From Prauserella aidingensis (GTDB lineage: Bacteria; Actinomycetota; Actinomycetes; Mycobacteriales; Pseudonocardiaceae), in contig NZ_JAMTCN010000005.1 of the NCBI RefSeq assembly GCF_024171865.1, forward strand, positions 186,001 to 250,000: a DNA stretch of 64,000 bases, given 5' to 3'. Under the pieces are notes generated by a model. The model was given only the letters and a program-made list of their open reading frames with translations. It did no database searches and was not told the origin of the DNA. Position 1 is the stretch's first letter. Every line of letters starts with the position of its first letter. The position numbers and the translations under genes were made by a program. Positions 1 through 64,000 of this stretch are shown here, in pieces.

Positions 1-371
1 GACTGCGGGACGTACGCCACCCGCTTACGCACCCGCCGCAACGGCCGTCCCAGCCACCGCACCGTGCCCCGCACCGACGGCACCAGCCCCAGCGCCGCCT
101 TCACCATCGTCGACTTGCCCGCACCGTTCGGCCCGACGACCGCACTCAACACCCCCGCGGGGATCTCCACGTCCACCCCGGTCAACACGGGCCTGCCGCC
201 GTACGAGGCACTCATGCCCTCCAGGCGCAGCGCGGGTTCGGTCATCTCCGGAGCCTCCGAGGGGAAACGGGTATCGGGTGCGTCGACCGGGTCAGTCGCC
301 GCCTCCGCGGCAGAACGTGCGTCGGCGGTGCCTTCTTCCGCCTCCGCGGGAGAACGTGCGTCGGCGGTCAT
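1..371 (-). CDS. metal-ion ABC transporter ATP-binding protein (5' part only; runs off the window)
   Basis: ATP-hydrolysing subunit of a Zn/Mn-type ABC importer. Reading leftward, the translation contains a Walker A motif (VVGPNGAGKST, near residue 80) preceded by the usual short beta-strand region, and the Q-loop region (VAYVPQ) falls at the window edge. The ATG at 371-369 overlaps the stop of the upstream binding-protein gene (ATGA), so the two are translationally coupled. The first 42 codons are unusual: they hold a 13-residue tandem repeat (TADARSPAEAEEG then TADARSAAEAATD), an Ala/Glu-rich extension not expected in this family. A second in-frame ATG at 245-243 (MTEPALRLEG) begins exactly where the conserved domain begins and may be the true start. 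The permease gene should lie to the left, outside the window. Metal specificity cannot be read from this fragment. Confidence 0.85.
   Translation of the reverse strand, partial: MTADARSPAEAEEGTADARSAAEAATDPVDAPDTRFPSEAPEMTEPALRLEGMSASYGGRPVLTGVDVEIPAGVLSAVVGPNGAGKSTMVKAALGLVPSVRGTVRWLGRPLRRVRKRVAYVPQ
302..369. repeat. 39-bp direct repeat encoding a 13-residue duplication
   Basis: A segment of about 29 bases at 301-329 recurs at 340-368 with one base changed; the period is 39 bases, exactly 13 codons. It lies in the N-terminal extension of the ABC ATPase gene and immediately follows the stop codon of the binding-protein gene. Confidence 0.8.
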
Positions 372-1384
372 GCCAGGCCCTCCGCGAGGGTTGCCGCATT
401 GGCACGCAGCATGCCCAGGTAGCTGCCGTCCGCACCGGTGGAGTCGGAGTGCAGCTCACCGCCGACCCGCACGTCCCCGCCGCGGTGCCGGGCCGCCGCG
501 ATCATCGAATCGACCGTCTGCCGGGACACGCTCGTCTCGAGAAACACAGCGGGCAGGTCCTCACGCGCGAGCAGTTCGGCAACGCGGGCGACGTCGGCCG
601 TCGTCGCCTCCTGTTGTGTCGACATGCCCTGGATGGCGACGACGTCCATGCCGAACGCGTCACCGAAGTAGCGGAACGCGTCGTGCGAGGTGACGAGCGT
701 GCGCCTGCCCGCGGGGATGCGGTCGATGGTGCGCCGCACCTGCTCGGCCGTGGCGCGGACCTCGTCGTTGTAGGCGGCCGCGCGGCGATGGAAGTCGGCG
801 GCGTGTTCCGGGTCGAGCTCGGCCAGGTGATCGGCCACGGCGTCGACGACGCGGGTCCACAGCTCCGGGTCGTGCCAGATGTGCGGGTCGTACTCCTCCT
901 CGGGAGCCGACCCCGCGGGCGGACTGAGCAGCTCATCGGCCGGCACCGCCTCGCCCGCCAGCAGCACCGGCTTCGTACGGCCCACCTCGTCGAGGGTCTG
1001 CTGCAACGAACCCTCGAGGTAGAGCCCGACGGCGATCACCCCGTCGCTGCGGCGCATCTCCCGCAGGTCGCCCGCCTTGGCCTGGTACAGGTGCGGATCG
1101 ACGCCGGGGCCCATCAGTCGCACCGTCTCGACGTCGTCGCCGCCGACGTGACGCACGGTGTCGTCGAGGAACGTCGTGGTGGTCACGAGGCGCAGCGTCG
1201 CGTTGTCCGTGCCGGTGGGTTGGAGGGCGTAGCCGACGGCGCCGGAGATCGCCAGGACGAACGCCACACCGAGGGCCACGAGCGCGCGACGATCACGGCG
1301 CCGCGCCCGCCTGCGCCGCCGCGCGTGCCGGTGATGCGCGGCGGCGCCCGCGGTGGTGATACGGCCGTCACCAGTGTCGTTCAT
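368..1384 (-). CDS. metal-ion ABC transporter substrate-binding protein (ZnuA/MntA-type, SBP_bac_9 family)
   Basis: Extracytoplasmic binding protein for a transition metal, delivering it to the ABC importer whose ATPase gene overlaps its stop codon. About 338 aa from the ATG at 1384. It has an Arg-rich cytoplasmic N-terminus followed by one hydrophobic segment (ALVALGVAFVLAISGAVGYA), so it is membrane-anchored or has an uncleaved signal. Family metal-ligand motifs are visible: VDPHLY, DPHIWHDP, TSHDAFRYF and the acidic motif FLETSVS. No His-rich loop of the kind typical of ZnuA is present, which leans toward a manganese-type protein, but this is only an inference. The upstream ATG at 1438 would add 18 unconserved residues; the 1384 start has GGGTGGAGC just in front. 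Divergent from htpX. Confidence 0.85.
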   Translation of the reverse strand: MNDTGDGRITTAGAAAHHRHARRRRRARRRDRRALVALGVAFVLAISGAVGYALQPTGTDNATLRLVTTTTFLDDTVRHVGGDDVETVRLMGPGVDPHLYQAKAGDLREMRRSDGVIAVGLYLEGSLQQTLDEVGRTKPVLLAGEAVPADELLSPPAGSAPEEEYDPHIWHDPELWTRVVDAVADHLAELDPEHAADFHRRAAAYNDEVRATAEQVRRTIDRIPAGRRTLVTSHDAFRYFGDAFGMDVVAIQGMSTQQEATTADVARVAELLAREDLPAVFLETSVSRQTVDSMIAAARHRGGDVRVGGELHSDSTGADGSYLGMLRANAATLAEGLA

Positions 1385-1606
1385 GCTCCACCCTCGGATT
1401 TCGGCGTGCCGAACTCTACTGTACGACGCAGCGAACACCGACGCCGACGCGGTGTGATATACGCCCCGTTACCTCGTCCGAAGTAGACTCGCACGCCGCT
1501 GACGTGGAACTTCGCCGGACCTGCGGACGTTGGACCGGATGCAGGCCACCGCGGTGGCGGCATGCACGGGATGTTCCCGCCCGCGGACCGGGAGGAGGGT
1601 GAGCCG

Positions 1607-2467
1607 GTGCACAGGCACCACAACGGTCTCAAGACGGCGCTGCTGCTGGGTCTCATGAGCGCGCTGATCATCGGCATCAGCGGCATGTTCGGCAGGGGGG
1701 CACTGATCATCGGATTGGTGATCGCCCTGGCCATGAACGGCTACGCCTACTTCAACTCCGACAAGCTCGCGTTGAAGGCCATGCGCGCCCAGCCTGTGTC
1801 GCAGGCGCAGCAACCCGCGATGTATCGCATCGTGCGGGAGCTGGCGACGTCGGCGCGACAGCCGATGCCGCGGCTGTACGTCAGCCCCACTCGCGCGCCC
1901 AACGCGTTCGCCACCGGGCGCAATCCGCGCAACGCCGCCGTATGCTGCACCACGGGCATCCTCGAGATCCTCGACGAACGCGAGCTGCGCGCCGTCCTCG
2001 GCCACGAACTCGCGCACGTCTACAACCGCGACATCCTCATCTCGTCGGTGGCGGGCGCGCTCGCCAGCGTGGTCAGCTTCCTGGCCAACATGGCGATGTT
2101 CGCGGGCATGTTCGGCGGGAACCGTGAGGGCGGCAACCCGATCGGCATGCTGCTGCTCGCGCTGCTCGGACCGGTCGCCGCCGGGATCATCAAGATGAGC
2201 GTGAGCCGGTCGCGCGAGTACCAGGCGGACACGTCGGGCGCCGAACTGACGGGTGATCCGTTGGCGCTGGCGTCGGCGTTGCGGAAGCTGGAACGGGGCA
2301 CGAGTGCCGCGCCGCTGGCCCCGGAGCCGAAGCTCGTGTCGCAGTCGCACCTCATGATCGCGAACCCGTTCCGCCCCGGTGAGCGGATGTCGAAGCTGTT
2401 CTCCAGCCATCCGCCCATCGACGACCGCATCCGTCGCCTGGAGGACATGGCCCGCCGCCAGTTCTGA
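1607..2467 (+). CDS. htpX: membrane zinc metalloprotease HtpX (M48)
   Basis: Inner-membrane stress protease that degrades damaged membrane proteins. About 286 aa. The zinc-binding motif HELAH sits in [13 protein letters not shown] and the third ligand is the Glu of SRSREYQAD. Two N-terminal membrane segments and two more after the HELAH helix match the family layout. The conserved run [12 protein letters not shown] and the [10 protein letters not shown] segment are the close mycobacterial-type HtpX signature. I place the start at the GTG at 1607 because GGAGGAGGG lies 7 bases upstream and the protein then begins with the family's usual HRHHNGLKT; an ATG at 1562 would add 15 residues. Monocistronic; followed by a 21-bp repeat array. 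Confidence 0.93.
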
Positions 2468-2506
2468 TGTCGACGGGCGTGTGCCCGTGTCGCTCGCCCG
2501 ACGCCC

Positions 2507-2674
2507 GTGTTGCACTCTCCGGGGCTCGTGTTGCGGATCCGAGGACCCGTGTTGCGCTTCTGTGGGCCCGTGTTGCGGATCCGGGGGCTCGTGTTGCGTT
2601 TTCGGGGGTTCGTGTTGCGCTCTCAGGGCCCCGTGTTGTGCATTCCGGGCCGCGTGTCCTGCACTCGGAACGCC
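2507..2674 (+). repeat. 21-bp tandem repeat array A (8 units)
   Basis: Eight units begin at 2507, 2528, 2549, 2570, 2591, 2612, 2633 and 2654, each exactly 21 bases apart. The 5' part is nearly fixed (GTGTTGCG), the middle varies, and the 3' part is G-rich then C-rich; a working consensus is GTGTTGCGGATTCCGGGG plus three variable bases. A weaker ninth unit may start at 2487. Confidence 0.92.
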
Positions 2675-2832
2675 GAGATCTGCGCCGGTACTTTGAGTTC
2701 CTCAGCTGGTGCGCCGGTCTGCACCCGGTACGTCGAGGTCTGCACCCGGCGCTCCGTACTTCTGCGTTCACCGTGGGCGACCGGGTCACCGCTCGGCGAT
2801 GAGCGACGTCTCCCTGCGTGTCTCTCGAACCC

Positions 2833-2961
2833 GGAACACTCCCGCCGGCCCGCAACACGCCCCGGAATCCGCAACACGCGCTCCCGAATCCGCAACACGC
2901 GCCCGCGAAGGCGCAACACGGCCCCCGGAATGCGCAACACGGTCTCGCGAAGGCGCAACAC
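2833..2961 (-). repeat. 21-bp tandem repeat array B (about 7 units, inverted relative to array A)
   Basis: The complementary core GCAACAC occurs at 2852, 2871, 2892, 2913, 2934 and 2955, with a degenerate copy at 2833. Spacing is 21 bases except for two 19-base steps at the left end. The array runs up to the stop codon of the tetR gene at 2964. Confidence 0.9.
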
Positions 2962-2963
2962 GG

Positions 2964-3536
2964 CTACGGATGGTGCTCCAGGGCTCGACGGGCGAAGGCG
3001 ACCGTGTGGGCGCGGAGCGCGTTGTGGCGGTCCTCGGTGTCGCCGGGCATCAGGAATCCGGCCAGTTGCGGCAGGGTGTGCGGCCAGGCGGCCAGCCCGA
3101 GCAGGGTGAACAGGGTTGCTGCGGTCTCGCGGTCGACGTCGGTGCCCAGCGCGTGGGCGAGCGCGGCGATCTTCTCGTCGTAACCCTGTGCGCGGCGATC
3201 CTGGTCGGGCACGGGCCGGTCGTCGTAGTGCAGTGACTCCCAGAGCAGCAGACGCAGCAGTAGCGGGTGCTGCCGGTGGTAGTCGTAGAGCCTGCCGACG
3301 TACTCCGCCAGGTCGCCCTCGGGGAGGCCGATGCCCTTGGCGTGTTCGGCCTTCGCCTCGGTGATCACGGCGTCGAACAGCTTCTCTTTGCTGCCGAAAT
3401 AGCCGTAGATGCGCTCCTTGTTGACGCCTGCGCGGGCGGCGATGGTGTCGACGCGTGCGCCCGCGATGCCGTGCGCGGCGAACTCGTCGCGTGCGGCATC
3501 GAGGAGTCGTTGCCGGGTGCTGCTCATGACGTCCAT
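2964..3536 (-). CDS. TetR-family transcriptional regulator
   Basis: Repressor, about 190 aa from the ATG at 3536. The N-terminal helix-turn-helix is clear (RQRLLDAARDEFAAHG, then ARVDTIAARAGVNKERIYGYF), followed by an all-helical ligand domain. A second ATG at 3527 (MSSTRQ) is an alternative start; the longer frame to 3635 runs through the operator and is unlikely. The gene is divergent from an MFS exporter gene, with a perfect palindrome between them, so it most likely represses the exporter and itself and is released by an exporter substrate. The effector is unknown. Confidence 0.9.
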   Translation of the reverse strand: MDVMSSTRQRLLDAARDEFAAHGIAGARVDTIAARAGVNKERIYGYFGSKEKLFDAVITEAKAEHAKGIGLPEGDLAEYVGRLYDYHRQHPLLLRLLLWESLHYDDRPVPDQDRRAQGYDEKIAALAHALGTDVDRETAATLFTLLGLAAWPHTLPQLAGFLMPGDTEDRHNALRAHTVAFARRALEHHP

Positions 3537-3564
3537 GTCTACCAGGCGCCAACTGTTCGGTTGA

Positions 3565-3582
3565 CAACCAACTGGTTGGTTG
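3565..3582. promoter_or_regulatory. palindromic operator between tetR and MFS genes
   Basis: A perfect inverted repeat, CAACCAAC-tg-GTTGGTTG, lies 28 bases from the tetR start and 14 bases from the MFS start. Its size and place fit a TetR operator controlling both genes. A TTGACA at 3561-3566 overlaps its left edge. Binding by the adjacent TetR is inferred. Confidence 0.75.
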
Positions 3583-3596
3583 GTCACAGTGGCGGT

Positions 3597-4787
3597 ATGC
3601 CCGACACGGATGTACCCGCGCGTCCGGCCGCACACTCCTGGGCGTCGCCGGCCAGAACCCTCGCGATCCTGGTGACCAGCGGCGTCGTCGGCGTCGGTCA
3701 GACCTATTCCGTCATCCCGCTGCTGCCCGCGATCGCCGACGAGTTCGGCATGTCGACGTCCGCCGCGACCTGGATGTCGACGGGCTTCAGCCTCACGTTC
3801 GCGCTGAGCTTCCTACTGGCGGGGCCGCTCGCCGACCGGTTCGGCCCACGACGCGTCATCCTCATCGGTTTCGTCGCCGCGGCCGCGACGACGGTGGCCG
3901 TGACACTCGCGTCGACGCCGGGCGCCGCCGTCGCGCTGCGATGCGTGCAGGGTGCGGCCGTCGCGATGCTCGTGCCCACCGGGTTCGCCTACGTGACGGC
4001 GCACCTCGAACCGGGCAGACGTCCCGTGGCGTTCAGTGCGCTGGCCAGCGCCGGCATCGCGTCGGCCGTCGTGCTGCAGGTCGCCGCGCAGCTGCTGGCT
4101 CCACTGGGCTGGCGGGCGGTGTTCCTCGCGTCGGGCGGAGCGTTCGCGGGGCTCGTGGGCCTCGCGGCGACGTTGTTGCGCCCGGATTCGCAGGGGGCGA
4201 CGCCGCGTGCCGAGTCGGTCGTCTCCGCGCTCGCGGCCGTGCCGAAGTTGCTGGGCCGGCCGCGGCTGCTCGGCCTGTACCTCGCGACGGCGGCACTGCT
4301 CGGTGCGTTCGTCATCGTGTACACCGTCGTCGAGCTCGCGGGCCCCGCCGCGGTCGACAGTCCGGGAGCGATGCTGGCACTGCGGGCGAGCGCGCTCCCC
4401 GCCGTACTCGTGGCGCCGCTGCTCACCGGGGTCATGTCGGCGATTCCGGCCCGGGTGCGGGCGACGGCGTCGCTCGCCGTGGCCGCGGTGGCCGCGTTGC
4501 TGTTGCCGTCGGCGAGTGGGGACGTCGTCGCGCTCGGTGCCCTACTGTTCGTGTTCGTCGGCGGGGTCGCGCTCGGGTCGCCGGGGTTGGTCGCCTCGAT
4601 CCACGGCCGTGCGGGCGGCTCGGTCGGGGCGGCGACCGCGCTGTACACGGCGTCGCTGTTCCTCGGCGCCAGCGTGGGGCCGCAGGTCGTCGCCGCTCTC
4701 GGTGGCTTCACTCCGACCTTGCTGGCCACCGGTGGGATCCTCGCGGTCGCGGCAGGGCTGGTGTGGGTCTCGACGCGCGGCGACTGA
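3597..4787 (+). CDS. MFS transporter (drug-efflux type)
   Basis: Proton-driven membrane transporter of 396 aa with about 12 hydrophobic segments. The loop 2-3 motif (GPLADRFGPRRV) and the N-terminal TYSVIPLLPAIADEFG resemble the arabinose/drug-exporter branch of the family. The ATG at 3597 is chosen because longer frames to 3267 read through the divergent tetR gene and the operator. The tetR neighbour suggests inducible export of a toxic compound. Substrate unknown. Confidence 0.88.
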   Translation: MPDTDVPARPAAHSWASPARTLAILVTSGVVGVGQTYSVIPLLPAIADEFGMSTSAATWMSTGFSLTFALSFLLAGPLADRFGPRRVILIGFVAAAATTVAVTLASTPGAAVALRCVQGAAVAMLVPTGFAYVTAHLEPGRRPVAFSALASAGIASAVVLQVAAQLLAPLGWRAVFLASGGAFAGLVGLAATLLRPDSQGATPRAESVVSALAAVPKLLGRPRLLGLYLATAALLGAFVIVYTVVELAGPAAVDSPGAMLALRASALPAVLVAPLLTGVMSAIPARVRATASLAVAAVAALLLPSASGDVVALGALLFVFVGGVALGSPGLVASIHGRAGGSVGAATALYTASLFLGASVGPQVVAALGGFTPTLLATGGILAVAAGLVWVSTRGD

Positions 4788-4854
4788 CGTGTGCTCCTGC
4801 CGACCGTGCACGACCGCAGTACACGCGGGAGCACGGTGCCGCACGCGGTGGCCT

Positions 4855-4957
4855 GCAACACGGCGCCCGGAGAACGCAACACGGTCCCCCGAGAACGCAA
4901 CTCGAGCTCCGGAATCCGCAACACGGCGCCCGGGATCCGCAACACGGCGCGCGGGTG
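4855..4957 (-). repeat. 21-bp tandem repeat array C (5 units)
   Basis: Core GCAACAC (or GCAACTC) at 4855, 4876, 4897, 4918 and 4939, all exactly 21 bases apart, between the convergent MFS and rmlA genes. The first unit shares a 20-base identity (4844-4863) with 6036-6055 inside the broken Asp-box gene. Confidence 0.9.
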
Positions 4958-4959
4958 GG

Positions 4960-5841
<882 letters not shown>

Positions 5842-5969
5842 CGCCCGCCCTTCGTACCGTTTCCGCCCGTCCGGGTCGTCGACCGCCTCGCCGCGTGCGC
5901 GCCCGGCGCCGACCCGCCGTCTCCGCGACTGAGCTCCGCGACTGAGTTCCGGCTCAGCCTTCCGGGGGA

Positions 5970-7300
5970 TCAGGGTACCGGTTGGCGGGACGGCCCGGTG
6001 CCGAAAAAGACCCGACAGCCGTCGTCGGTGCGGTCCGCGGTGGCCTGCAACACGGTGTCGCCACCGTCGACCGGCAGCAGCGACGGGCTGTAGTTCGGGC
6101 ACGGGTCGTCCACCGGGTCGGCGACCTGCACGGGAGCGGGCACCTCGTACCATTCGCCGGAACCGGGGTCGTCGTTGGCGAGGATCGTCCGGCCGTTGCC
6201 CGCGTTGGGCGTGCCGTCGGCGTTGGCGTAGATCTGGCCGATGAGCAGCACCCGCGTGCCGTTCGGGCCGCCGGGGAAGAGCGAGATCGTGGGCGAGTGC
6301 CGGAAGTGGCGGCCCTCCGGCGTGGCGACCTGCGTGCCGGGTTCGGCCGGGTCGCCGAAGTCCTCGCCGTCGCCGGAGATCGTGAAGTACGGGTCGCAGA
6401 ACCGCTCGCCGAAGTTGCAGATCTCGTAGCTGAAGTAGTGCCGTCCGTCGGGAAGGGTGCGCGTGATGGGCATGCCGGGGCGCACCTCCCACGGCGAGAT
6501 CGTCAGGGTGCGGGCCGGGGCGCTCCAGTCGACGAGGTCGTCCGTCGACCTGCGGGCGAGGAACTGGTCGAACTCGCGCTCACCGCGTTCGTCGGCGTAG
6601 TGCATCTGCAGGGTGCCGGAGTCGTCGACGTCGAACTCCGGTTCCCACACGCCCGGTGGGCCGTACGACGTGACCGGCTCGCCCGCGAAGTGCCACGAGC
6701 GCCCGGTGTCGGTGCTCGCCCAGATGCGGATGCCGATCTCGCGGGTGTCGCGCGGGGCCTTCTGCCGGTAGCTGGCCGCCCACAGCAGCGTGCCCTTCGG
6801 GTACCGGCCGATGCTGCGCGGCAGTTCGTACAGGGTTCCGCAGCACATGCCGCTGCCGTAACGGCCCTCCGGGTCGCGCACCTCGCCGACCTTGTCGAAG
6901 CTGCGGCCCTCGTCGGTGCTCTCGTAGATGGGCGCATAGAAGCCGCGGTCGTCCGTGCTGGTCATCGTCGCGAGGATGCGGCCGTTGTGGCTCTCGTGGC
7001 CGTGCTGGGTGCGGATGAGCCGCGGGTACGCGCCGTAGCCGTCGTGCAGCTGCTCCCGGTCGGCGGCCTGCGCGACGGCGGGGGACAGGGTCAGGCGACG
7101 GCGGGGGACAGGGTCAGGCACAGGACCGCGGTGGCGACGACCGCCAGCGCCCGGCGCAGTGGTGAACGTTCCCGTGGTGCGGGTGGTGCGGACCGGCGGG
7201 ACGGCCACGCGCCGTGGGTCGGCGCGTGGCTGGTGGCCGGGTTGCTAATGGCCGGGTTGCTGGTGGTCGCGTGGCTGGTGGTCGACCAATGGATGTGCAC
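5970..7300 (-). pseudogene. secreted Asp-box (BNR/sialidase-fold) protein, frameshifted by a 23-bp tandem duplication
   Basis: The body (5970 to about 7095) encodes a beta-propeller-like protein with two Asp-boxes (STDEGRSF and STDTGRSW) and conserved blocks such as [14 protein letters not shown]. The signal peptide (RRALAVVATAVLCL, ending SPAVA) is in a different frame, which stops at 7091. The cause is visible: 23 bases at 7072-7094 are repeated exactly at 7095-7117. Removing one copy joins the frames and gives a normal signal peptide with a cleavage site before QAADREQLH. As the sequence stands, the product cannot be exported intact. The exact start is uncertain: a GTG at 7300 follows the upstream terminator, whereas the ATG at 7339 lies inside it. 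The N-terminal region also carries TSHATTSNP-like repeats. Function unknown; possibly an extracellular glycan-binding protein or hydrolase. An assembly error is a possible alternative. Confidence 0.75.
7072..7117. repeat. exact 23-bp tandem duplication
   Basis: Bases 7072-7094 and 7095-7117 are identical. Because 23 is not a multiple of three, the duplication separates the signal-peptide frame from the body of the secreted Asp-box protein. Confidence 0.95.
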
Positions 7301-7303
7301 GGA

Positions 7304-7336
7304 AAACCCCCGGTCTCCGACGGCGACCGGGGGTTT
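7304..7336 (-). terminator. intrinsic terminator downstream of the yajQ-family gene
   Basis: A 12-bp perfect stem (7304-7315 with 7325-7336) with a 9-base loop; on the minus strand it ends in TTTT. It lies about 120 bases after the yajQ-type gene and would insulate the broken secreted-protein gene. Confidence 0.75.
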
Positions 7337-7453
7337 CAAACACGATCAGGTGACGAATGGTCAACGGTTCACGATCTTTTCACCGAGGCGGCAGAGGGTT
7401 GTCCCACCTCCGTGGTCCCGCGACCGAGTGCATGCGCCACACCTGCGACGACG

Positions 7454-7945
7454 TCACCGGTAGTTCATGAACTGCAACGCGATGCCGAAGTCCTTCTCCT
7501 TCAACAGCGTGATCACGTCCTGCAGGTGGTCCTTCTTCTTGCCCGACACCCGCAGCTGATCACCCTGGATCTGCGCCTGCACACCCTTCGGACCCTCGTC
7601 CCGGATGTACTTCGAGATCTGCTTCGCCTTGTCCTGGTCGATGCCCTCGACGATCGAACCCGACACCTTGTACGTCTTGCCCGACGCCGCAGGCTCGCCC
7701 GCATCGAACGCCTTCATCGACACGCCACGCTTGACCAGCTTCTCCTTGAAGACGTCGACAGCGGCCTTCACCCGCTCCTCGGTCTCGGCCTCCACCACGA
7801 CGGCGTTGTCACCCGACCACGCCACCGACGCGCCCGTGCCACGGAAGTCGAACCGCGTCGACAGCTCCTTGGCCGCCTGGTTCACCGCGTTGTCCACCTC
7901 TTGCCGGTCGACCTTGCTCACCACGTCGAACGACGGATCCGCCAC
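7454..7945 (-). CDS. YajQ-family nucleotide/RNA-binding protein
   Basis: Small cytoplasmic protein of the UPF0234/YajQ family, 163 aa (the usual length), with two ferredoxin-like halves. Members have been reported to bind nucleic acid or cyclic di-GMP; which applies here is unknown. The characteristic opening ([19 protein letters not shown]) and the C-terminal [11 protein letters not shown] are intact. The GTG at 7945 is chosen because it gives that opening and has GAGGTG upstream; the ATG at 8020 would add 25 non-conserved residues. Single gene with its own terminator. Confidence 0.9.
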
Positions 7946-8109
7946 GCCTGAAGCACCTCGCTGTCTGGTTCTCGCTGGTTCGGAGAGTTCTCGGGAACGT
8001 GGCCGCCGACGCGGCCACAACGGGTAAGCGTAGTCACCGGGTACCCGCCTGCGGGCGCGTCCGCCGCAGGCGGTACGCTGTCATCTTGCCGGACACGGAG
8101 CCGGCACCC

Positions 8110-8191
8110 GGCGGGTTGCCCGAGCGGCCAAAGGGAGCTGACTGTAAATCAGCCGGCACTGCCTTCGGGGGTTCGAATCCCTCACCCGCCA
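8110..8191 (+). tRNA. tRNA-Tyr (GTA)
   Basis: Full cloverleaf with a 7-bp acceptor stem (GGCGGGT with ACCCGCC), anticodon GTA in a TGTAAA loop, a long class II variable arm as expected for bacterial tRNA-Tyr, and the T-loop GTTCGAATC. CCA is not encoded. Confidence 0.96.
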
Positions 8192-8198
8192 CTCGATC

Positions 8199-8242
8199 GA
8201 AGGCGCCCCCTGCTTGTCGCTGGGGGCGCCTTCGCTTTTTTT
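8199..8242 (+). terminator. intrinsic terminator of tRNA-Tyr
   Basis: 12-bp perfect stem (8199-8210 with 8222-8233) followed by GC and seven T residues. Confidence 0.9.
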
Positions 8243-8254
8243 CGATCATCGTCG

Positions 8255-8310
8255 ATGTCCTCTGGGGGCGCAGCCCCCAGACCCCGCCCGGGGCGGTCCC
8301 CGGAGCCCCA
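8255..8310. repeat. GC-rich palindromic element after tRNA-Tyr
   Basis: Contains the short inverted repeat TGGGGGCGCAGCCCCCA followed by a GACCCCGCCCGGGG-type hairpin. A related but diverged block follows tRNA-Thr at about 37130-37190. It probably adds RNA secondary structure; no gene is present. Confidence 0.45.
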
Positions 8311-8432
8311 TCGGCCGGCGGGCGGCGTGTTTTGTGGGGTGCCTGCCCACGTTCCTGTCCGGGGAGGCTCAGGACGCCGTCGGGCGGCGGTTGCAGTGCC
8401 CTGCCCGGCCGGCCGCCGGGGCGGGGCCGGCG

Positions 8433-9092
8433 TCAGCGGTCGTTGCAGTGGGTGAGGACGCCGCGGATGGCTTCGGCCTCGGCGCGGTCGACGGTCAGCT
8501 CGTAGCGCTGTTTGATCGACACCCAGCGGGTGACGTAGCCGCACCGGTCGCGCTCGGGCAACCAGCTCGCCGGGTCCTGATCGCCCTTCGACCGATTCGA
8601 CCCCGCGGTGACGGCCACGAGCACGTCGGGATCGTTGGCGTAGGACTCCCGCTCGGCCTCGCTCCACTCCCGACTGCCCGAACGGGCCACCTCGGCCAGC
8701 GGCACGAAATGGTCCACGTCCAGATCGGACGGATCGGTGACGGTCTCGCCGTCGTAGCTGCTCCGCCACGTCCCGGACAGGTCACAGTCGTCGCCGACCT
8801 CGACGTTCTCGCCCTGCTGCTTCAAGGTGCGGTCACGGGTGTCGCACCCGTCGCCGAGATACGTCCAGTGCGGCCAGTCGTCCCGATCGTACGGCGCGCC
8901 CGTGTCCTCCGGCGCCACCGTCAACTCAGCCAGGTCGGCCGGCGACGCCGACCCGGGCGCCGACCCGGGCGCCGACCCGGGCGCCGACGTCGACGAACCC
9001 GCAGCGTCGAGGTCGACCAACCCACAGCCGGCGACACCCAGAGCGGCCAGCAGTGTCAGCGCGGCGGCGGCGGTGCGGGTGCGCGTGCCCAT
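8433..9092 (-). CDS. HNH/DUF1524-type lipoprotein (putative secreted nuclease)
   Basis: 219 aa. The signal sequence ends in a lipobox (GVAGC, Cys23), so the protein is probably anchored outside the membrane. Next comes a low-complexity APGS repeat (a 12-base DNA repeat at about 8950-8990), then a domain with LDVDHFVPLAE and SNRSKGDQDPASWLP, the His-containing betabetaalpha-metal core and Asn/Lys region of the DUF1524/HNH group, common in extracellular actinobacterial nuclease-like proteins. Four cysteines (CDTRD, CDLSG, RCGY, HCND) could form disulphides. Nuclease activity is inferred from the family. A short tandem array lies upstream in the promoter region. Confidence 0.85.
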   Translation of the reverse strand: MGTRTRTAAAALTLLAALGVAGCGLVDLDAAGSSTSAPGSAPGSAPGSASPADLAELTVAPEDTGAPYDRDDWPHWTYLGDGCDTRDRTLKQQGENVEVGDDCDLSGTWRSSYDGETVTDPSDLDVDHFVPLAEVARSGSREWSEAERESYANDPDVLVAVTAGSNRSKGDQDPASWLPERDRCGYVTRWVSIKQRYELTVDRAEAEAIRGVLTHCNDR

Positions 9093-9661
9093 CGTGGTCC
9101 CTTCATGCGGTCACGGTGCGTCGGCTACGGAACAGGTGTCGGTTACGGGGCGGTGCCGGTTACGGAACAGTGCCGGCTACGGGACAGTGCTTGCTCGACC
9201 AGTGCCGGCGGGTCCCGAGGTCGCGATCTCGCGAACGCGCCCGCCCGAACCCACCGAGATGATCTTCCGTGTCGGTCACCCTCCGGTGGCACAGGAGTGA
9301 CGAACATCAACCTCCCACCGGCCGCGCTCCCACCGGCCCGCGGGCCCGCCCCGCACCCCTCGCTTCGCCGCCCCGCGCCGCGACCCCGGACCGCAACCCG
9401 CACGCCGCCTGTTCACCCACACGCACCGCTCGTCCGCCGGCTCCGGCCGCCCGTCCCACGGCGCCGACTTTCCCGGTGTGGCGGGCTTTCCGCGTCGCGC
9501 CGTCGCCCGCGAGGCGTCGCCGGAAGCCCGGCGTGCCGACCCGCCCGACGAATGCACGAATTCCTACGTTTCGTTGCTCCGCACGAGGCCCCCGATCTGC
9601 CAATCTGGGCGCCCGCCGTCGACAATCGGCTGCACGCGATGCCTACGAAAGGACCGCCCTC
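9093..9661. other. intergenic region between divergent genes
   Basis: This 569-base stretch separates the HNH lipoprotein gene (-) from mscR (+). It contains a four-unit 17-18-bp tandem repeat close to the lipoprotein gene. The rest is GC-rich, and I find no convincing gene, tRNA or terminator. The promoters of both genes must lie here, but no strong -35/-10 pair stands out. Confidence 0.55.
9121..9190. repeat. 17-18-bp tandem repeat (4 units)
   Basis: Units starting at about 9121, 9139, 9157 and 9174 share the pattern CGGYTACGGRACAGTGC. The block sits 29-98 bases upstream of the HNH lipoprotein start, in its promoter or leader region. Confidence 0.75.
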
Positions 9662-10750
9662 ATGCCACAGAACGTCAGAGGGGTCGTCGCCCGAGAGCAG
9701 GGCAAGCCCGTGACCGTCGAGACCGTTGTGGTCCCCGACCCGGGTCCCGGTGAGGCCGTGGTGAAGATCCAGGCCTGCGGCGTCTGCCACACCGACCTGC
9801 ACTACCGCGAAGGCGGCATCAACGACGAGTTCCCGTTCCTGCTCGGCCACGAGGCCGCGGGCGTCGTCGAGTCCGTCGGCGACGGCGTCGTCGACCTCGA
9901 ACCGGGCGACTACGTCGTGCTCAACTGGCGCGCCGTCTGCGGTGTCTGCCGCGCCTGCAAGAAGGGCAAGCCGCACCTGTGCTTCGACACCCACAACGCG
10001 GCACAGGCGATGACCCTCACCGACGGCACCGAACTGTCGCCCGCCCTCGGCATCGGCGCGTTCATCGAGAAGACCCTCGTCCACTCGGGCCAGTGCACCA
10101 AGGTCGACCCGAACGTGCCCGCCCAGGTCGCAGGCCTACTCGGCTGCGGTGTCATGGCGGGCCTCGGCGCCGCGGTCAACACCGGCCAGGTCGGACGCGG
10201 TGACTCCGTGGCCGTCATCGGCTGCGGCGGCGTCGGTGACGCCTCGATCGCCGGTTCCGCGCTGGCAGGTGCCACCACGATCGTCGCCGTCGACACCGAC
10301 CCCAGGAAGCTCGACTGGGCCAAGCAGTTCGGTGCCACCCACACGTGCAACGCGCGCGAACAGGACCCGGTCGAGTTCATCCGCTCGGTCACCGACGGCA
10401 ACGGTGCCGACGTCGTCGTCGAAGCCGTCGGCCGCCCCGAGACCTACAAGCAGGCCTTCTACGCCCGTGACCTCGCGGGCACCGTCGTCCTCGTCGGCGT
10501 ACCCACGCCCGACCTGAACGCACCGGAGATCCCGTTGATCGACTACTTCGCCCGCGGCGGGGCGCTCAAGTCGTCCTGGTACGGCGACTGCCTGCCCTCC
10601 CGCGACTTCCCGATGTATGTGGACCTCCACATGCAGGGCCGGTTCCCGCTCGACAAGTTCGTCACCGAGACCATCGCCCTCGACGAGGTGGAGTCCGCAT
10701 TCGACAAGATGCACTCCGGCGACGTGCTGCGTTCGGTGGTGGTCCTCTGA
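9662..10750 (+). CDS. mscR: mycothiol-dependent formaldehyde dehydrogenase (S-(hydroxymethyl)mycothiol dehydrogenase)
   Basis: NAD-dependent zinc alcohol dehydrogenase of 362 aa that oxidises the formaldehyde-mycothiol adduct. The catalytic zinc region is [15 protein letters not shown] with GHEAAGVV, the structural zinc loop is [15 protein letters not shown], and the cofactor fold is [12 protein letters not shown]. The opening [11 protein letters not shown] and the [15 protein letters not shown] block match the mycobacterial MscR/AdhE2 type. AAGGA lies 8 bases before the ATG. It overlaps the next gene by one base (TGATG), and the pairing with a metallo-beta-lactamase-fold gene is the same as at the mycobacterial mscR locus. 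It also marks the host as a mycothiol producer. Confidence 0.93.
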
Positions 10751-11376
10751 TGGCACCGATCGACCACGTCGTCACGTCCGGCACCTTCAACCTCGACGGC
10801 GGCAGCTTCGACGTCGACAACAACGTGTGGATCGTCGGCGACGAGCGCGAAGTCTTCGTCATCGACGCCGCCCACGACGCCAGCGCCATCGCCGCCGCGG
10901 TCGGCGACCGTCGCGTCAAGGCCATCGTGTGCACCCACGCCCACGACGACCACGTCAACCAGGCACCCGCGCTCGCCGACCGGTTCGACGCGCCCATCAT
11001 GCTCAACCCGGCCGAACGCGTGCTCTGGGACATGACATGGCCCGACCGCACGCCCGACCGGGAGCTCGAGGACGGTCAGCAGCTGTCCGCGGGCGGGGTC
11101 GATCTGCGCGTGCTGCAGACCCCTGGGCACTCGCCGGGCTCGTCGTGCCTGTACGCGCCCGAACTCGGCGTCGTGTTCACCGGCGACACCATGTTCAACG
11201 GTGGGCCCGGCGCGACCGGCCGGTCGTATTCGAGTTTCGACACGATCATCGAGTCGATTCGCACGACACTGCTGCCCCTGCCGGGCGAGACGCAGGTCCG
11301 CACGGGCCACGGCGACTCGACGAAGATCGGTGACGAGGCGCCGCACCTCGAGGAGTGGATCGCGCGCGGCCACTGA
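10750..11376 (+). CDS. metallo-beta-lactamase-fold hydrolase paired with mscR
   Basis: 208 aa, cytoplasmic, glyoxalase II-like. Metal ligands are visible: HAHDDH, the His of TPGHSPGS, the Asp of FTGDTMF, and the C-terminal GHGDST. It starts at the A of TGATG, so it is translationally coupled to mscR. A likely role is hydrolysis of a mycothiol thioester such as S-formylmycothiol or a related conjugate, completing formaldehyde oxidation; this is inferred from the pairing. Followed by a strong hairpin. Confidence 0.87.
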   Translation: MAPIDHVVTSGTFNLDGGSFDVDNNVWIVGDEREVFVIDAAHDASAIAAAVGDRRVKAIVCTHAHDDHVNQAPALADRFDAPIMLNPAERVLWDMTWPDRTPDRELEDGQQLSAGGVDLRVLQTPGHSPGSSCLYAPELGVVFTGDTMFNGGPGATGRSYSSFDTIIESIRTTLLPLPGETQVRTGHGDSTKIGDEAPHLEEWIARGH

Positions 11377-11393
11377 ATCGCTGCCCGCCACCC

Positions 11394-11435
11394 GACCGGA
11401 GGCGCACGCCCTGCGACGCGGGTGCGCCTCCGGTC
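11394..11435 (+). terminator. hairpin terminator after the mscR operon
   Basis: A 14-bp perfect GC-rich stem (11394-11407 with 11422-11435) with a 14-base loop, 18 bases after the stop codon. There is no T-tract, as is common for actinobacterial terminators. Confidence 0.7.
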
Positions 11436-11566
11436 GTCCGCGGCCTTCCCAGCGGGCGGCGCGGAGCCGCACCCGGCATGAGCCGCACCAAGCTGCGGAG
11501 TCGTGGTCGGCGTAGCCGCTTCACGGCCGGCTCCCGCTTCGGGTCAGGGCGTCGTACGCTTGGCTG

Positions 11567-11953
11567 ATGGCACGCGCACAACAGGCACGGCCGCAGAACG
11601 TCGACGAGTACCTCGACCGGTTCGCATCGCCCGTGCGGGAGCGGCTCGCGGCGGTGCGTGACCTCGCCCGAGAGGCCGCCCCCGACGCGGTGGAAGCGAT
11701 CAAGTGGGGCGACCCCGCGTGGGTACACGCCTCCGGCACGATCCTGTTGGTGCTCGCGGGGTACTCGAAGCACATCGGCGTCGTCTTCACGCCCACCACC
11801 CGCGAGGCGTTCGACGCCGAACTCGCCGACTACAACCCCGGCAAGGGCTCGGTGAAGATCGCCCACACGCAGCCGATCCCCGAGGACCTGCTGCGGCGCA
11901 TGATCGCCCACCGCATCCGCGAACACGAGCTCGACGGCGTCAAATGGATGTGA
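11567..11953 (+). CDS. DUF1801 family protein
   Basis: 128 aa, small soluble protein. The family motif EAIKWGDPAWVHASG and the Lys/Arg-rich C-terminus fit DUF1801 (YdhG-like; some relatives are described as iron-chaperone-like). Typical opening: VDEYLDRFASPVRERLAAVR. No operon partners. Molecular function is not known. Confidence 0.82.
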   Translation: MARAQQARPQNVDEYLDRFASPVRERLAAVRDLAREAAPDAVEAIKWGDPAWVHASGTILLVLAGYSKHIGVVFTPTTREAFDAELADYNPGKGSVKIAHTQPIPEDLLRRMIAHRIREHELDGVKWM

Positions 11954-12066
11954 CGGCCGGCCCGGAACAACAGCGGCCCGGAGCAGCGGCACGCCCCGGA
12001 GCCGCGGCACGCCCCGGAGTCGCATTCGGCACGACCAGGGGGCACGACCAAGGGAGCGCCGGCCGG

Positions 12067-12726
12067 TCAGCTGGCGGGTGCCTGCCAGAGCCCGACGATC
12101 GCGTCGATGAGGCCGTCCGCCGTGTCGCGCCAGGTCTCCCGCGTCGTCGGCCTGCCCCGCGCCAGCGCGCGCTCGCGATCCGCCACCATGTGCATCATCA
12201 GGTGCCCGGTGATGGCGGCGCGTTCGGCCCGCACCTCCGGTGGCAGTTGCTCCACACACCGATGGATCCCTTCGAGCACGGTCGCCATCGCCGGATCCGC
12301 CCGGAATCGCTGCTCGAGGATCGGATGCAGCGTCGGATCGGTCACCAGTTGCGCGTTGAACCGCGCGAACCACGTCGGCTTGCCCAGTGCCGCGAGGTGG
12401 TCGGCCACCGGCAGCACGAAGCACGACACCCAGTCCCGCAGCCCCGGATGCTCGCCGACCCGGGCGACGTAGTCGGCGCGCCTGCGCGCGAGCGCGTCCT
12501 GATGCCGTTCGACCAGCGCGGTGATCAGGTCGTTCTTCGTGCCGAAGTGGTAGTGGACGGCCGCGTTGTTGCCCTGCCCGGCGGCTTCGCTGATCTGCCG
12601 GTTCGACACGTTGTAGACGCCGTGTTCGGCGAACAGTCGCTCCGCCGTGGCGAGGATGATCTCGCGCGTCGAACCCGTGGCGGGTGGCTCCACCGATCGC
12701 CCGGTCGCTCCGTCCGACGTCGTCAC
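12067..12726 (-). CDS. TetR-family transcriptional regulator
   Basis: 219 aa. The N-terminal helix-turn-helix is clear: REIILATAERLFAEHG, then NVSNRQISEAAGQGNNAAVHYHFG, with the NNAAVHYHFGTK spelling of a subgroup often placed near acyl-CoA or drug metabolism genes. The C-terminal two-thirds is helical and includes a His/Met-rich stretch (GHLMMHMVADRE). No target gene is adjacent and no palindrome stands out nearby, so its regulon is unknown. The gap of about 110 bases from the DUF1801 gene holds short GCACGCCCCGGAG-type direct repeats (11985-12020). Confidence 0.88.
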   Translation of the reverse strand: MTTSDGATGRSVEPPATGSTREIILATAERLFAEHGVYNVSNRQISEAAGQGNNAAVHYHFGTKNDLITALVERHQDALARRRADYVARVGEHPGLRDWVSCFVLPVADHLAALGKPTWFARFNAQLVTDPTLHPILEQRFRADPAMATVLEGIHRCVEQLPPEVRAERAAITGHLMMHMVADRERALARGRPTTRETWRDTADGLIDAIVGLWQAPAS

Positions 12727-13137
12727 CGTCGTGGCCCCTCCGTACCGACTGCGGTCCGGCGCCCGCTCGCCGGACGTGTACCGGCTCGAACGCCATCCCG
12801 ACCCACGTTAATCCTGGTCAGCGCGGCGTTACGAATCGTGACCCGAAAGCCCGGAATGTCACCCTGTGTGGGTGAGACGTTTGTGTCCGAATCCGTTCTT
12901 TCGACTGTGTGTAGCGCGACGTCTGTGCGGGTAACGCCTGCGCGTCGGAACGGTGTCGTCTCGGTGAGGCGCACCCCTTCGCCCAGGCCGACCCGATATC
13001 GGCAGGTGAACGCCGCGTTCCGCGAGAGGTCGGCGTGTGCCTCCGGAGCGTCTGCACCCGGTGTCAAGCAGTTGTTTTTGGTGCTGCAAAGGTGGTAAAC
13101 ACCGGTACTCGCGTCACTCATCCGGAGGAATTGCTGC
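12727..13137. other. intergenic region upstream of the small ORF / Ig-like protein operon
   Basis: 411 bases with lower GC than the neighbours in places. No coding frame has a ribosome binding site. The right end carries the candidate promoter at 13072-13101 and the ribosome binding site of the 36-codon gene. Nothing else is recognisable. Confidence 0.5.
13072..13101 (+). promoter_or_regulatory. candidate sigma-A-type promoter
   Basis: TTGTTT (13072-13077), 18-base spacer, TAAACA (13096-13101). It would start a transcript near 13108, about 30 bases before the small ORF at 13138. Confidence 0.45.
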
Positions 13138-13248
13138 ATGTTGCAGGCCGGTGCACGGGTGTCCGGGCTTGTCCGCGCTGCGCGCCACGGCACGTCCGGT
13201 CCGGTGTGTTGCCCCGTCATTCGGGACCACCTGTGGAGGAACCTGTGA
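13138..13248 (+). CDS. small protein of 36 aa, translationally coupled to the next gene (unrecognised)
   Basis: ATG at 13138 preceded 8 bases earlier by GGAGGAA, the best ribosome binding site of this region. It reads 36 codons (beginning MLQAGARVSGLVRAARHG, containing VCCPVIRD) and ends in a TGA that overlaps the GTG start of the following gene (GTGA). No homologue is recognised. It could be a genuine small protein or a leader peptide that feeds ribosomes to the next gene; the Cys-Cys pair and basic residues are the only distinctive features. Confidence 0.5.
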   Translation: MLQAGARVSGLVRAARHGTSGPVCCPVIRDHLWRNL

Positions 13249-13754
13249 GGTTGTGGAAGCGGCGCTCCGCCGCGGCCGAGTCGCGCCGGTCCGAGGACCG
13301 GTCGAACGCCGCTCCCTCGGCGTTCCCTCCCACGGAGGCCCGCGGTGGCCAGCCGGGAGGCGAGGCCGCGCACGCTGCGCCGACGCCCGGAACGCCCCCG
13401 GACGGAACGCAGTCGCCCCCGGGAATGTCGTCGGGAGTGTCCGCACCCGATGACGGCAGGCTGCCCGCCCGTACGGTGCGGGGACGTGTACTGCGCGGCG
13501 ATGCCGCCGGAGGACCGTCCGCAGGTCAGCCACTGCCCGCGGTCACCACCGTCACCGCCCACCGGCGCAACGGTGCCGTCGTGGCCAGCACCGTGAGCGA
13601 GGACGGTGGCTACGTGCTCGACGGACTGCCCGCCGAACCGCTCACGCTCGTCGCGGTCGAACATCCCGCGGTGCACGAGGAGGTCGTCGTCCGCCCAGGC
13701 GACCAGCGCCGCGACATCGCGTTGCCCGCGTTCCCGAGGAAGGATCTCCGGTGA
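13245..13754 (+). CDS. carboxypeptidase-regulatory-like (Ig-like) domain protein, short
   Basis: 169 aa from the GTG at 13245, which has GGAGG 5 bases upstream. The first ~80 residues are basic then Pro/Ala/Ser-rich and disordered. The rest forms one CarboxypepD_reg-like beta-sandwich (TVRGRVLRG, TVTAHRRNGAVVASTVSEDGG, YVLDGLPAEPLTLVA). No signal peptide or membrane segment is visible, which is odd for a fold usually found on exported proteins. Its stop overlaps the start of a larger protein with the same fold, so the two probably act together. Function unknown. Confidence 0.75.
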   Translation: MRLWKRRSAAAESRRSEDRSNAAPSAFPPTEARGGQPGGEAAHAAPTPGTPPDGTQSPPGMSSGVSAPDDGRLPARTVRGRVLRGDAAGGPSAGQPLPAVTTVTAHRRNGAVVASTVSEDGGYVLDGLPAEPLTLVAVEHPAVHEEVVVRPGDQRRDIALPAFPRKDLR

Positions 13755-14956
13755 CCATGCCCGGCGAATCCCCACAGTGGCCGCAGGAAGAGCCCACCCC
13801 GAACGGATTCGGCACCGGTGCCGTCGGTGTCAACGGCTCGGGTGTCAACGGGGCCGGGGTCAACGGGGTGAGCGTCGCGGATGCCGGCGGTGAGCGGGAC
13901 GCGGGCGGTGACGCGTCGGCACGCGGAGCTCCCGACCCGGCGACCCGGCGACCCGGCGAGCACGACGGGCGGGATGCGGACTCGGGAGACCTTGACGATC
14001 TCGACGACCTCGACCAGCCGGGTGCCCCCGAGAGCGGTCCGGTGGCCGGGGCGGACGGCGCGGTCCGCGACTTCGGCAGCATCAGCGGGCTGCGCGGAAT
14101 GCGCGCGCGAGCGTTGGGCGGCCAGCAGCCGACGACGGTGTTGTCCGGTGTCGTGCAGGGAGGGAACCGCCCGCTGGCGGACGTCACCGTGACCGTCACC
14201 GACCGCACCGGATCGCAGTGCGCGCGGGCGACCACGGACGCGAGCGGGGTGTTCCACGTCTCGGGCCTCGAACCCGGCAGTTACGTGCTGGTGTTCGCCC
14301 GCGCCGGTTATCGTCCACAAGCGACGGTCGTGCCCCCGGGGCCGATGCCGTCGCGTCTCGACATCTCGCTCGAGCCGACGGCCGGGGTCGGCGGAACGGT
14401 GCGGGACCGCATCGCGGGCAAGCCCATCCCCGGCGCCACCGTCACGGCCATCGGCGCGGCGGGCGAGGTCATCACCAGCACCGTGTCCGGAGAGGACGGT
14501 GCCTACCACCTCGCGGGCGTCGACGCCCCGCAGATCACGCTCGTCGCCGCGGCGCCGTTGGCCGATCCGGTCGCGACCGTCGTGGCGCTCGACGAGGGTC
14601 CGGTCACCGACGTCGACCTGGAACTCGAACTACGTGGGGCGCTCACGGGTGTCGTCACGTCCGGTGGCTGGCCGTTGTCCGGCGTGCGGTTGCTGCTGCG
14701 GGGCGCCGACGGTGCGGTGGTCAGTTCGACCGTCACCGACGACGGTGGGCGCTACCGGTTCGGCGCGGTCGCTCCCGGCAACTACACCGTGACGACAGCC
14801 CCGGCGGCGCCGTGCGTGCAGACGGTCGGCCCGAACGCGACACTCGCCGACCTGCGCGTCGGCTCCGAACCCGCCGACACCGGTGCGGACCGCGGTGCGG
14901 GGCCTGTCACCGAGGTGTTCCCCGCGGTGTCGCCGCAACCGCCTCGTGGAGGCTGA
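13751..14956 (+). CDS. multi-repeat carboxypeptidase-regulatory-like (Ig-like) protein
   Basis: 401 aa. GTG at 13751 overlaps the previous stop (GTGA); an ATG at 13757 is possible. Residues 1 to ~130 are acidic and low-complexity with VNGSGVNGAGVNGV repeats. Three beta-sandwich repeats follow at about 135-215, 215-300 and 300-375, each with a TVTxxxGxxxxxTxTxxxGxYxxxxL pattern ending in an LxPGxY- or VAPGNY-like turn. No signal peptide is seen. The fold is used for protein-protein or surface contacts; the true role is unknown. No peptidase domain is attached. Confidence 0.75.
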   Translation: MTMPGESPQWPQEEPTPNGFGTGAVGVNGSGVNGAGVNGVSVADAGGERDAGGDASARGAPDPATRRPGEHDGRDADSGDLDDLDDLDQPGAPESGPVAGADGAVRDFGSISGLRGMRARALGGQQPTTVLSGVVQGGNRPLADVTVTVTDRTGSQCARATTDASGVFHVSGLEPGSYVLVFARAGYRPQATVVPPGPMPSRLDISLEPTAGVGGTVRDRIAGKPIPGATVTAIGAAGEVITSTVSGEDGAYHLAGVDAPQITLVAAAPLADPVATVVALDEGPVTDVDLELELRGALTGVVTSGGWPLSGVRLLLRGADGAVVSSTVTDDGGRYRFGAVAPGNYTVTTAPAAPCVQTVGPNATLADLRVGSEPADTGADRGAGPVTEVFPAVSPQPPRGG

Positions 14957-14990
14957 GTCGGCCTCGGAACCGTCCAGCCGGCGCGGCTCG

Positions 14991-15000
14991 TTGTATACAG
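14991..15000. promoter_or_regulatory. TTGTATAC-type GntR operator candidate (1)
   Basis: TTGTATACAG lies upstream of the DUF3311/symporter operon. The same palindrome type (TTGTATACAA) occurs at 15066, 19568 and 19642, the last two flanking the GntR/NCS2 permease junction. A perfect 6-bp hairpin (ATCCCG-gtt-CGGGAT) follows at 15001-15015. Confidence 0.5.
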
Positions 15001-15065
15001 ATCCCGGTTCGGGATCCCGTCGATTTTCGGCCGTACTGTTGTGCGGGCGTCGACGCGCGGCTACT

Positions 15066-15075
15066 TTGCATACAA
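15066..15075. promoter_or_regulatory. TTGTATAC-type GntR operator candidate (2)
   Basis: TTGCATACAA, one base from the perfect palindrome TTGTATACAA, 75 bases (about seven helical turns) from the first copy and about 75 bases before the DUF3311 gene. Confidence 0.5.
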
Positions 15076-15149
15076 CCTGAGCCGCGGGGTGGTGACCACT
15101 CCGCAGCCGGGTGGAAGGTGCGATCACCGGCTCACCGAGGAGCTGCCGC

Positions 15150-15506
15150 ATGGGTCAACGCCGATCCTCGTCACGCCCGACCTCCGAACCCATCCGCAAC
15201 CCGTGGCTCTGGGTGGCGTTCGTGGCGCTCATCCTGGCCATGGCGCCGTGGTACCTACCGGCGGGTGATGCCGCACCGCTGGTGTTCGGTGTCCCGTACT
15301 GGTTCCCCGTGTCCGTCGCCGCGACCCTGCTGTTCTCCGGGGTCGCCGCGTGGGCGTGCCTGCGGCGCTGGAACCTCGACGAACCCGAGGAGGAGCGCAG
15401 GGCCGCCGAGGCCGCAGCCCGGCACGACGGCGACGCACCCGACGGCGACAGTGAACCCGACGGTGCCGACTCCGCCGGTCCGCACGGCGAGGAGGGTCGC
15501 TCGTGA
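15150..15506 (+). CDS. DUF3311-type small membrane protein
   Basis: 118 aa with two membrane segments (PWLWVAFVALILAMAPWYL and FPVSVAATLLFSGVAAWACL), then a hydrophilic acidic tail. Such proteins typically sit directly before sodium:solute symporter genes, as here, and are thought to be accessory subunits. The ATG at 15150 has GAGGAG upstream; its TGA overlaps the symporter GTG. Confidence 0.82.
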   Translation: MGQRRSSSRPTSEPIRNPWLWVAFVALILAMAPWYLPAGDAAPLVFGVPYWFPVSVAATLLFSGVAAWACLRRWNLDEPEEERRAAEAAARHDGDAPDGDSEPDGADSAGPHGEEGRS

Positions 15507-17005
15507 ACGACCTGATCTTCGGCGGCACCAGCGGCATGCTCGTGCTCGGCTTCTACGCGCTGACGATGCTGGTCATCGGCTACGTCGCCGGACGGCGGAA
15601 CCCCGGAACCCGGCACACCGCGAAGGGGTACTACATCGCAGGCGGTGGACTCGGCTTCGTCGCGCTGTTCTTCACGCTCTACGCCACGCAGTACAGCGGC
15701 AACTCGGTCGTCGGCTACGCGCCCACCGCGTACCGCACCGGTTTCCCGTGGTGGCAGTCCGTCGGATTCATGACGGCCGTCATCGTGGGCTACCTGTTGT
15801 TCGCGCCCCGGCTGTACACCGTCGCCAAGCGCGAAGGGTTCATCACACCGACGGACTGGGTGCGACACCGGTTCGCGTCGACGCCCGTGTCGGTGCTCGT
15901 CGTGATCCTCATGCTCTGGGGGCTGGCGAATTACCTGCTCGAACAGCTCGTCGCGATGGGGCACGCGATCTCCGGGCTGACGGGCAACACGGTGCCGTAC
16001 CAGCTCGGTGTGATCGCGTTCGTGCTGGTCATGCTCATCTACTCGTGGCTCGGCGGGATGCGCGCCGTCGCGCTCACCGACGTCATGCAGGGCATCGCGC
16101 TGCTGATCGGCGTGAGCGTGCTGCTGGGCGGATCGCTGTACCTCGTCGGCGGCGACCTCGGCGACGTGGTCGGGGACATGCTGCGCGAGGAGCCGGAGAA
16201 GGTCGCCGTGCCGCCGACCGAGGTGTCGGTGAACTGGATCGCGATGATGCTGCTCATCGGGTTCGGCGCCTCGGTGTACCCGCACGCGATCCAACGCGTC
16301 TACGCCGCCCGCAGCGAGCGGACGCTCAAGCGCTCGTTGGCGATCATGGCGTGGATGCCGCTGGTGACCACGGGTGTCGTGTTCTGCGTCGGCATCGTCG
16401 GCACGGAGCTGTACCCAGGACTGTCCGAATCGGAATCGGAACAGCTCGTCGGGCTCGTCGCGAACAGCGTCGCGGCCATCGGCCCGTTCTTCTACGCCGT
16501 CATGGTGCTGATGTTCGGCGGCATCGTCGCCGCCATCGTGTCCACTGCGGACTCGGCACTCCTGGCGTTCTCGTCGATCTTCTCGCGGGACCTGTACGGC
16601 AGGTACCTCCGGCGGTCGGCATCGGAGAAGCGGCAACTGCTGATCGGCAAGGTGGCCGGGGTCGTGATCGTCGCCGTGCTGTTGCTGATCGCGTGGAACC
16701 CGCCCGGCACGCTGTACGCGATCTTCGTGCTGAAGTTCGAACTGCTGGTGCAGATCGCGCCCGCGTTCGTGCTCGGACTGTACTGGCGCAGGCTCGCCGC
16801 GGGCCCGGTGTTCTGGGGCATGCTCGCCGGTGCGGTGTTCGCGGGCGTCTGCACGGTACTCGACCTCGAGCAGCCGGTGGGCATCCCGTTCGGCCTGCTG
16901 GGCCTCGCCCTGAACGCCGTGATCTGCGTCGTCGGGTCGCTGCTCACCCGCCCGCAGGCCGACCCCGAACGGGAGGAGGCGACGGCGGAGCCGCAGCCCG
17001 GTTGA
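15503..17005 (+). CDS. sodium:solute symporter (SSS family)
   Basis: 500 aa with about 13 membrane segments, the size and pattern of the family. It imports a small solute with Na+. Conserved blocks include the TM1-TM2 region (GGGLGFVALFFTLYATQYSGNSVVGY) and the later DSALLAFSSIFSRDLY segment that carries sodium-site residues. GTG at 15503 overlaps the DUF3311 stop. Substrate is not readable from sequence; the two TTGTATAC-type sites upstream suggest control by the GntR regulator of the neighbouring catabolic cluster, which would make a substrate of that pathway or an amine/acid product plausible. Confidence 0.9.
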   Translation: MNDLIFGGTSGMLVLGFYALTMLVIGYVAGRRNPGTRHTAKGYYIAGGGLGFVALFFTLYATQYSGNSVVGYAPTAYRTGFPWWQSVGFMTAVIVGYLLFAPRLYTVAKREGFITPTDWVRHRFASTPVSVLVVILMLWGLANYLLEQLVAMGHAISGLTGNTVPYQLGVIAFVLVMLIYSWLGGMRAVALTDVMQGIALLIGVSVLLGGSLYLVGGDLGDVVGDMLREEPEKVAVPPTEVSVNWIAMMLLIGFGASVYPHAIQRVYAARSERTLKRSLAIMAWMPLVTTGVVFCVGIVGTELYPGLSESESEQLVGLVANSVAAIGPFFYAVMVLMFGGIVAAIVSTADSALLAFSSIFSRDLYGRYLRRSASEKRQLLIGKVAGVVIVAVLLLIAWNPPGTLYAIFVLKFELLVQIAPAFVLGLYWRRLAAGPVFWGMLAGAVFAGVCTVLDLEQPVGIPFGLLGLALNAVICVVGSLLTRPQADPEREEATAEPQPG

Positions 17006-17158
17006 GCACCGGGGTTCGCGGTGGCTGTGACCCACGCGGACCGTGTGTTAACCCGCCTGTGCGGGCGACAGGATGCGCTGGACCGTCACTGTGCTACGCC
17101 GAAGGGGTTCGCCTGGGCCCAGCACACCACGTCCGCGGCTCGTGAGCCAGTCCTGGAC

Positions 17159-18856
17159 TCAGCGGACCGACCCGGCCGCCTCGAGATACGCCCGCCACCC
17201 GCCGTGCTCGGTGATGTCGACACCACCCGCCGCCGTGTCCGCATCACAGTGAAAGCCCAGAACCTGCTCGCCATCGTCGACGATCACCACACCCAGGGCC
17301 ATCGGTTCCGGAAGTCGCGAAAGGAACACACCCAGTGCGGTCGTCGACAACCGCCAGCGTTCCCCGAGGAGACTCTCACCCCGCGTCCGGTCCCGGACGA
17401 CGCCGGGCTTGGGCGGGACGGTGGGAAGCGCCACCATCCGGTACTCCGGAGCCGTGTGCACCTCACCGAGGTACCGGGCACCCAGCTCGGTCAACTCGTG
17501 ATTCAGTGGACACCCACGCAGGTGCGCGCCGAACACGACCAGGTCCGTGCCCGCGTCCGGCCGGGCCTGCGGAGGTTCCACGTCGGTCAACATCGCCCCC
17601 ACATCAAGCGCGACCTGGTCGTCGAACGCCCGCGTGATCACACTGACGCCGAACGGACTGCCGTCCGCCGTACCCGCGGGAACTGCGGCGGCCGCCATGT
17701 CCAGCAGGTTCACGAAGTTGGTGTAGACGCCCATCCGGGAGTTCACGCCGACCGGATCGGCCTGGACCTCGGCGATCGTCGGATGCCCCGTCGTCGTCGG
17801 CAACAGCAGCGCATCGAACCTGGTCAACAACGAGTCAGCCTCCGTGCGGTAGGCGTCCAACCGCTCGAGGTCGGTGGCGAATCGGTGGGCAGGGAGCGTC
17901 CGTGCGGCCAGTACGATGCCCGCGACCGTCGGATCGGCACCGTCAGGCGTAGTGGCCAGGAAATCGCCGACGGCCGCGTAGCGCTCGGCGACAAGCGCAC
18001 CGTCGTACAGCAGCGTCGCTGCGTCGAGGAACGGCCGCACGTCGATGCGCTCGACAACCACACCCGCCCCGCGTAGCCGGTCGACGGCACTGTGGAAGGC
18101 GGCGACCCGCTCGGCGGACAACGGCTCCAGGCCCTCCTCGTCCGGCACCGCCACCCGAGGACCCGTCGCGGCGAACCGGGCATCCGGCGGCCACGCCCGA
18201 CTCGTCGGGTCGGCGTCGTCGGGACCGGTCATCACGGTCACTGCCCGCTGTGCCTGAGCGAGGTCCGCCGCGAAGACGGTGACGCAGTCGTAGGACCGAG
18301 CGGCAGGCACGACACCAGTGTTGGGCACGAGCCCCAACGTCGGTTTCAGTCCGACGATCCCGTGCAGTGCTGCCGGCACCCTCCCTGACCCCGCCGTGTC
18401 CGTACCCAGCGCGAAATCCGCGATCCCCAGCGCCACCGCGACGGCCGACCCGGAACTCGAACCGCCGGAGATCTTGTCCGGCTGTTGGGCGTGCCGTACC
18501 GCGCCGTACGGACTGCGGGTGCCGACGAGACCGGTCGCGAACTGGTCGAGGTTCGTCTTGCCCAGCACCAGCGCACCCGCATCCACCAGCCTGCGCACCA
18601 CGGTCGCGCTGACCTCGGGGGAGTAGGCGTACGAAGGGCACCCTGCGGTGGTGGGGAGGCCCGCGACGTCGATGTTGTCCTTGACCGCGAACACCAGGCC
18701 CGCCAGCGGCAGGTCGGCACCGGCTGCCAGGCGATCCTCCAGCGCAGCGGCCTCGCGCAGGACGTCGTCGGCGTCTCGGAGCGTGATCCACACTTCCGGG
18801 CGGTCGACCTCGGCGATCGTGCGGTAGGCGGCGCGGACGCGTTCGGTGGGGGTCAT
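17159..18856 (-). CDS. atzF: allophanate hydrolase
   Basis: Hydrolyses allophanate to ammonia and CO2, the last step of biuret and urea-carboxylase routes. 565 aa. The amidase-signature domain (about 1-420) has the catalytic Lys in FAVKDNIDV, the GGSSSGSA serine loop and GTDTAGSGRVPAA. The C-terminal domain (about 435-560, starting VVFGAHLRGCPLN) is the AtzF-type domain that separates true allophanate hydrolases from general amidases. No urea carboxylase gene is nearby, which points to biuret rather than urea as the source. Divergent from the GntR regulator and therefore probably under the same control. Confidence 0.93.
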   Translation of the reverse strand: MTPTERVRAAYRTIAEVDRPEVWITLRDADDVLREAAALEDRLAAGADLPLAGLVFAVKDNIDVAGLPTTAGCPSYAYSPEVSATVVRRLVDAGALVLGKTNLDQFATGLVGTRSPYGAVRHAQQPDKISGGSSSGSAVAVALGIADFALGTDTAGSGRVPAALHGIVGLKPTLGLVPNTGVVPAARSYDCVTVFAADLAQAQRAVTVMTGPDDADPTSRAWPPDARFAATGPRVAVPDEEGLEPLSAERVAAFHSAVDRLRGAGVVVERIDVRPFLDAATLLYDGALVAERYAAVGDFLATTPDGADPTVAGIVLAARTLPAHRFATDLERLDAYRTEADSLLTRFDALLLPTTTGHPTIAEVQADPVGVNSRMGVYTNFVNLLDMAAAAVPAGTADGSPFGVSVITRAFDDQVALDVGAMLTDVEPPQARPDAGTDLVVFGAHLRGCPLNHELTELGARYLGEVHTAPEYRMVALPTVPPKPGVVRDRTRGESLLGERWRLSTTALGVFLSRLPEPMALGVVIVDDGEQVLGFHCDADTAAGGVDITEHGGWRAYLEAAGSVR

Positions 18857-18912
18857 CGGATCCTTCCCTGTGGTGACGAGTGGTGGTGCTTGCGAAAGCT
18901 AAGGTCGAGGGC

Positions 18913-19566
18913 GTGACTGCAGCCGACGACGCGAACAGCAGGGCGCCGAGGGCGGAGATTGCGCACGCGGTGCGGGAGGACATCCTGGCCGGCAGGCTGG
19001 CGCCCGGTGACCGGTTGCGTGAGGCCGATCTGGCCGAGCGGTTCGGCGTGTCGCGAGTGCCGATCCGCGAAGCGTTGTCGCAACTCGACAGTGAAGGGTT
19101 CGTCACGCTGGTCCGCTACCGCGGGGCCACGGTGTCGGCGACGTCCGGGGAAGCGGCTCTCGAACTGCTTCAGGTGAGACGGGGACTCGAGGTGCTGGCC
19201 GCCCAGCTCGCCGCGGAACGTCATGGTGGCGAGGTCGCCGAGGAACTGGCCCGCGTGGTCGAGATCGGGCGCTCGGCCGACGTCAGTGAGGCCCGGGACG
19301 AACTGCCGTCGCTCGTGATGCGCTTCCACAGCCTTGTCGCCGAGGCCTCGGGCAACCACCAGTTGCAGAAGATGCTCACCCAGGTGCTGGGGCGGGTGTC
19401 GTGGATCTTCGACCAACGTCTCGAAGCGCGCACCGATACCTCGTGGAGCGATCACGCCGTGATCGCACAGGCGATTCTCAGCGGTTCCCCGGTGCAGGCC
19501 GGATATCTGATGGGGGAGCACATCGCCAGGGACGAGGCTCTGCTCGCCGAGCTCGAACATAGCTAG
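18913..19566 (+). CDS. GntR-family regulator, FCD type (regulator of the cyanurate/biuret cluster)
   Basis: About 217 aa from the GTG at 18913 (an earlier GTG at 18880 is possible). The winged-helix domain has AVREDILAGRLAPGDRLREADLAERFGVSRVPIREAL, followed by an FCD ligand domain with the metal-type His residues (MRFHSLVAEASGN, WSDHAVIAQAI, GEHIARD). It lies between divergent atzF and the permease/hydrolase operon. TTGTATACGA lies 2 bases after its stop codon and TCGTATACAA before the permease, so it probably represses that operon until a pathway ligand binds. Confidence 0.9.
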   Translation: MTAADDANSRAPRAEIAHAVREDILAGRLAPGDRLREADLAERFGVSRVPIREALSQLDSEGFVTLVRYRGATVSATSGEAALELLQVRRGLEVLAAQLAAERHGGEVAEELARVVEIGRSADVSEARDELPSLVMRFHSLVAEASGNHQLQKMLTQVLGRVSWIFDQRLEARTDTSWSDHAVIAQAILSGSPVQAGYLMGEHIARDEALLAELEHS

Positions 19567-19567
19567 A

Positions 19568-19577
19568 TTGTATACGA
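19568..19577. promoter_or_regulatory. TTGTATAC-type GntR operator candidate (3)
   Basis: TTGTATACGA immediately after the gntR stop codon and 82 bases before the NCS2 permease start. Confidence 0.55.
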
Positions 19578-19641
19578 AGATGCGGCGTTGCCCCGGTTCG
19601 TAACCTCGAATGAACCAACCATAACGTCGCTGAAACACTGG

Positions 19642-19651
19642 TCGTATACAA
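19642..19651. promoter_or_regulatory. TTGTATAC-type GntR operator candidate (4), overlapping a likely -10 box
   Basis: TCGTATACAA lies 74 bases from site 3. It contains TATACA, which could serve as the -10 box; transcription would then start almost at the permease ATG (19659), giving a nearly leaderless message. No ribosome binding site is visible before that ATG, which fits. A repressor here would block the promoter directly. Confidence 0.5.
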
Positions 19652-19658
19652 AAATGGC

Positions 19659-20993
19659 ATGTCGACCGAAACGCCCCCTGCCGAGTCCCCGCCGGGGCCG
19701 GCCGCGCCGCGCCTGTCGGCCTGGCGCATCGTCCTCTTCGGGCTGCAACACGTCCTGGTGATGTACACCGGTTGTGTCGCGGTGCCGCTCGTGTTCGGCG
19801 AATCGTTGGGACTCCAGCAGTCGACGATCGCGACCCTCGTCAACGCCGACCTGCTCGTGGCGGGGATCGTGACCGTCATCCAAGCCGTCGGGCTCAGCCG
19901 GTTCCTCGGGGCCCGTATGCCCGTCGTCGCGGGTGCCTCGTTCACGGCCGTCACGCCCATGGTCCTCATCGGACAGGAATACGGACTGTCCGCGGTCTAC
20001 GGGTCGATGATCGCTGCAGGCGTCTTCGGCGTGCTCGTCGCTGTGCCGTTCTCCCGGCTGCTTCGGTTCTTCCCGCCGATCGTGCGCGGAGCGGCAGTCA
20101 CCATGATCGGGCTGTCGCTGATCGGCAAGGCCGTCGACATGATCTTCGACGGTGACCAGGCGGGAGGGGCGCCGCTCGCGCTGGCCGGCGGGGTCGTGCT
20201 CACGATCGTCGCACTCATGCGGTACGGACGTGGAATGGTGGCGCAGTCCGCGGTACTGATCGCGCTCGTGCTCGGCACGGCCGCCGCGGCGATCATGTCC
20301 ATGACGGACTTCGGCGCCGTCGGCGCGGCCGACTGGCTCGGTCTCCCCTCCGTGTTCATGTTCGGCACGCCGAGCTTCCCTCTGCCCGGCATCATCTCGA
20401 TGTGCCTGGTCATGCTCGTGATCTACACCGAGTCGACCGCATATCTCCTGTCGGTGGCCGAGACCACCGGTGGCAAGGCGGATCCGAAGATGCTCTCGCG
20501 CGGCCTGGCCGCGGACGGGGTGTCCTCGGTTCTCGCCGGCTTCATGACGTCCTTCCCGGACACCGTCTTCGCTCAGAACGTCAGCCTCGTGCGCATGACC
20601 GGCGTCACCAGCAGGCGTGTGGTGGCGGTCGCGGGCGGCATCCTCATCGCCCTCGGACTGGTACCGAAGATGGGAGAGGTGGTCGCGAGCCTGCCCGGCC
20701 CGGTGATCGGTGCGGTCAGCCTCGTCATGTTCGCGACCGTGGCCGGGGTCGGTATCTCCACGCTGTCGAAGGTCGACTTCTCGGGCAACGACAACCTGCT
20801 GATCGTGTCGGTCGCGATGGGTATCGGAATGATCCCGATCGTTGCACCCGACGTCTACGACGGCTTGCCGTCGGCCGCCAAGATCATCTTTGGCGGCGCC
20901 ATCACCAGCACCGTCATCGTCGCGTTCACGCTCAACCTCCTGTTCAACCACCTGGTGCCCCGAGGGGCCCGACGAAAGGACACCGCGGCATGA
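19659..20993 (+). CDS. NCS2-family nucleobase permease
   Basis: 444 aa, 12-14 membrane segments; proton or sodium symport of a nucleobase-like ring. The NCS2 signature region is visible as FAQNVSLVRMTGVTSR, and the QHVLVMYTGCVAVPLVFG opening is typical of the uracil/xanthine branch. First gene of an operon with 4-base overlaps to the ring-opening hydrolase. In this context the likely substrate is cyanuric acid, barbiturate or a related oxo-ring; true uracil or xanthine uptake remains possible. Confidence 0.9.
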   Translation: MSTETPPAESPPGPAAPRLSAWRIVLFGLQHVLVMYTGCVAVPLVFGESLGLQQSTIATLVNADLLVAGIVTVIQAVGLSRFLGARMPVVAGASFTAVTPMVLIGQEYGLSAVYGSMIAAGVFGVLVAVPFSRLLRFFPPIVRGAAVTMIGLSLIGKAVDMIFDGDQAGGAPLALAGGVVLTIVALMRYGRGMVAQSAVLIALVLGTAAAAIMSMTDFGAVGAADWLGLPSVFMFGTPSFPLPGIISMCLVMLVIYTESTAYLLSVAETTGGKADPKMLSRGLAADGVSSVLAGFMTSFPDTVFAQNVSLVRMTGVTSRRVVAVAGGILIALGLVPKMGEVVASLPGPVIGAVSLVMFATVAGVGISTLSKVDFSGNDNLLIVSVAMGIGMIPIVAPDVYDGLPSAAKIIFGGAITSTVIVAFTLNLLFNHLVPRGARRKDTAA

Positions 20994-22045
20994 GCGCCGT
21001 CACCCTGATCACCGTGCCCACGAGCGGGCCGGACGACACCGGCGCGCTGGACGCGCTCGCCGGTACCGGGTACGGAACCGGCGACGTGCTCTCGGTGATC
21101 GGCAAGACCGAGGGCAACGGATGTGTGAACGACTTCAGCAGGACGCTTGCCGCTGCCGCGTGGGAGCACCAGCTGCCGGACTCGGCCGTCACCGTGTTCT
21201 CCGGCGGCACCGAGGGCGTGCTGAGTCCACACGTGAACCTGCTCGTGCGCGACGAGACACGCCACGACGGATTCGACCGCGGTCTCGTCGCGGCGGCAGG
21301 TCGCACCCGGCCGCTCGAGCCCGGTGAGGTGGGCAGGGCCGAACAGGTCGACGCCGTCACCGACACAGTGTCCACACTGGTCTCGGAGCTAGGCGTGTCG
21401 AGCGACGACATCCACTTCGTACTCGTCAAATGTCCCTTGCTGACCTCCGACAAGATCGCGGCGCTCCGGGCCGCGGATGTCCAACCCGCGGCCGACGACA
21501 CCTACGAGTCGATGGGGCGCTCGCGTGCGGCCAGTGCGCTCGGTATCGCCGTGGCGCTGGGCGAATGTGAGCGAGCGTCGGCGCTCGAGGCGTTGGCGGG
21601 TCGAGGCGACGTGTCGTCGGCGCGGGCCTCGGCGAGTGCCGGAGCCGAGCTGGAGGACTGTCACGTGCTCGTCGTCGCCGAGAGCGAGGCTGCGGCGAAC
21701 CCACTGCGTGCTCTGCACGGCGAGATGTCCGATGCCATCGACGTCGCCGCGGTGCGCGCCCTGTTGGACGAAGTGGACCGACGGGGCGGGACGGTGCGGC
21801 AGATCTTCGCCAAGGCCGAGGCCGACCCCGCAGGTGCCGTCCGGGGGCTGCGCCACACGATGCTCACCGACTCCGACGTCAACTCCACACGGCACGCGCG
21901 CGCCGCGGTCGGCGGGTTGTTGTCGGCGCTGAAGGGCGACGGAGCCGTCTATGTCTCCGGAGGTGCCGAACACCAGGGCAGGCCGGGTGGCGGCAGCATC
22001 ACGGTTGTCTTCGAACTGCCTTCGCCCGCGGGAGGTGACGTATGA
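20990..22045 (+). CDS. cyanuric acid amidohydrolase / barbiturase family ring-opening hydrolase
   Basis: 351 aa. Opens the s-triazine ring of cyanuric acid (giving carboxybiuret, which decarboxylates to biuret) or the pyrimidine ring of barbiturate. The family's threefold Lys-Ser pattern is present: Lys39 (GKTEGNG) with Ser71 (FSGGTEG), Lys147 (LVKCPLL) with a Ser near 182 (SRAASALG), and Lys275 (FAKAEAD) with Ser323 (VSGGAEHQGRPGGG). Biuret amidohydrolase and allophanate hydrolase genes in the same cluster favour cyanuric acid over barbiturate. ATG overlaps the permease stop. This family is narrow and easily recognised; the substrate choice is the uncertain part. Confidence 0.85.
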   Translation: MSAVTLITVPTSGPDDTGALDALAGTGYGTGDVLSVIGKTEGNGCVNDFSRTLAAAAWEHQLPDSAVTVFSGGTEGVLSPHVNLLVRDETRHDGFDRGLVAAAGRTRPLEPGEVGRAEQVDAVTDTVSTLVSELGVSSDDIHFVLVKCPLLTSDKIAALRAADVQPAADDTYESMGRSRAASALGIAVALGECERASALEALAGRGDVSSARASASAGAELEDCHVLVVAESEAAANPLRALHGEMSDAIDVAAVRALLDEVDRRGGTVRQIFAKAEADPAGAVRGLRHTMLTDSDVNSTRHARAAVGGLLSALKGDGAVYVSGGAEHQGRPGGGSITVVFELPSPAGGDV

Positions 22046-23412
22046 CCGCCACGGCATCCGGGACGGCCACAGGATCGGCGACGGACGGGAAGTCGACCGG
22101 GATCGAGGAGTTCGAGGACACGGCTGTTCCACCCGAACGTCGGCGCGGCCTGTGGTCGGTGTCCGCAGTGTGGTTCGGCTTCCCGATGGTGCTGACGTGC
22201 GCCATCTTCGGCGGCCTCATCGTCCACTCGCTCGGGTTCTGGGTCGGCATGGCCGCCATCGGCACCGGCAGTCTGTGTCTGATGGGCTACGTCGGGGCGC
22301 TCAGTGTGCTCGCCGGGCGAACCGGCAAGAACTTCGCGTTGACAGCCCGCGAGACCTTCGGGCGCAGGGCGGCGGTGATCCCGTCGGCGTTCCTCGCGAC
22401 GATCGTCATCGGCTGGTTCGCCTTCCAGACCGGTATGGCCGGTTCCATCCTGCACGGAAGTCTCGGCTGGCACGAACGACTGACCACCTTGGCCGCAGGG
22501 CTGCTGTTCGTCGGTGTGACGCTGCTGGGGATCCGCGCGCTGTCGGTCGTCGGCATGGTCGCCGCGCCGTTCTACATCGTGCTCGGCGTCGTCGCCGTCG
22601 TGCTCGCAGCTGCCGAGGCCACGGCACCCGTGACGGCATACGAGGGAACCGGCGGCGCGCTGAGCTTCGGAGCGTCCGTCACCCTGGTGATCGCCTCGTT
22701 CATCGACTCCGGGACCATGACGGCGGATTTCACCCGGTGGTCGCGCAACGGCAGGGAAGCGTTCCTGGCCGCGGCATCCGCTTTCCCGATCAGCCAGGTC
22801 ATCGCCCTGGTGATCGGCGGGCTCGTGGTGGCACTCGGCGGCGCCACCGACCCGAGCACGGACGGCGGCGACTTCTTCGGCCTGCTCGTCGAGCACGGCG
22901 GGCTGCTCGTGCCGCTCGCCGTGCTGTTCGTGTTCGTCAACCTCGGCTCGGTCTGCGCGCACTGCCTGTACAACGGCGCCGTCGGCTGGAGTCAGCTGAC
23001 GAGGGGCCGGATGCGCAGGCTGACACTGATTCTCGGCACGATCGGTACGGTTCTCGCCGTCGCCGGTATCTGGGCGTACTTCGAGCAGTGGCTCAACCTG
23101 CTCGGGGTGATCGTGCCGCCGATCGGTGCCGTCGTGATCCTCGACCAGCTCGTGCTGCCTCGCTTCGGCCTCGGCTCTCGTGGGGCGGCGACGCAGGTCC
23201 GCTGGCCGCCGTTCGCCGGGTGGGCCGCGGGTGCCGCGGCCGGACTCGCGACCTACGCGTTCGCTCCGTGGTTGTCCGACGCCGTCGTCGGTTTCCTCGT
23301 CGCCTCGCTCGTGGCAGCGGTCGCGTCCGCCGCGGAACGCCGACCCCGTCGTGCCGTTGCCGGCGTCGACGATTCCTCCGCACCGAAACCCGACAAGGAG
23401 ATTTCCGTATGA
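22042..23412 (+). CDS. NCS1-family (cytosine permease-like) transporter
   Basis: 456 aa with 12 membrane segments and a hydrophilic N-terminus. It resembles the CodB/purine-cytosine permease branch (LWSVSAVWFGFPMVLT near TM1, then FIDSGTMTADFTRWSRNG in the middle). It has an excellent ribosome binding site (GGAGGTGACGT before the ATG) and overlaps the hydrolase stop by 4 bases. It is the second transporter of the operon, so two related nitrogen compounds (for example cyanurate and biuret) may be imported separately. Confidence 0.88.
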   Translation: MTATASGTATGSATDGKSTGIEEFEDTAVPPERRRGLWSVSAVWFGFPMVLTCAIFGGLIVHSLGFWVGMAAIGTGSLCLMGYVGALSVLAGRTGKNFALTARETFGRRAAVIPSAFLATIVIGWFAFQTGMAGSILHGSLGWHERLTTLAAGLLFVGVTLLGIRALSVVGMVAAPFYIVLGVVAVVLAAAEATAPVTAYEGTGGALSFGASVTLVIASFIDSGTMTADFTRWSRNGREAFLAAASAFPISQVIALVIGGLVVALGGATDPSTDGGDFFGLLVEHGGLLVPLAVLFVFVNLGSVCAHCLYNGAVGWSQLTRGRMRRLTLILGTIGTVLAVAGIWAYFEQWLNLLGVIVPPIGAVVILDQLVLPRFGLGSRGAATQVRWPPFAGWAAGAAAGLATYAFAPWLSDAVVGFLVASLVAAVASAAERRPRRAVAGVDDSSAPKPDKEISV

Positions 23413-24125
23413 GCCAGCTGTCCACTGTGGATGCCAAGCCGTACGTGTGGCCGTTCGACGGCCCCATCGACCCCGACCGGACCGCCCTGCTGCTGATCGA
23501 TTGGCAGACCGATTTCTGCGGGAAGGGTGGATATGTCGACCGGATGGGCTACGACCTGTCGCTGACCCGTGCCGGTCTGGATCCCACCGCGCGGGTGCTC
23601 GCCGCGGCACGTGAGCGCGGACTCGCCGTCTTCCACACCCGTGAAGGGCATCGGCCGGACCTGTCCGATCTGCCGGAGAACAAGCGGTGGCGGTCGGCCC
23701 AGGTCGGGGCGGAAATCGGTAGCCATGGCCCGTGTGGCCGCATCCTCGTGCGCGGTGAACCGGGCTGGGAGATCGTGCCCGAGGTCGCCCCGCTGCCCGG
23801 AGAAGCGGTGATCGACAAGCCGGGCAAAGGTGCCTTCTACGCCACCGACCTGGATCTGTTGTTGCGCTCGAACGGGATCACCCACCTCGTCCTCACCGGC
23901 ATCACCACCGACGTGTGCGTACACACGACGATGCGCGAGGCCAACGACCGCGGCTACGAGTGTCTCGTGCTCTCGGACTGCACCGGCGCGACCGAACGCA
24001 AGCACCACGAGGCGGCTCTCAGCATGGTGACGATGCAGGGCGGGATCTTCGGGGCCGTGGCCACCTCCGAGGACTTACTCGCCGGCCTCGACGTAGCCCC
24101 GGTCCCGGCGTCCGCGTCGACATGA
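23409..24125 (+). CDS. biuH: biuret amidohydrolase (isochorismatase-like cysteine hydrolase)
   Basis: Converts biuret to allophanate and ammonia. 238 aa. The Asp-Lys-Cys triad of the family is visible: Asp35 in WQTDFCGKGGYVD, Lys137 in IDKPGKGAF and Cys170 in GITTDVCVHTTMREAND. The segments GYVDRMGYDLSL, HTREGHRPDLSDLPENKRWRS and CGRILVRGEPGW match, as I recall it, the biuret hydrolase subgroup rather than nicotinamidases or isochorismatases. It overlaps the NCS1 permease by 4 bases and the next hydrolase by 4 bases. Its allophanate product would go to atzF across the regulator. Confidence 0.9.
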   Translation: MSQLSTVDAKPYVWPFDGPIDPDRTALLLIDWQTDFCGKGGYVDRMGYDLSLTRAGLDPTARVLAAARERGLAVFHTREGHRPDLSDLPENKRWRSAQVGAEIGSHGPCGRILVRGEPGWEIVPEVAPLPGEAVIDKPGKGAFYATDLDLLLRSNGITHLVLTGITTDVCVHTTMREANDRGYECLVLSDCTGATERKHHEAALSMVTMQGGIFGAVATSEDLLAGLDVAPVPASAST

Positions 24126-24742
24126 GACGCGTGGTGCTCGTCCACGGCGCGGCCACCGCCCCGGACGTGTGGGAGTCGACGACGACCGCGCTGCACGGCT
24201 CGGCCGAGGTGAGTTGTCCCGAACGGCCGCAGTCCGGTGACCTCGACACGGAGGTCGAGTTCCTGGCTCCGTTGTGCGCAGGGGCGTTCGTCGTAGGGGT
24301 CAGCGGGGGAGCGACGCTCGGGCTCGAACTCGTCGCTCGCGGCGTGCCGGTCACCGGTGCGGTGCTGCACGAGCCTGCGGCCGGGTCCCTCATGCCGGGC
24401 CTGCTGTCCCATGTCGCGGCGGGCCTGGAGGCCGGAGGCGTCGCCGGGTTCGGTGCCGCGCTGTACGGGCCCGCGTGGGACGTCTCGAGGACGTCGGCGA
24501 CCGCCGAGACCGTTGCGGCGGAGTTCGCCATGTTCGGGGCCTTCGAACCGGCTCCGCTCGGCGAACGCGCCGCCGACGTGCTGCTCACCGTGGGTGAACG
24601 TTCCCCGGAGGCGCGGCATGATTCGGTTCGTGCGTTGTGTCGCTTCCTCGGCACCCGGCGGCAGCTGGTCCCCGGGGCAGGTCATGCGGCACATCTCGAG
24701 AACGGGTCGGCGCTCGCCGCGCTCGTGCCGCGGACCGGGTGA
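24122..24742 (+). CDS. alpha/beta-hydrolase-fold protein, last gene of the cyanurate/biuret operon
   Basis: 206 aa, short for this fold. Opens with VVLVHGAATAPDVW (oxyanion-hole motif), has the nucleophile elbow GVSGG (Ser61) and a C-terminal His in GAGHAAHLEN; the acidic residue of the triad is unclear (LLTVGERSPE lies where it is expected). ATG overlaps the biuH stop. Nothing known in the cyanurate pathway requires it; a carboxybiuret-handling role (as suggested for unrelated AtzEG partners) is only a speculation. Confidence 0.75.
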   Translation: MRRVVLVHGAATAPDVWESTTTALHGSAEVSCPERPQSGDLDTEVEFLAPLCAGAFVVGVSGGATLGLELVARGVPVTGAVLHEPAAGSLMPGLLSHVAAGLEAGGVAGFGAALYGPAWDVSRTSATAETVAAEFAMFGAFEPAPLGERAADVLLTVGERSPEARHDSVRALCRFLGTRRQLVPGAGHAAHLENGSALAALVPRTG

Positions 24743-24853
24743 CGTTCCGGCAGGCCCGGGCGGGACGGACCGGTGCACGCGATCCGGATCACGTCCGCAC
24801 GGTATGCGTCGTGTCCTTGCACGGCCTGGCGAAACCGGTGACAGCCTGACCGC

Positions 24854-26026
24854 ATGACGCGTTGGTATCCGCACCTGTGGGCGGGCACGCTGCTGACCCA
24901 GGCCGCCTACAACGCGGCCCGCATGCTCGTCTCCTATCGGGTCCTCGAGCTGGGCGGGCACGCCGTGGCGCTCGGCGTCATCACGGCGTTGTTCTCGCTG
25001 CTGCCACTGATCGTGGCGGTGCCGGTCGGACGCGCGGTCGACAACGGTCACCCGGCGGGCATGCTGCGGGCGGGGGTGCTGCTGACCGTCGGGGCGCTGG
25101 GTGTGATCGCCGTCAGCGGCGACCTCGTCGTACTGGCGATCGGCAACGTGCTGCTGGGGTTCGCGCAGATCCTCGTGACCGTCGCCGGACAGGGATTCAT
25201 CCCGCTGCTGTCGACGTCCGACCAGCTCGACCGCCGGTTCGCGGGCTGGGCACTGGCCACGTCCATCGGGCAGACCGCGGGACTGCCCGTCGCAGGGCTC
25301 GTCACCTCGGCAGGCAGCGGCTCGGGCGGCGGCGTCGCCACCACCCCGGGACTGCTGGCGCTCGCGGGACTGGCCGTGCTGGCCGTGCCCTCGACGCTGC
25401 TGATGCCGGTGGTCGGCACCGCCGCGGCGCGTGCCGGGCAGCACGGCGAAGCCCAGTCGGTGCCGACCATGTTGCGCACCCCCGGCATGCGGGCGGCCAT
25501 GTTCAGCAGCCTCGTCGTGTTGACGTCGATGGACGTGCTCGCCGCGTTCCTGCCCGTGCTCGGCCACCAGCACGGCTTCGGCGTACTGACCGTGACCGTG
25601 CTGCTGATGATGCGCACCGGCGCCGCCATCGTCTCCCGCTCGTTTCTGCCCGCCCTGCTGCGGAAGGTGCACCGGCGGTGGATGCTGCTCGCCGCGACGC
25701 TGTGCTCGGCCCTGCCCATGGCCCTCATCCCCGTCCTTCCCCATCCGCTCGTCATCGGCGCGTTCCTCGTCGTCGTCGGTTTCCTCTGGGGCGTGGGTCA
25801 GCCGCTGACGATGAGCTGGGTCGTGAGCCTGGTGACCGAACGCAGCCGCGCGTCGGCCCTGTCACTGCGCCTGACCGGCAACCGGCTCGGCCAGGTGCTC
25901 GTCCCGCTCGGCGCGGGCGCCATCGCCGGCGTCGCCGGTGCGGGCGGGGTGTTCCTCGTGACCGCGGTGCTCCTCGGCACGTCCGGTGGACTCACCTGGC
26001 GCGCGGTGCGCAGGAACCTCGTCTGA
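24854..26026 (+). CDS. MFS transporter
   Basis: 390 aa with about 11-12 membrane segments (for example VALGVITALFSLLPLIVAVPVGRAVD, where the loop 2-3 motif is weak). It starts 111 bases after the catabolic operon, so it may or may not be co-transcribed. It ends 15 bases from the end of a convergent gntR gene. Substrate unknown; the architecture (YNAARMLVSYRVLELG at TM1) fits the exporter-like 'YNFM/MFS_1' group. Confidence 0.82.
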   Translation: MTRWYPHLWAGTLLTQAAYNAARMLVSYRVLELGGHAVALGVITALFSLLPLIVAVPVGRAVDNGHPAGMLRAGVLLTVGALGVIAVSGDLVVLAIGNVLLGFAQILVTVAGQGFIPLLSTSDQLDRRFAGWALATSIGQTAGLPVAGLVTSAGSGSGGGVATTPGLLALAGLAVLAVPSTLLMPVVGTAAARAGQHGEAQSVPTMLRTPGMRAAMFSSLVVLTSMDVLAAFLPVLGHQHGFGVLTVTVLLMMRTGAAIVSRSFLPALLRKVHRRWMLLAATLCSALPMALIPVLPHPLVIGAFLVVVGFLWGVGQPLTMSWVVSLVTERSRASALSLRLTGNRLGQVLVPLGAGAIAGVAGAGGVFLVTAVLLGTSGGLTWRAVRRNLV

Positions 26027-26041
26027 CCGGCCCGCGACCCG

Positions 26042-26734
26042 TCAGGCCCGGTCCGTGCTCCGGTCCGGAGCGTCCGGCTCGGCGGCCTGCGCGGCGGTGA
26101 CCATGACGGCCCTGGCGTTCCGCATGTGCGCGGTCATGACGGCCTCAGCCCACACCGCATCGCCCGCGCGGATCGCGGCGACGATCTCCACGTGGTGGGC
26201 GAGACTGCGGCGCAGCGATGCGACGTCGTAGGTGTGGAAGTTGCGGAGCACGATCGGCGCGTGCACGGCCCCGGACAGGGCGCCGGCCAGCGCCGAGTTG
26301 CCCGCCAACGTCGACAGCCGGTCGTGGAACTGGCGGTTGAGCTCCGCCAGCACGTCGAGATCCTGCCGGGGGCCGGGGGAGCCGACCCCGACCATGCGCT
26401 CGGCCAGGTCCGCCAGCTCAGCCGTGTCGCCTGCCGTCGCGTTGCCCGCCGCCAGCGCCGCCGCCCGCGGCTCCAACGTCGTCCGCAGGTCGAAGACGTC
26501 TTCGAGCTCCTGCACCGTCCAGGTCACCACGCGGGCGCCGCGGTTCGGGGCGATGTCGACGAGCCCCTCGCTGGCGAGCTGCGTCAGTGCGCTGCGCACC
26601 GGGGTGCGGCTGACACCGAGGCGCGTCGCGAGGTCGACCTCCGCCAGTCGCTCACCGGGTTGCAGCTCGCCGCGGAGGATCAGCTCGCGCAGCGCGTCGA
26701 CCGTGCGGGTGGTCGACGTCGACGGTTCGGTCAT
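26042..26734 (-). CDS. GntR-family regulator, FCD type
   Basis: 230 aa from the ATG at 26734, with GAGGGGA ahead of it. Winged helix: ALRELILRGELQPGERLAEVDLATRLGVSRTPVRSAL; FCD domain with LNRQFHDRLSTLAGN, RSLAHHVEIV and MTAHMRNAR, the usual metal/ligand His positions. Divergent from the lyase gene at 26868, with a GTGATCAC palindrome in the gap; a second perfect copy precedes the formaldehyde dehydrogenase gene. It therefore probably controls lyase and dehydrogenase together. Confidence 0.9.
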   Translation of the reverse strand: MTEPSTSTTRTVDALRELILRGELQPGERLAEVDLATRLGVSRTPVRSALTQLASEGLVDIAPNRGARVVTWTVQELEDVFDLRTTLEPRAAALAAGNATAGDTAELADLAERMVGVGSPGPRQDLDVLAELNRQFHDRLSTLAGNSALAGALSGAVHAPIVLRNFHTYDVASLRRSLAHHVEIVAAIRAGDAVWAEAVMTAHMRNARAVMVTAAQAAEPDAPDRSTDRA

Positions 26735-26748
26735 GCGGTCCCCTCGGG

Positions 26749-26760
26749 TGGTGATCACTG
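26749..26760. promoter_or_regulatory. GntR/FCD operator candidate (TGGTGATCACTG)
   Basis: Near-palindrome 15 bases upstream of the gntR start, in the gap to the divergent lyase gene. It shares the first 10 bases with the perfect palindrome TGGTGATCACCA at 27831. TGGT-N-ACCA halves are typical of FCD-type GntR sites. Confidence 0.55.
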
Positions 26761-26867
26761 ATTCGTAGCCGCTGTCGGCCGATTGTGTGCAATCCTCGGC
26801 GGAGGCGTTCCGGTAGTGGCGGGCGTGGACAACGTCCGGCCGGTGGGCCGTAGTAGGGAGGCTAGTC

Positions 26868-27761
26868 GTGGGAGAACTGCTCGGCACCGTGGACACACCA
26901 CCTCGCAAACGGTTGCGCGACCTGTTGTCGACGGGCGGGCCGGTCGTGGCGCCGGGTGCCTACGACGCGCTGTCCGCCCGGCTCGTCGAACAGGCCGGAT
27001 TCGACATTGTGTACATGACGGGTTTCGGTACGACCGCGTCACTGATCGGCAGGCCCGACGTCGGCCTGCTCTCCGGCGCCGAGATGATCGACAATGCCAC
27101 GCGCATGGTCTCCGCCGTCGACGTCCCGGTGATCGCCGACGCCGACACCGGCTACGGCAACGCCCTCAACGTCGTGCGCACCGTGCGCGCCCACGAACAG
27201 GCCGGCGTCGCGGGAGTGCACCTCGAAGACCAGGTCATGCCGAAGAAGTGCGGGCACATGTCCGGCAAGGCCGTCATTCCCGTCGACGAGATGACCGGCA
27301 AGATCCGCGCCGCCGTCGAGGCACGGCGCGACCCCGACTTCGTGCTCATCGCCCGTACCGACGCCGCCGCGGTGCACGGACTGGACGACGCCGTCGCGCG
27401 TGCCCGTGCCTACGCCGAGGCGGGCGCCGACGTGCTGTTCGTCGAGGCTCCCACCAGCGAGGAGGGCATCGAGACAGTGGCGCGCGAGCTCCGCGGCGTC
27501 GCGCCGCTGGTGTTCAACTGGGCCGAGGGCGGGCGTACACCGCCGCTGTCGCTCGACCGCATCGGTGAACTCGGCTTCTCGCTGGTGATCTTCCCGATCG
27601 GCACGCTGCTCGCGGCGACCGCCGGCATGCGGTCACTCCTCGCCACGCTGAAGGCCGAGGGCACGCCGACGTCCTCGCTCGGCGAGCTGCCGTCGTTCGG
27701 CGAGTTCACCGACCTCATCGGACTGCCCGAGATCGGCCACCTGGAGCAACGCTTCTCGTGA
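26868..27761 (+). CDS. PEP mutase / isocitrate lyase superfamily enzyme
   Basis: 297 aa, TIM-barrel C-C or P-C lyase family (carboxyphosphonoenolpyruvate mutase / 2-methylisocitrate lyase-like / oxaloacetate hydrolase-like). Mg-binding DADTGYGN (91-98) and the catalytic-loop motif KKCGH (126-130) are intact, as is the GxxGPGAYDALSARLVEQAGF opening. GTG at 26868 has GGGAGG upstream. The Cys in KKCGH and the absence of prpB-operon neighbours leave the exact substrate open; a 2-3-carbon acid lyase is most likely. Confidence 0.85.
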   Translation: MGELLGTVDTPPRKRLRDLLSTGGPVVAPGAYDALSARLVEQAGFDIVYMTGFGTTASLIGRPDVGLLSGAEMIDNATRMVSAVDVPVIADADTGYGNALNVVRTVRAHEQAGVAGVHLEDQVMPKKCGHMSGKAVIPVDEMTGKIRAAVEARRDPDFVLIARTDAAAVHGLDDAVARARAYAEAGADVLFVEAPTSEEGIETVARELRGVAPLVFNWAEGGRTPPLSLDRIGELGFSLVIFPIGTLLAATAGMRSLLATLKAEGTPTSSLGELPSFGEFTDLIGLPEIGHLEQRFS

Positions 27762-27830
27762 CCGGTGCGTCTGCTCGACTGCGCGTGTCCTGCGGTCGGG
27801 CGCCGCGTGTTTCTGCGTTCGGCCGCCGAG

Positions 27831-27842
27831 TGGTGATCACCA
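27831..27842. promoter_or_regulatory. perfect palindrome TGGTGATCACCA upstream of fdhA (GntR operator candidate)
   Basis: 12-bp perfect palindrome, 70 bases before the formaldehyde dehydrogenase ATG. A possible -10 box (TAGGTT, 27854-27859) lies just downstream, so binding would overlap the promoter. The same motif lies in front of the gntR gene. Confidence 0.6.
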
Positions 27843-27911
27843 GGGCACGCGGTTAGGTTGAGTGATGCGCATACGTGCACCTTCCCGGCGAGCAGACAAA
27901 GGGGTTTCGCC

Positions 27912-29129
27912 ATGCCGGACAATCGCGTTGTCGTCTACAAGGGTCCGGGTGAGGTCGCGGTGGAATCCGTCGACTACCCGAAACTGGAACTGCCGAGCGA
28001 CGTCGTCGACGGACTCGGAATCAAGAAGAAGGCGCCGCACGCGGCGATTCTGCGGATCGTCACCACCAACATCTGCGGAAGCGATCAGCACATGGTGCGA
28101 GGCCGCACCACGGCTCCGGTCGGGCAGACGCTCGGCCACGAGATCACCGGCGAAGTCGTGGAGGCCGGCGACGACGTGCTGTTCGTCCGGGAGGGCGACA
28201 TCTGCTCCGTCCCGTTCAACATCGCCTGCGGCCGCTGCCGGATGTGCAACGAGGGAAAGACCGGAATCTGCCTCAACGTGAATCCGGCTCGCCCGGGCGC
28301 CGCCTACGGGTACGTCGACATGGGCGGCTGGATCGGCGGCCAGGCGGAGTACGTCATGGTGCCGTTCGCGGATTTCAACCTGCTCACATTCCCGGACCGC
28401 GACCGGGCGCTCGAAAAGATTCTCGACCTGACGATGCTGTCCGATATTTTCCCGACCGGATATCACGGCGCCTACACCGCGGGCGTCACCACCGGCTCGA
28501 CCGCCTACGTCGCGGGCGCGGGCCCCGTCGGGCTGGCGGCCGCGCACGCCGCACAACTGCTCGGCGCGTCGGCGGTGATCGTCGGCGACATGATCCCGGA
28601 GCGACTCGAACAGGCGCGGAGCTTCGGCTGCGAGACGGTCGACCTGCGGACCGACGCGTCGTTGGCCGACATGATCGAGCAGATCACCGGTGAGCCCGAG
28701 GTCGACGCCGCCGTCGACGCCGTCGGCTTCGAGGCCCGCGGCCACGGCAAGGATGCGGGCGAACAACCGGCGACCGTGCTCAACGACGTCATGGGCATCG
28801 CGAGAGCGGGGGCTTCACTCGGCATCCCGGGGCTGTACGTCACCGGCGATCCCGGCGCGCCCGACGAGAACGCCAAGGTCGGCCAGCTCGGCGTGCGCAT
28901 CGGGCTGGGTTGGGCCAAGTCGCATTCGATGACGACCGGTCAATGTCCGGTGAAGAAGTACAACCGCCAGTTGATGAACATGGTCCTCAGCGGCAGGGCC
29001 GACATCGCCAAGGCCGTCAACGCCACGACGATCTCGCTCGACGAGGCGCCGCAGGGATACCAGGAGTTCGACAGCGGCGTGGCCCGCAAGTTCGTCATCG
29101 ACCCGCACGGCATGGCCCCCGCGGCCTGA
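27912..29129 (+). CDS. fdhA: formaldehyde dehydrogenase, glutathione-independent
   Basis: NAD-dependent zinc dehydrogenase of 405 aa, oxidising formaldehyde to formate without added thiol (Pseudomonas putida FdhA type). Catalytic zinc: NICGSDQHMVRGR and GHEITGEV; structural zinc: CGRCRMCNEGKTGIC. The PARPGAAYGYVDMGGWIGGQAEYV block and GAGPVGLAAAHAAQ fold are diagnostic. ATG at 27912 gives the standard PDNRVVVYKGPGEVAVE opening. It is the second formaldehyde dehydrogenase in the window. Likely regulated by the nearby GntR through the palindrome upstream. Followed by a 21-bp repeat array. Confidence 0.92.
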   Translation: MPDNRVVVYKGPGEVAVESVDYPKLELPSDVVDGLGIKKKAPHAAILRIVTTNICGSDQHMVRGRTTAPVGQTLGHEITGEVVEAGDDVLFVREGDICSVPFNIACGRCRMCNEGKTGICLNVNPARPGAAYGYVDMGGWIGGQAEYVMVPFADFNLLTFPDRDRALEKILDLTMLSDIFPTGYHGAYTAGVTTGSTAYVAGAGPVGLAAAHAAQLLGASAVIVGDMIPERLEQARSFGCETVDLRTDASLADMIEQITGEPEVDAAVDAVGFEARGHGKDAGEQPATVLNDVMGIARAGASLGIPGLYVTGDPGAPDENAKVGQLGVRIGLGWAKSHSMTTGQCPVKKYNRQLMNMVLSGRADIAKAVNATTISLDEAPQGYQEFDSGVARKFVIDPHGMAPAA

Positions 29130-29150
29130 CCCACGCCCGCCCCGCACACC

Positions 29151-29255
29151 GTGTTGCGGATTCCGGGGCTCGTGTTGCGGGTCTAGGGGACCGTGTTGCG
29201 GATTCCGGGGCTCGCGTTGTGGATCCAGGGGACCGTGTTGTCGTTTCGGGGTGCG
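29151..29255 (+). repeat. 21-bp tandem repeat array D (5 units)
   Basis: Units at 29151, 29172, 29193, 29214 and 29235, exactly 21 bases apart, cores GTGTTGCG, GTGTTGCG, GTGTTGCG, GCGTTGTG and GTGTTGTC. It lies between fdhA and the phosphatase gene, both on the plus strand. Confidence 0.9.
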
Positions 29256-29315
29256 TGGTGTGACCGCTCATCGGCCGGTACGCAACGTGGACGGCTCGTG
29301 ACGCGTCCATCGCGT

Positions 29316-30020
29316 ATGGAACGAGATCTGGGGTGGGACGGCAGCTACAACGCACGCGACCTCGGCGGCCTGCCGACGGCCGACGGCCGCGCCGTCCGCT
29401 GGGGCGCCGTCGTGCGGTCGGAGGAACCGCGGTTGTTCACCGAGTCCGGTTGGCGGTCGCTGCGGGAACACGGTGTGCGGACCATCGTCGACCTCCGCAA
29501 CGACGACGAACGGGGCGGTACCCGCGCCGGTGACGGGATCGACGTCGTGCACGCGCCGCTCGATCCGGTGGGCGACGACTTCTGGACCCACTACGCCGAA
29601 ACGGGACTTCACGCCACGCCGCTGTACTACCGCGACCTGCTCGACAGACGCCCCGACCTGGTCGTCACCGCCGTGCGCGCCGTCGCGGGTGCCCGGCCGG
29701 GTGGGGTGCTCGTGCACTGCGCGAGCGGACGCGATCGCACCGGCCTGCTGGTGCTGGTCCTGCTGAGCCTCGCCGGCGTGCCCGGGACCGCGATCGCCGA
29801 CGACTACGAACTCAGCCGCGAACGCCTCCGTCCGTTGTGGACACGGCTCGGCAGGCCGGACGACGAGCCGAAGATCCTCGACCTGCACTCCCGGCACGGC
29901 ACGACGCCGCGGAAGGCGTTCCTCGACGTGTACGCCTCCCTCGACGCCGAAGCCCTGCTGCGTGACGGCGGCGTCGACGACGCGGAGATCACCGCGGTTC
30001 GCCACCGCCTCGTGGCGTGA
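29316..30020 (+). CDS. protein tyrosine phosphatase (PtpB-like, DUF tyrosine phosphatase family)
   Basis: About 234 aa. The P-loop HCASGRDRTG holds the catalytic Cys135 and Arg141 (C-x5-R). The N-terminal NARDLGGLPTADGRAVRWGAVVRSEE block is typical of the actinobacterial tyrosine/serine phosphatase family that includes mycobacterial PtpB. ATG at 29316; a GTG at 29298 is also possible, while longer readings enter repeat array D. Cytoplasmic, no signal. Substrate unknown. Confidence 0.88.
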   Translation: MERDLGWDGSYNARDLGGLPTADGRAVRWGAVVRSEEPRLFTESGWRSLREHGVRTIVDLRNDDERGGTRAGDGIDVVHAPLDPVGDDFWTHYAETGLHATPLYYRDLLDRRPDLVVTAVRAVAGARPGGVLVHCASGRDRTGLLVLVLLSLAGVPGTAIADDYELSRERLRPLWTRLGRPDDEPKILDLHSRHGTTPRKAFLDVYASLDAEALLRDGGVDDAEITAVRHRLVA

Positions 30021-30061
30021 CCGAGGCACGGCGGGCCGGCCGCACCGCCGATCCGGAATCC

Positions 30062-30143
30062 GCAACACGAGCCCCCGAACCTGCAACACGGGCACCGGAA
30101 TCCGCAACACGGACTCCCGAATCCGCAACACGGCGGCCTCGGG
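30062..30143 (-). repeat. 21-bp tandem repeat array E (4 units)
   Basis: Core GCAACAC at 30062, 30083, 30104 and 30125, exactly 21 bases apart, between the convergent phosphatase and DUF309 genes. Confidence 0.9.
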
Positions 30144-30629
30144 TCAGGGGCGCAGGCGTGGGGCGATCGTCGAGGCGTCGGGCAGTTCGGTGCGGGTCGG
30201 CATGCCGGACGCGAGCGTGACTGCCCAGTCGCACAACCCGGCCACGTCGATGCCGTGGGGAGCCTCGTCGGTGAACGGTTCGATGGACTCCGCGCCGCGG
30301 GTGAGCAACGACGCGGCGCCGGTGAAGTTGCCGCGCGCCGCATGTGTCAGCCCGACGGCCAGTTGCGCCAACCCGCGCCACAGCCCGCGCTCGGCGTCCG
30401 GCCCCGACTTCCACGCGTCCTCGAACACCTCGTGGGCGTGGAACGGCTTGCCGTCGTCGAGCAGCTGCTGCGCTTCGGCGACCGTGGCGTCCGGGGTGCG
30501 TTCCACGCCCTCGGGGGCGCGTTCCACACCCGGCGAGCCGTACGGCAACGGCCTGCCGAGGCCGTCCCGCGGGCGCGCGTTACGTGCCCTGCCGTCCGAG
30601 TCCCTGTCGCGTCGCAACCGTTCACTCAC
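30144..30629 (-). CDS. DUF309 family protein
   Basis: 161 aa from the GTG at 30629. The core helix HAHEVFEDAWKSGPDAERGLWRGLAQLAVGLTHAARGN is the DUF309 signature. The N-terminal ~45 residues are basic and unconserved, so the true start may be further in. Soluble, helical, function unknown. It lies 114 bases after the end of ctaD on the same strand and may share its transcript. Confidence 0.8.
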   Translation of the reverse strand: MSERLRRDRDSDGRARNARPRDGLGRPLPYGSPGVERAPEGVERTPDATVAEAQQLLDDGKPFHAHEVFEDAWKSGPDAERGLWRGLAQLAVGLTHAARGNFTGAASLLTRGAESIEPFTDEAPHGIDVAGLCDWAVTLASGMPTRTELPDASTIAPRLRP

Positions 30630-30743
30630 ACCCCGAGTCTGACACGTGCCGCCGGCGGCCGACTGCGGCCGAGGGCGCCGCTCGGTCTCCGGACGCGTGC
30701 GCCACCGACACCGGGCCGCCACGAGGGCTCGGCGCGGCCTCCC

Positions 30744-32543
30744 TCACTCGGGTGGTTTCTCCCGGCGCTCCGAATCCGGCGTCAACCCGTCGGTGGCCTG
30801 TTTCGACGCCGGCTGCGGCGGCCCGCCGTGAGGCTTGGCCTTTCCGGTGAACGTGATGTGGCCCTCGGCGTGCATCCGCTCGGTCATGTGCGGATAGTGC
30901 AGCTCGAACGCGGGCCGCTCGGACCGGATCCTCGGCAGCTCGAGGAAGTTGTGCCGCGGCGGCGGGGACGTGGTTGCCCACTCGAGCGAGTTGCCGTGTC
31001 CCCAGGGGTCGTCGGCCTTGATGGGATCGCCGAACCGCCAGCTGCGCATCAGGTTCCACACGAACGGCAACATCGACGCCCCGAGGACGAACGCGCCGAT
31101 GGTCGACACGGTGTTGAGCGCGGTGAACCCGTCGCCGGGCAGATAGTCGACATAGCGACGCGGCATGCCCTCCGCGCCCAGCCAGTGCTGCACGAGGAAC
31201 GTCGTGTGGAAACCGACGAAGGTCAGCCAGAAGTGCAGTTTGGCCAGCTTCTCGTCCATCATCCGGCCGGTGAACTTCGGGAACCAGAAGTAGATGCCCG
31301 CGAACGTGGCGAACACGATCGTCCCGAACAGCACGTAGTGGAAGTGGGCGACGACGAAGTAGCTGTCGTGCACGTGGAAGTCGGCCGGAGGCGCGGCGAG
31401 CAGCACCCCGGTGAGCCCGCCGAGCAGGAACGTCACCATGAAGCCCAGGGACCACAGCATCGGCGATTCGAACGTGATGCGGCCCTTCCACATCGTGCCG
31501 ATCCAGTTGAAGAACTTGATGCCCGTCGGCACGGCGATCGCGAACGTGAGCAGCGAGAAGAACGGCAACAACACCGAGCCGGTGGCGAACATGTGGTGCG
31601 CCCACACGGCGAACGACAACGCAGTGATGCCGATCGTCGCCAGCACCATCAGCCGGTAGCCGAACAGGGGTTTCCTGCTGAACACGGGGATGATCTCGGT
31701 GACGATGCCGAAGAACGGCAGGGCCACGATGTACACCTCGGGGTGGCCGAAGAACCAGAAGAGGTGCTGGTACAGGATCGCGCCGCCGTTCTCGGGGTCG
31801 AACACGTGCGCGCCGAGTATCCGGTCGGCGAACAGGCCGAGCAGCGCCGCGGTCAGGATCGGGAACGCCGCCAGCACCAGGACACTGGTGAACAGGATGT
31901 TCCAGGTGAACAGGGACATCCGCCACATCGTCATGCCGGGCGCGCGCAGGCACACGATCGTCGTGATCATGTTGACCGCGCCGAGGATCGTGCCCAGGCC
32001 GGACACGACCAGTCCCATGATCCACAGGTCGCCGCCGACGCCCACGGAGAACTCGGCGCGCGACAACGGGGCGTAGGCCGTCCAGCCGAAGTCCGCCGCG
32101 CCCGCGGGGTTGACCAGCGAACTCAGCACCATCAGCCCGCCGAACAGGAACAGCCAGTACGAGAACGCGTTCAGCCGGGGGAACGCCACGTCGGGCGAGC
32201 CGATCTGCAGCGGCAGCACGAGGTTGGCGAACGCGAACACCACCGGAGTCGCGTACAGCAGCAGCATGATCGTGCCGTGCATCGTGAACAGTTGGTTGTA
32301 CTGTTCCGGTGACAGGAACTGCTGCCCCGGCCGTGCCAGTTCGCCACGCATGAGCAGCGCCATCAGGCCGCCGATCATGAAGAACGCCAACGACGTGGCC
32401 ATGTACAGCTGGCCGATGACCTTGTGATCCGTCGTACGCGCGAGGCCGAGCATGCGCAGTCCGCGCTTACGCGGAGGCGGCTCGTTGCCGGAGATCCGCG
32501 TCGGCGTCACATCGGTCGGGGGCGTTACCGAGTGCGTGGTCAC
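30744..32543 (-). CDS. ctaD: cytochrome c oxidase subunit I (aa3-type)
   Basis: Catalytic subunit of the terminal oxidase; reduces O2 to water and pumps protons. 599 aa, 12 membrane helices. The Cu-B/Tyr motif [10 protein letters not shown] and the HHMF pair ([11 protein letters not shown]) are present, as is the heme a3/a ligand region HFHYVLFG. The C-terminal [19 protein letters not shown] tail is of the actinobacterial type. The GTG at 32543 is used because GGAGGTG lies just upstream; the ATG at 32633 would add 30 unconserved residues. Subunits II and III are not adjacent, as in mycobacteria. Confidence 0.96.
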
Positions 32544-32699
32544 GACGGCACCTCCACCAGCACGTTCACCTGCGCGGGGACGATCCCCCGTCGACCGTAG
32601 GCCCGCGCGGTCGTGATCGCAGCACGTCGTCACCTCGTCACCTCGTCAACGCCACGGCTGTGGTGCATCGCGGGCGGCGCGGTGGAGTGTCGAGTGGGT

Positions 32700-32781
32700 G
32701 CAACACGAGCCCCCGGAACCGCAACACGGGCCCCGGAAACCGCAACACGGGCTCCTGGGGGCGCACACGGTGGTGTGCGGG
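32700..32781 (-). repeat. 21-bp tandem repeat array F (4 units)
   Basis: Core GCAACAC at 32700, 32721 and 32742 and a degenerate GCGCACAC at 32763, 21 bases apart, between the 5' end of ctaD and the 3' end of the GNAT gene (both minus strand). It ends at the GNAT stop codon. Confidence 0.88.
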
Positions 32782-33795
32782 TCAGCTCACGGCGGGGCGC
32801 CGGTACCAGGACGTCCAGAGCGGACGGTAACCGTGGGCGTACCAGAACGGCGTCGACCGCGGGCTCTCCAGCGCGTGGTGCAACAGCACGGCCTCGACGT
32901 CCTCCGAATCGAACAGCTGGTGCGCGTGCGCGACGAGGGCGGACCCGACGCCGCTGCTGCGCGCCTCCTCGGCGACGTGCAGGGACGCCAGGTAGCCGAC
33001 CCGCTCGACACCCACGTAGCCGGCGATCCAGTTCGCCTGCGGCGGCAGTTCCACCTCGAGGAAGCCGAGCGGCCTGCCGTACAGCTCGGCCACCCACAGC
33101 CCCGGCACCGGGGTGTCGGCCGCGAGCTGGGCGCGGGCGTCCTCGGTGAGCCGCTCCAGTGCGTCCGAGCGCGGGGTGACGACGCCGAACTGTGAGTCGT
33201 AGGCGTGCAGCTCGGCGCGCATCCTCGTCAGGGTGGGCAGATCGCCCTCGGCGGCCTCGCGGATACGCACGCCGGGGACGGCGGGCGGGCCCGAGCCCAG
33301 CCGGTTGGCGGGCCGTACCGCGAGCACCCGGGTGGCGGCGAAACCGCGGCGCAGCAACGCCGTCGACCCGGACGTGTCCCTGCTCGGCCGCGTGACCACG
33401 GCGGCGCAGTCCCAGCCGTAGCCCTCGTCGTAGGAGACGGCCTCCGCGAGCTGGTCCTCCCAGCGGCACAGCAGCCCGTCGACCGCGGCGGCCGGGTCGC
33501 TGCCTGCCACCCGCAGATCGAGGCGGTACTCGACCAGCGGGCGCCACAGCGAGCCCATCGAGCCAGGGGCGACCGCGGACCGGCCCGCGAACGCCACGCC
33601 GTCGCGGGTGCGCAGCACGGCCGACGCGGACGGGTTCGTGAACGCGGGGAGCATGGAGTCCTCGGCCGCCATCCGTTCGGCGTACGCATCGAGGACCGCG
33701 GCGTCGCGGTCCGCGCTCCCGCGGTCGGACTTGCCGTCGGTGTCGTGCTTCGGGTCGCGACCGGTTCGGGCGCCGCGGGTACCCTGCGCCTGCAT
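32782..33795 (-). CDS. GNAT-family N-acetyltransferase
   Basis: 337 aa, two parts. Residues 1 to ~150 are a poorly conserved domain possibly derived from a second GNAT fold (SWRPLVEYRLDLRV-like). The C-terminal GNAT domain (about 175-330) contains the acetyl-CoA pyrophosphate loop (HVAEEARSSGVGSALVAHA) and the terminal strand pattern (RSTPFWYAHGYRPLW). ATG at 33795 has GAGGTGGGAC upstream. Acetyl acceptor unknown. Confidence 0.85.
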   Translation of the reverse strand: MQAQGTRGARTGRDPKHDTDGKSDRGSADRDAAVLDAYAERMAAEDSMLPAFTNPSASAVLRTRDGVAFAGRSAVAPGSMGSLWRPLVEYRLDLRVAGSDPAAAVDGLLCRWEDQLAEAVSYDEGYGWDCAAVVTRPSRDTSGSTALLRRGFAATRVLAVRPANRLGSGPPAVPGVRIREAAEGDLPTLTRMRAELHAYDSQFGVVTPRSDALERLTEDARAQLAADTPVPGLWVAELYGRPLGFLEVELPPQANWIAGYVGVERVGYLASLHVAEEARSSGVGSALVAHAHQLFDSEDVEAVLLHHALESPRSTPFWYAHGYRPLWTSWYRRPAVS

Positions 33796-34115
33796 GTCCC
33801 ACCTCACTGTCGGCATCGCTGTGATCGACCGCCGGCTATGGCGCATCTCACCGCGTGCACATCATGACATCCAATGAGTGACTGCCGACTGCTACTGGCC
33901 GCGATCGACTCCGATGCTGCATCACTCGCATGCGGTTAACGAAGCCTTACGTTCATGTCGGGCTCACGGCGAGTTGACCTGACGGTGGTCAAATCAGATG
34001 CTTTGTCCGTCGTGCGGGGTAAGGTTTATGCCTCGTTCGCGGGCAGTTGCAGGTCCCCGTCGGGGCCTACGGCCGACGAGTGACCCGCGTGACGGTGACG
34101 GAAGGGGAAGGTGGC
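33796..34115. other. intergenic region upstream of the GGDEF-EAL gene
   Basis: 320 bases between divergent genes, with lower GC around 33850-34010. A TTGACC at 33974 and TAAGGT at 34020 are each promoter-like but not at consistent spacing. No gene, tRNA or repeat was found. Confidence 0.45.
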
Positions 34116-36893
34116 ATGAGCCAGGCACGCCGCGCGCCCGCGGGGTCGAGCGCGCAGGCAGGCGGGTCCGCCGGACCCGCCGCGGGCGAACCCGGCTCCA
34201 CGGACCGATCCGGCGTTGTCGAGGGGCCCGGCGCCGCGGAGCCGCCCGACACCGGCGAGAACCCCCGTTCCGAGACGTCGACGTCGGCGAACACCACTGC
34301 GACGCGCGGCGACGAGTTCCGGTTCCGCCTCTACACCGCGTTCGTGCTCGCCGTCGGCGTACTCGGTGCCGTCTCCGTCGCCCAGTGGCGGCCGTTCGAG
34401 GGCTCGGTGCACCTGTGGTGGATCGGCCCGTTGCTGGCCGTGTCGTTCCTCGCGGCCGAGCAGCTCGGGGTCAACGTCGACGTGCGCAGCGGCATCTCGT
34501 GGACGATCTCCTTCACCGAGATCCCGCTGGTCATCGGCTTCTTCGTCGCGCCGTTCGAGGTGGTGCTGGCCGCGCACGTCGTCGCGGGGGTGACGACCCT
34601 GCTGGCGCGCCGCGTCACCGGGCGCGTGCTGTACAACGCGGGCGCGTTCCTCATCGAGGTGACCAGCGCGTTCGCCGTGGCGGGCGGCGTGGCGAACGCG
34701 CTCGGCCAACCGGGCGGCATGCCCTGGCCCGCCGCGCTCGCGGGCACCCTCGCCGCGCCGCTGGCGAGCACGATCCTCGCGATGGCCGCGGTGCGCGTGC
34801 TGCGGCGGCGCATGCAGATCGGCACCGTCGTGCGGCTCGCCGCGCGCATCCTCGTCGTCGGCTTCGTCAACGCCTCCGCGGGCCTGACCGGCTACCTCGT
34901 CATCGAGGGCACACCCGGCGCCTGGCCGATCGTCGTCGCCGTGAGCATCGGCCTCGTCGCGCTGTACTGGGCCTACTCCGACCTGCTCCGCGAACAGCGC
35001 GACATGGAGGCGCTGTTCGACGTCAGCCTCATGGTCGCGCGTTCCGACCACCAGGTCGCCGCGCAGCCCGCGGGCAAGGCCGGCGAGCTGGAAACGGGCC
35101 TGGACCTGGACGAATGGCACAGCATCGCCGAGCGCATCAAGGACCAGCTCGCCGCGGGGCGCGTCGTGCTGCGGCTGCGCCTCGAACCCGACGAGCCCAT
35201 GCACGTCCTGGTCGTCGGCGGAGCACTGCCCGACGAGCAGCTCCGGCCCGACGACCCGCTGTTGCGACTGCCCGGCGCCAACGTGCGGCACTTCCGCCTC
35301 ACCGACGGCAACGTCGCCGTCAGGACCGCCCTCGGCGCGCGCGGCGCGCAGGAGGCCCTCGTCGTGCCGCTGCGCAGCGGCAACCAGCTCCTCGGTCTCG
35401 TCGAGGCCCACGACCGGCTGTCGCGCTGGCGAGGCTTCGGCAAGTACGACGTGCAGCTCCTCGGCACGATGGCCAGCCACCTCGCCACCGCGCTCGACAA
35501 CCGGCGCCTGCTGGCCACGCTGCGCCACGACGCGTACCACGATCCGCTCACCGGCTTGCTCAATCGGCCGGGCTTCCGCCAGATCGCCACCGAACCGCTC
35601 GCCGAGCGCACCGGTGACCCCGCGGCGCTCTCGCAGGCCAACCCGCGCGTCGGAGCCGTCGTCCTGCGCGTCGACCTCGACGTGTACTCCACGGTCAGCG
35701 ACGCGCTCGGCTATGCCTGGGCCGACCGCATGGTCGTCGCCGCGGGCAGGCGGATCCGCGACGTGCTCGGCCCGGAGGTGCCGCTCGCCCGTCTCGAAGG
35801 CGCGTCGTTCGCGGCGCTCCTGCTCGACCGCACCGCCGAGGAGGCGCACGCCGCCGCCGAGCGGGTGCGTTCCGAGGCGTCCGACCCGTACCCGGTGGAG
35901 AAGCTCAGCGTCGAGGCCAACGCCATGGTCGGCTACGCCTGCACCAACGTGCCCGGCGACGACGGCGACCCGCCCGACGTCGACGCGCTCCTGCAACGTG
36001 CCGACGTCGCCGTGCGCGCCACGCGAGGCGGCGAGGAGGTCCGCGGCTACGTCCCGAGCATGGGCCAGATCTTCCTCCGCCGGTTCCAGCTGGTCACCCA
36101 GTTCCGGCAGGCGCTGGAGGACGGGCAGGTCAGCGTCCACTACCAGCCGAAGGTGTCGCTGGGGGACAAGAACGTCGTCGGCGTCGAAGCCCTCGTGCGC
36201 TGGGTGCACCCGGAGTTCGGCCGCGTCAACCCCGACGAGTTCGTGCCCGCCGTCGAAGCCACCGGGCTGGTCGGTGCGCTCACGTCGTTCGTACTCGACC
36301 AGGCTCTCGACCGGGTGCGGCGCTGGCTCGACGAGGGTCTCGAGATCTCGGTCGCGGTCAACCTGTCCGTGCGCAGCCTCGCCGACGAGGACTTCGCAGA
36401 GCAGGTCGCCGACGCCCTCGCCCGTCACGGCGTACCCGCGCGGCTGCTGACCTTCGAGATCACGGAGTCGGCCGTCATGGCCGATCCGCAGCGCGCCCTG
36501 CCGATCCTGGGTGAACTGCACGACCTCGGCATCGAACTCGCCGTCGACGACTTCGGCACCGGCTACTCGTCCCTGGCCTACCTGCGCCGACTGCCCGTCG
36601 ACCAGGTGAAGATCGACAAGAGCTTCGTGTTCGGCATGAGCACCGACCTCGGTGACCTCGCGGTCGTGCGCTCCATCGTCGAACTCGGCCACTCGCTCGG
36701 CCTGTCGGTCGTCGCCGAGGGCGTGGAGGACGATTCGTCCCGCGACCAGCTCGAAGCCATGGGCTGCGACGTCGCCCAGGGGTATCTCATCTCGCGGCCA
36801 CTGGCCGAGGACCGGCTCGAGGCGTGGCTGATGGCCCGCACGGCGCGTTCCGCGGGTACCCGCGACGAGACGGTGCTGACCCTGCTGACCTGA
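34116..36893 (+). CDS. membrane GGDEF-EAL protein (cyclic di-GMP phosphodiesterase, probable)
   Basis: 925 aa. Residues ~1-65 are low-complexity. About 70-310 holds 7-8 membrane segments (MASE-like sensor). About 320-465 is a GAF-like region. The GGDEF domain (about 470-640) begins HDPLTGLLNRPGF, but where RLGGDEF is expected it reads RLEGASF (near 560), so the cyclase site is almost certainly inactive. The EAL domain (about 665-915) keeps the key residues: GVEALVRW (688), ITESAVM, DDFGTGYSS (810), KIDKSF and VVAEGVED. It should therefore hydrolyse c-di-GMP, with the dead GGDEF possibly acting as a GTP sensor. ATG at 34116 follows GGAAGGGGAAGG. A 22-bp tandem duplication overlaps its stop codon. 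Confidence 0.9.
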   Translation: MSQARRAPAGSSAQAGGSAGPAAGEPGSTDRSGVVEGPGAAEPPDTGENPRSETSTSANTTATRGDEFRFRLYTAFVLAVGVLGAVSVAQWRPFEGSVHLWWIGPLLAVSFLAAEQLGVNVDVRSGISWTISFTEIPLVIGFFVAPFEVVLAAHVVAGVTTLLARRVTGRVLYNAGAFLIEVTSAFAVAGGVANALGQPGGMPWPAALAGTLAAPLASTILAMAAVRVLRRRMQIGTVVRLAARILVVGFVNASAGLTGYLVIEGTPGAWPIVVAVSIGLVALYWAYSDLLREQRDMEALFDVSLMVARSDHQVAAQPAGKAGELETGLDLDEWHSIAERIKDQLAAGRVVLRLRLEPDEPMHVLVVGGALPDEQLRPDDPLLRLPGANVRHFRLTDGNVAVRTALGARGAQEALVVPLRSGNQLLGLVEAHDRLSRWRGFGKYDVQLLGTMASHLATALDNRRLLATLRHDAYHDPLTGLLNRPGFRQIATEPLAERTGDPAALSQANPRVGAVVLRVDLDVYSTVSDALGYAWADRMVVAAGRRIRDVLGPEVPLARLEGASFAALLLDRTAEEAHAAAERVRSEASDPYPVEKLSVEANAMVGYACTNVPGDDGDPPDVDALLQRADVAVRATRGGEEVRGYVPSMGQIFLRRFQLVTQFRQALEDGQVSVHYQPKVSLGDKNVVGVEALVRWVHPEFGRVNPDEFVPAVEATGLVGALTSFVLDQALDRVRRWLDEGLEISVAVNLSVRSLADEDFAEQVADALARHGVPARLLTFEITESAVMADPQRALPILGELHDLGIELAVDDFGTGYSSLAYLRRLPVDQVKIDKSFVFGMSTDLGDLAVVRSIVELGHSLGLSVVAEGVEDDSSRDQLEAMGCDVAQGYLISRPLAEDRLEAWLMARTARSAGTRDETVLTLLT

Positions 36894-36916
36894 GACGCTG
36901 ACCCTGCTGACCTGAG
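36875..36916. repeat. 22-bp tandem duplication across a stop codon
   Basis: The 20 bases at 36875-36894, including the TGA stop of the GGDEF-EAL gene, recur at 36897-36916. The second copy lies outside the gene, so the protein is unaffected. Confidence 0.88.
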
Positions 36917-36952
36917 GCTTCGCGGCCGGCTCGGGGGAACCCCACCCCCGTG

Positions 36953-36981
36953 TTCGCGCGGTCGTGGTCCTCGGGTACTCT
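36953..36981 (+). promoter_or_regulatory. candidate promoter of tRNA-Thr
   Basis: TTCGCG (36953-36958), 17-base spacer, TACTCT (36976-36981), 20 bases before the tRNA. The -10 box is good for actinobacteria, the -35 weak. Confidence 0.4.
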
Positions 36982-37001
36982 ATTCGAGGCTCGTTGAGCA
37001 C

Positions 37002-37073
37002 GCCCCTTTAGCTCAGTGGCAGAGCGTCTCCATGGTAAGGAGAAGGTCAACGGTTCGAACCCGTTAAGGGGCT
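37002..37073 (+). tRNA. tRNA-Thr (GGT)
   Basis: Acceptor stem GCCCCTT with AAGGGGC, D-arm GCTCAGTGGCAGAGC, anticodon stem TCTCC/GGAGA with loop ATGGTAA (anticodon GGT), T-loop GTTCGAACC. CCA is not encoded. Confidence 0.96.
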
Positions 37074-37129
37074 CGCGATCGGGAGTGGTCTGCCGACGGA
37101 CTGCGTCGGCCTGGATCGCTCGCTGATCA

Positions 37130-37192
37130 TTGTGGGGGCGAAGCCCTCACGCCCCACCCGGTGGCTCTGCCTCCGGACCCCCGGATGTGACG
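37130..37192. repeat. GC-rich element between tRNA-Thr and tRNA-Met
   Basis: GTGGGGGCGAAGCCCTCACGCC and a following CCACCCGGTGG hairpin resemble, with divergence, the element after tRNA-Tyr (8255-8310). No gene is present. Confidence 0.4.
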
Positions 37193-37279
37193 TGGACGGG
37201 TCACGGTGCAGGTTCGATTGCGGGCCTCGCCACAGTGACCAGGGTTTTCGGCTCGTTCGGGCTAGGCTGGGGTTGGCAG

Positions 37280-37353
37280 GGCGGGGTAGCTCAGGTGGTT
37301 AGAGCACACGGCTCATAATCGTGGTGTCGCGGGTTCAAGTCCCGCCCCCGCTA
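37280..37353 (+). tRNA. tRNA-Met (CAT, elongator type)
   Basis: D-arm GCTCAGGTGGTTAGAGC, anticodon loop with CAT, T-arm GCGGGTTCAAGTCCCGC, acceptor GGCGGGG with CCCCGCT (one G-U pair at the end). The pairing at position 1-72 argues against an initiator tRNA. CCA is not encoded. Confidence 0.94.
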
Positions 37354-37407
37354 CTCGGACTACACGGCCACGGCGGTGGCCCACTCATCGTTGAAAGAGG
37401 AAAGACC

Positions 37408-37575
37408 GTGGCTTCTTCCACCGACGTTCGCCCGAAGATCACCCTCGCGTGCGAGGAGTGCAAGGACCGCAACTACATCACCAAGAAGAACCGGCGTAAC
37501 AACCCGGACCGTCTTGAGATGAAGAAGTTCTGCCCCAAGTGCGGCACACACCGTGCCCACAAGGAGACCCGCTGA
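37408..37575 (+). CDS. rpmG: 50S ribosomal protein L33
   Basis: 55 aa, normal length. It has the two CxxC zinc pairs (CEECKDRNY and FCPKCGTHR), so this is the zinc-binding form. GTG at 37408 is preceded by AGAGGAAAG. It begins the conserved actinobacterial series rpmG - hadAB - trpT - secE - nusG, here interrupted by a protease gene, a YtrA-type GntR pair and an aminotransferase. Confidence 0.97.
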
Positions 37576-37605
37576 CCCCAGCGGCCTCCGGGCTCACGAC
37601 CGTCG

Positions 37606-37642
37606 AACCGCCCTCGCCACATCGGCGAGGGCGGTTTTTTTT
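37606..37642 (+). terminator. intrinsic terminator of rpmG
   Basis: Perfect 13-bp stem (37606-37618 with 37624-37636, the outer pairs A-T) followed by eight T residues in total. Confidence 0.93.
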
Positions 37643-37823
37643 GTGTCCGGACCCGGTGACGGTTTGTCACGTGAAGACACCCCGGCTCCGGATGTTTGTC
37701 ATTTTCCGAGCAAAACCGGCGCAAGTGAGAAAGATCCCCTCGAAAGGACCTACCCGGGGACTTCTCGCCAACTCACACTGTCGCGTGACACCTCCCAACC
37801 CTGCGGAAAAGTGAGTTGCCGGT

Positions 37824-38921
37824 ATGAACCTGTCGCGCAAGAGCGTCATCACCGCCGCCGCGGGTGCGCTGGCCTTGGGGTTGTTCGCCCCGGGTGCAGC
37901 CGCCTCCGCATCCGTCCCGAGTATCGAGGGCTACTCGGACGTCGTCGCCGATGAAGCGATCTCCACCCTGACGAGTGAGCGCGGGCTGAGCGAGACGGCC
38001 GCCGCGAAGCTGCTGCAAGTCCAGCAGCGGAGCGTCGACACGCTCGACGAGGTCCGCTCCGCCATCGCAGGCGATCTGGTCGGCGAACACCTCGACGCCC
38101 AGGGCAACCCGGTCGTCACCGTCGCCACGCAGGCGGCCGCCGACAAGGCCGAAGCCGCGGGCGTGACCGCCGAGCTCGCCGAGCGCACCACCGAACAGCT
38201 GGACGCCGCCCGCGCGAAGCTCGAAGCCGCCGCCGTCCCGCACACCTCCGTCGGCCTCGACCCCGCCGAGAACCAGCTCGTGCTGACCATCGGCGAGAAG
38301 GCCGCCGACGGCGCGGCGGGCAAGCTCACCTCGACCGCCCGGAAGCTGGGCGACGCCGTGCGCGTCGAGCACGTCGCAGGCGGCATGAAGAAGAGCATCT
38401 ACAACGGCGAAGCCATCACGGGTGGCGGTAGCCGCTGCTCGGCGGGCTTCAACGTCAACAACGGTTCGCAGGACTACATCCTCGACGCCGGCCACTGCAC
38501 CGGCGCGGTCTCGCAGTGGAACGTCGGCCCCTCGGTCGACGCCAGCTTCCCGGGCAACGACTACGGCCTGATCCGCAACGACACCGGCAGCGCCCCCGGC
38601 GCCGTCACGCTGTGGAACGGCAGCACGCAGGCCATCAACTCGGCGGCCAACGCCACCGTCGGCCAGGACATCTGCAAGAGCGGTTCCACGACGCAGCTGA
38701 CCTGCGGCACCGTCCAGGCCACCAACGTCACCGTCAACTACGCCGAAGGCGCCGTTCGCGGCCTGGTTCAGACGTCCGCGCGGGTCGATTCCGGCGACTC
38801 CGGCGGCTGCCTGTTCTCCGGCAGCACCGGCGTCGGCATCACCTCCGGCATGGGCGGCGGCAGCTCCTACTTCCAGCCGGTCACCGAAGCCCTGTCGGCG
38901 TACGGCATGTCCCTGAACTGA
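37824..38921 (+). CDS. secreted serine protease, streptogrisin/alpha-lytic type (S1 family)
   Basis: 365 aa preproprotein. Signal peptide 1 to ~29 (AAAGALALGLFAPGAAASA), a pro-region of ~160 residues that assists folding (Ala/Glu-rich, with AKLEAAAVPHTSVG), and a mature domain from about 190. The catalytic triad is His224 (DAGHCTGA), Asp246 (GNDYGLI) and Ser326 (DSGDSGG). Cys205-Cys225 and Cys284-Cys294 are positioned for disulphides; Cys329 has no obvious partner. Start ATG at 37824 follows a weak GTGAG-like site. It stands alone between rpmG and hadA, a location foreign to the ribosomal cluster, suggesting insertion. Confidence 0.92.
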   Translation: MNLSRKSVITAAAGALALGLFAPGAAASASVPSIEGYSDVVADEAISTLTSERGLSETAAAKLLQVQQRSVDTLDEVRSAIAGDLVGEHLDAQGNPVVTVATQAAADKAEAAGVTAELAERTTEQLDAARAKLEAAAVPHTSVGLDPAENQLVLTIGEKAADGAAGKLTSTARKLGDAVRVEHVAGGMKKSIYNGEAITGGGSRCSAGFNVNNGSQDYILDAGHCTGAVSQWNVGPSVDASFPGNDYGLIRNDTGSAPGAVTLWNGSTQAINSAANATVGQDICKSGSTTQLTCGTVQATNVTVNYAEGAVRGLVQTSARVDSGDSGGCLFSGSTGVGITSGMGGGSSYFQPVTEALSAYGMSLN

Positions 38922-38943
38922 CGCCCACCTCGCCAATCTTTCA

Positions 38944-38997
38944 CGCCCCCAAGGGCACTTTGGTTGCACTCAACGCCACCAAAGTGCCCTTGGGGGC
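38944..38997. repeat. dispersed ~54-bp interrupted palindrome, copy 1
   Basis: Arms of about 20 bases (38946-38966 and 38976-38996) built on GCCCCCAAGGGCACTTTGG and its complement enclose a TTGCACTCAACGCC-type loop. A second, diverged copy lies after rplL at 48509-48562. It sits 23 bases after the protease stop and may also serve as a terminator. Confidence 0.88.
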
Positions 38998-39072
38998 ACT
39001 GTTGCGCACAGGAGGTCGCCTGCCGGTTCAGTCCAGTGGGTGAAGGATTTTCAGGCCGGTAGAGTCTGCGCC

Positions 39073-39522
39073 GTGCCTTTGGATCCGTTATTCGTCGGGC
39101 GCACCTATCCGCCCGAAACGACCTACGAGGTCGGCCGCGCCAAGATCGCCGAGTTCGCCGACGCGATCGGCGACGACAACCCGCTCTACCTCGACGTCGA
39201 GGCCGCCAAGGGTGCCGGGTACGCGGACGTGATCGCGCCGCCCACCTTCCTGACGATCATCAACATCCGCGCCATCAACGCGGTCGTCGAGGATCCCGAA
39301 CTTGGCCTCGACTACGACCGCATGGTCCACGGCGACCAGAGGTTCGTGCACCACCGGCCTGCGTGCGCGGGGGACCGGTTGCAGGTGACGGTGCACATCG
39401 ACGACGTCTTCGTGCGTGCGGGCAACGACTTCCTCAGCGTCCACGCCGACATCGCCACCGAGGGCGGCGAACCCGTCTGCACCACCTACGCCCAGCTCGT
39501 CGTCAGGGGGGAGCGGTCGTGA
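39073..39522 (+). CDS. hadA: MaoC-like dehydratase, HadA type
   Basis: 149 aa hot-dog-fold protein; with HadB it should dehydrate (3R)-hydroxyacyl thioesters in fatty-acid elongation. The N-terminal-type MaoC domain begins VGRTYPPETTYEVGRAKIAEFADAIGDDNPLY and has APPTFLTI and VHGDQRFVHHRP. It lacks the catalytic Asp-x4-His hydratase motif found in its partner, as HadA proteins do. GTG at 39073 is chosen by conservation. Its stop overlaps the hadB GTG. The rpmG-hadA-hadB-trpT order is the same as in mycobacteria. Confidence 0.88.
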   Translation: MPLDPLFVGRTYPPETTYEVGRAKIAEFADAIGDDNPLYLDVEAAKGAGYADVIAPPTFLTIINIRAINAVVEDPELGLDYDRMVHGDQRFVHHRPACAGDRLQVTVHIDDVFVRAGNDFLSVHADIATEGGEPVCTTYAQLVVRGERS

Positions 39523-39917
39523 ACGTCGGAGACGAACTGCCGGGCCTGTCCGTGCGCGTCACCCGCAAGCAGCTGGTTCGCTACGCGGGCGCCTCGCTGG
39601 ACTTCAACGCCATCCACTGGAGCGAACGCTTCGCCACCGACGTCGGGCTGCCGAACGTCATCGCCCACGGCATGCTGACCATGGCGCTCGGCGGACGCGT
39701 CGTCACCGACTGGCTCGGCGACCCCGGCCGCGTCGTCGAGTACGGCGTGCGATTCACCCGCCCGGTCGTCGTGCCGGACGACGACGAAGGTGCGCTGGTC
39801 GAATTCACGGCCAAGGTCGGCGAGGTCCGCGACGACGGCACCGCCCGCGTCGACATCACGGCCAAGTTCGACGGCAAGACCGTCCTCGGCAAGGCCCAGG
39901 CGGTCGTGCGGGCGTAA
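39519..39917 (+). CDS. hadB: MaoC-like dehydratase, HadB type (catalytic subunit)
   Basis: 132 aa hot-dog protein. The hydratase motif is intact: YAGASLDFNAIHWSERFATDVGLPNVIAHGML holds the catalytic Asp and His. GTG at 39519 overlaps the hadA stop (GTGA), so the two subunits are made together. No hadC follows, which fits an organism without mycolic acids; the pair may serve ordinary or long-chain fatty-acid synthesis or another hydroxyacyl-CoA step. Confidence 0.9.
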   Translation: MNVGDELPGLSVRVTRKQLVRYAGASLDFNAIHWSERFATDVGLPNVIAHGMLTMALGGRVVTDWLGDPGRVVEYGVRFTRPVVVPDDDEGALVEFTAKVGEVRDDGTARVDITAKFDGKTVLGKAQAVVRA

Positions 39918-39922
39918 CCGCG

Positions 39923-40882
39923 TCAGGCGCTCTCGCGGGCGGCGACCAGGTCGTTGACGAGTCCCGCCGCTCGGTCGGCGTGGTCGACGGTGGCCTTGAC
40001 GACGTGTCCCGACGTCAACGTGACCGCGAGCGCCTCGCCCGCACGCACCTTGAACGCCGTGTAGCCGACACCCCGGCGCAGGCCGTATCCGCCGGCGCTC
40101 CACATCGTCAGCTGCTCGGTGTCGGCGGACGCGATCTCGTCGAACGTCAGTGTCCGGTGCGGGAAGCCGAACAGCCCGAGCGACAGCGCCACGCCGTCGG
40201 CGTCGACGCGAATCCGCACCCGGCAGGTCGCCGCCATCGCCAGCACGACGACCAGCACCACCAGCGCCAGCGGCATGACGTCGAAACCGGGCAGCGACAC
40301 CTGCAGCAGCGCGTACCCGCCCGCGACGGCGAGGCCGCCGAACGTCATCGGGTAGTTGGTGCCGCCGCCGATCCACGTCGCCCGTTCACCGGGCCGCAGG
40401 CCGGCCGACGGCAGGTCACGCGGCTCCGCGGGCGCCCGCCGTTCGGTCGGTCCCGCGACGAGCGCCGCGACCGCGCCCGCCACGACGCTCAGCCCCAGCG
40501 CCCACACGACCGCCGACCAGGCCGAACCCGCATCGCGCCACGACGTCGTGTCCAGTGCGGCGTACATCGAACCTGCGAGAACTCCCGCGGGCAGTGCCGC
40601 CACTCCCGCCGTGAACCCGACCGCGCTGCGCGGCACGGCCGACCCCCGGGCACGGGACACGAGCACAGCGACCAGCGTCCCCAGGGTCAGCGCGGCGCCG
40701 ATACCGAGGGTCACGCCGGTCAACGTCGACAGTGCCGACGACCGGTCGGGACCGTCCGTACCCCAGTGGATCGCCACCACCTCGGGGAGCCGGGCCGACC
40801 AGGCGGCCTGCAACGCCCAGACACCGCCGAGCGCCGCGAGCGGCACCGCTCCCGCGGCCAGTGCGAGTCTCGTCGTCCTCAT
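39923..40882 (-). CDS. DUF1648-type integral membrane protein
   Basis: 319 aa with about six membrane segments. The IHWGTDGPDR segment after the first TM helix is the DUF1648 signature; the C-terminal ~90 residues form a PH-like cytosolic domain (RIRVDADGVALSLGLFGFP). Translationally coupled (ATGA) to the upstream YtrA-type GntR gene, so it is the regulated partner of that repressor, as DUF1648 proteins often are. Role unknown; possibly envelope stress. Confidence 0.85.
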   Translation of the reverse strand: MRTTRLALAAGAVPLAALGGVWALQAAWSARLPEVVAIHWGTDGPDRSSALSTLTGVTLGIGAALTLGTLVAVLVSRARGSAVPRSAVGFTAGVAALPAGVLAGSMYAALDTTSWRDAGSAWSAVVWALGLSVVAGAVAALVAGPTERRAPAEPRDLPSAGLRPGERATWIGGGTNYPMTFGGLAVAGGYALLQVSLPGFDVMPLALVVLVVVLAMAATCRVRIRVDADGVALSLGLFGFPHRTLTFDEIASADTEQLTMWSAGGYGLRRGVGYTAFKVRAGEALAVTLTSGHVVKATVDHADRAAGLVNDLVAARESA

Positions 40883-41229
40883 GTGAACTTCTCCTTCACG
40901 ATCTCCGTGAGCTCGTCCAGATCGACTCCCACGCGACGTGCCTCGTCGGCGAGCTCTCCGGCCAGGGTGTTCAGACGTGCCCGCGTGTCGGCGGCGCCGG
41001 TGACGACCGCGCCGCGCCTGCGGCGCAGTTCGATCAGCCCCTCGTCGCGCAGCAGGCCGTAGGCGCGCAGCACGGTGTGCACGTTGATGTCGAGCGACGT
41101 CGCCAGCTCCCGCGCGGGCGGCAGCTGCTGTCCCTGGGCGAGCTCGCCGTCGGACAGGGCTCGCCGCACCGAAGCGGCGACCTGCTCGAACAGCGGCGCC
41201 TGGGACGCCGGATCGATCCGAATCAACAT
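40879..41229 (-). CDS. GntR-family regulator, YtrA type
   Basis: 116 aa: one winged-helix domain (FEQVAASVRRALSDGELAQGQQLPPARELATSLDINVHTVLRAYGLLRDEG) plus the short YtrA helical dimerisation tail, with no ligand domain. ATG at 41229 has no ribosome binding site and follows directly on the palindrome TTGTTCTA-N7-TAGAACAA, pointing to a leaderless message controlled by the protein itself. Overlaps the DUF1648 gene by 4 bases. Confidence 0.9.
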   Translation of the reverse strand: MLIRIDPASQAPLFEQVAASVRRALSDGELAQGQQLPPARELATSLDINVHTVLRAYGLLRDEGLIELRRRRGAVVTGAADTRARLNTLAGELADEARRVGVDLDELTEIVKEKFT

Positions 41230-41251
41230 TGTTCTAACTGTACTAGAACAA
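41229..41251 (-). promoter_or_regulatory. palindromic operator/promoter of the YtrA-type GntR operon
   Basis: Perfect 8-bp inverted repeat, TTGTTCTA and TAGAACAA, with a 7-base spacer. The inner arm touches the ATG (41229-41227). On the minus strand TACAGT ends 7 bases before the A of the ATG, a good -10 box for leaderless transcription. Confidence 0.75.
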
Positions 41252-41365
41252 ATGTCGTTGTCGAGTCGCATCCGCACGTGGACCCCGACGTCGGTCGCGT
41301 GGGCCGGCGCATCGATGACCGACCGTTGCCGCGACGGTCGGGCGCACCACGCCCCCCCGGAATCC

Positions 41366-41470
41366 GCAACACGGCCCCCGCAGTCCGCACCCCGAGCCCC
41401 TGGATCCGCAACATGGCCTCCGGAATCCGCAACACGAGCCCCGGAATCCGCAACACGGCGGCGTGGACGT
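41366..41470 (-). repeat. 21-bp tandem repeat array G (5 units)
   Basis: Core GCAACAC-type words at 41366, 41387 (GCACCCC), 41408 (GCAACAT), 41429 and 41450, exactly 21 bases apart. Confidence 0.9.
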
Positions 41471-41478
41471 AGGAGACG

Positions 41479-41518
41479 CGAAACGGCCCCTCGGAGTGGT
41501 GTCCGAGGGGCCGTTTCG
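41479..41518 (-). terminator. hairpin terminator of the aminotransferase gene
   Basis: 17-bp perfect stem (41479-41495 with 41502-41518), 6-base loop, 66 bases after the aminotransferase stop codon. No T-tract. Confidence 0.75.
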
Positions 41519-41583
41519 GGAGGCTGCGCCGGGCTTCGTTCGTGTGCGCCGGCGGGGCCGGCGTGTTGCCGACCTGGGGCGGG

Positions 41584-42816
41584 TTATTTCGCCTCGGCGA
41601 GGAGGCCCGCCACGCGGTTCACGCCTTCGATGAGGTCGTCCTCGGCGAGGGCGTAGGAGAAGCGGAAGTAACCCGGGGTGCCGAACGCCTCGCCGGGCAC
41701 GACCGCGACCTCGGCCTCGCGCAGGATCAGGTCGGCCAGCGCGACCGTGTCCTCGGGCCGCTCGCCGCGGATCTCCTTGCCGAGCACCGCCTTCACGGAC
41801 GGGTAGGCGTAGAACGCACCCTCCGGGGTCGGGCATTCGACGCCGGGGATGTCCGACAGCAGCGACACGATCTTCTTGCGCCGCGCGTCGAACGCCTCAC
41901 GCATGGCGTGCACGGCGTCGAGCGGGCCGGCGACCGCGGCCTCGGCGGCGCGCTGGGCGACGTTGGAGACGTTGCCGCACATGTGGGACTGCAGGCTGGA
42001 GGCGGCCTTGACGACGTCGTCGGGGCCGATGATCCAGCCGACGCGCCAGCCGGTCATCGAGTAGGTCTTGGCGACGCCGTTGAGGATCAGCGTCCGGTCG
42101 GCGAGCTCCGGCACGACTGCCGGCATCGACGCGGCCGTGACACCGTCGTAGACGAGGTGCTCGTAGATCTCGTCGGTGACCACGAAGATGTCGTTCTCGA
42201 GTGCCCACTTGCCGATGGTCTCGACCTGCTCGCGCGGGTAGACGGCGCCGGTCGGGTTGGACGGCGAGTTGAACAGCAGCACCTTCGTGTTCTCGGTGCG
42301 CGCGGCCTCGAGCTGGTCGACCGTCACGAGGTAACCGGTCGTCTCGTCGGCGGTGACCTGCACCGGGACGCCGCCCGCGAGCGTGATCGACTCGGGGTAG
42401 GTCGTCCAGTAGGGCGCGGGCAACAGCACCTCGTCGCCCGGGTCGAGCAGCGTCGCGAACGCCGAGTACACGGCCTGCTTGCCGCCGTTGGTCACGAGCA
42501 CCTGGGAGGGGTCGCAGCGGAAGTCGGAGTCGCGCAGCGTCTTCTCCGCGATCGCCTCGCGCAGCTCCGGCAGGCCGCCCGCGGCGGTGTAGCCGTGGTT
42601 GACCCGCTCGCGCGTGGCCTTCGCCGCGGCCTCGACGATGTAGTCGGGCGTGGGGAAGTCCGGCTGCCCCGCGCCGAACCCGATCACCGGGCGGCCCTCC
42701 GCCTTGAGGGCCTTCGCCTTCGCGTCCACCGCGAGCGTCGCGGACGGCGTGATGCCCGCGATCCGCGCGGACACTCGGGAGCGGGGGCGGGCGGATGTCG
42801 TTCCAGGTGTGGCCAT
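41584..42816 (-). CDS. aspC: PLP-dependent aspartate aminotransferase
   Basis: Fold-type I aminotransferase, 410 aa, transferring the amino group between aspartate and 2-oxoglutarate. The PLP lysine lies in [18 protein letters not shown]; the substrate Arg is in [22 protein letters not shown] and [11 protein letters not shown] are typical of the Thermus-like I-gamma subgroup. ATG at 42816. It stands opposite the tRNA-Trp/secE series. Prephenate or other keto acids as co-substrates cannot be excluded. Confidence 0.93.
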
Positions 42817-42904
42817 GACTACAGTTTTCCACGCATCCGCCGGGCCGTGTCACCTGGGCCGAAGCGGATGTGGCGGCGGTGGTCGACGGTGAAACGGGCC
42901 TCGG

Positions 42905-42935
42905 TTGCAGAGCGCGATCGGCCTTGCCGTAGACT
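42905..42935 (+). promoter_or_regulatory. candidate promoter of tRNA-Trp - secE - nusG
   Basis: TTGCAG (42905-42910), 19-base spacer, TAGACT (42930-42935). A start near 42942 would place the tRNA about 75 bases downstream. The spacer is longer than ideal. Confidence 0.45.
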
Positions 42936-43015
42936 ACGGCACTTGGAACGTTCGACGGTTGCTCCTGCCCTTCTGTCCGCGATCGGATGGAGGTATGAAC
43001 TGCGTGAACGTTCGA

Positions 43016-43088
43016 AGGGGTGTAGCTCAGTTGGTAGAGCAGCGGTCTCCAAAACCGCAGGTCGCAGGTTCGAGTCCTGTCGCCCCTG
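43016..43088 (+). tRNA. tRNA-Trp (CCA)
   Basis: Acceptor AGGGGTG with CGCCCCT (one G-U), D-arm GCTCAGTTGGTAGAGC, anticodon loop CTCCAAA (CCA), T-loop GTTCGAGTC. It lies 34 bases before secE, the normal actinobacterial arrangement. Confidence 0.96.
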
Positions 43089-43122
43089 CGTTGATGTGTC
43101 AGGTTAGGCAGAGGAGTGGCTC

Positions 43123-43557
43123 GTGAGCGAGGACGGCGAGAAGGACCCGGGGAAGGAGCAGAAGAGCTCCGCCCCCCGTCCGAACACCGCCGCCGCTCGC
43201 CGCGAGCGGCGCGCCGCTGCCTCCGGCACGGGCAGTGACGCCAAGGCGGGCAAGTCCGCTCCCAAGGGGAAGGCGGGCACCGGTCCCGGTAAGGGCACCA
43301 CCGCCGGCAAGGACCGGCCCACGCCGAAGCGGAGCGGCACGACACAAGAGAAGACCGAGAAGCATTCGCTCTTCGCCCGGATCGTGCGGTTCCTTCGCGA
43401 GGTCTGGGGCGAGCTGCGGAAGGTCATCTGGCCGACCCGCAAGCAGATGATCACCTACACCGGCGTGGTGCTGGTGTTCGTGGCCTTCATGATCGCCCTG
43501 GTCTACCTGCTCGACTTCGTCTTCCTCGAGGGAGTCGACTTCGTATTCGGCAACTAG
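43123..43557 (+). CDS. secE: preprotein translocase subunit SecE
   Basis: 144 aa. The C-terminal 65 residues form the conserved SecE core: amphipathic helix RIVRFLREVWGELRKVIWPTRKQM then one membrane helix (TGVVLVFVAFMIALVYLLDFVF). The N-terminal ~80 residues are a Lys/Ala/Gly-rich extension seen in actinobacteria. GTG at 43123 has GAGGAG upstream. It forms the translocation channel with SecY and SecG. Confidence 0.95.
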   Translation: MSEDGEKDPGKEQKSSAPRPNTAAARRERRAAASGTGSDAKAGKSAPKGKAGTGPGKGTTAGKDRPTPKRSGTTQEKTEKHSLFARIVRFLREVWGELRKVIWPTRKQMITYTGVVLVFVAFMIALVYLLDFVFLEGVDFVFGN

Positions 43558-43638
43558 CGCCTTGGCCAGGCCTCGCGGGTGGCGGGAGCGGATCGCCGCG
43601 CCCGTGACGACACACGCGATCAACTGAGAGGACGGAAA

Positions 43639-44514
43639 GTGACCTCCGAGAACGGCTCAGACGAGCAGGTGCTCGCGGCCACCGACGTGGACCCGGCCGA
43701 GGCCGCCGACACGCCTGCGCCGGCCGCCGAGACTGCAGAGGTCGACGAGCACGCGGAGGCCGGCACCGCCGAGACGGCCGGTGCTGACGAGTCCGCCGGT
43801 GGGGCCGACGCCGAGAGCGCCGACGACGGTGAGACGGCGGCCGACGACGCCACCGACCAGAACGCCGACGCGACCGAGTCCGACGACCCGGTGGCCCAGC
43901 TGCGCGCCGAGCTGAAGTCGCTGCCCGGCGAGTGGTACGTCGTGCACTCGTACGCCGGTTACGAGAACCGCGTGAAGAACAACCTCGAGACCCGGCGGCA
44001 GACGCTGGACGTCGAGGACTACATCTTCCAGATCGAGGTGCCGACCGAAGAGGTCACCGAGATCAAGAACGGCCAGCGCAAGCAGGTCAACCGCAAGGTC
44101 CTGCCCGGCTACATCCTGGTCCGCATGGAGCTCACGGACGAGTCCTGGGGTGCCGTGCGCAACACGCCCGGTGTGACGGGATTCGTCGGTGCCACGTCGC
44201 GGCCGTCGCCGATCACGCTGGACGAGGTGCTGAAGTTCCTCGCGCCGCAGGTCGAGAAGGAGGCGCCGGCGAAGGCCGCGAAGGGCGAGTCCGCCGCGCC
44301 GGACACGCAGGCCGCGGCGTCGTCGTCCGCCCCCGCGGTGCAGGTCGACTTCGAGGTCGGCGAATCGGTCACCGTCATGGACGGCCCGTTCGCGACGCTG
44401 CCCGCGACGATCAGCGAGGTCGACGCCGGTGGCCAGAAGTTGAAGGTCCTGGTGTCGATCTTCGGCCGCGAGACGCCGGTCGAGCTGTCGTTCAACCAGG
44501 TCTCCAAGATCTGA
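43639..44514 (+). CDS. nusG: transcription termination/antitermination protein NusG
   Basis: 291 aa from the GTG at 43639 (GAGAGGA upstream). An acidic Ala/Asp/Glu-rich extension covers residues 1 to ~90; the NGN domain starts [16 protein letters not shown] and includes [10 protein letters not shown] and [10 protein letters not shown]; an Ala-rich linker follows; the KOW domain is [21 protein letters not shown]. It binds RNA polymerase and links it to ribosomes or Rho. The long acidic head is a common actinobacterial feature. Part of secE-nusG-rplK-rplA. Confidence 0.96.
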
Positions 44515-44602
44515 CGGCCGCTCCCGCAGCCGGGAGCACGCCGGAAGGCCCCCGCGCCACGGCAGGTGCGTGGGGAGAGCAACGCTGAACTAGGAAACGG
44601 AA

Positions 44603-45037
44603 ATGCCACCCAAGAAGAAGAAGCTTGCAGCGATCATCAAGCTGCAGATCCAGGCGGGTGCCGCGAACCCGGCGCCCCCGGTCGGCCCCGCGCTCGGTCA
44701 GCACGGCGTCAACATCATGGAGTTCTGCAAGGCGTACAACGCGGCCACGGAGAACCAGCGTGGCAACGTCGTGCCGGTCGAGATCTCCGTGTTCGAGGAC
44801 CGGTCGTTCGACTTCAAGCTCAAGACGCCGCCGGCGGCCAAGCTGTTGCTGAAGGCCGCGGGTGTCGACAAGGGCAGCGGCGAGCCGCACAAGAACAAGG
44901 TCGGCAAGGTCACGATGGACCAGATCCGCGAGATCGCCGAGACCAAGAGGACCGACCTCAACGCCTACGACGACGAGCAGGCGGCCAAGATCATCGCCGG
45001 TACCGCCCGGTCGATGGGCCTGAACGTCGTCGACTGA
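44603..45037 (+). CDS. rplK: 50S ribosomal protein L11
   Basis: 144 aa, normal length. The Pro-rich N-terminal block ([29 protein letters not shown]) is the thiopeptide-binding and stalk-base region, and the C-terminal rRNA-binding domain has [25 protein letters not shown] precedes the ATG. It lies 88 bases after nusG. Confidence 0.98.
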
Positions 45038-45129
45038 GTCGCCTCGACGCCTCGTTCCGAGGCGAGCCGTGGAAGGGCCAGGCGCTGGCCCGCACCACAA
45101 CTGATCCACTTCGCATGTAAGGACAGAGC

Positions 45130-45852
45130 ATGACCAAGCGCAGCAAGGCCTACCGTCAGGCCGCCGAGCTCGTGGACCAGACCCGGCTGTACGCCCCGCT
45201 CGACGCGGTGAAGCTGGCCAAGGAGACGTCCGGCAAGAACAAGCTGGACGCCACGGTCGAGATCGCGATGCGGCTCGGCGTCGACCCCCGCAAGGCAGAC
45301 CAGATGGTCCGCGGCACCGTGAACCTGCCGCACGGCACGGGTAAAACCGTCCGCGTCGCTGTTTTCGCCACCGGTGACAAGGCCGCAGAGGCCGAGGCCG
45401 CCGGTGCCGACGTGGTCGGTTCCGACGATCTGATCGAGCGCATCCAGGGTGGCTGGCTCGAGTTCGATGCCGCGATCGCGACCCCGGACCAGATGGCGAA
45501 GGTGGGCCGCGTGGCCCGCGTTCTGGGCCCGCGTGGCCTGATGCCGAACCCGAAGACGGGCACCGTGACGCCCGACGTCACGAAGGCCGTCAGCGAGATC
45601 AAGGGCGGTAAGGTCAGCTTCCGCGTCGACAAGCAGTCGAACCTGCACCTGGCCATCGGCAAGGCGTCGTTCGACACCGAGAAGCTGGTCGAGAACTACG
45701 CCGCGGCCCTCGACGAGGTGCTGCGTGCGAAGCCGTCCGCCGCCAAGGGCCGCTACGTCAAGAAGGTCACCTTCACGACGACCATGGGCCCGGGCATCCC
45801 GGTCGACCCGACGCGTACGCGCGACCTCCTCGCGGAGGACGCGAACGCCTGA
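45130..45852 (+). CDS. rplA: 50S ribosomal protein L1
   Basis: 240 aa, normal length. Diagnostic [23 protein letters not shown] and the C-terminal [12 protein letters not shown] are intact. It forms the mobile L1 stalk and can repress its own operon by binding the mRNA in other bacteria; no clear target was identified here. Followed by a strong terminator. Confidence 0.98.
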
Positions 45853-45895
45853 GGCGTCACCGGGCGCACCGCGTCATCAGGACGCACAGCGTCGC

Positions 45896-45934
45896 AGCGG
45901 GGCGGTTCACCCATCGCGGGTGAGCCGCCCCGCT
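45896..45934 (+). terminator. hairpin terminator after rplA
   Basis: 17-bp stem (45896-45912 with 45918-45934) with one G-T pair and a 5-base loop. It also lies near the end of the convergent membrane-protein gene, so it may serve both strands. Confidence 0.8.
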
Positions 45935-45990
45935 GTCGTTCGTCCGCGGGTCGTTCGTCGGTGGGTCCGGTCGGGCGCGGGCGGGAACGT

Positions 45991-47124
45991 TCAGTTGCCC
46001 GGCTGCTGCGCGGGGCCCGACGGCTGCTGCCGCGACGGCCCCTGCCCGGGGCACGTCTCCGGTCCGTCGTCGTGCCCGGTGATCAGCCACTGGTCGTGTT
46101 CGACCTTCTCGACGGTGAACACGCCGAGCGCCGGGCCGCCGCTGATCGTGAACGAACAGGAATCGATCCGCTCGGTCTTCGAGGTCGGCAGGTAGCCGCG
46201 GGGGTAGATGGACTCCGCGTAGTCGTTGACGTGTGTGACCTGTTCGTGGAGCCCGTTCACGGCCTCGCGGCAGTCGGCCGAACCGATGTTGTCGGCGAAG
46301 CGCTGCTGCGTGGCCTCCTCGAACCGGCCGCACGCCTTGTCGGCGTCCGGCATGCCGGTGTCCGGGTCCGCCTGCGCGATCGCGTCGTAGACCGAACGCA
46401 CCGCCGCGTACGGATTGTCGGCCAGCAGCTCGGTGGCGTGGTACGAACCGCCGCCCCCGCGTGCGTACTCCTCGGTGGTCTGGTCGCTGTCGCCGGTGCC
46501 GAAGAAGTGGTTGTAGGCCCATGTCGCGGCGAGTGCCAACAGCAGGAACGCGACGAGCCAGCCGAGCAGCTTCTTGCCGAGCCAGGTCAGCCAGCGCGGG
46601 GGTCGCCTCCGCGGCCGCTGTGCGGGTTCGGGCAGCCTGCCGGGTGCCGCCTCGGGCAGCGGTGCCGCGTGGCCGGACGGCGCGGCCGGGACCTGCGAGC
46701 CCTGGTACGGAGCAGGCGGGTGCTGGGCGGGAGGAGTGCCGGGGACGACCGCGCCGCCCTGTCCGCCCTGCTGGGCCTCCTGGAACTTGAGGAACTCCTG
46801 GAACTGCTGGAACTGGCGGAACTGTCGCAGCTGCTCCTCGTCGACGGGGCCGGCCGCGTCCGGTGTCGCCGCGACCGCGGGCTGGATCTCCGTGCCGGAG
46901 GGCGGTGTCGGCGCCGTATCGCCCGGGACGTCCGCACCGGCGCCGGAGTCCGGACCGGCGGAACCCGCCGTGCCGGCTGCATCCGCGGGCCTGCTCGTGC
47001 TGCCGGGACTCGTGGCTGCGCCTTCCGGCGGGCGCGAGGCGTCGGGGGACTCGCCGGGTCGGTCCGGTTCGCCGCCCGCCGGATCGGTTCGCTGTTCCGT
47101 CACGCGCCCATGATGCCTGCTCAC
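45991..47124 (-). CDS. single-pass membrane protein with Gln/Phe-rich and Pro-rich N-terminus (unrecognised)
   Basis: About 377 aa. The first ~180 residues are disordered, Pro/Ala/Gly-rich, with a distinctive [19 protein letters not shown] segment; then a basic patch and one membrane helix ([21 protein letters not shown]), then an outside domain of ~150 residues with four Cys, resembling the DUF4878/lumazine-binding-like (NTF2-type) extracellular domains of actinobacteria. GTG at 47124 or 47103 are both possible starts. Inserted opposite-strand between rplA and rplJ. Function unknown. Confidence 0.72.
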
Positions 47125-47182
47125 GCTCCGCGTGCGGGAGTCGTGTGCCGACCCGGGTGTCGGTGCCGCCGCGACGTGGGCG

Positions 47183-47188
47183 TATAGT
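47183..47188 (+). promoter_or_regulatory. -10 box of the rplJ-rplL promoter
   Basis: TATAGT at 47183-47188; no clear -35 at standard spacing. Transcription would start at about 47195, immediately before the L10 leader. Confidence 0.5.
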
Positions 47189-47194
47189 CGTCGA

Positions 47195-47422
47195 CGGTTC
47201 TACCGAAGACCGCTGGTCTTCCCGGGGCTACTCCGGGAACGAAGGTCCGCCGAACGGGCGGCGACCCGCGCAGGGAGGAACGAGGATCGCCACACGGGCA
47301 CCCGTGTGTATCGACGCCCCGAGCCTGCTGCGCTGGATTCTGCCGCGCGCGCCGGGGCGTTTCGTCGTTTCCAGGGTAGTCGCGGGCAAGGCAGTGGTCA
47401 CCAGCCAAGAGAGGAGGCGACC
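47195..47422 (+). ncRNA. ribosomal protein L10 leader (rplJ autoregulatory 5' UTR)
   Basis: 228-base untranslated region before rplJ with a strong hairpin GAAGACC-gct-GGTCTTC (47205-47221), then CCCGG...CCGGG and a CGCC/GGCG stem. Position and the CCGAAGACCGCTGGTCTTCC spelling fit the L10-leader family, to which the L10(L12) complex binds to repress its own translation. Exact ends are estimated. Confidence 0.7.
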
Positions 47423-47968
47423 ATGGCGAAGCCCGAAAAGGTGGAGGCGGTCGCCGAGATTGCGGACTCGTTCCGCAACAGCTCGGCCACGGTCATCACC
47501 GAGTACTCCGGCCTCTCCGTGTCCCAGCTCAGCGAGCTGCGCCGCGCTCTCGGCTCCACCGTGAAGTACCGGGTCGCGAAGAACACCCTCACCAAGCGTG
47601 CCGCTGAGGATGCGGGCGTCGAGGAACTGAACGAGCTCTTCATCGGCCCCACCGCGATCGCCTTCATCGAGGGCGAGCCGGTCGAGGCCGCGAAGGCTCT
47701 GAAGAACTTCGCGAAGGACAACAACGCGCTTGTCATCAAGGGCGGCTACATGGATGGCCGCACGATGAGCGTCAGCGAGATCAACCAGCTCGCCGACCTC
47801 GAGAGCCGCGATGTCCTGCTGTCCAGGGCCGCGGGTGCGTTCAAGGCCAAGCTGTCCGAGGCCGCGTCGCTGTTCGAGGCGCCGCTGTCGAAGATGGCCC
47901 GCGCCGCCGCCGCGCTCGAGGACAAGCAGAAGTCCGAATCCGGCTCCGCGTCCGACGCCGAGAGCTGA
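47423..47968 (+). CDS. rplJ: 50S ribosomal protein L10
   Basis: 181 aa. ATG at 47423 with GAGGAGG upstream. N-terminal rRNA-binding domain ([38 protein letters not shown]) and C-terminal helices for L7/L12 dimers; the last ~20 residues are a Ser/Glu-rich tail. Preceded by an L10 leader. Forms the stalk with L7/L12. Confidence 0.97.
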
Positions 47969-48019
47969 CCGACACACACCCACCGACTCCCGAGTCGCAA
48001 GCAAGGAAGGAACGCCACC

Positions 48020-48412
48020 ATGGCGAAGATGAGCACGGACGAACTGCTCGACGCCTTCAAGGAGCTGACGCTGCTTGAGCTGTCCGAGTTCGTGACGAAG
48101 TTCGAGGAGACCTTCGACGTCACGGCCGCCGCCCCGGCCGCCCAGGTCGTCGCCGCCGCCCCGGGCGCCGACGCCGGTGCCGCCGCCGAGGAGGAGCAGG
48201 ACGAGTTCGACGTCGTCCTCGAGGACGCCGGCGACAAGAAGATCCAGGTCATCAAGGTCGTCCGCGAGGTCATCTCCGGTCTCGGCCTGAAGGAGGCCAA
48301 GGAGCTCGTCGAGGGCGTCCCGAAGCCGCTGCTCGAGAAGGTCGACAAGGAGGCCGCCGAGGCCGCCAAGGCCAAGCTCGAGGAGGCCGGCGGCAAGGTC
48401 TCGCTCAAGTGA
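48020..48412 (+). CDS. rplL: 50S ribosomal protein L7/L12
   Basis: 130 aa. N-terminal dimerisation helix pair ([28 protein letters not shown]), an Ala/Gly hinge, and the C-terminal factor-binding domain ([22 protein letters not shown]... [15 protein letters not shown]). 51 bases after rplJ; the operon ends here at a terminator rather than continuing to rpoB. Confidence 0.98.
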
Positions 48413-48443
48413 TCTGACGCCTGCGGGCGCATCGATTACAGCG

Positions 48444-48483
48444 AAAGCGGGCGGACATCCCACGGGGTGTCCGCCCGCTTTTT
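48444..48483 (+). terminator. intrinsic terminator of rplJ-rplL
   Basis: About 17-bp stem (AAAGCGGGCGGACA and its complement) ending in five T residues. Confidence 0.9.
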
Positions 48484-48508
48484 CGTGTCCGCGGTGAGGC
48501 CCCGTGAT

Positions 48509-48562
48509 GCCCCCAGGGGCACCCTGGTTGCACTCAACGCGACCAATGTGCCCTTGGGGGCG
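48509..48562. repeat. dispersed ~54-bp interrupted palindrome, copy 2
   Basis: Same design as 38944-38997: outer arms CCCCCAGGGGCAC and GTGCCCTTGGGGG enclose GGTTGCACTCAACGCGACC. The shared loop word TTGCACTCAACGC is identical in both copies; the arms differ at a few bases, partly compensated by G-T pairs. Confidence 0.85.
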
Positions 48563-48927
48563 TTCTACCCGGGGTGTCGTCGGCGGTCGGCGGTTTTCGT
48601 ATGTCGGAAGAATGCGGCGGAAAATGATCTTCCGTGGGCACGCGGCGTGTCCATTCATCACATTCGTGGGAGTGCTGTTCGTTCCGCGAGTGCGTGGTGG
48701 GTTACCTTGCACATCCACATCACACGGTCTGTGTCGGGGATTACTCCGAGCGCGCGATCCGGGTGTGAACCAGTGAGTAACTTATCCGGGCTTCGGTCGT
48801 TGCTCGTAGAAGGAAGACGCTGCGGACATGGCGGTCGGCACCTCCTGGGGAGGTGGGCACCGCCGGGTGCACCACCGGAAACGGGTGGGCATCGGCCGTG
48901 GCCGCGGAACCGCTCCGGGAGGGTGCG

Positions 48928-50079
48928 ATGGGTGCCGAGGTGGTCATCGAGGGCTTGACCAAGTCCTTCGGCAAGCAGGCCATCTGGCGTGACGTGACGC
49001 TGAACCTGCCGCCTGGGGAAGTGTCGGTGATGCTCGGCCCGTCGGGTACCGGCAAGTCGGTGTTCCTCAAGTCGATGATCGGTCTGCTCAAGCCCGACAA
49101 GGGCAAGTGCGAGATCAACGGCACCGACATCGTGCGGTGTTCCGAGCGCAAGCTGTACGAGACGCGCAAGCTGTTCGGGGTGCTGTTCCAGGACGGTGCG
49201 CTGTTCGGGTCGATGAACCTCTACGACAACGTGGCGTTCCCGCTGCGGGAGCACACGAAGAAGTCGGAGACCGAGGTTCGGAAGATCGTGCTCGAGAAGC
49301 TCGAGCTGACCGGACTGTCCGGCGCCGAGGACAAGCTGCCCGGTGAGATCTCCGGCGGTATGCGCAAGCGTGCCGGTCTGGCCCGCGCGCTGGTGCTCGA
49401 CCCCGAGATCATCCTGTGCGACGAGCCGGACTCGGGTCTGGACCCGGTGCGCACGGCATACCTGTCGCAGCTGCTGATCGACCTCAACGCCCAGATCGAC
49501 GCGACGATCCTGATCGTCACGCACAACATCAACCTCGCCCGTACCGTGCCGGACAACATCGGCATGCTGTTCCGCAAGGAACTGGTGATGTTCGGCCCGC
49601 GCGAGGTGCTGCTGACCTCGGACGAGCCGGTCGTCGAGCAGTTCCTCAACGGCCGCAGGCTCGGCCCGATCGGCATGAGCGAGGAGAAGGACTCGGCCCA
49701 GATGGCGCTCGAGCAGGAGCAGGCCGACGCGGGCCACCACGACGGGTCGACCGAGGACCTGCGCGGCATCGTCCCGCAGCTGCAGCCCACGCCCGGCCTG
49801 CCGGAGCGACAGGGCGCGATCCGCCGTAAGGACCGCGTGGTGCAGGTGCTCCACACCCTTCCCGAGCCCGCCCGCGAGGGCATCATCGCCTCGCTGACGC
49901 CCGAGGAGCGCAGGCACTACGGCATTCCGGAACCCGCCGTCACCGCGGGCGGCCGGACACAGGTCCAGGGCAACCTCCCCGCGGGTGACGTCGCCGACCT
50001 GCCCGGCTCGCCCGCATGGCCGAGCGCCGAGCAGTCGGCGCCGACCCAGCCGCTGCGGCCGCGGCGAGGCGGCGCATGA
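48928..50079 (+). CDS. mceG: Mce transporter ATPase MceG (Mkl, MlaF-like)
   Basis: ATP-hydrolysing subunit that powers Mce lipid import. 383 aa. Walker A GPSGTGKS, ABC signature ISGGMRKRAGLARAL, Walker B IILCDEPDSGLD, and the switch His in VTHNINLA. The ~110-residue C-terminal extension after the ATPase core is characteristic of Mkl/MceG proteins. ATG at 48928 with CGGGAGG upstream; overlaps the first permease gene by 4 bases. Confidence 0.93.
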   Translation: MGAEVVIEGLTKSFGKQAIWRDVTLNLPPGEVSVMLGPSGTGKSVFLKSMIGLLKPDKGKCEINGTDIVRCSERKLYETRKLFGVLFQDGALFGSMNLYDNVAFPLREHTKKSETEVRKIVLEKLELTGLSGAEDKLPGEISGGMRKRAGLARALVLDPEIILCDEPDSGLDPVRTAYLSQLLIDLNAQIDATILIVTHNINLARTVPDNIGMLFRKELVMFGPREVLLTSDEPVVEQFLNGRRLGPIGMSEEKDSAQMALEQEQADAGHHDGSTEDLRGIVPQLQPTPGLPERQGAIRRKDRVVQVLHTLPEPAREGIIASLTPEERRHYGIPEPAVTAGGRTQVQGNLPAGDVADLPGSPAWPSAEQSAPTQPLRPRRGGA

Positions 50080-50864
50080 GTTCACGCTCGGCCACCGTCC
50101 CCGGCCTCGGGATGCTGCGCGAGACGGGCAAGCTGTTCGCTCTCGGCCTCGACATCTCCCGGGGCCTGTTCCAGCGTCCGTTCCAGCTGCGCGAGTTCAT
50201 CCAGCAGGCCTGGTTCATCGCCAGCGTCACGATCCTGCCGACGGCGCTGGTGGCGATCCCGTTCGGCGCGATCATCTCGCTGCAGTTCGGGTCGCTCGCG
50301 AGCCAGCTCGGTGCGGAGTCCTACACCGGTGCCGGCAGCGTGCTCGCGACCGTGCAGCAGGCCGCGCCGCTGGTGACGGCGTTGCTCGTCGCCGGTGCGG
50401 GCGGGTCGGCGATCTGCGCCGACATCGGCGCCCGCACCATCCGCGAGGAGATCGACGCCATGGAGGTGCTGGGCGTCTCCGCGGTGCAGCGTCTCATCGT
50501 GCCGCGGGTGCTGGCGTGCATGCTCGTCGCGGTGCTGCTGAACGGCATGGTCAGCGTCATCGGTGTGCTGGGCGGCTACTTCTTCAACGTCGTGCTCCAG
50601 GGCGGCACCCCGGGTGCGTACCTGGCCAGCTTCTCGGCACTGGCGCAGCTGCCCGACCTGTGGGTCGGTGAGATCAAGGCGCTCATCTTCGGGTTCCTCG
50701 CCGCCGTCGTGGCCTCCTACCGGGGGCTGAACCCGCCGCCCGGGCCGAAGGGCGTCGGCGACGCGGTCAACCAGTCCGTCGTCATCACGTTCCTGCTGCT
50801 GTTCGTGGTCAACGTCGTCATGACGCTGATCTATCTGCAGCTCGTCCCGCCGAAGTTGGGCTGA
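50076..50864 (+). CDS. yrbEA: Mce permease YrbE, A-type (MlaE-like)
   Basis: 262 aa with 5-6 membrane segments. The MlaE-family core is clear: SICADIGARTIREEIDAMEVLGVSAVQRLIVPRVLA-like coupling region (the EExDA motif contacts the ATPase), then the GGYFFNV and GFLAAVVASYRGL segments. ATG overlaps mceG. Forms the membrane channel with YrbEB. Confidence 0.93.
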   Translation: MSSRSATVPGLGMLRETGKLFALGLDISRGLFQRPFQLREFIQQAWFIASVTILPTALVAIPFGAIISLQFGSLASQLGAESYTGAGSVLATVQQAAPLVTALLVAGAGGSAICADIGARTIREEIDAMEVLGVSAVQRLIVPRVLACMLVAVLLNGMVSVIGVLGGYFFNVVLQGGTPGAYLASFSALAQLPDLWVGEIKALIFGFLAAVVASYRGLNPPPGPKGVGDAVNQSVVITFLLLFVVNVVMTLIYLQLVPPKLG

Positions 50865-50867
50865 CCG

Positions 50868-51707
50868 ATGGCCTCCGCGACCCAGCGCGCGAAAAAGATC
50901 GCGAACCGCCCGCTCGAGACGCTCGACGATCTCGGCGACCAGATGTCGTTCTACCTGCGCGCCCTTGCGTGGGCGCCGCGGACGATCCGGCGGTACCTCA
51001 AGGAGGTGCTGCGCCTGCTGGCCGAGGTCAGTTTCGGCTCCGGTTCGCTGGCGATGATCGGCGGCACCGTCGGCGTGATGGTCGGCCTGACCCTGTTCAC
51101 CGGTGTGCTCGTCGGCCTGCAGGGCTTCTCGGCCCTGGACTCCATCGGCACGTCGGCGTTCACCGGCTTCCTGACGTCGTTCTTCAACACCCGTGAGATC
51201 GCGCCCCTGGTGGCCGGTCTCGCGCTGTCGGCGACGGTCGGCTCCGGCTTCACCGCCCAGCTGGGCGCGATGCGGATCTCCGAGGAGATCGACGCGCTCG
51301 AGGTGATGGCCGTGCCGAGCCTGCCGTACCTGGTCACGACACGGATCATCGCCGGCTTCGTCGCGGTCATCCCGCTGTACGTCATCGGCCTGATGTCGTC
51401 GTACCTGGCGTCGCGGGCCGTGGTCATCTACATCTACGGCCAATCGGCGGGTACCTACGACCACTACTTCGAGATGTTCCTGCCACCGCAGGACGTGCTG
51501 TATTCGTTCATCAAGGTGCTGATATTCAGCGTCTTGATCATCCTCACGCACTGCTACTACGGCTACAAGGCCAGCGGCGGCCCCGCGGGCGTCGGTGTGG
51601 CCGTCGGCCGTGCCGTGCGGTTGTCGATCGTCACGGTCGCGGTGGTCAACTTCTTCGTCGGGTTCGCGCTCTGGGGAACCGACACGACGGTGAGGATCGC
51701 GGGATGA
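50868..51707 (+). CDS. yrbEB: Mce permease YrbE, B-type (MlaE-like)
   Basis: 279 aa, second MlaE-family permease, with the coupling region GSGFTAQLGAMRISEEIDALEVMAVPSLPYLVTTRIIA and five to six membrane helices. ATG is 3 bases after the yrbEA stop; its own stop overlaps mceA. Confidence 0.93.
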   Translation: MASATQRAKKIANRPLETLDDLGDQMSFYLRALAWAPRTIRRYLKEVLRLLAEVSFGSGSLAMIGGTVGVMVGLTLFTGVLVGLQGFSALDSIGTSAFTGFLTSFFNTREIAPLVAGLALSATVGSGFTAQLGAMRISEEIDALEVMAVPSLPYLVTTRIIAGFVAVIPLYVIGLMSSYLASRAVVIYIYGQSAGTYDHYFEMFLPPQDVLYSFIKVLIFSVLIILTHCYYGYKASGGPAGVGVAVGRAVRLSIVTVAVVNFFVGFALWGTDTTVRIAG

Positions 51708-53065
51708 TGGCGACACTGCGTCGAAGGCTGCTGGGGCTGTTGCTCGTCGGACTGTTGGTCGGCGGAGTGGCCCTGAGTGTGGCGATCTACAACAAGGCGT
51801 TCAGCTCGTACGTCACGGTGACGCTGCAGGCCGACGAGGTCGGCAACCAGCTGTCCGAGAACTCGGACGTGAAGGTGCGGGGGCTGATCGTCGGCCACGT
51901 CGGCGAGATCACCCCGGTCGAGGGCGGTTCCACGGAGCTGACGCTGAACCTCGACCCGGAGCAGGCCGAGCTCGTGCCCGCGAACGTGTCCGCCCGATTC
52001 CTGCCGAAGACGCTCTTCGGTGAACGGTTCGTGAACCTGGAGGTCCCGGAGGGTGCCGAGTCGACGCCGTTGCGGTCCGGCGACGTCATCCCACAGGACC
52101 GCACCGAGAGCGCGATCGAGCTCGAACAGGCCCTCTCGGACCTGATGCCGGTGTTGAAGGCGGTGCAGCCGCAGAAACTCTCGGCCACGCTGACCGCGAT
52201 CTCGACGGCGCTGGACGGCCGCGGTGAGCAGCTGGGCCGGACGGTGTCGGACCTGGCCGACTACCTGGGCAAGCTGAACCCGCACGTGCCGAAGCTGCAG
52301 GAGAACCTGCAGGAGCTGGCGAAGTTCTCCCACAACCTGTCCGACGTCACCCCGGACCTGGTGCAGACGCTCGACAACCTGACGACGACGAGCAGGACGA
52401 TCGTCGAGAAGAAGCAGGCGCTGTCCACCATGTACACGAGCATCACGGGCGCCTCGACCGACCTGCACGGGTGGCTGAAGGCCAACTCGTCGAACCTCAT
52501 CCAGCTCGGCGAGACCGCCCGGCCGACAGCCGAACTGCTGGCCAAGTACGCGCCGTCGTACCCGTGCTTCCTCGGGCAGATGGCCGAACTGGTGCCGCGG
52601 ATCGACAAGGCGTTCGGCAAGGGCACCAACAAGCCCGGCCTGCACGCGACGCTCGAGATCACCAACAACCGCGGTCCGTACAAGCCGGGTCAGGACGAGC
52701 CGGCGTGGAACGACCACCGGGGGCCGCGTTGCTACGACTTCGCGGAGATGCCGGACCCGTTCCCGCAGTATCCGCCGGACGGGCCGGTGAAGGACGGCAG
52801 CACGTCGCCGCCGCCCGCACGGTCGTCGAACAACGGCCTCAGCCAGGCCGACGACCAGGCCACCGCGGGTGGCTACGACAACAGTGGTGGCGGTGCGGCC
52901 GCTCCGGGGCTTGCGGGCGGCGACCCGGCGGGCTCGCCGGGTGAGCTGCGGTTGATCTCGCAGTTGACCGCGCCGCAGCTCGGCATGGCCGCCGACGACG
53001 TGCCCGGCTGGGGCGCGCTGCTCATCGCCCCGATGTACCGAGGAGCTGAGGTGACGGTCGAATAA
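51704..53065 (+). CDS. mceA: Mce family protein MceA
   Basis: 453 aa, N-terminal anchor (LLGLLLVGLLVGGVALSVAIY) then the MCE domain (about 35-120; DEVGNQLSENSDVKVRGLIVGHVGEI), a long helical tube-forming region and a C-terminal domain with conserved Cys residues (SYPCFLGQM, PRCYDF). The last 90 residues are Gly/Ser/Pro-rich. First of six sequential Mce subunits; the stop TAA overlaps the ATG of mceB by one base. Confidence 0.92.
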   Translation: MMATLRRRLLGLLLVGLLVGGVALSVAIYNKAFSSYVTVTLQADEVGNQLSENSDVKVRGLIVGHVGEITPVEGGSTELTLNLDPEQAELVPANVSARFLPKTLFGERFVNLEVPEGAESTPLRSGDVIPQDRTESAIELEQALSDLMPVLKAVQPQKLSATLTAISTALDGRGEQLGRTVSDLADYLGKLNPHVPKLQENLQELAKFSHNLSDVTPDLVQTLDNLTTTSRTIVEKKQALSTMYTSITGASTDLHGWLKANSSNLIQLGETARPTAELLAKYAPSYPCFLGQMAELVPRIDKAFGKGTNKPGLHATLEITNNRGPYKPGQDEPAWNDHRGPRCYDFAEMPDPFPQYPPDGPVKDGSTSPPPARSSNNGLSQADDQATAGGYDNSGGGAAAPGLAGGDPAGSPGELRLISQLTAPQLGMAADDVPGWGALLIAPMYRGAEVTVE

Positions 53066-54150
53066 TGCGTGGACTCACCGCACCACTGGTCAAACTCGGT
53101 GTCTTCATCACCGTCACGGTGCTGTTCACCGGTGTGCTCGCGATCAGCATCGCGAACCTCAACCTGTCCGACACCGCGACGTACAAGGCCCGGTTCACCG
53201 ACGCGACGATGGTGATCCCCAACGACGACGTCCGCATCGCGGGCGTGCGCGTCGGCCAGGTCAACTCCGTCGAGATCGTCGACCGCAGGCTCGCGGAGGT
53301 CGAGTTCGAGGTCGACGCCGGACGGGAGCTGCCCGCGAACGTGCACGCCTCGATCAAGTACCGCAACCTCGTGGGCCAGCGCTACATCTCGCTCGAGCGG
53401 GGCGGCCAGGGCGAGGTGCAGGCTGCGAGCTCCGGCGGGGGCAACCAGCCGGGCGGGGCGGGGCCGCAGGGCACGCTCGAACCGGGGGACACGATCCCGC
53501 TGGAACGGACGACGCCCGCGCTCGACCTCAACGAACTGTTCAACGGCTTCAAGCCGCTGTTCAGGGCGCTCTCACCGGACGATGTCAACAAGCTGTCGTA
53601 CGAGATCATCCAGGTCCTGCAGGGCGAGGGCGGCACGGTCGAGAGCCTGCTGTCGCACACCGCGTCGCTGACGACGAAGCTCGCCGAGAAGGACCAGGTC
53701 ATCGGCCAGGTCATCAACAACCTCAACAGCGTGCTGACGACGGTCAACCAGCGCACGCCACAGCTGGACCAGCTGATCGTGCGGCTGCAGAAGCTCGTGT
53801 CGGGCCTGGCCAAGGACAAAGACCCGATCGGGCAGTCGATCGACGCGCTCGGCGGTCTGGCGCAGACCACCGCAGGCCTGCTGAAGGAGGGCCGCGGCCC
53901 GCTGAAGCAGGACATCAAGGCCCTCGGTGAGCTGACCGGCAACCTCAACGAGCAGGAGCAGGTGGTCGAGCACTTCATCCGGTTCCTGCCCGAGAAGGCG
54001 CGGAAGATGACCGCGACCGCCGACTACGGCTCGTGGTTCAACTTCTTCATGTGCAGTGCGAGCGGCAGCGTCCGGATCCCGGGTCTCATGCAACAGCCCG
54101 TCAACGCGGAAATCGCGCCGGTCAACAGGGAGCGGTGCATCAGCGAATGA
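53065..54150 (+). CDS. mceB: Mce family protein MceB
   Basis: 361 aa: N-terminal membrane helix (LVKLGVFITVTVLFTGVLAISI), MCE domain (NDDVRIAGVRVGQVNSVEI, then NLVGQRYISLERG), a long coiled-coil-like helical part, and the C-terminal WFNFFMCSA motif that Mce B proteins share. Overlaps mceC by 4 bases. Confidence 0.92.
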   Translation: MRGLTAPLVKLGVFITVTVLFTGVLAISIANLNLSDTATYKARFTDATMVIPNDDVRIAGVRVGQVNSVEIVDRRLAEVEFEVDAGRELPANVHASIKYRNLVGQRYISLERGGQGEVQAASSGGGNQPGGAGPQGTLEPGDTIPLERTTPALDLNELFNGFKPLFRALSPDDVNKLSYEIIQVLQGEGGTVESLLSHTASLTTKLAEKDQVIGQVINNLNSVLTTVNQRTPQLDQLIVRLQKLVSGLAKDKDPIGQSIDALGGLAQTTAGLLKEGRGPLKQDIKALGELTGNLNEQEQVVEHFIRFLPEKARKMTATADYGSWFNFFMCSASGSVRIPGLMQQPVNAEIAPVNRERCISE

Positions 54151-55133
54151 AGAGCTTCCAGAAGCGCAACCCGATCCCCATCGCGATCGCGGGCATCGTC
54201 GTGATCGTGCTCGGCATCGTGGCCGCGCTGAACACCGAGGACCTGCCGATCATCGGCGGCGGGACGACGTACCAGGCCGACTTCAGCGAGGCGGCGGGAC
54301 TGAAGGCCGACGACGAGGTGCGCGTGGCCGGCGTGAAGGTCGGCAACGTCAGCGACGTCGAACTCGACGGCGACCGCGTGAACGTGACGTTCAAGGTGCG
54401 CGACGCCTGGCTGGGCGATCGCACCTCGGCGACGATCAAGATCAAGACGTTGCTGGGGCAGAAGTACGTGGCGCTCGACCCGGTGGGGGAGCAGCCGCTC
54501 GACCCGGGCGCGACGATCCCGCGTGAGCGCACCACGGCGCCGTACGACGTGCTCGAGGCGTTCCGCGACCTGTCCGGAACCGTCGACGAGATCGACACCG
54601 ACCAGCTGGCGCAGAGCTTCGACGTGCTGTCCGAGACGTTCTCCGACACCCCCGAGGACGTGCGCGGCGCGCTCAACGGGCTGTCGAAACTGTCGGACAC
54701 CATCTCCAAGCGCGATCAGCAGCTCAAGAACCTGCTGCAGAACACCAAGCAGATCTCGGGCACGCTCGCGGGCCGCGACGAGCAGCTCGTGAAGTTGATG
54801 AACGACGGGTCGAAGCTGCTGGGCGAACTGCAGCGGCGCAAGCAGGCGATCACCACGATGCTGCAGGGCAGCCAGGAGCTGTCGACCCAGTTGAAGGGCT
54901 TCGTCAACGACAACAACGAGCAGATCGGCCCGGTGCTGAACAAGCTCGACCGGCTCACCGGCATGCTGCAGCGCAACGAGGAGTCGTTGAGCGAGGGCAT
55001 CCGCCGGTTCGCCCCGTTCATCCGTGTCTTCAACAACACGATCGGTAACGGCCGCTGGTTCGACAACTACATCTGCGGCTTCCTGCTCCCGTCCGTCGGG
55101 CCGGTGAACGAAGAGGGGTGCAACGTCAAATGA
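54147..55133 (+). CDS. mceC: Mce family protein MceC
   Basis: 328 aa: membrane anchor (PIAIAGIVVIVLGIVAAL), MCE domain (ADDEVRVAGVKVGNVSDVEL, TLLGQKYVALDP), long helical region, and C-terminal RWFDNYICGFLLP. ATG at 54147 overlaps the mceB stop. Confidence 0.92.
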   Translation: MKSFQKRNPIPIAIAGIVVIVLGIVAALNTEDLPIIGGGTTYQADFSEAAGLKADDEVRVAGVKVGNVSDVELDGDRVNVTFKVRDAWLGDRTSATIKIKTLLGQKYVALDPVGEQPLDPGATIPRERTTAPYDVLEAFRDLSGTVDEIDTDQLAQSFDVLSETFSDTPEDVRGALNGLSKLSDTISKRDQQLKNLLQNTKQISGTLAGRDEQLVKLMNDGSKLLGELQRRKQAITTMLQGSQELSTQLKGFVNDNNEQIGPVLNKLDRLTGMLQRNEESLSEGIRRFAPFIRVFNNTIGNGRWFDNYICGFLLPSVGPVNEEGCNVK

Positions 55134-56314
55134 TCACCACTCGACTCGGTCAGCGGCTCGCACGCGGCGTCACACTCGCCGTCGTCCTCGCGCTCGTCGT
55201 GGCGGGCGGACTGTGGTGGACGCTGAAGGACGCCGACAGCAAGCGCGTCAGCGCCTACTTCCCGAGCGCGATCGGCCTGTACGAGGGCAACACCGTCCGG
55301 GTGCTCGGCGTCGACATGGGCGAGGTCACGAAGGTCGAGCCGCAGGGTGAGCGCGTGCTCGTGGAGATGACCTACGACCGCGACGTGAAGATCCCGGCCG
55401 ACGCGAAGGCGATCATCGTCGCCCCGTCGCTGGTGTCGGACCGGTACGTGCAGTTCGCGCCCGCCTACACCGGCGGTCCGACGCTCGACGCGGGCGCGGT
55501 GATCAGCCAGGACCGCACCGAGGTGCCGCTGGAGATCGACCAGCTCGCCGAGAGCCTCAGCCGCGTGTCCGAATCGCTCGGCCCGAACGGTGCCAACAAG
55601 AACGGTTCGCTGTCGGACCTGCTCGACACCACCGCGAACAACCTCGACGGCAACGGCAAGGCCCTGCACGACACGATCACCAAGCTCGGCAAGGCGGCGG
55701 GAACGTTGTCCGGCAACTCGGGCGACCTGTTCGACACCGTCGAGAACCTGGCGAAGTTCTCCACGACGCTCGCGAACAGTGACCAAACGGTGCGGAAGTT
55801 CGAACGGCAACTCGCCGACGTCAGCGGATACCTGTCGGGCGAGCGCGAGAACCTGTCGGCCACGGTGAAACAGCTCGGCGAGGCGCTGACCTCGGTCAAG
55901 GGCTTCGTCGAGAACAACCGTGGCAAGCTCAAGTCCAACGTCGACAAGCTCGCCAGCGTGACGCGCGTGCTCGTCGAACAGCGCGGAGCGCTCGCCGAGA
56001 CGCTCGACGTCGCCCCGCTGGCCCTGACGAACCTGGCCAACACCTACAACGCCTCGTCGGGCACGCTCGACGCGCGGCCGAACCTCAACGAGCTGACGCA
56101 GCCGCCGATCACGATGGTGTGCAACCTGCTCAAACAGACGCCGGACGCGCTCGACGCCGTCGGCAACCTCTGCCAGGGCGTGGCCGACGCCGTGGAGGGT
56201 GCGGTGCCGCTGCCGTCGCTGGCGCAGTCGGTGAACGCGCTGAACCAGGGCAAGCTGCCGCCACTGCCGCTGCCGGTGACGCAGCAGGTGCTGTCCTCGG
56301 GAGGTGGCCAGTGA
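55130..56314 (+). CDS. mceD: Mce family protein MceD
   Basis: 394 aa: anchor (GVTLAVVLALVVAGGLWWTL), MCE domain (EGNTVRVLGVDMGEVTKVEP, SLVSDRYVQFAPAY), helical tube region, and a C-terminal domain with MVCNLLKQ and NLCQGVAD cysteines. Overlaps both neighbours by 4 bases. Confidence 0.92.
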   Translation: MITTRLGQRLARGVTLAVVLALVVAGGLWWTLKDADSKRVSAYFPSAIGLYEGNTVRVLGVDMGEVTKVEPQGERVLVEMTYDRDVKIPADAKAIIVAPSLVSDRYVQFAPAYTGGPTLDAGAVISQDRTEVPLEIDQLAESLSRVSESLGPNGANKNGSLSDLLDTTANNLDGNGKALHDTITKLGKAAGTLSGNSGDLFDTVENLAKFSTTLANSDQTVRKFERQLADVSGYLSGERENLSATVKQLGEALTSVKGFVENNRGKLKSNVDKLASVTRVLVEQRGALAETLDVAPLALTNLANTYNASSGTLDARPNLNELTQPPITMVCNLLKQTPDALDAVGNLCQGVADAVEGAVPLPSLAQSVNALNQGKLPPLPLPVTQQVLSSGGGQ

Positions 56315-57528
56315 AGTTCCGCAAACTGCTGTCCGCGGGTGCCGTGGCCGCGATGCTGGCCGTGTCCGGCTGCGGGTTCTCCGGCGTCTACGACCTGCCG
56401 TTGCCGGGCGGTGCCGACCTGGGCGACGATCCGTACCGGGTGAAGGTGCAGTTCCGCGACGTGCTCGACCTGGTCCCACAGTCCGGCGTCAAGGTCAACG
56501 AGGTACCGGTCGGCCGGGTGGAGAAGATCGCGTTGGCCCGCGACGGCTGGACCGCCGAGGTGACGTTGCTGGTCAACGGCGACGTCGAGCTGCCGGCCAA
56601 CGCGATCGCGAACCTCCGCCAGTCGAGTCTGCTCGGCGAGAAGTACGTCGAGCTGAGCGAACCCGGCCAGGACCCGGCGGAGGCGGACCTGTCCGAGGGC
56701 GACACGATCCCGGTCGAGCGCACCGACCGCAGCGTCGAGGTCGAGGAAGTGCTCGGCGCGCTGTCGATGCTGCTCAACGGCGGTGGCGTGGAACAGCTCA
56801 ACAACATCACCAAGGAACTCAACACGGCGTTGTCGGGCAACGAGCAGGACATCAAGGGCCTGCTGCGCAATGCCGACAAGTTGGTGTCGGCGCTCGACGA
56901 GCAGTCCGGCAACATCACCAGCGCACTCGACGGCCTGAACCGCCTGTCGATGAGCCTGAAGGGGCAGAAGGACCGCATCGCGGGCGCCATCGACAACCTG
57001 GGCCCCGGCCTCGAGGTGCTCGAGCAGCAGCGCGGTCAGCTGGTGACGATGCTGCAGGCGCTGAACCGCGTCTCGGGTGTCGCCACGCAGACCATCAACC
57101 GGAGTCAGGAGGACCTGGTCGCAAACCTGAAGGCCCTCATGCCGGTGCTGCGCAAGCTCGGCGAGGCGGGTTCGGACCTGCCGAAGTCGCTCGAACTGCT
57201 GCTCAGCTATCCGTTCACCGACCAGGCCGTGAAGGGCGCCAAGGGCGACTTCTTCAACCTGTACCTCGACCTGGACCTGGACCTGGAGAACGTGCTGGCC
57301 AACCTCGGCCGCAGCAGGCAGAACCCGATCCAGGACCTGCCTGGCCTGGGCGAGTTGACGTCGCCGCGCGAGGGGACGGGTGACAATCCGCCGCCGCTGC
57401 CGCTGGGCGTGGCGTCCCAGCAGTCGTCCGGGCAACAGCAGCAGTCCGGCGGGCAGGACGAGCCGGCGCCGCAGGAGTCGTCGGGCGTCGAGGGGATCTT
57501 CGACACCCTGTCAGGGGGCGGTAGCTGA
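56311..57528 (+). CDS. mceE: Mce family lipoprotein MceE (LprK-like)
   Basis: 405 aa. The signal sequence ends in a lipobox (LAVSGC), making this the lipid-anchored subunit, as MceE proteins always are. MCE domain: SGVKVNEVPVGRVEKIAL, SSLLGEKYVELSEP. GTG at 56311 overlaps the mceD stop. The C-terminal tail is Gln/Ser-rich. Confidence 0.93.
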   Translation: MKFRKLLSAGAVAAMLAVSGCGFSGVYDLPLPGGADLGDDPYRVKVQFRDVLDLVPQSGVKVNEVPVGRVEKIALARDGWTAEVTLLVNGDVELPANAIANLRQSSLLGEKYVELSEPGQDPAEADLSEGDTIPVERTDRSVEVEEVLGALSMLLNGGGVEQLNNITKELNTALSGNEQDIKGLLRNADKLVSALDEQSGNITSALDGLNRLSMSLKGQKDRIAGAIDNLGPGLEVLEQQRGQLVTMLQALNRVSGVATQTINRSQEDLVANLKALMPVLRKLGEAGSDLPKSLELLLSYPFTDQAVKGAKGDFFNLYLDLDLDLENVLANLGRSRQNPIQDLPGLGELTSPREGTGDNPPPLPLGVASQQSSGQQQQSGGQDEPAPQESSGVEGIFDTLSGGGS

Positions 57529-58790
57529 TGCTGTTGCGCAAGACCAAGATCCAGCTCGTCGTGTTCGCGATCATGTCGGTGGTCGCGGTGGTGTACGCGC
57601 TCGTGCGGTTCACCGACGTCGAGGAGGCGTTCGGCCAGGGCGGCTACAGCGTGAAGCTGCAACTCACCGAATCCGGCGGCATCTTCGAGGGCGCCGAGGT
57701 GACCTACCGCGGGTACAACATCGGCACCGTCGGCCCGCTGAGCCTCACCGAGGACGGCACCCAGGCCGAACTCGACATCGAACCCGGCATGCCGCCCGTG
57801 CCCGCCGACCTGAAGGCCGTCGTGGCCAACCGGTCCGCGGTCGGTGAGCAGTACGTCGATCTGCGGCCGCAGAGCTCCGGCGGGCCGTTCCTCGAGGCGG
57901 GGTCGGTCATCGACTCGCGCAACACGAAGACCCCCGTGCCCACCGAGAAGCTGATCGGCGATCTGTCCTCACTGGCCAGGTCGGTGCCGACCGATTCGCT
58001 GCGCACCGTCGTCGACGAGTCCTACGACGCGTTCAACGGCACCGGCCGCGACCTGCAGCAGCTGATGGACACCACGCAGGAGTTCACGGAGGTCGCCTCC
58101 GAGCACCTGCCGCAGACGGTGGAGCTGCTCGACTCCGGAACGACCGTGCTGCGCACCCAGAACGAGCTGACCGGGTCGATGCGCTCGTTCAGCCGCGACC
58201 TGCGTGACCTGTCGCAGACGCTGAAGGACTCGGACGCCGACATCCGCAACCTCGTCGACGTCGCCCCGCAGGTCGGCGACCAGGTGCAGCAGGTACTCGC
58301 GGAGACGGGCCCCGGCCTGTCGGCGCTCACCGCGAACCTGCTGACGACGTCGAATCTGCTGGTCACACGGCAGGACGGGCTGGAGATGATGTTCATCGCC
58401 TACCCGATGGTGAGTGGCGGTGCGTTCTCCGTCGCACCCGGCGACGGCACCGCCCACCTCGGCCTGGCGCTGAACATGTTCAACCCGCCGTCGTGCACCA
58501 AGGGATACCGTTCGCCCGACGAGTACCGTCCGGGCAACGACACCTCGGACCGGCCTCCCAAGGAGGACGCGTACTGCGCCGAACCGGTCGGCAGCCCGAT
58601 CAGCGTGCGCGGTTCGCAGAACGCGCCGTACAACGGCGTCCCGGTGAAGCCCACCGAGCAGCAGGTCGAGCAGAACTCGACGCGGGACGAGGAGGAGCTG
58701 GCGTCGTTGGCCGGCACTCCCGGTGTGGCGAGCAGCCCGGGGCTCGACATCACGAGCCTCGACCAGCTCGCAGGACTGGCCCGGCCGTGA
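57528..58790 (+). CDS. mceF: Mce family protein MceF
   Basis: 420 aa: anchor (IQLVVFAIMSVVAVVYALV), MCE domain (EGAEVTYRGYNIGTVGPLSL, SAVGEQYVDLRP), helical part, then the conserved MFIAYPMVSGGAFSVAPGDGTAHLG and a Cys-containing NPPSCTKGY segment. Last of the six Mce subunits; followed after 73 bases by two accessory genes. Confidence 0.92.
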   Translation: MLLRKTKIQLVVFAIMSVVAVVYALVRFTDVEEAFGQGGYSVKLQLTESGGIFEGAEVTYRGYNIGTVGPLSLTEDGTQAELDIEPGMPPVPADLKAVVANRSAVGEQYVDLRPQSSGGPFLEAGSVIDSRNTKTPVPTEKLIGDLSSLARSVPTDSLRTVVDESYDAFNGTGRDLQQLMDTTQEFTEVASEHLPQTVELLDSGTTVLRTQNELTGSMRSFSRDLRDLSQTLKDSDADIRNLVDVAPQVGDQVQQVLAETGPGLSALTANLLTTSNLLVTRQDGLEMMFIAYPMVSGGAFSVAPGDGTAHLGLALNMFNPPSCTKGYRSPDEYRPGNDTSDRPPKEDAYCAEPVGSPISVRGSQNAPYNGVPVKPTEQQVEQNSTRDEEELASLAGTPGVASSPGLDITSLDQLAGLARP

Positions 58791-58863
58791 CCCACGTCGG
58801 GCGAGGTGATGCCGCCCCGGTGACACACAGCAAGCTGACACGACCGCAATACCCTGGAGCGTT

Positions 58864-59697
58864 ATGAGTTCGGACGAGCCGGAGAAGGCCCGCGCCACCG
58901 GCGAGGCGGAAGACGGCACCGGCGCGGCCGGCACCGGCGTTCCGGGAACCGCGGACACGGAGGACACGGCCACGGCCGACGTCGGGACGGCCGATGTGGA
59001 GGCGGCCGGTGTGGACGTGGCGGAGTCGCCGGACGCGGACTCGGCGTCGGACGGCACCGAGTCCGCCGACGCCGCGTCTGACACGGACGCCACCGGCACG
59101 GACGCCGATGACGGGACGGCCGAACCGGGTGCCGACGACTCCGACGACGACAGCACCGACGGGGAACGGCGATCGGGACCGCCGCGCTGGGCGCTGCTGG
59201 GTGCGGCCGCGTTCGCCACGGCGGCGTTCGTCGTCGCCGCGGTGTTCGGCGTGTGGTGGCTGGTGAGCGCCACCGGGGACGATGCCGAGATCGCCGCGGA
59301 GCGGCAGGACGTCACGCGGGTCGCGGGCCAGGCCGTGACGGCGTTCACCGAACTCGACCACACGAAGCTGGACGAGTACTTCAGCAGGCAGAAGGAGCTC
59401 GCCACCGGCGAGCTGGCGAACCAGATCTCGCAGGCCGAGAAGACCTACCGCGAGGCGATCACCAAGGCGAAGTCCAAGGTGACGACCACCGTGCACGACG
59501 TCGCCGTCAGCGAGCTGAACGATCGTGAGGGCAAGGCCAGCGCGATCGTCGCGGCGAGTGCCGACATCAAGCGCGGCCAGCAGCAGGGCATGAAGACCAT
59601 GCGCCTCGAGGTGCAGCTCACGCGGGACGGCGAGGACGGCCCGTGGAAGGTGTCGCAGATCGGCGACGTGCCCGTCACCGGCGGCGGGCAGCAGTAG
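58864..59697 (+). CDS. Mce-associated membrane protein (first)
   Basis: 277 aa. Acidic, Asp/Thr/Ala-rich cytoplasmic N-terminus (about 1-105), one membrane helix (about 108-134, WALLGAAAFATAAFVVAAVF), and an extracellular domain with the Mce-associated pattern (VAGQAVTAFTELDHTKLDEYFSRQ, then strands ending VSQIGDVPV). Such Mam proteins are thought to stabilise the Mce complex. Confidence 0.85.
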   Translation: MSSDEPEKARATGEAEDGTGAAGTGVPGTADTEDTATADVGTADVEAAGVDVAESPDADSASDGTESADAASDTDATGTDADDGTAEPGADDSDDDSTDGERRSGPPRWALLGAAAFATAAFVVAAVFGVWWLVSATGDDAEIAAERQDVTRVAGQAVTAFTELDHTKLDEYFSRQKELATGELANQISQAEKTYREAITKAKSKVTTTVHDVAVSELNDREGKASAIVAASADIKRGQQQGMKTMRLEVQLTRDGEDGPWKVSQIGDVPVTGGGQQ

Positions 59698-59768
59698 CGC
59701 ACCCGTAGCGCACCCTGAACCCGCGCAGCGCCCACGAACCGCGCAGCAGCTCAGAACGGAGTCCCACC

Positions 59769-61004
59769 GTGCCACCGAACCGTCGCAAGCCCACCCCGCA
59801 GCCGCGCCCGACGCCGACGCGTCGTCCCAAGGTCGCGGGCCTGCGCAAGCCGGGTTCCGCCGAGGACGTGGAGCCGACCGAGTCGGCGCAGGACGCCGAG
59901 TCGGTCGAGCCTGCCCGGCCGACCGGGTCCGCCGAGGCGTCCGCCGCCGATACGGACGCCGCGGGGCGCGTGTCGGACCGCGGCGGGGCGGCGGCGTCCG
60001 AACCCGAGGACGAGACGGGCACGATCGGCGACCGCGAGCACGACGGCACCGAACACGACGGCACCGAACACGACGGCACCGAACACGACGGCACCGAGTA
60101 CGACGGCACCGACGAGGCCGACGAGGCCGACGACACCGACGGCACCGATGCGGACGACGGCGCCGACGCCGCGGAGTCGGCGCCGCGCCCGGGACCGCGG
60201 CGCAAGGCGAAGGACGGCGGCAGGGCCAAGCCTGCCAGCCTCGACGAGGCCGAGACGCTCGACGCCGAGGAACCGGGAACGCCTGCGGTCGCGGTGCGCA
60301 CACTCGGCGGCAGCGGCAAGACCCGCAGGAAGCCGGGCTACGTCGCGCTCGCGGCGCTGCTCGTCGTGGGCCTGGTTCTGGCGGGCGCCGCGGTGTTCTT
60401 CCAGCTCAAGGGCAGCGAGGCGCGCGCGGCGACGTCGAACTCCGCGCTGGTCGACGGTCCGGCCACGAGCGAGGTCAAGGAGGCCATGGAGAAGGCGGCC
60501 GAGCGGCTGTTCTCCATCGACCACAACAACCTCGGCAAGACGGAGAAGGCGGCGAACGAGCTGTTCGCCGGTGGCGAGGTGAAGCAGAAGTACGACGCGC
60601 TCATGGGCGAGATCAAGCGGCTCGCCCCGGACCAGAAGATCGTCGTGACGGTGCACGCGACGCGCAGCGCGGTGGTCAACCTCGACGGCGACCGTGCTCG
60701 CGTCATGGTGTTCATCGACCAGGCGGCCACGCGGCCGCAGGACGAACAGCCTGCCGTCGGCGGCGCCGCGATGTGGCTGGAGACACAGAAGCAGGGCGAC
60801 GCGTGGAAGGTGACGAACCTCGACACCTACGCCGCGCAGCAGCCCGCGCCTGCACCCGGCCAGTCGCAGGACCCGTCCGGTGCGCCGCTGCCCGGCGACG
60901 GTCAGCAGGGCGGCCAGCAGGGCGGTCAGAACAGTGGCCAGAACGGCGGCCAACAGGGTGGCCAACAGGGTGGACAGAACGGTGGTGACCAGGGCGGGAA
61001 CTGA
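59769..61004 (+). CDS. Mce-associated membrane protein (second), with HDGTE repeats
   Basis: 411 aa from a GTG with GGAG upstream. Disordered N-terminus of ~190 residues, including five tandem DGTEH/Y units (residues 91-114, a 15-base DNA repeat at 60036-60110), a membrane helix (191-212), and an outside domain homologous in layout to the first Mam protein (LFSIDHNNLGKTEKAANEL). A Gln/Gly-rich tail (QQGGQQGGQN-type, about 380-411) ends it. Probably works with the Mce complex. Confidence 0.83.
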   Translation: MPPNRRKPTPQPRPTPTRRPKVAGLRKPGSAEDVEPTESAQDAESVEPARPTGSAEASAADTDAAGRVSDRGGAAASEPEDETGTIGDREHDGTEHDGTEHDGTEHDGTEYDGTDEADEADDTDGTDADDGADAAESAPRPGPRRKAKDGGRAKPASLDEAETLDAEEPGTPAVAVRTLGGSGKTRRKPGYVALAALLVVGLVLAGAAVFFQLKGSEARAATSNSALVDGPATSEVKEAMEKAAERLFSIDHNNLGKTEKAANELFAGGEVKQKYDALMGEIKRLAPDQKIVVTVHATRSAVVNLDGDRARVMVFIDQAATRPQDEQPAVGGAAMWLETQKQGDAWKVTNLDTYAAQQPAPAPGQSQDPSGAPLPGDGQQGGQQGGQNSGQNGGQQGGQQGGQNGGDQGGN

Positions 61005-61389
61005 CACGGATCGCCCGGGCGGCCCGGCTGCCACACCGGTGGCCGGGCTGTCCAGAGCCGGGCGTACGTGATCTATTTCGTACTCCTCCGCCCGGCGCAT
61101 CCGGCGTGTGAATGCTTGACTCAGCGCTCACGGGGGTTCACGCTTACAGGCAATGGCGAGCCTTGCGGGAGGCGAGCCGGAGACGAGCGAACGAGGCTGG
61201 GCCCCACGTCTTGGGCGTGCCCCCTCGACAAGCCGCCGTCTTCGGGGCTAGACTGCTCCTTTGCGCTGCCCACTTTCATGCTGCCCATTCGTGGTAGCTA
61301 GGATGGTCGGCACTACCGCACCCTTGACAGTTCGTGTTGCTCGTCGCTACGCGGCTGCTCAACCGCTTATGTCCCCGGAAGGACGCATC
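61005..61389 (+). promoter_or_regulatory. rpoB upstream region
   Basis: 385 bases without a gene. Candidate elements: TTGACA at 61324-61329 with a weak -10 (TACGCG) 18 bases on, TAGGAT at 61299-61304 as an alternative -10, and TTGACT at 61116-61121. GGAAGGA (61378-61384) is the ribosome binding site of rpoB. The long leader leaves room for attenuation, but no clear terminator was found. Confidence 0.45.
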
Positions 61390-64000
61390 TTGGCAGTCTC
61401 TCCCGCGAATCAGGCCACTGCTGCGACCACCTCGACGCGCTCGTCAACGGGAATTCCAGGAGCACCGAAGCGGGTCTCATTCGCGAAGATCCGTGAACCG
61501 CTGGCTACTCCTGACCTGCTCGACGTGCAGATCCGGTCTTTCGAATGGTTCACCGGTTCCGAGGCATGGTTCGAACGCGCCGTCAACGACGGCGAGGAGA
61601 ACCCGCTCGGTGGCCTCGCAGAAGTTCTGGGCGAGATCTCGCCCATCGAGGACTTCTCCGGTTCGATGTCCCTCTCCTTCTCCGACCCGCGCTTCGACGA
61701 GGTGAAGGCCTCGGTCGAGGAGTGCAAGGACAAGGACATGACGTACGCGGCGCCGCTGTTCGTCACCGCCGAGTTCGTCAACAACAACACCGGCGAGATC
61801 AAGAGCCAGACGGTCTTCATGGGCGACTTCCCCGTGATGACCGACAAGGGCACGTTCATCATCAACGGCACCGAGCGTGTCGTCGTCTCGCAGCTCGTCC
61901 GGTCGCCCGGCGTCTACTTCGACCAGGCGATCGACAAGTCGACGGACAAGGACGTCTTCAGCGTCAAGATCATTCCGAGCCGTGGTGCGTGGCTCGAGTT
62001 CGACGTCGACAAGCGCGACACCGTCGGTGTGCGCATCGACCGCAAGCGCCGCCAGCCGGTCACCGTCCTGCTGAAGGCCCTCGGCTGGACGACCGAGCAG
62101 ATCCGCGAGCGTTTCTCGTTCTCCGAGACGCTGCTCGCGACGCTCGAGAAGGACTCGACGGCCGGCACCGACGAGGCGCTGCTCGACATCTACCGCAAGC
62201 TGCGCCCCGGTGAGCCGCCGACCAAGGAGAGCGCGCAGACGCTCCTGGAGAACCTGTTCTTCAAGGACAAGCGCTACGACCTCGCCAAGGTCGGCCGGTA
62301 CAAGATCAACAAGAAGCTCGGCATCAACCTGCCGTACGAGACCGGCACGCTGACCGAGGAAGACATCGTCACGACCATCGAGTACCTCGTCCGCCTGCAC
62401 GCGGGCGAGGAGACGATGCAGCCGGGCGAGACCGAGGTGCCCGTCGAGACCGACGACATCGACCACTTCGGCAACCGTCGCCTGCGCACGGTCGGCGAGC
62501 TGATCCAGAACCAGATCCGCGTGGGCCTGTCCCGCATGGAACGCGTGGTCCGCGAGCGGATGACCACCCAGGACGTCGAGGCCATCACGCCGCAGACGCT
62601 GATCAACATCCGCCCGGTCGTCGCCGCGATCCGCGAGTTCTTCGGTACCTCGCAGCTGTCGCAGTTCATGGACCAGAACAACCCGCTGTCGGGCCTGACC
62701 CACAAGCGCCGTCTCTCGGCGCTGGGCCCGGGCGGTCTGTCCCGTGAGCGCGCGGGCATGGACGTGCGAGACGTCCACCCCAGCCACTACGGCCGCATGT
62801 GCCCGATCGAGACCCCTGAGGGCCCGAACATCGGCCTGATCGGTTCGCTGTGCTCCTACGGGCGCGTCAACCCGTTCGGCTTCATCGAGACGCCGTACCG
62901 GAAGGTCGTCGACGGCCGGGTCACCGACGAGGTGCACTACCTGACCGCCGACGAGGAGGACCGTTACGTCAAGGCGCAGGCCAACGCGCCGCTGAACGAG
63001 GACGGCACGTTCGCCGAGGAAGGCGTCCTGGGTCGCCGTAAGGGTGGCGAGGTCGAGCTGATCGACCCGCAGGACATCGACTACATGGACGTGTCGCCGC
63101 GGCAGATGGTCTCCGTCGCGACCGGCATGATCCCGTTCCTCGAGCACGACGACGCCAACCGTGCGCTCATGGGCGCCAACATGCAGCGGCAGGCGGTGCC
63201 GCTGCTGCAGGCCTCGTCGCCGCTGGTCGGCACGGGTGTCGAGCTCACCGCTGCCGTCGACGCCGGTGACGTGGTCGTCGCCGAGCAGGCCGGCGTGGTC
63301 GAGGAACTGTCCGCGGACATGATCACCGTCATGCACGACGACGGGACGCGGAAGACCTACGGGCTCTACAAGTTCCGCCGCACCAACGCGGGCACGTGCT
63401 TCAACCACCGCCCGGTGGTCACCGAGGGCGACCGCGTCGAGCAGGGCCAGGTGCTGGCCGACGGCCCGTCCACCGAGGACGGCGAGATGGCGCTCGGCAA
63501 GAACCTGCTCGTGGCGGTCATGCCGTGGGAGGGCCACAACTACGAGGACGCCATCGTCATCTCGCAGCGGCTGGTCCAGGACGACGTGCTCACCTCGATC
63601 CACATCGAGGAGCACGAGATCGACGCCCGCGACACCAAGCTCGGTGCCGAGGAGATCACCCGGGACATCCCGAACGTCTCCGAGGACGTGCTGGCCGACC
63701 TCGACGAGCGCGGCATCATCCGCATCGGTGCCGAGGTCCGTGACGGCGACATCCTGGTCGGCAAGGTCACGCCGAAGGGCGAGACGGAGCTGACGCCGGA
63801 GGAGCGCCTGCTGCGCGCCATCTTCGGCGAGAAGGCCCGCGAGGTGCGCGACACCTCGCTGAAGGTGCCGCACGGCGAGACCGGCAAGGTCATCGGCATC
63901 CGCGTGTTCTCCCGCGAGGAGGACGACGAGCTGCCCCCGGGCGTCAACGAGCTCGTCCGCGTGTACGTGGCGAAGAAGTCGAAGGTCCAGGACGGCGACA
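61390..64000 (+). CDS. rpoB: DNA-directed RNA polymerase beta subunit (5' 870 codons; runs off the window)
   Basis: Catalytic core subunit of RNA polymerase. Starts at TTG (61390) with AAGGA 7 bases upstream; the first ~30 residues ([18 protein letters not shown]) are variable, then the conserved [28 protein letters not shown]. The rifampicin region (about 62647-62733) reads [27 protein letters not shown], with Asp, His and Ser at the usual resistance positions, so the sequence is of the susceptible type. Roughly 75% of the gene is in the window. Separated from rplJL by the mce locus. Confidence 0.98.

Follow-up and report, generated by a model that had tools for sequence, protein, structure and literature searches.

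The window analyzed here, a stretch of 64,000 nucleotides from Prauserella aidingensis, carries seven short tandem arrays between its genes, and the question they raise is why a 21-bp repeat should be found, again and again, just past the ends of genes. Our tentative answer, to which we assign a probability of roughly 0.4, is that each array is a 3'-end boundary element: a row of polar, helically phased sites for an oligomerizing protein that would mark where transcription ends or stop it there. The arrays have the look of gene-end signals that are maintained, perhaps as boundary or stop marks bound by protein.

The window holds 27 copies of the core GTGTTGCG, where 3.98 would be expected; none of 100 shuffles reaches that count, and 25 of the 27 copies fall inside the seven arrays. 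All seven had been listed in an earlier sequence-only reading, and all were recovered as chains, most at slightly shifted coordinates:

2507-2674, plus strand: array 1, seven units with core GTGTTGCG chained over 2507-2653, then a degenerate eighth unit (CGTGTCCTGC...) reaching 2674; in sense, separated by 39 bp from the 3' end of the M48 peptidase (htpX-like) gene at 1562-2467.
2819-2961, minus strand: array 2, seven cores, in sense, directly after the TAG stop (2964-2966) of tetR, whose real ORF is 2964-3635; the two distal spacings are 19 bp.
4841-4945, minus strand: array 3, five units, in sense, 3' of a nucleotidyltransferase gene (4960-5841).
29151-29255, plus strand: array 4, five units, in sense, 3' of an alcohol dehydrogenase-like gene (27912-29129), with an extra 20-bp step at its end to a degenerate core.
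30048-30131, minus strand: array 5, four units, in sense, 3' of a DUF309 gene (ORF 30144-30722).
32686-32748, minus strand: array 6, three units, in sense, 3' of a GNAT-domain gene (ORF 32782-33846).
41330-41456, minus strand: array 7, six units with one 22-bp step, in sense, 3' of an aminotransferase gene (41584-42774), the order being aminotransferase stop, strong hairpin, array.

The arrays had been described as lying outside genes, mostly against 3' ends, with two of them facing each other; none of the seven overlaps a called gene, all seven lie 3' of a gene, and arrays 1 and 2 do point toward each other in the gap that separates the convergent M48 peptidase and tetR genes. To this we add that every array is in sense to the gene just upstream.

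Apart from the four steps noted in the list, all spacings in the window are 21 bp, which bears out the near-exact phase first reported. A wider Prauserella sample drew on the window, contig C3, five relatives (in stretches), and 43 named loci of at most 8 kb. Of its 418 distinct spacings between neighbors no more than 25 bp apart, 392 measure exactly 21 bp; before duplicates were removed, the figure was 396 of 422. Even without any anchor sequence, 21 is the leading period in 10 of 14 samples, many of them picked by pattern matches or synteny; among samples picked otherwise, it leads in G186 and does not lead in G003, G020, G197, or G081 (one 17-kb contig).

The unit is an asymmetric site of about 19–20 bp, with consensus CCGTGTTGCGSNYYCSGGRG, set head to tail every 21 bp. 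It comprises a 9-bp core and a 12-bp spacer; the spacer is not free, as had been supposed, since it carries SNYYCSGGRG and is near-random only at unit position 10. Within the core, 112 units lying between two other cores show a total of two mismatches to GTGTTG over its six positions. This build, with its partly conserved spacer and its short, scattered arrays, is not CRISPR-like, in agreement with the first description. Arrays range from two to nine units, and copy number differs between orthologous ends. Neighboring units differ at about 38% of variable positions (identity 0.62, vs. 0.51–0.52 for random pairs), their identity declines from lag 1 to lag 3, and unit types form blocks; in every mixed array but one, type B stands at an end. 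The earlier proposal of a slippage-propagated family holds in part: local duplication helps shape the family, as the likeness of neighbors indicates. We claim no direction of growth, because type B units stand at either end and CGTGTTGGC units are not confined to the last place.

The sequence-only reading treated the arrays as a family to be sought at other genomic loci and in relatives, and both searches found them. Exact core pairs at 21 bp number 334 in the whole genome, vs. none for a reversed-pattern control, and such pairs are present in six of seven Prauserella genomes. The seventh, G149, has 21-bp arrays built on another core, CGTGTCAGC, with 217 pairs vs. none in its six relatives. 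A looser pattern, three CGTGT motifs at 21-bp steps, gives at least 10 matches in 36 of 249 Pseudonocardiaceae genomes, representing eight genera, vs. at most five per genome in 391 genomes from other families of the class. That the arrays range across the family, each clade with its own sequence, is an addition to the earlier description. The three Chloroflexi loci examined among the pattern matches (L076, L107, and L048) are unrelated, being 7-bp GTGTTGC-type microsatellites that fit a 21-bp pattern only because 21 is three times seven. Judged by titles and the starts of abstracts, no such arrays in Prauserella or Pseudonocardiaceae appear in the open-access literature among the matches listed.

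These samples are not random. Contig C3 was chosen as the top of the match list, and the relatives' stretches by synteny with the window; the stretches of G238 (which seem to contain runs of N) and G148, and part of those of P. rugosa and G149, were chosen at pattern matches, while the named loci of at most 8 kb and L185–L214 were found by the pattern itself. The sampled stretches serve to show placement and anatomy, and abundance is taken from whole-genome counts. For placement, genes were called with our own codon-score script, and 15 of 166 arrays (7 from Prauserella) were dropped, 10 of them overlapping a called gene by more than 40 bp and the rest having no called neighbor.

The 103 Prauserella arrays that were placed lie in 51 convergent, 45 codirectional, and 7 divergent gaps. 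Codirectional gaps hold 36 sense vs. 9 antisense arrays (p = 6.6e-5), array 2 being entered here as codirectional antisense owing to a wrongly called tetR/MFS start, and in convergent gaps 34 arrays are nearer the sense gene vs. 17 (p = 0.024). The median distance from stop to first core is 18 nt, and for 34 of the 36 codirectional sense arrays the upstream stop is nearer than the next start. Sense arrays stand at 23 of 217 sampled transcription-unit ends, so that most gene ends are without one, and their frequency per end is alike for convergent (13/119) and codirectional (10/98) ends. Operon gaps appear to be avoided when reckoned per gene end (0 of 36 arrays in gaps under 50 bp, vs. 51%); reckoned per base, the avoidance is not significant (5 of 36 under 100 bp, vs. 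14%).

G149 largely repeats this pattern with its own core. Eighteen of its 30 sense arrays start within 13 nt of the stop, and codirectional arrays are sense in 11 cases vs. 3; convergent arrays do not favor the sense gene (7 vs. 9). Its arrays have a preferred first unit and frequently a different last one, CGTGTTGGC units taking the last place in 18 of 39 arrays and also accounting for 12 of 77 listed middle units. In other genera orientation is even, with 9 sense vs. 10 antisense arrays in codirectional gaps and 9 vs. 14 nearer the sense gene in convergent ones, perhaps in part because g16 units, from another genus, are near-palindromic to the eye. Divergent gaps hold 7 of 103 arrays in Prauserella, 4 of 39 in G149, and 0 of 42 in other genera.

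Several arrays sit 3' of a strong hairpin, and a further terminator would seem superfluous at such places. The idea that arrays replace hairpin terminators was set aside: an initially strong count shrank to a non-significant trend after length matching, with another strong hairpin at 7 of 54 stop-adjacent arrays vs. 24% of length-matched controls (p = 0.21).

The arrays persist at orthologous gene ends. An array is present at 22 of 28 orthologous ends, vs. 0 of 79 where the window end has none; drawn as they are from seven loci and five relatives, these ends are not independent. Spacer identity between orthologous arrays (0.697) is close to that between non-orthologous ones (0.673), so spacers have almost wholly turned over. 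By locus, the ends compare as follows:

Array 1: present in P. alba, P. halophila, P. isguenensis, and G133; absent in P. rugosa (G116) and G149.
Array 2: present in P. alba and P. halophila; absent in P. rugosa.
Array 3: present in P. alba, G133, P. halophila, and G149 (there with core CGTGTCAGC); absent in P. isguenensis and P. rugosa.
Array 4: arrays in four of four relatives examined.
Array 5: arrays in three of four relatives.
Array 6: arrays in four of four relatives.
Array 7: arrays in two of three relatives, there too 3' of a hairpin.

P. rugosa thus lacks the array at all three ends examined. Outside the genus, 29 genomes were examined over 230 nt at the htpX-like 3' end, and none has a CGTGT array in 21-bp phase there (a 30th, G148, has no close orthologue). 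The element is therefore dispensable at that end, and the idea that it is an ancient family trait there was rejected.

A cooperative protein-binding array, as first suggested from the phase, fits the 21-bp step, a core that hardly varies, and the retention of arrays at orthologous gene ends. The boundary reading draws further on the sense placement close after stops in Prauserella and on the different core of G149. A step of 21 bp is two helical turns, which would place all units on one face of the DNA. A putative sequence-specific protein would bind the units on double-stranded DNA and oligomerize along the phased array, and, so bound, it would act in a polar manner on RNA polymerase as it leaves the gene, closing off the transcription unit as a roadblock, terminator, or insulator. 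Local duplication would add units and local deletion remove them, while selection kept phase and core, and clade-specific cores would reflect co-evolution of protein and site. The closest model for how the arrays may work is offered by the TTF-I/Reb1 sites, repeated asymmetric terminator sites of about 18 bp that lie 3' of eukaryotic rRNA genes and bind a polar protein roadblock. Both systems place several asymmetric sites after a gene's 3' end; however, the TTF-I/Reb1 sites belong to another domain of life and serve one gene type only, and we claim no homology. Plasmid iterons are likewise in-phase direct repeats (17–22 bp) bound cooperatively, but they occupy one origin locus beside a rep gene, whereas the arrays here are scattered over many gene ends. 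Several points tell against the boundary reading: the even orientation outside the genus, the convergent G149 arrays that do not favor the sense gene and the divergent ones in that genome, the P. rugosa absences, the bare htpX-like end in other genera, the many gene ends without an array, the arrays that follow a strong hairpin, the scarcity of other hairpins near stop-adjacent arrays being a trend only, and the avoidance of operon gaps failing when reckoned per base.

It is also possible, though we think it rather doubtful, that the arrays are neutral or selfish interspersed tandem repeats of a MIRU-like kind, in which a short sequence duplicates, seeds gene ends, and is tolerated there because promoters are undisturbed, phase and core being kept merely since copies are young or mutually corrected. 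The likeness of neighboring units and its decay with lag, the blocks of unit types with type B at ends, the bare htpX-like and P. rugosa ends, the non-significant per-base avoidance of operon gaps, the near-equal use of convergent and codirectional ends, and the unbiased orientation outside the genus would all suit such repeats. Tolerance alone, however, would not lead one to expect the sense bias in Prauserella, nor retention at 22 of 28 orthologous ends despite near-full spacer turnover; off-phase steps are only 26 of 418 while each link carries about 4–5 differences, and at a shared locus G149 carries another core. Mycobacterial interspersed repetitive units themselves run from tens of bp to about 100, lie between operon genes, and have small ORF features. 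Compared by description only, they resemble the arrays as dispersed intergenic tandem direct repeats in actinobacteria, variable in copy number and oriented with neighboring genes; the arrays differ in their 21-bp, non-coding units, their placement mostly at transcription-unit ends, and their changing sequence across several genera.

An RNA element of the mRNA 3' end, with serial small hairpins serving as terminator or 3' stabilizer, seems unlikely. The core UGUUG would form the loop, and GGG would pair with YYC of the next unit. Sense orientation near the stop would suit such an element, as would the preferred first and often different last unit in G149. Folding was computed for 74 Prauserella arrays of up to 260 nt, a set that takes in only 13 of the 43 named loci. 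Their sense strands have a slight folding advantage over dinucleotide shuffles (mean z −0.84, p = 0.004) and over the complementary strands (p = 0.027), most so in G148 (−1.61), G238 (−1.32), and the window genome (−1.19); however, from few arrays each, G149 (−0.22), G133 (0.24), and G186 (1.42) do not follow. In the register p+q=29, complementarity between adjacent units exceeds that in all 500 unit-order shuffles within arrays, but the excess is small (17.84 vs. 17.24, sd 0.11). Covariation as a case for a hairpin was set aside: mutual information reflects mainly neighboring-column dependence and unit likeness, and the test of the named stem was mostly flat, with little or no compensatory signal at most pairs (best z 2–3, at the pair adjoining the core) and position 10 paired in only about 30%. 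At gathering scores, the Rfam matches in the window are four tRNAs, none at an array, and RNA leaves the exact 21-nt step unexplained. RNA structure in the arrays is weak.

Mobilization as a REP/BIME family by a RAYT (Y1) transposase is highly improbable. REPs are described as small, high-copy extragenic elements that lie for the most part 3' of coding regions, in gaps between unidirectional or convergent genes, with proposed roles in termination and mRNA stability; they are palindromic, many are tagged GTAG or CGTC, and they are linked to RAYT transposases (PMC3733652, PMC12306157). The arrays share the extragenic, 3'-biased placement, the rarity in divergent gaps, the high copy number, and a conserved 5' tag, and a Y1_Tnp gene is present in two of the array-bearing genomes, those of P. 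rugosa and P. alba. Yet the units are asymmetric and strictly head to tail at 21 bp rather than alternating palindromes, no Y1_Tnp was found in G000 (the window genome), G149, and seven more of 11 genomes searched, and no array lies in the 3.35 kb around each of the two Y1_Tnp genes found; with the window genome itself lacking a match, we rejected this origin. The TAACTGA repeats of Beggiatoaceae form 169 intergenic sets of direct repeats, few copies to a set, in one genome, and are proposed binding sites of no demonstrated function; these heptamers lie mostly just upstream of start codons (PMC4679880), whereas the present 21-bp units lie just downstream of stop codons. A repeated peptide is equally improbable: 21 bp is seven codons and the frame reading RVADSGA is open in 34 of 35 sampled arrays, but each of the two remaining sense frames is just as open (33 of 35), stop-to-array distances spread over all frames (32, 28, 27), and the invariant wobble bases fall in the codons GTT, used for 2% of Val, and CGT, used for 9% of Arg, so that the most conserved bases include wobble positions with no synonymous freedom, as the non-coding view had it.

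Returning to the boundary element, a bolder form of it is more doubtful than neutral repeats: a Pseudonocardiaceae gene-end system new to the literature, in which a dedicated, fast-evolving oligomerizing protein would end or insulate transcription with polarity at phased asymmetric sites, the 21-bp period and CGTGT anchor being kept across genera while the rest changes genome-wide with the protein. Fixed orientation and position after the gene end, together with helical phase, are seen in Prauserella and largely in G149, with orientation even in other genera. Since place is kept while spacers and core differ, co-evolution of DNA site and trans-acting factor is testable across P. rugosa, P. alba, and the G149 lineage. 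If the arrays do end or insulate transcription, they would add a way of closing bacterial genes by protein on DNA to those that use a hairpin or Rho. Taken simply as repeats of unassigned use, they are still an uncommon case: the element stays in place, yet its spacers differ genome-wide, as does its core in one lineage.

The sequence-only reading had put seven arrays in the window, with successive cores 21 bp apart; all seven are present where it placed them, and the 21-bp step is borne out there with few exceptions. In the window GTGTTGCG has 27 occurrences, where 4 would be expected. The genome (G000; 5.65 Mb in 80 contigs) is of the genus Prauserella, family Pseudonocardiaceae, and the window is positions 186001-250000 of its contig C6. 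Core pairs matching exactly at the 21-bp spacing number 334 genome-wide, versus none for a reversed-pattern control. Array density is uneven along the chromosome, with 77 of the 334 pairs on contig C3, which makes up 8% of the genome. An anchor-free count of intergenic hexamers found three times at one period reaches 466 for period 21 in the G000 sample and 25 for the next, and off-phase steps are rare (26 of 418 spacings, duplicates removed). A recount, with duplicates removed and the Prauserella genome G149 kept apart from other genera, shifted some of the figures slightly and left the odds of the competing readings as they were.

The unit approximates CCGTGTTGCGSNYYCSGGRG with one or two loose bases added. 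Arrays start sharply, at CCGTGTT, while YYCNRG, the 3' part of the unit, is found in 57% of last units, in 82% inside the array and in 12% ahead of the first core. Over 112 units flanked by cores on both sides, GTGTTG carries 2 mismatches in total. A further Prauserella unit type, CGTGTYCTGC, keeps the same 21-bp phase and lies, with one exception, at either end of mixed arrays; G149 has a further type of its own, CGTGTTGGC, also in phase. Arrays of G149 start exactly with CGTGTCAGCACCCCACGTCGC in 17 of 39 cases, and end on a CGTGTTGGC unit in 18 of 39 and on CGTGTCAGC in 12 of 39.

The exact core pair has any match in 27 of 249 family genomes, with counts of 60-334 in six of the seven Prauserella genomes and at most 5 in every other family genome. 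The seventh, G149, has no exact core pair at 21 bp and 217 pairs of CGTGTCAGC at that spacing, a pair that the other six lack. Named genomes of the genus are P. alba DSM 44590 (G095), P. isguenensis CECT 8577 (G033), P. halophila DSM 44617 (G067) and P. rugosa NRRL B-2295 (G116). The looser pattern CGTGT-N16-CGTGT-N16-CGTGT matches in 67 of 249 family genomes (19 of 46 genera), at least 10 times in 36 genomes from 8 genera, and the rest of the unit is then clade-specific, for example CGTGTCGTCCGTCCAATCACG or CGTGTCGTCCCGTGGCGTCGC. Of the 394 genomes in a class scan, 391 belong to other families; 28 of these have a match, with a maximum of 5 each. Single-digit counts carry little meaning, because the reversed control, nil in G000, gives 29 matches for G137 and 20 for G160 in the family scan, and 56 for G547 in the class scan. 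By the anchor-free count, period 21 ranks first in 10 of 14 samples, several of them picked where matches were already known (it is not first in G003, G020, G197 and G081); with all intergenic bases used instead, the leading lag is 21 in 8 of 14 samples. Other intergenic tandem periods, in genera g27 and g4, are 23 bp at L272 (G197), 22 bp at L284 (G208) and 23 bp in the G003 sample; the tandem period may vary within the family. Three Chloroflexi MAG loci (L076, L107, L048) hold 7-bp GTGTTGC-type microsatellites, nearly the same heptamer and unrelated to the 21-bp family.

For placement relative to genes, 166 arrays were collected and 15 dropped. The 103 kept Prauserella arrays comprise 51 in convergent, 45 in codirectional and 7 in divergent gaps. 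Codirectional arrays read in the sense of the upstream gene in 36 of 45 cases (p 6.6e-5), the nine antisense cases including one known gene-call error; in convergent gaps the sense gene is the nearer one, 34 to 17. The median distance from stop to core is 18 nt, and the upstream stop is nearer than the next start for 34 of the 36 codirectional sense arrays. Where arrays start more than 30 nt past the stop, a strong hairpin (stem of at least 12) intervenes in 13 of 28, as in the window:

41456-41584, hairpin GGCCCCTCGGA...TCCGAGGGGCC, strong and terminator-like, separating array 7 from the aminotransferase stop

This hairpin recurs ahead of the orthologous arrays of P. alba and P. halophila; P. 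isguenensis has it too, with no array at that place. Among 42 kept arrays of other genera none is divergent, and orientation is even (codirectional, 9 sense and 10 antisense; convergent, 9 to 14). Placement in G149 is in part like that in the other Prauserella genomes: codirectional gaps hold 11 sense versus 3 antisense arrays, and 18 of 30 sense arrays lie within 13 nt of the stop; 4 of 39 arrays are divergent, one is inside a gene, and convergent gaps show no preference for the sense gene (7 to 9). A first trend toward depletion of other hairpins beside arrays did not survive control, and avoidance of operon gaps, the outcome of which changes with the null chosen, did not hold under control either.

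Place is mostly kept at orthologous gene ends as content turns over. For the seven window genes that bear arrays, the corresponding stretches of five relatives offer 28 orthologous ends, and arrays stand at 22 of them (P. rugosa contributing 0 of 3), versus 0 of 79 for 28 array-free window gene ends. G149 gives 1 of 2 for array-bearing and 1 of 5 for array-free genes, and a five-unit array built on the other core occupies the nucleotidyltransferase end. Spacer identity is 0.697 between orthologous arrays versus 0.673 between different loci (p 0.02), a slight difference. Only some pairs can be aligned in the sequence directly past the arrays (z >5 in 41% of 37 pairs), and neighbouring coding sequence may account for part of this. 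Gene labels are from Pfam; the M48 peptidase gene before array 1 we take to be htpX-like. In 29 genomes of other genera, no 21-phase CGTGT array lies within 230 nt of the htpX-like 3' end. At one such end (L270, in G020), a perfect hairpin with a 20-bp stem directly follows the stop, in the place that an array holds in most Prauserella genomes examined. The arrays at these gene ends thus probably originated within the genus or in its recent ancestors, and most have been retained since then.

An RNA signal would be one reading of such elements. Over 74 Prauserella arrays, folding exceeds that of shuffled sequences only a little (mean z -0.84), the sense strand doing better than the antisense (p 0.027). 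The consensus permits a stem whose loop is the core, but there is almost no compensatory change to go with it. RNA or dyad structure is best indicated by a small excess of complementarity between adjacent units (17.84 versus 17.24, sd 0.11). An RNA signal does not explain the 21-bp phase. Rfam at gathering scores, run over the whole window, matched none of the arrays and returned four features only:

8110-8191, tRNA gene
37002-37073, tRNA gene
37280-37353, tRNA gene
43016-43088, tRNA gene

Neither the orientation of the arrays nor their persistence at orthologous ends is readily explained by neutral repeats. A REP/RAYT origin is not supported by the tests made. REPs are extragenic and placed downstream of genes (PMC3733652), as the arrays are; in palindromy, tag and transposase the arrays are unlike them. 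Single Y1_Tnp (PF01797) genes occur in two of seven Prauserella genomes, P. rugosa (L313) and P. alba (L314), and no array lies near them in these 3.35-kb loci. A coding repeat is rejected: conserved bases include rare-codon wobble positions, the three sense frames are open to about the same degree, and the stop-to-array distance follows no fixed frame.

No description of these arrays was found among the papers listed in searches of an open-access library. MIRU, iterons and TTF-I/Reb1 sites are further systems for comparison. The nearest described case found is that of the TAACTGA repeats of Beggiatoaceae (PMC4679880), many small sets of direct repeats that stand ahead of start codons, whereas the arrays here follow stops.

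The exact phase and rare off-phase steps suggest that the arrays are read as double-stranded DNA from one face; sense orientation and closeness to the stop relate them to transcription leaving the gene; and retention at orthologous ends, with units turned over, suggests that core, phase and place are under selection. We infer from these a binding protein and an effect of the arrays on transcription. A polar protein roadblock or boundary at the gene end would account for the phase, for the orientation and closeness to the stop, and for the retention.
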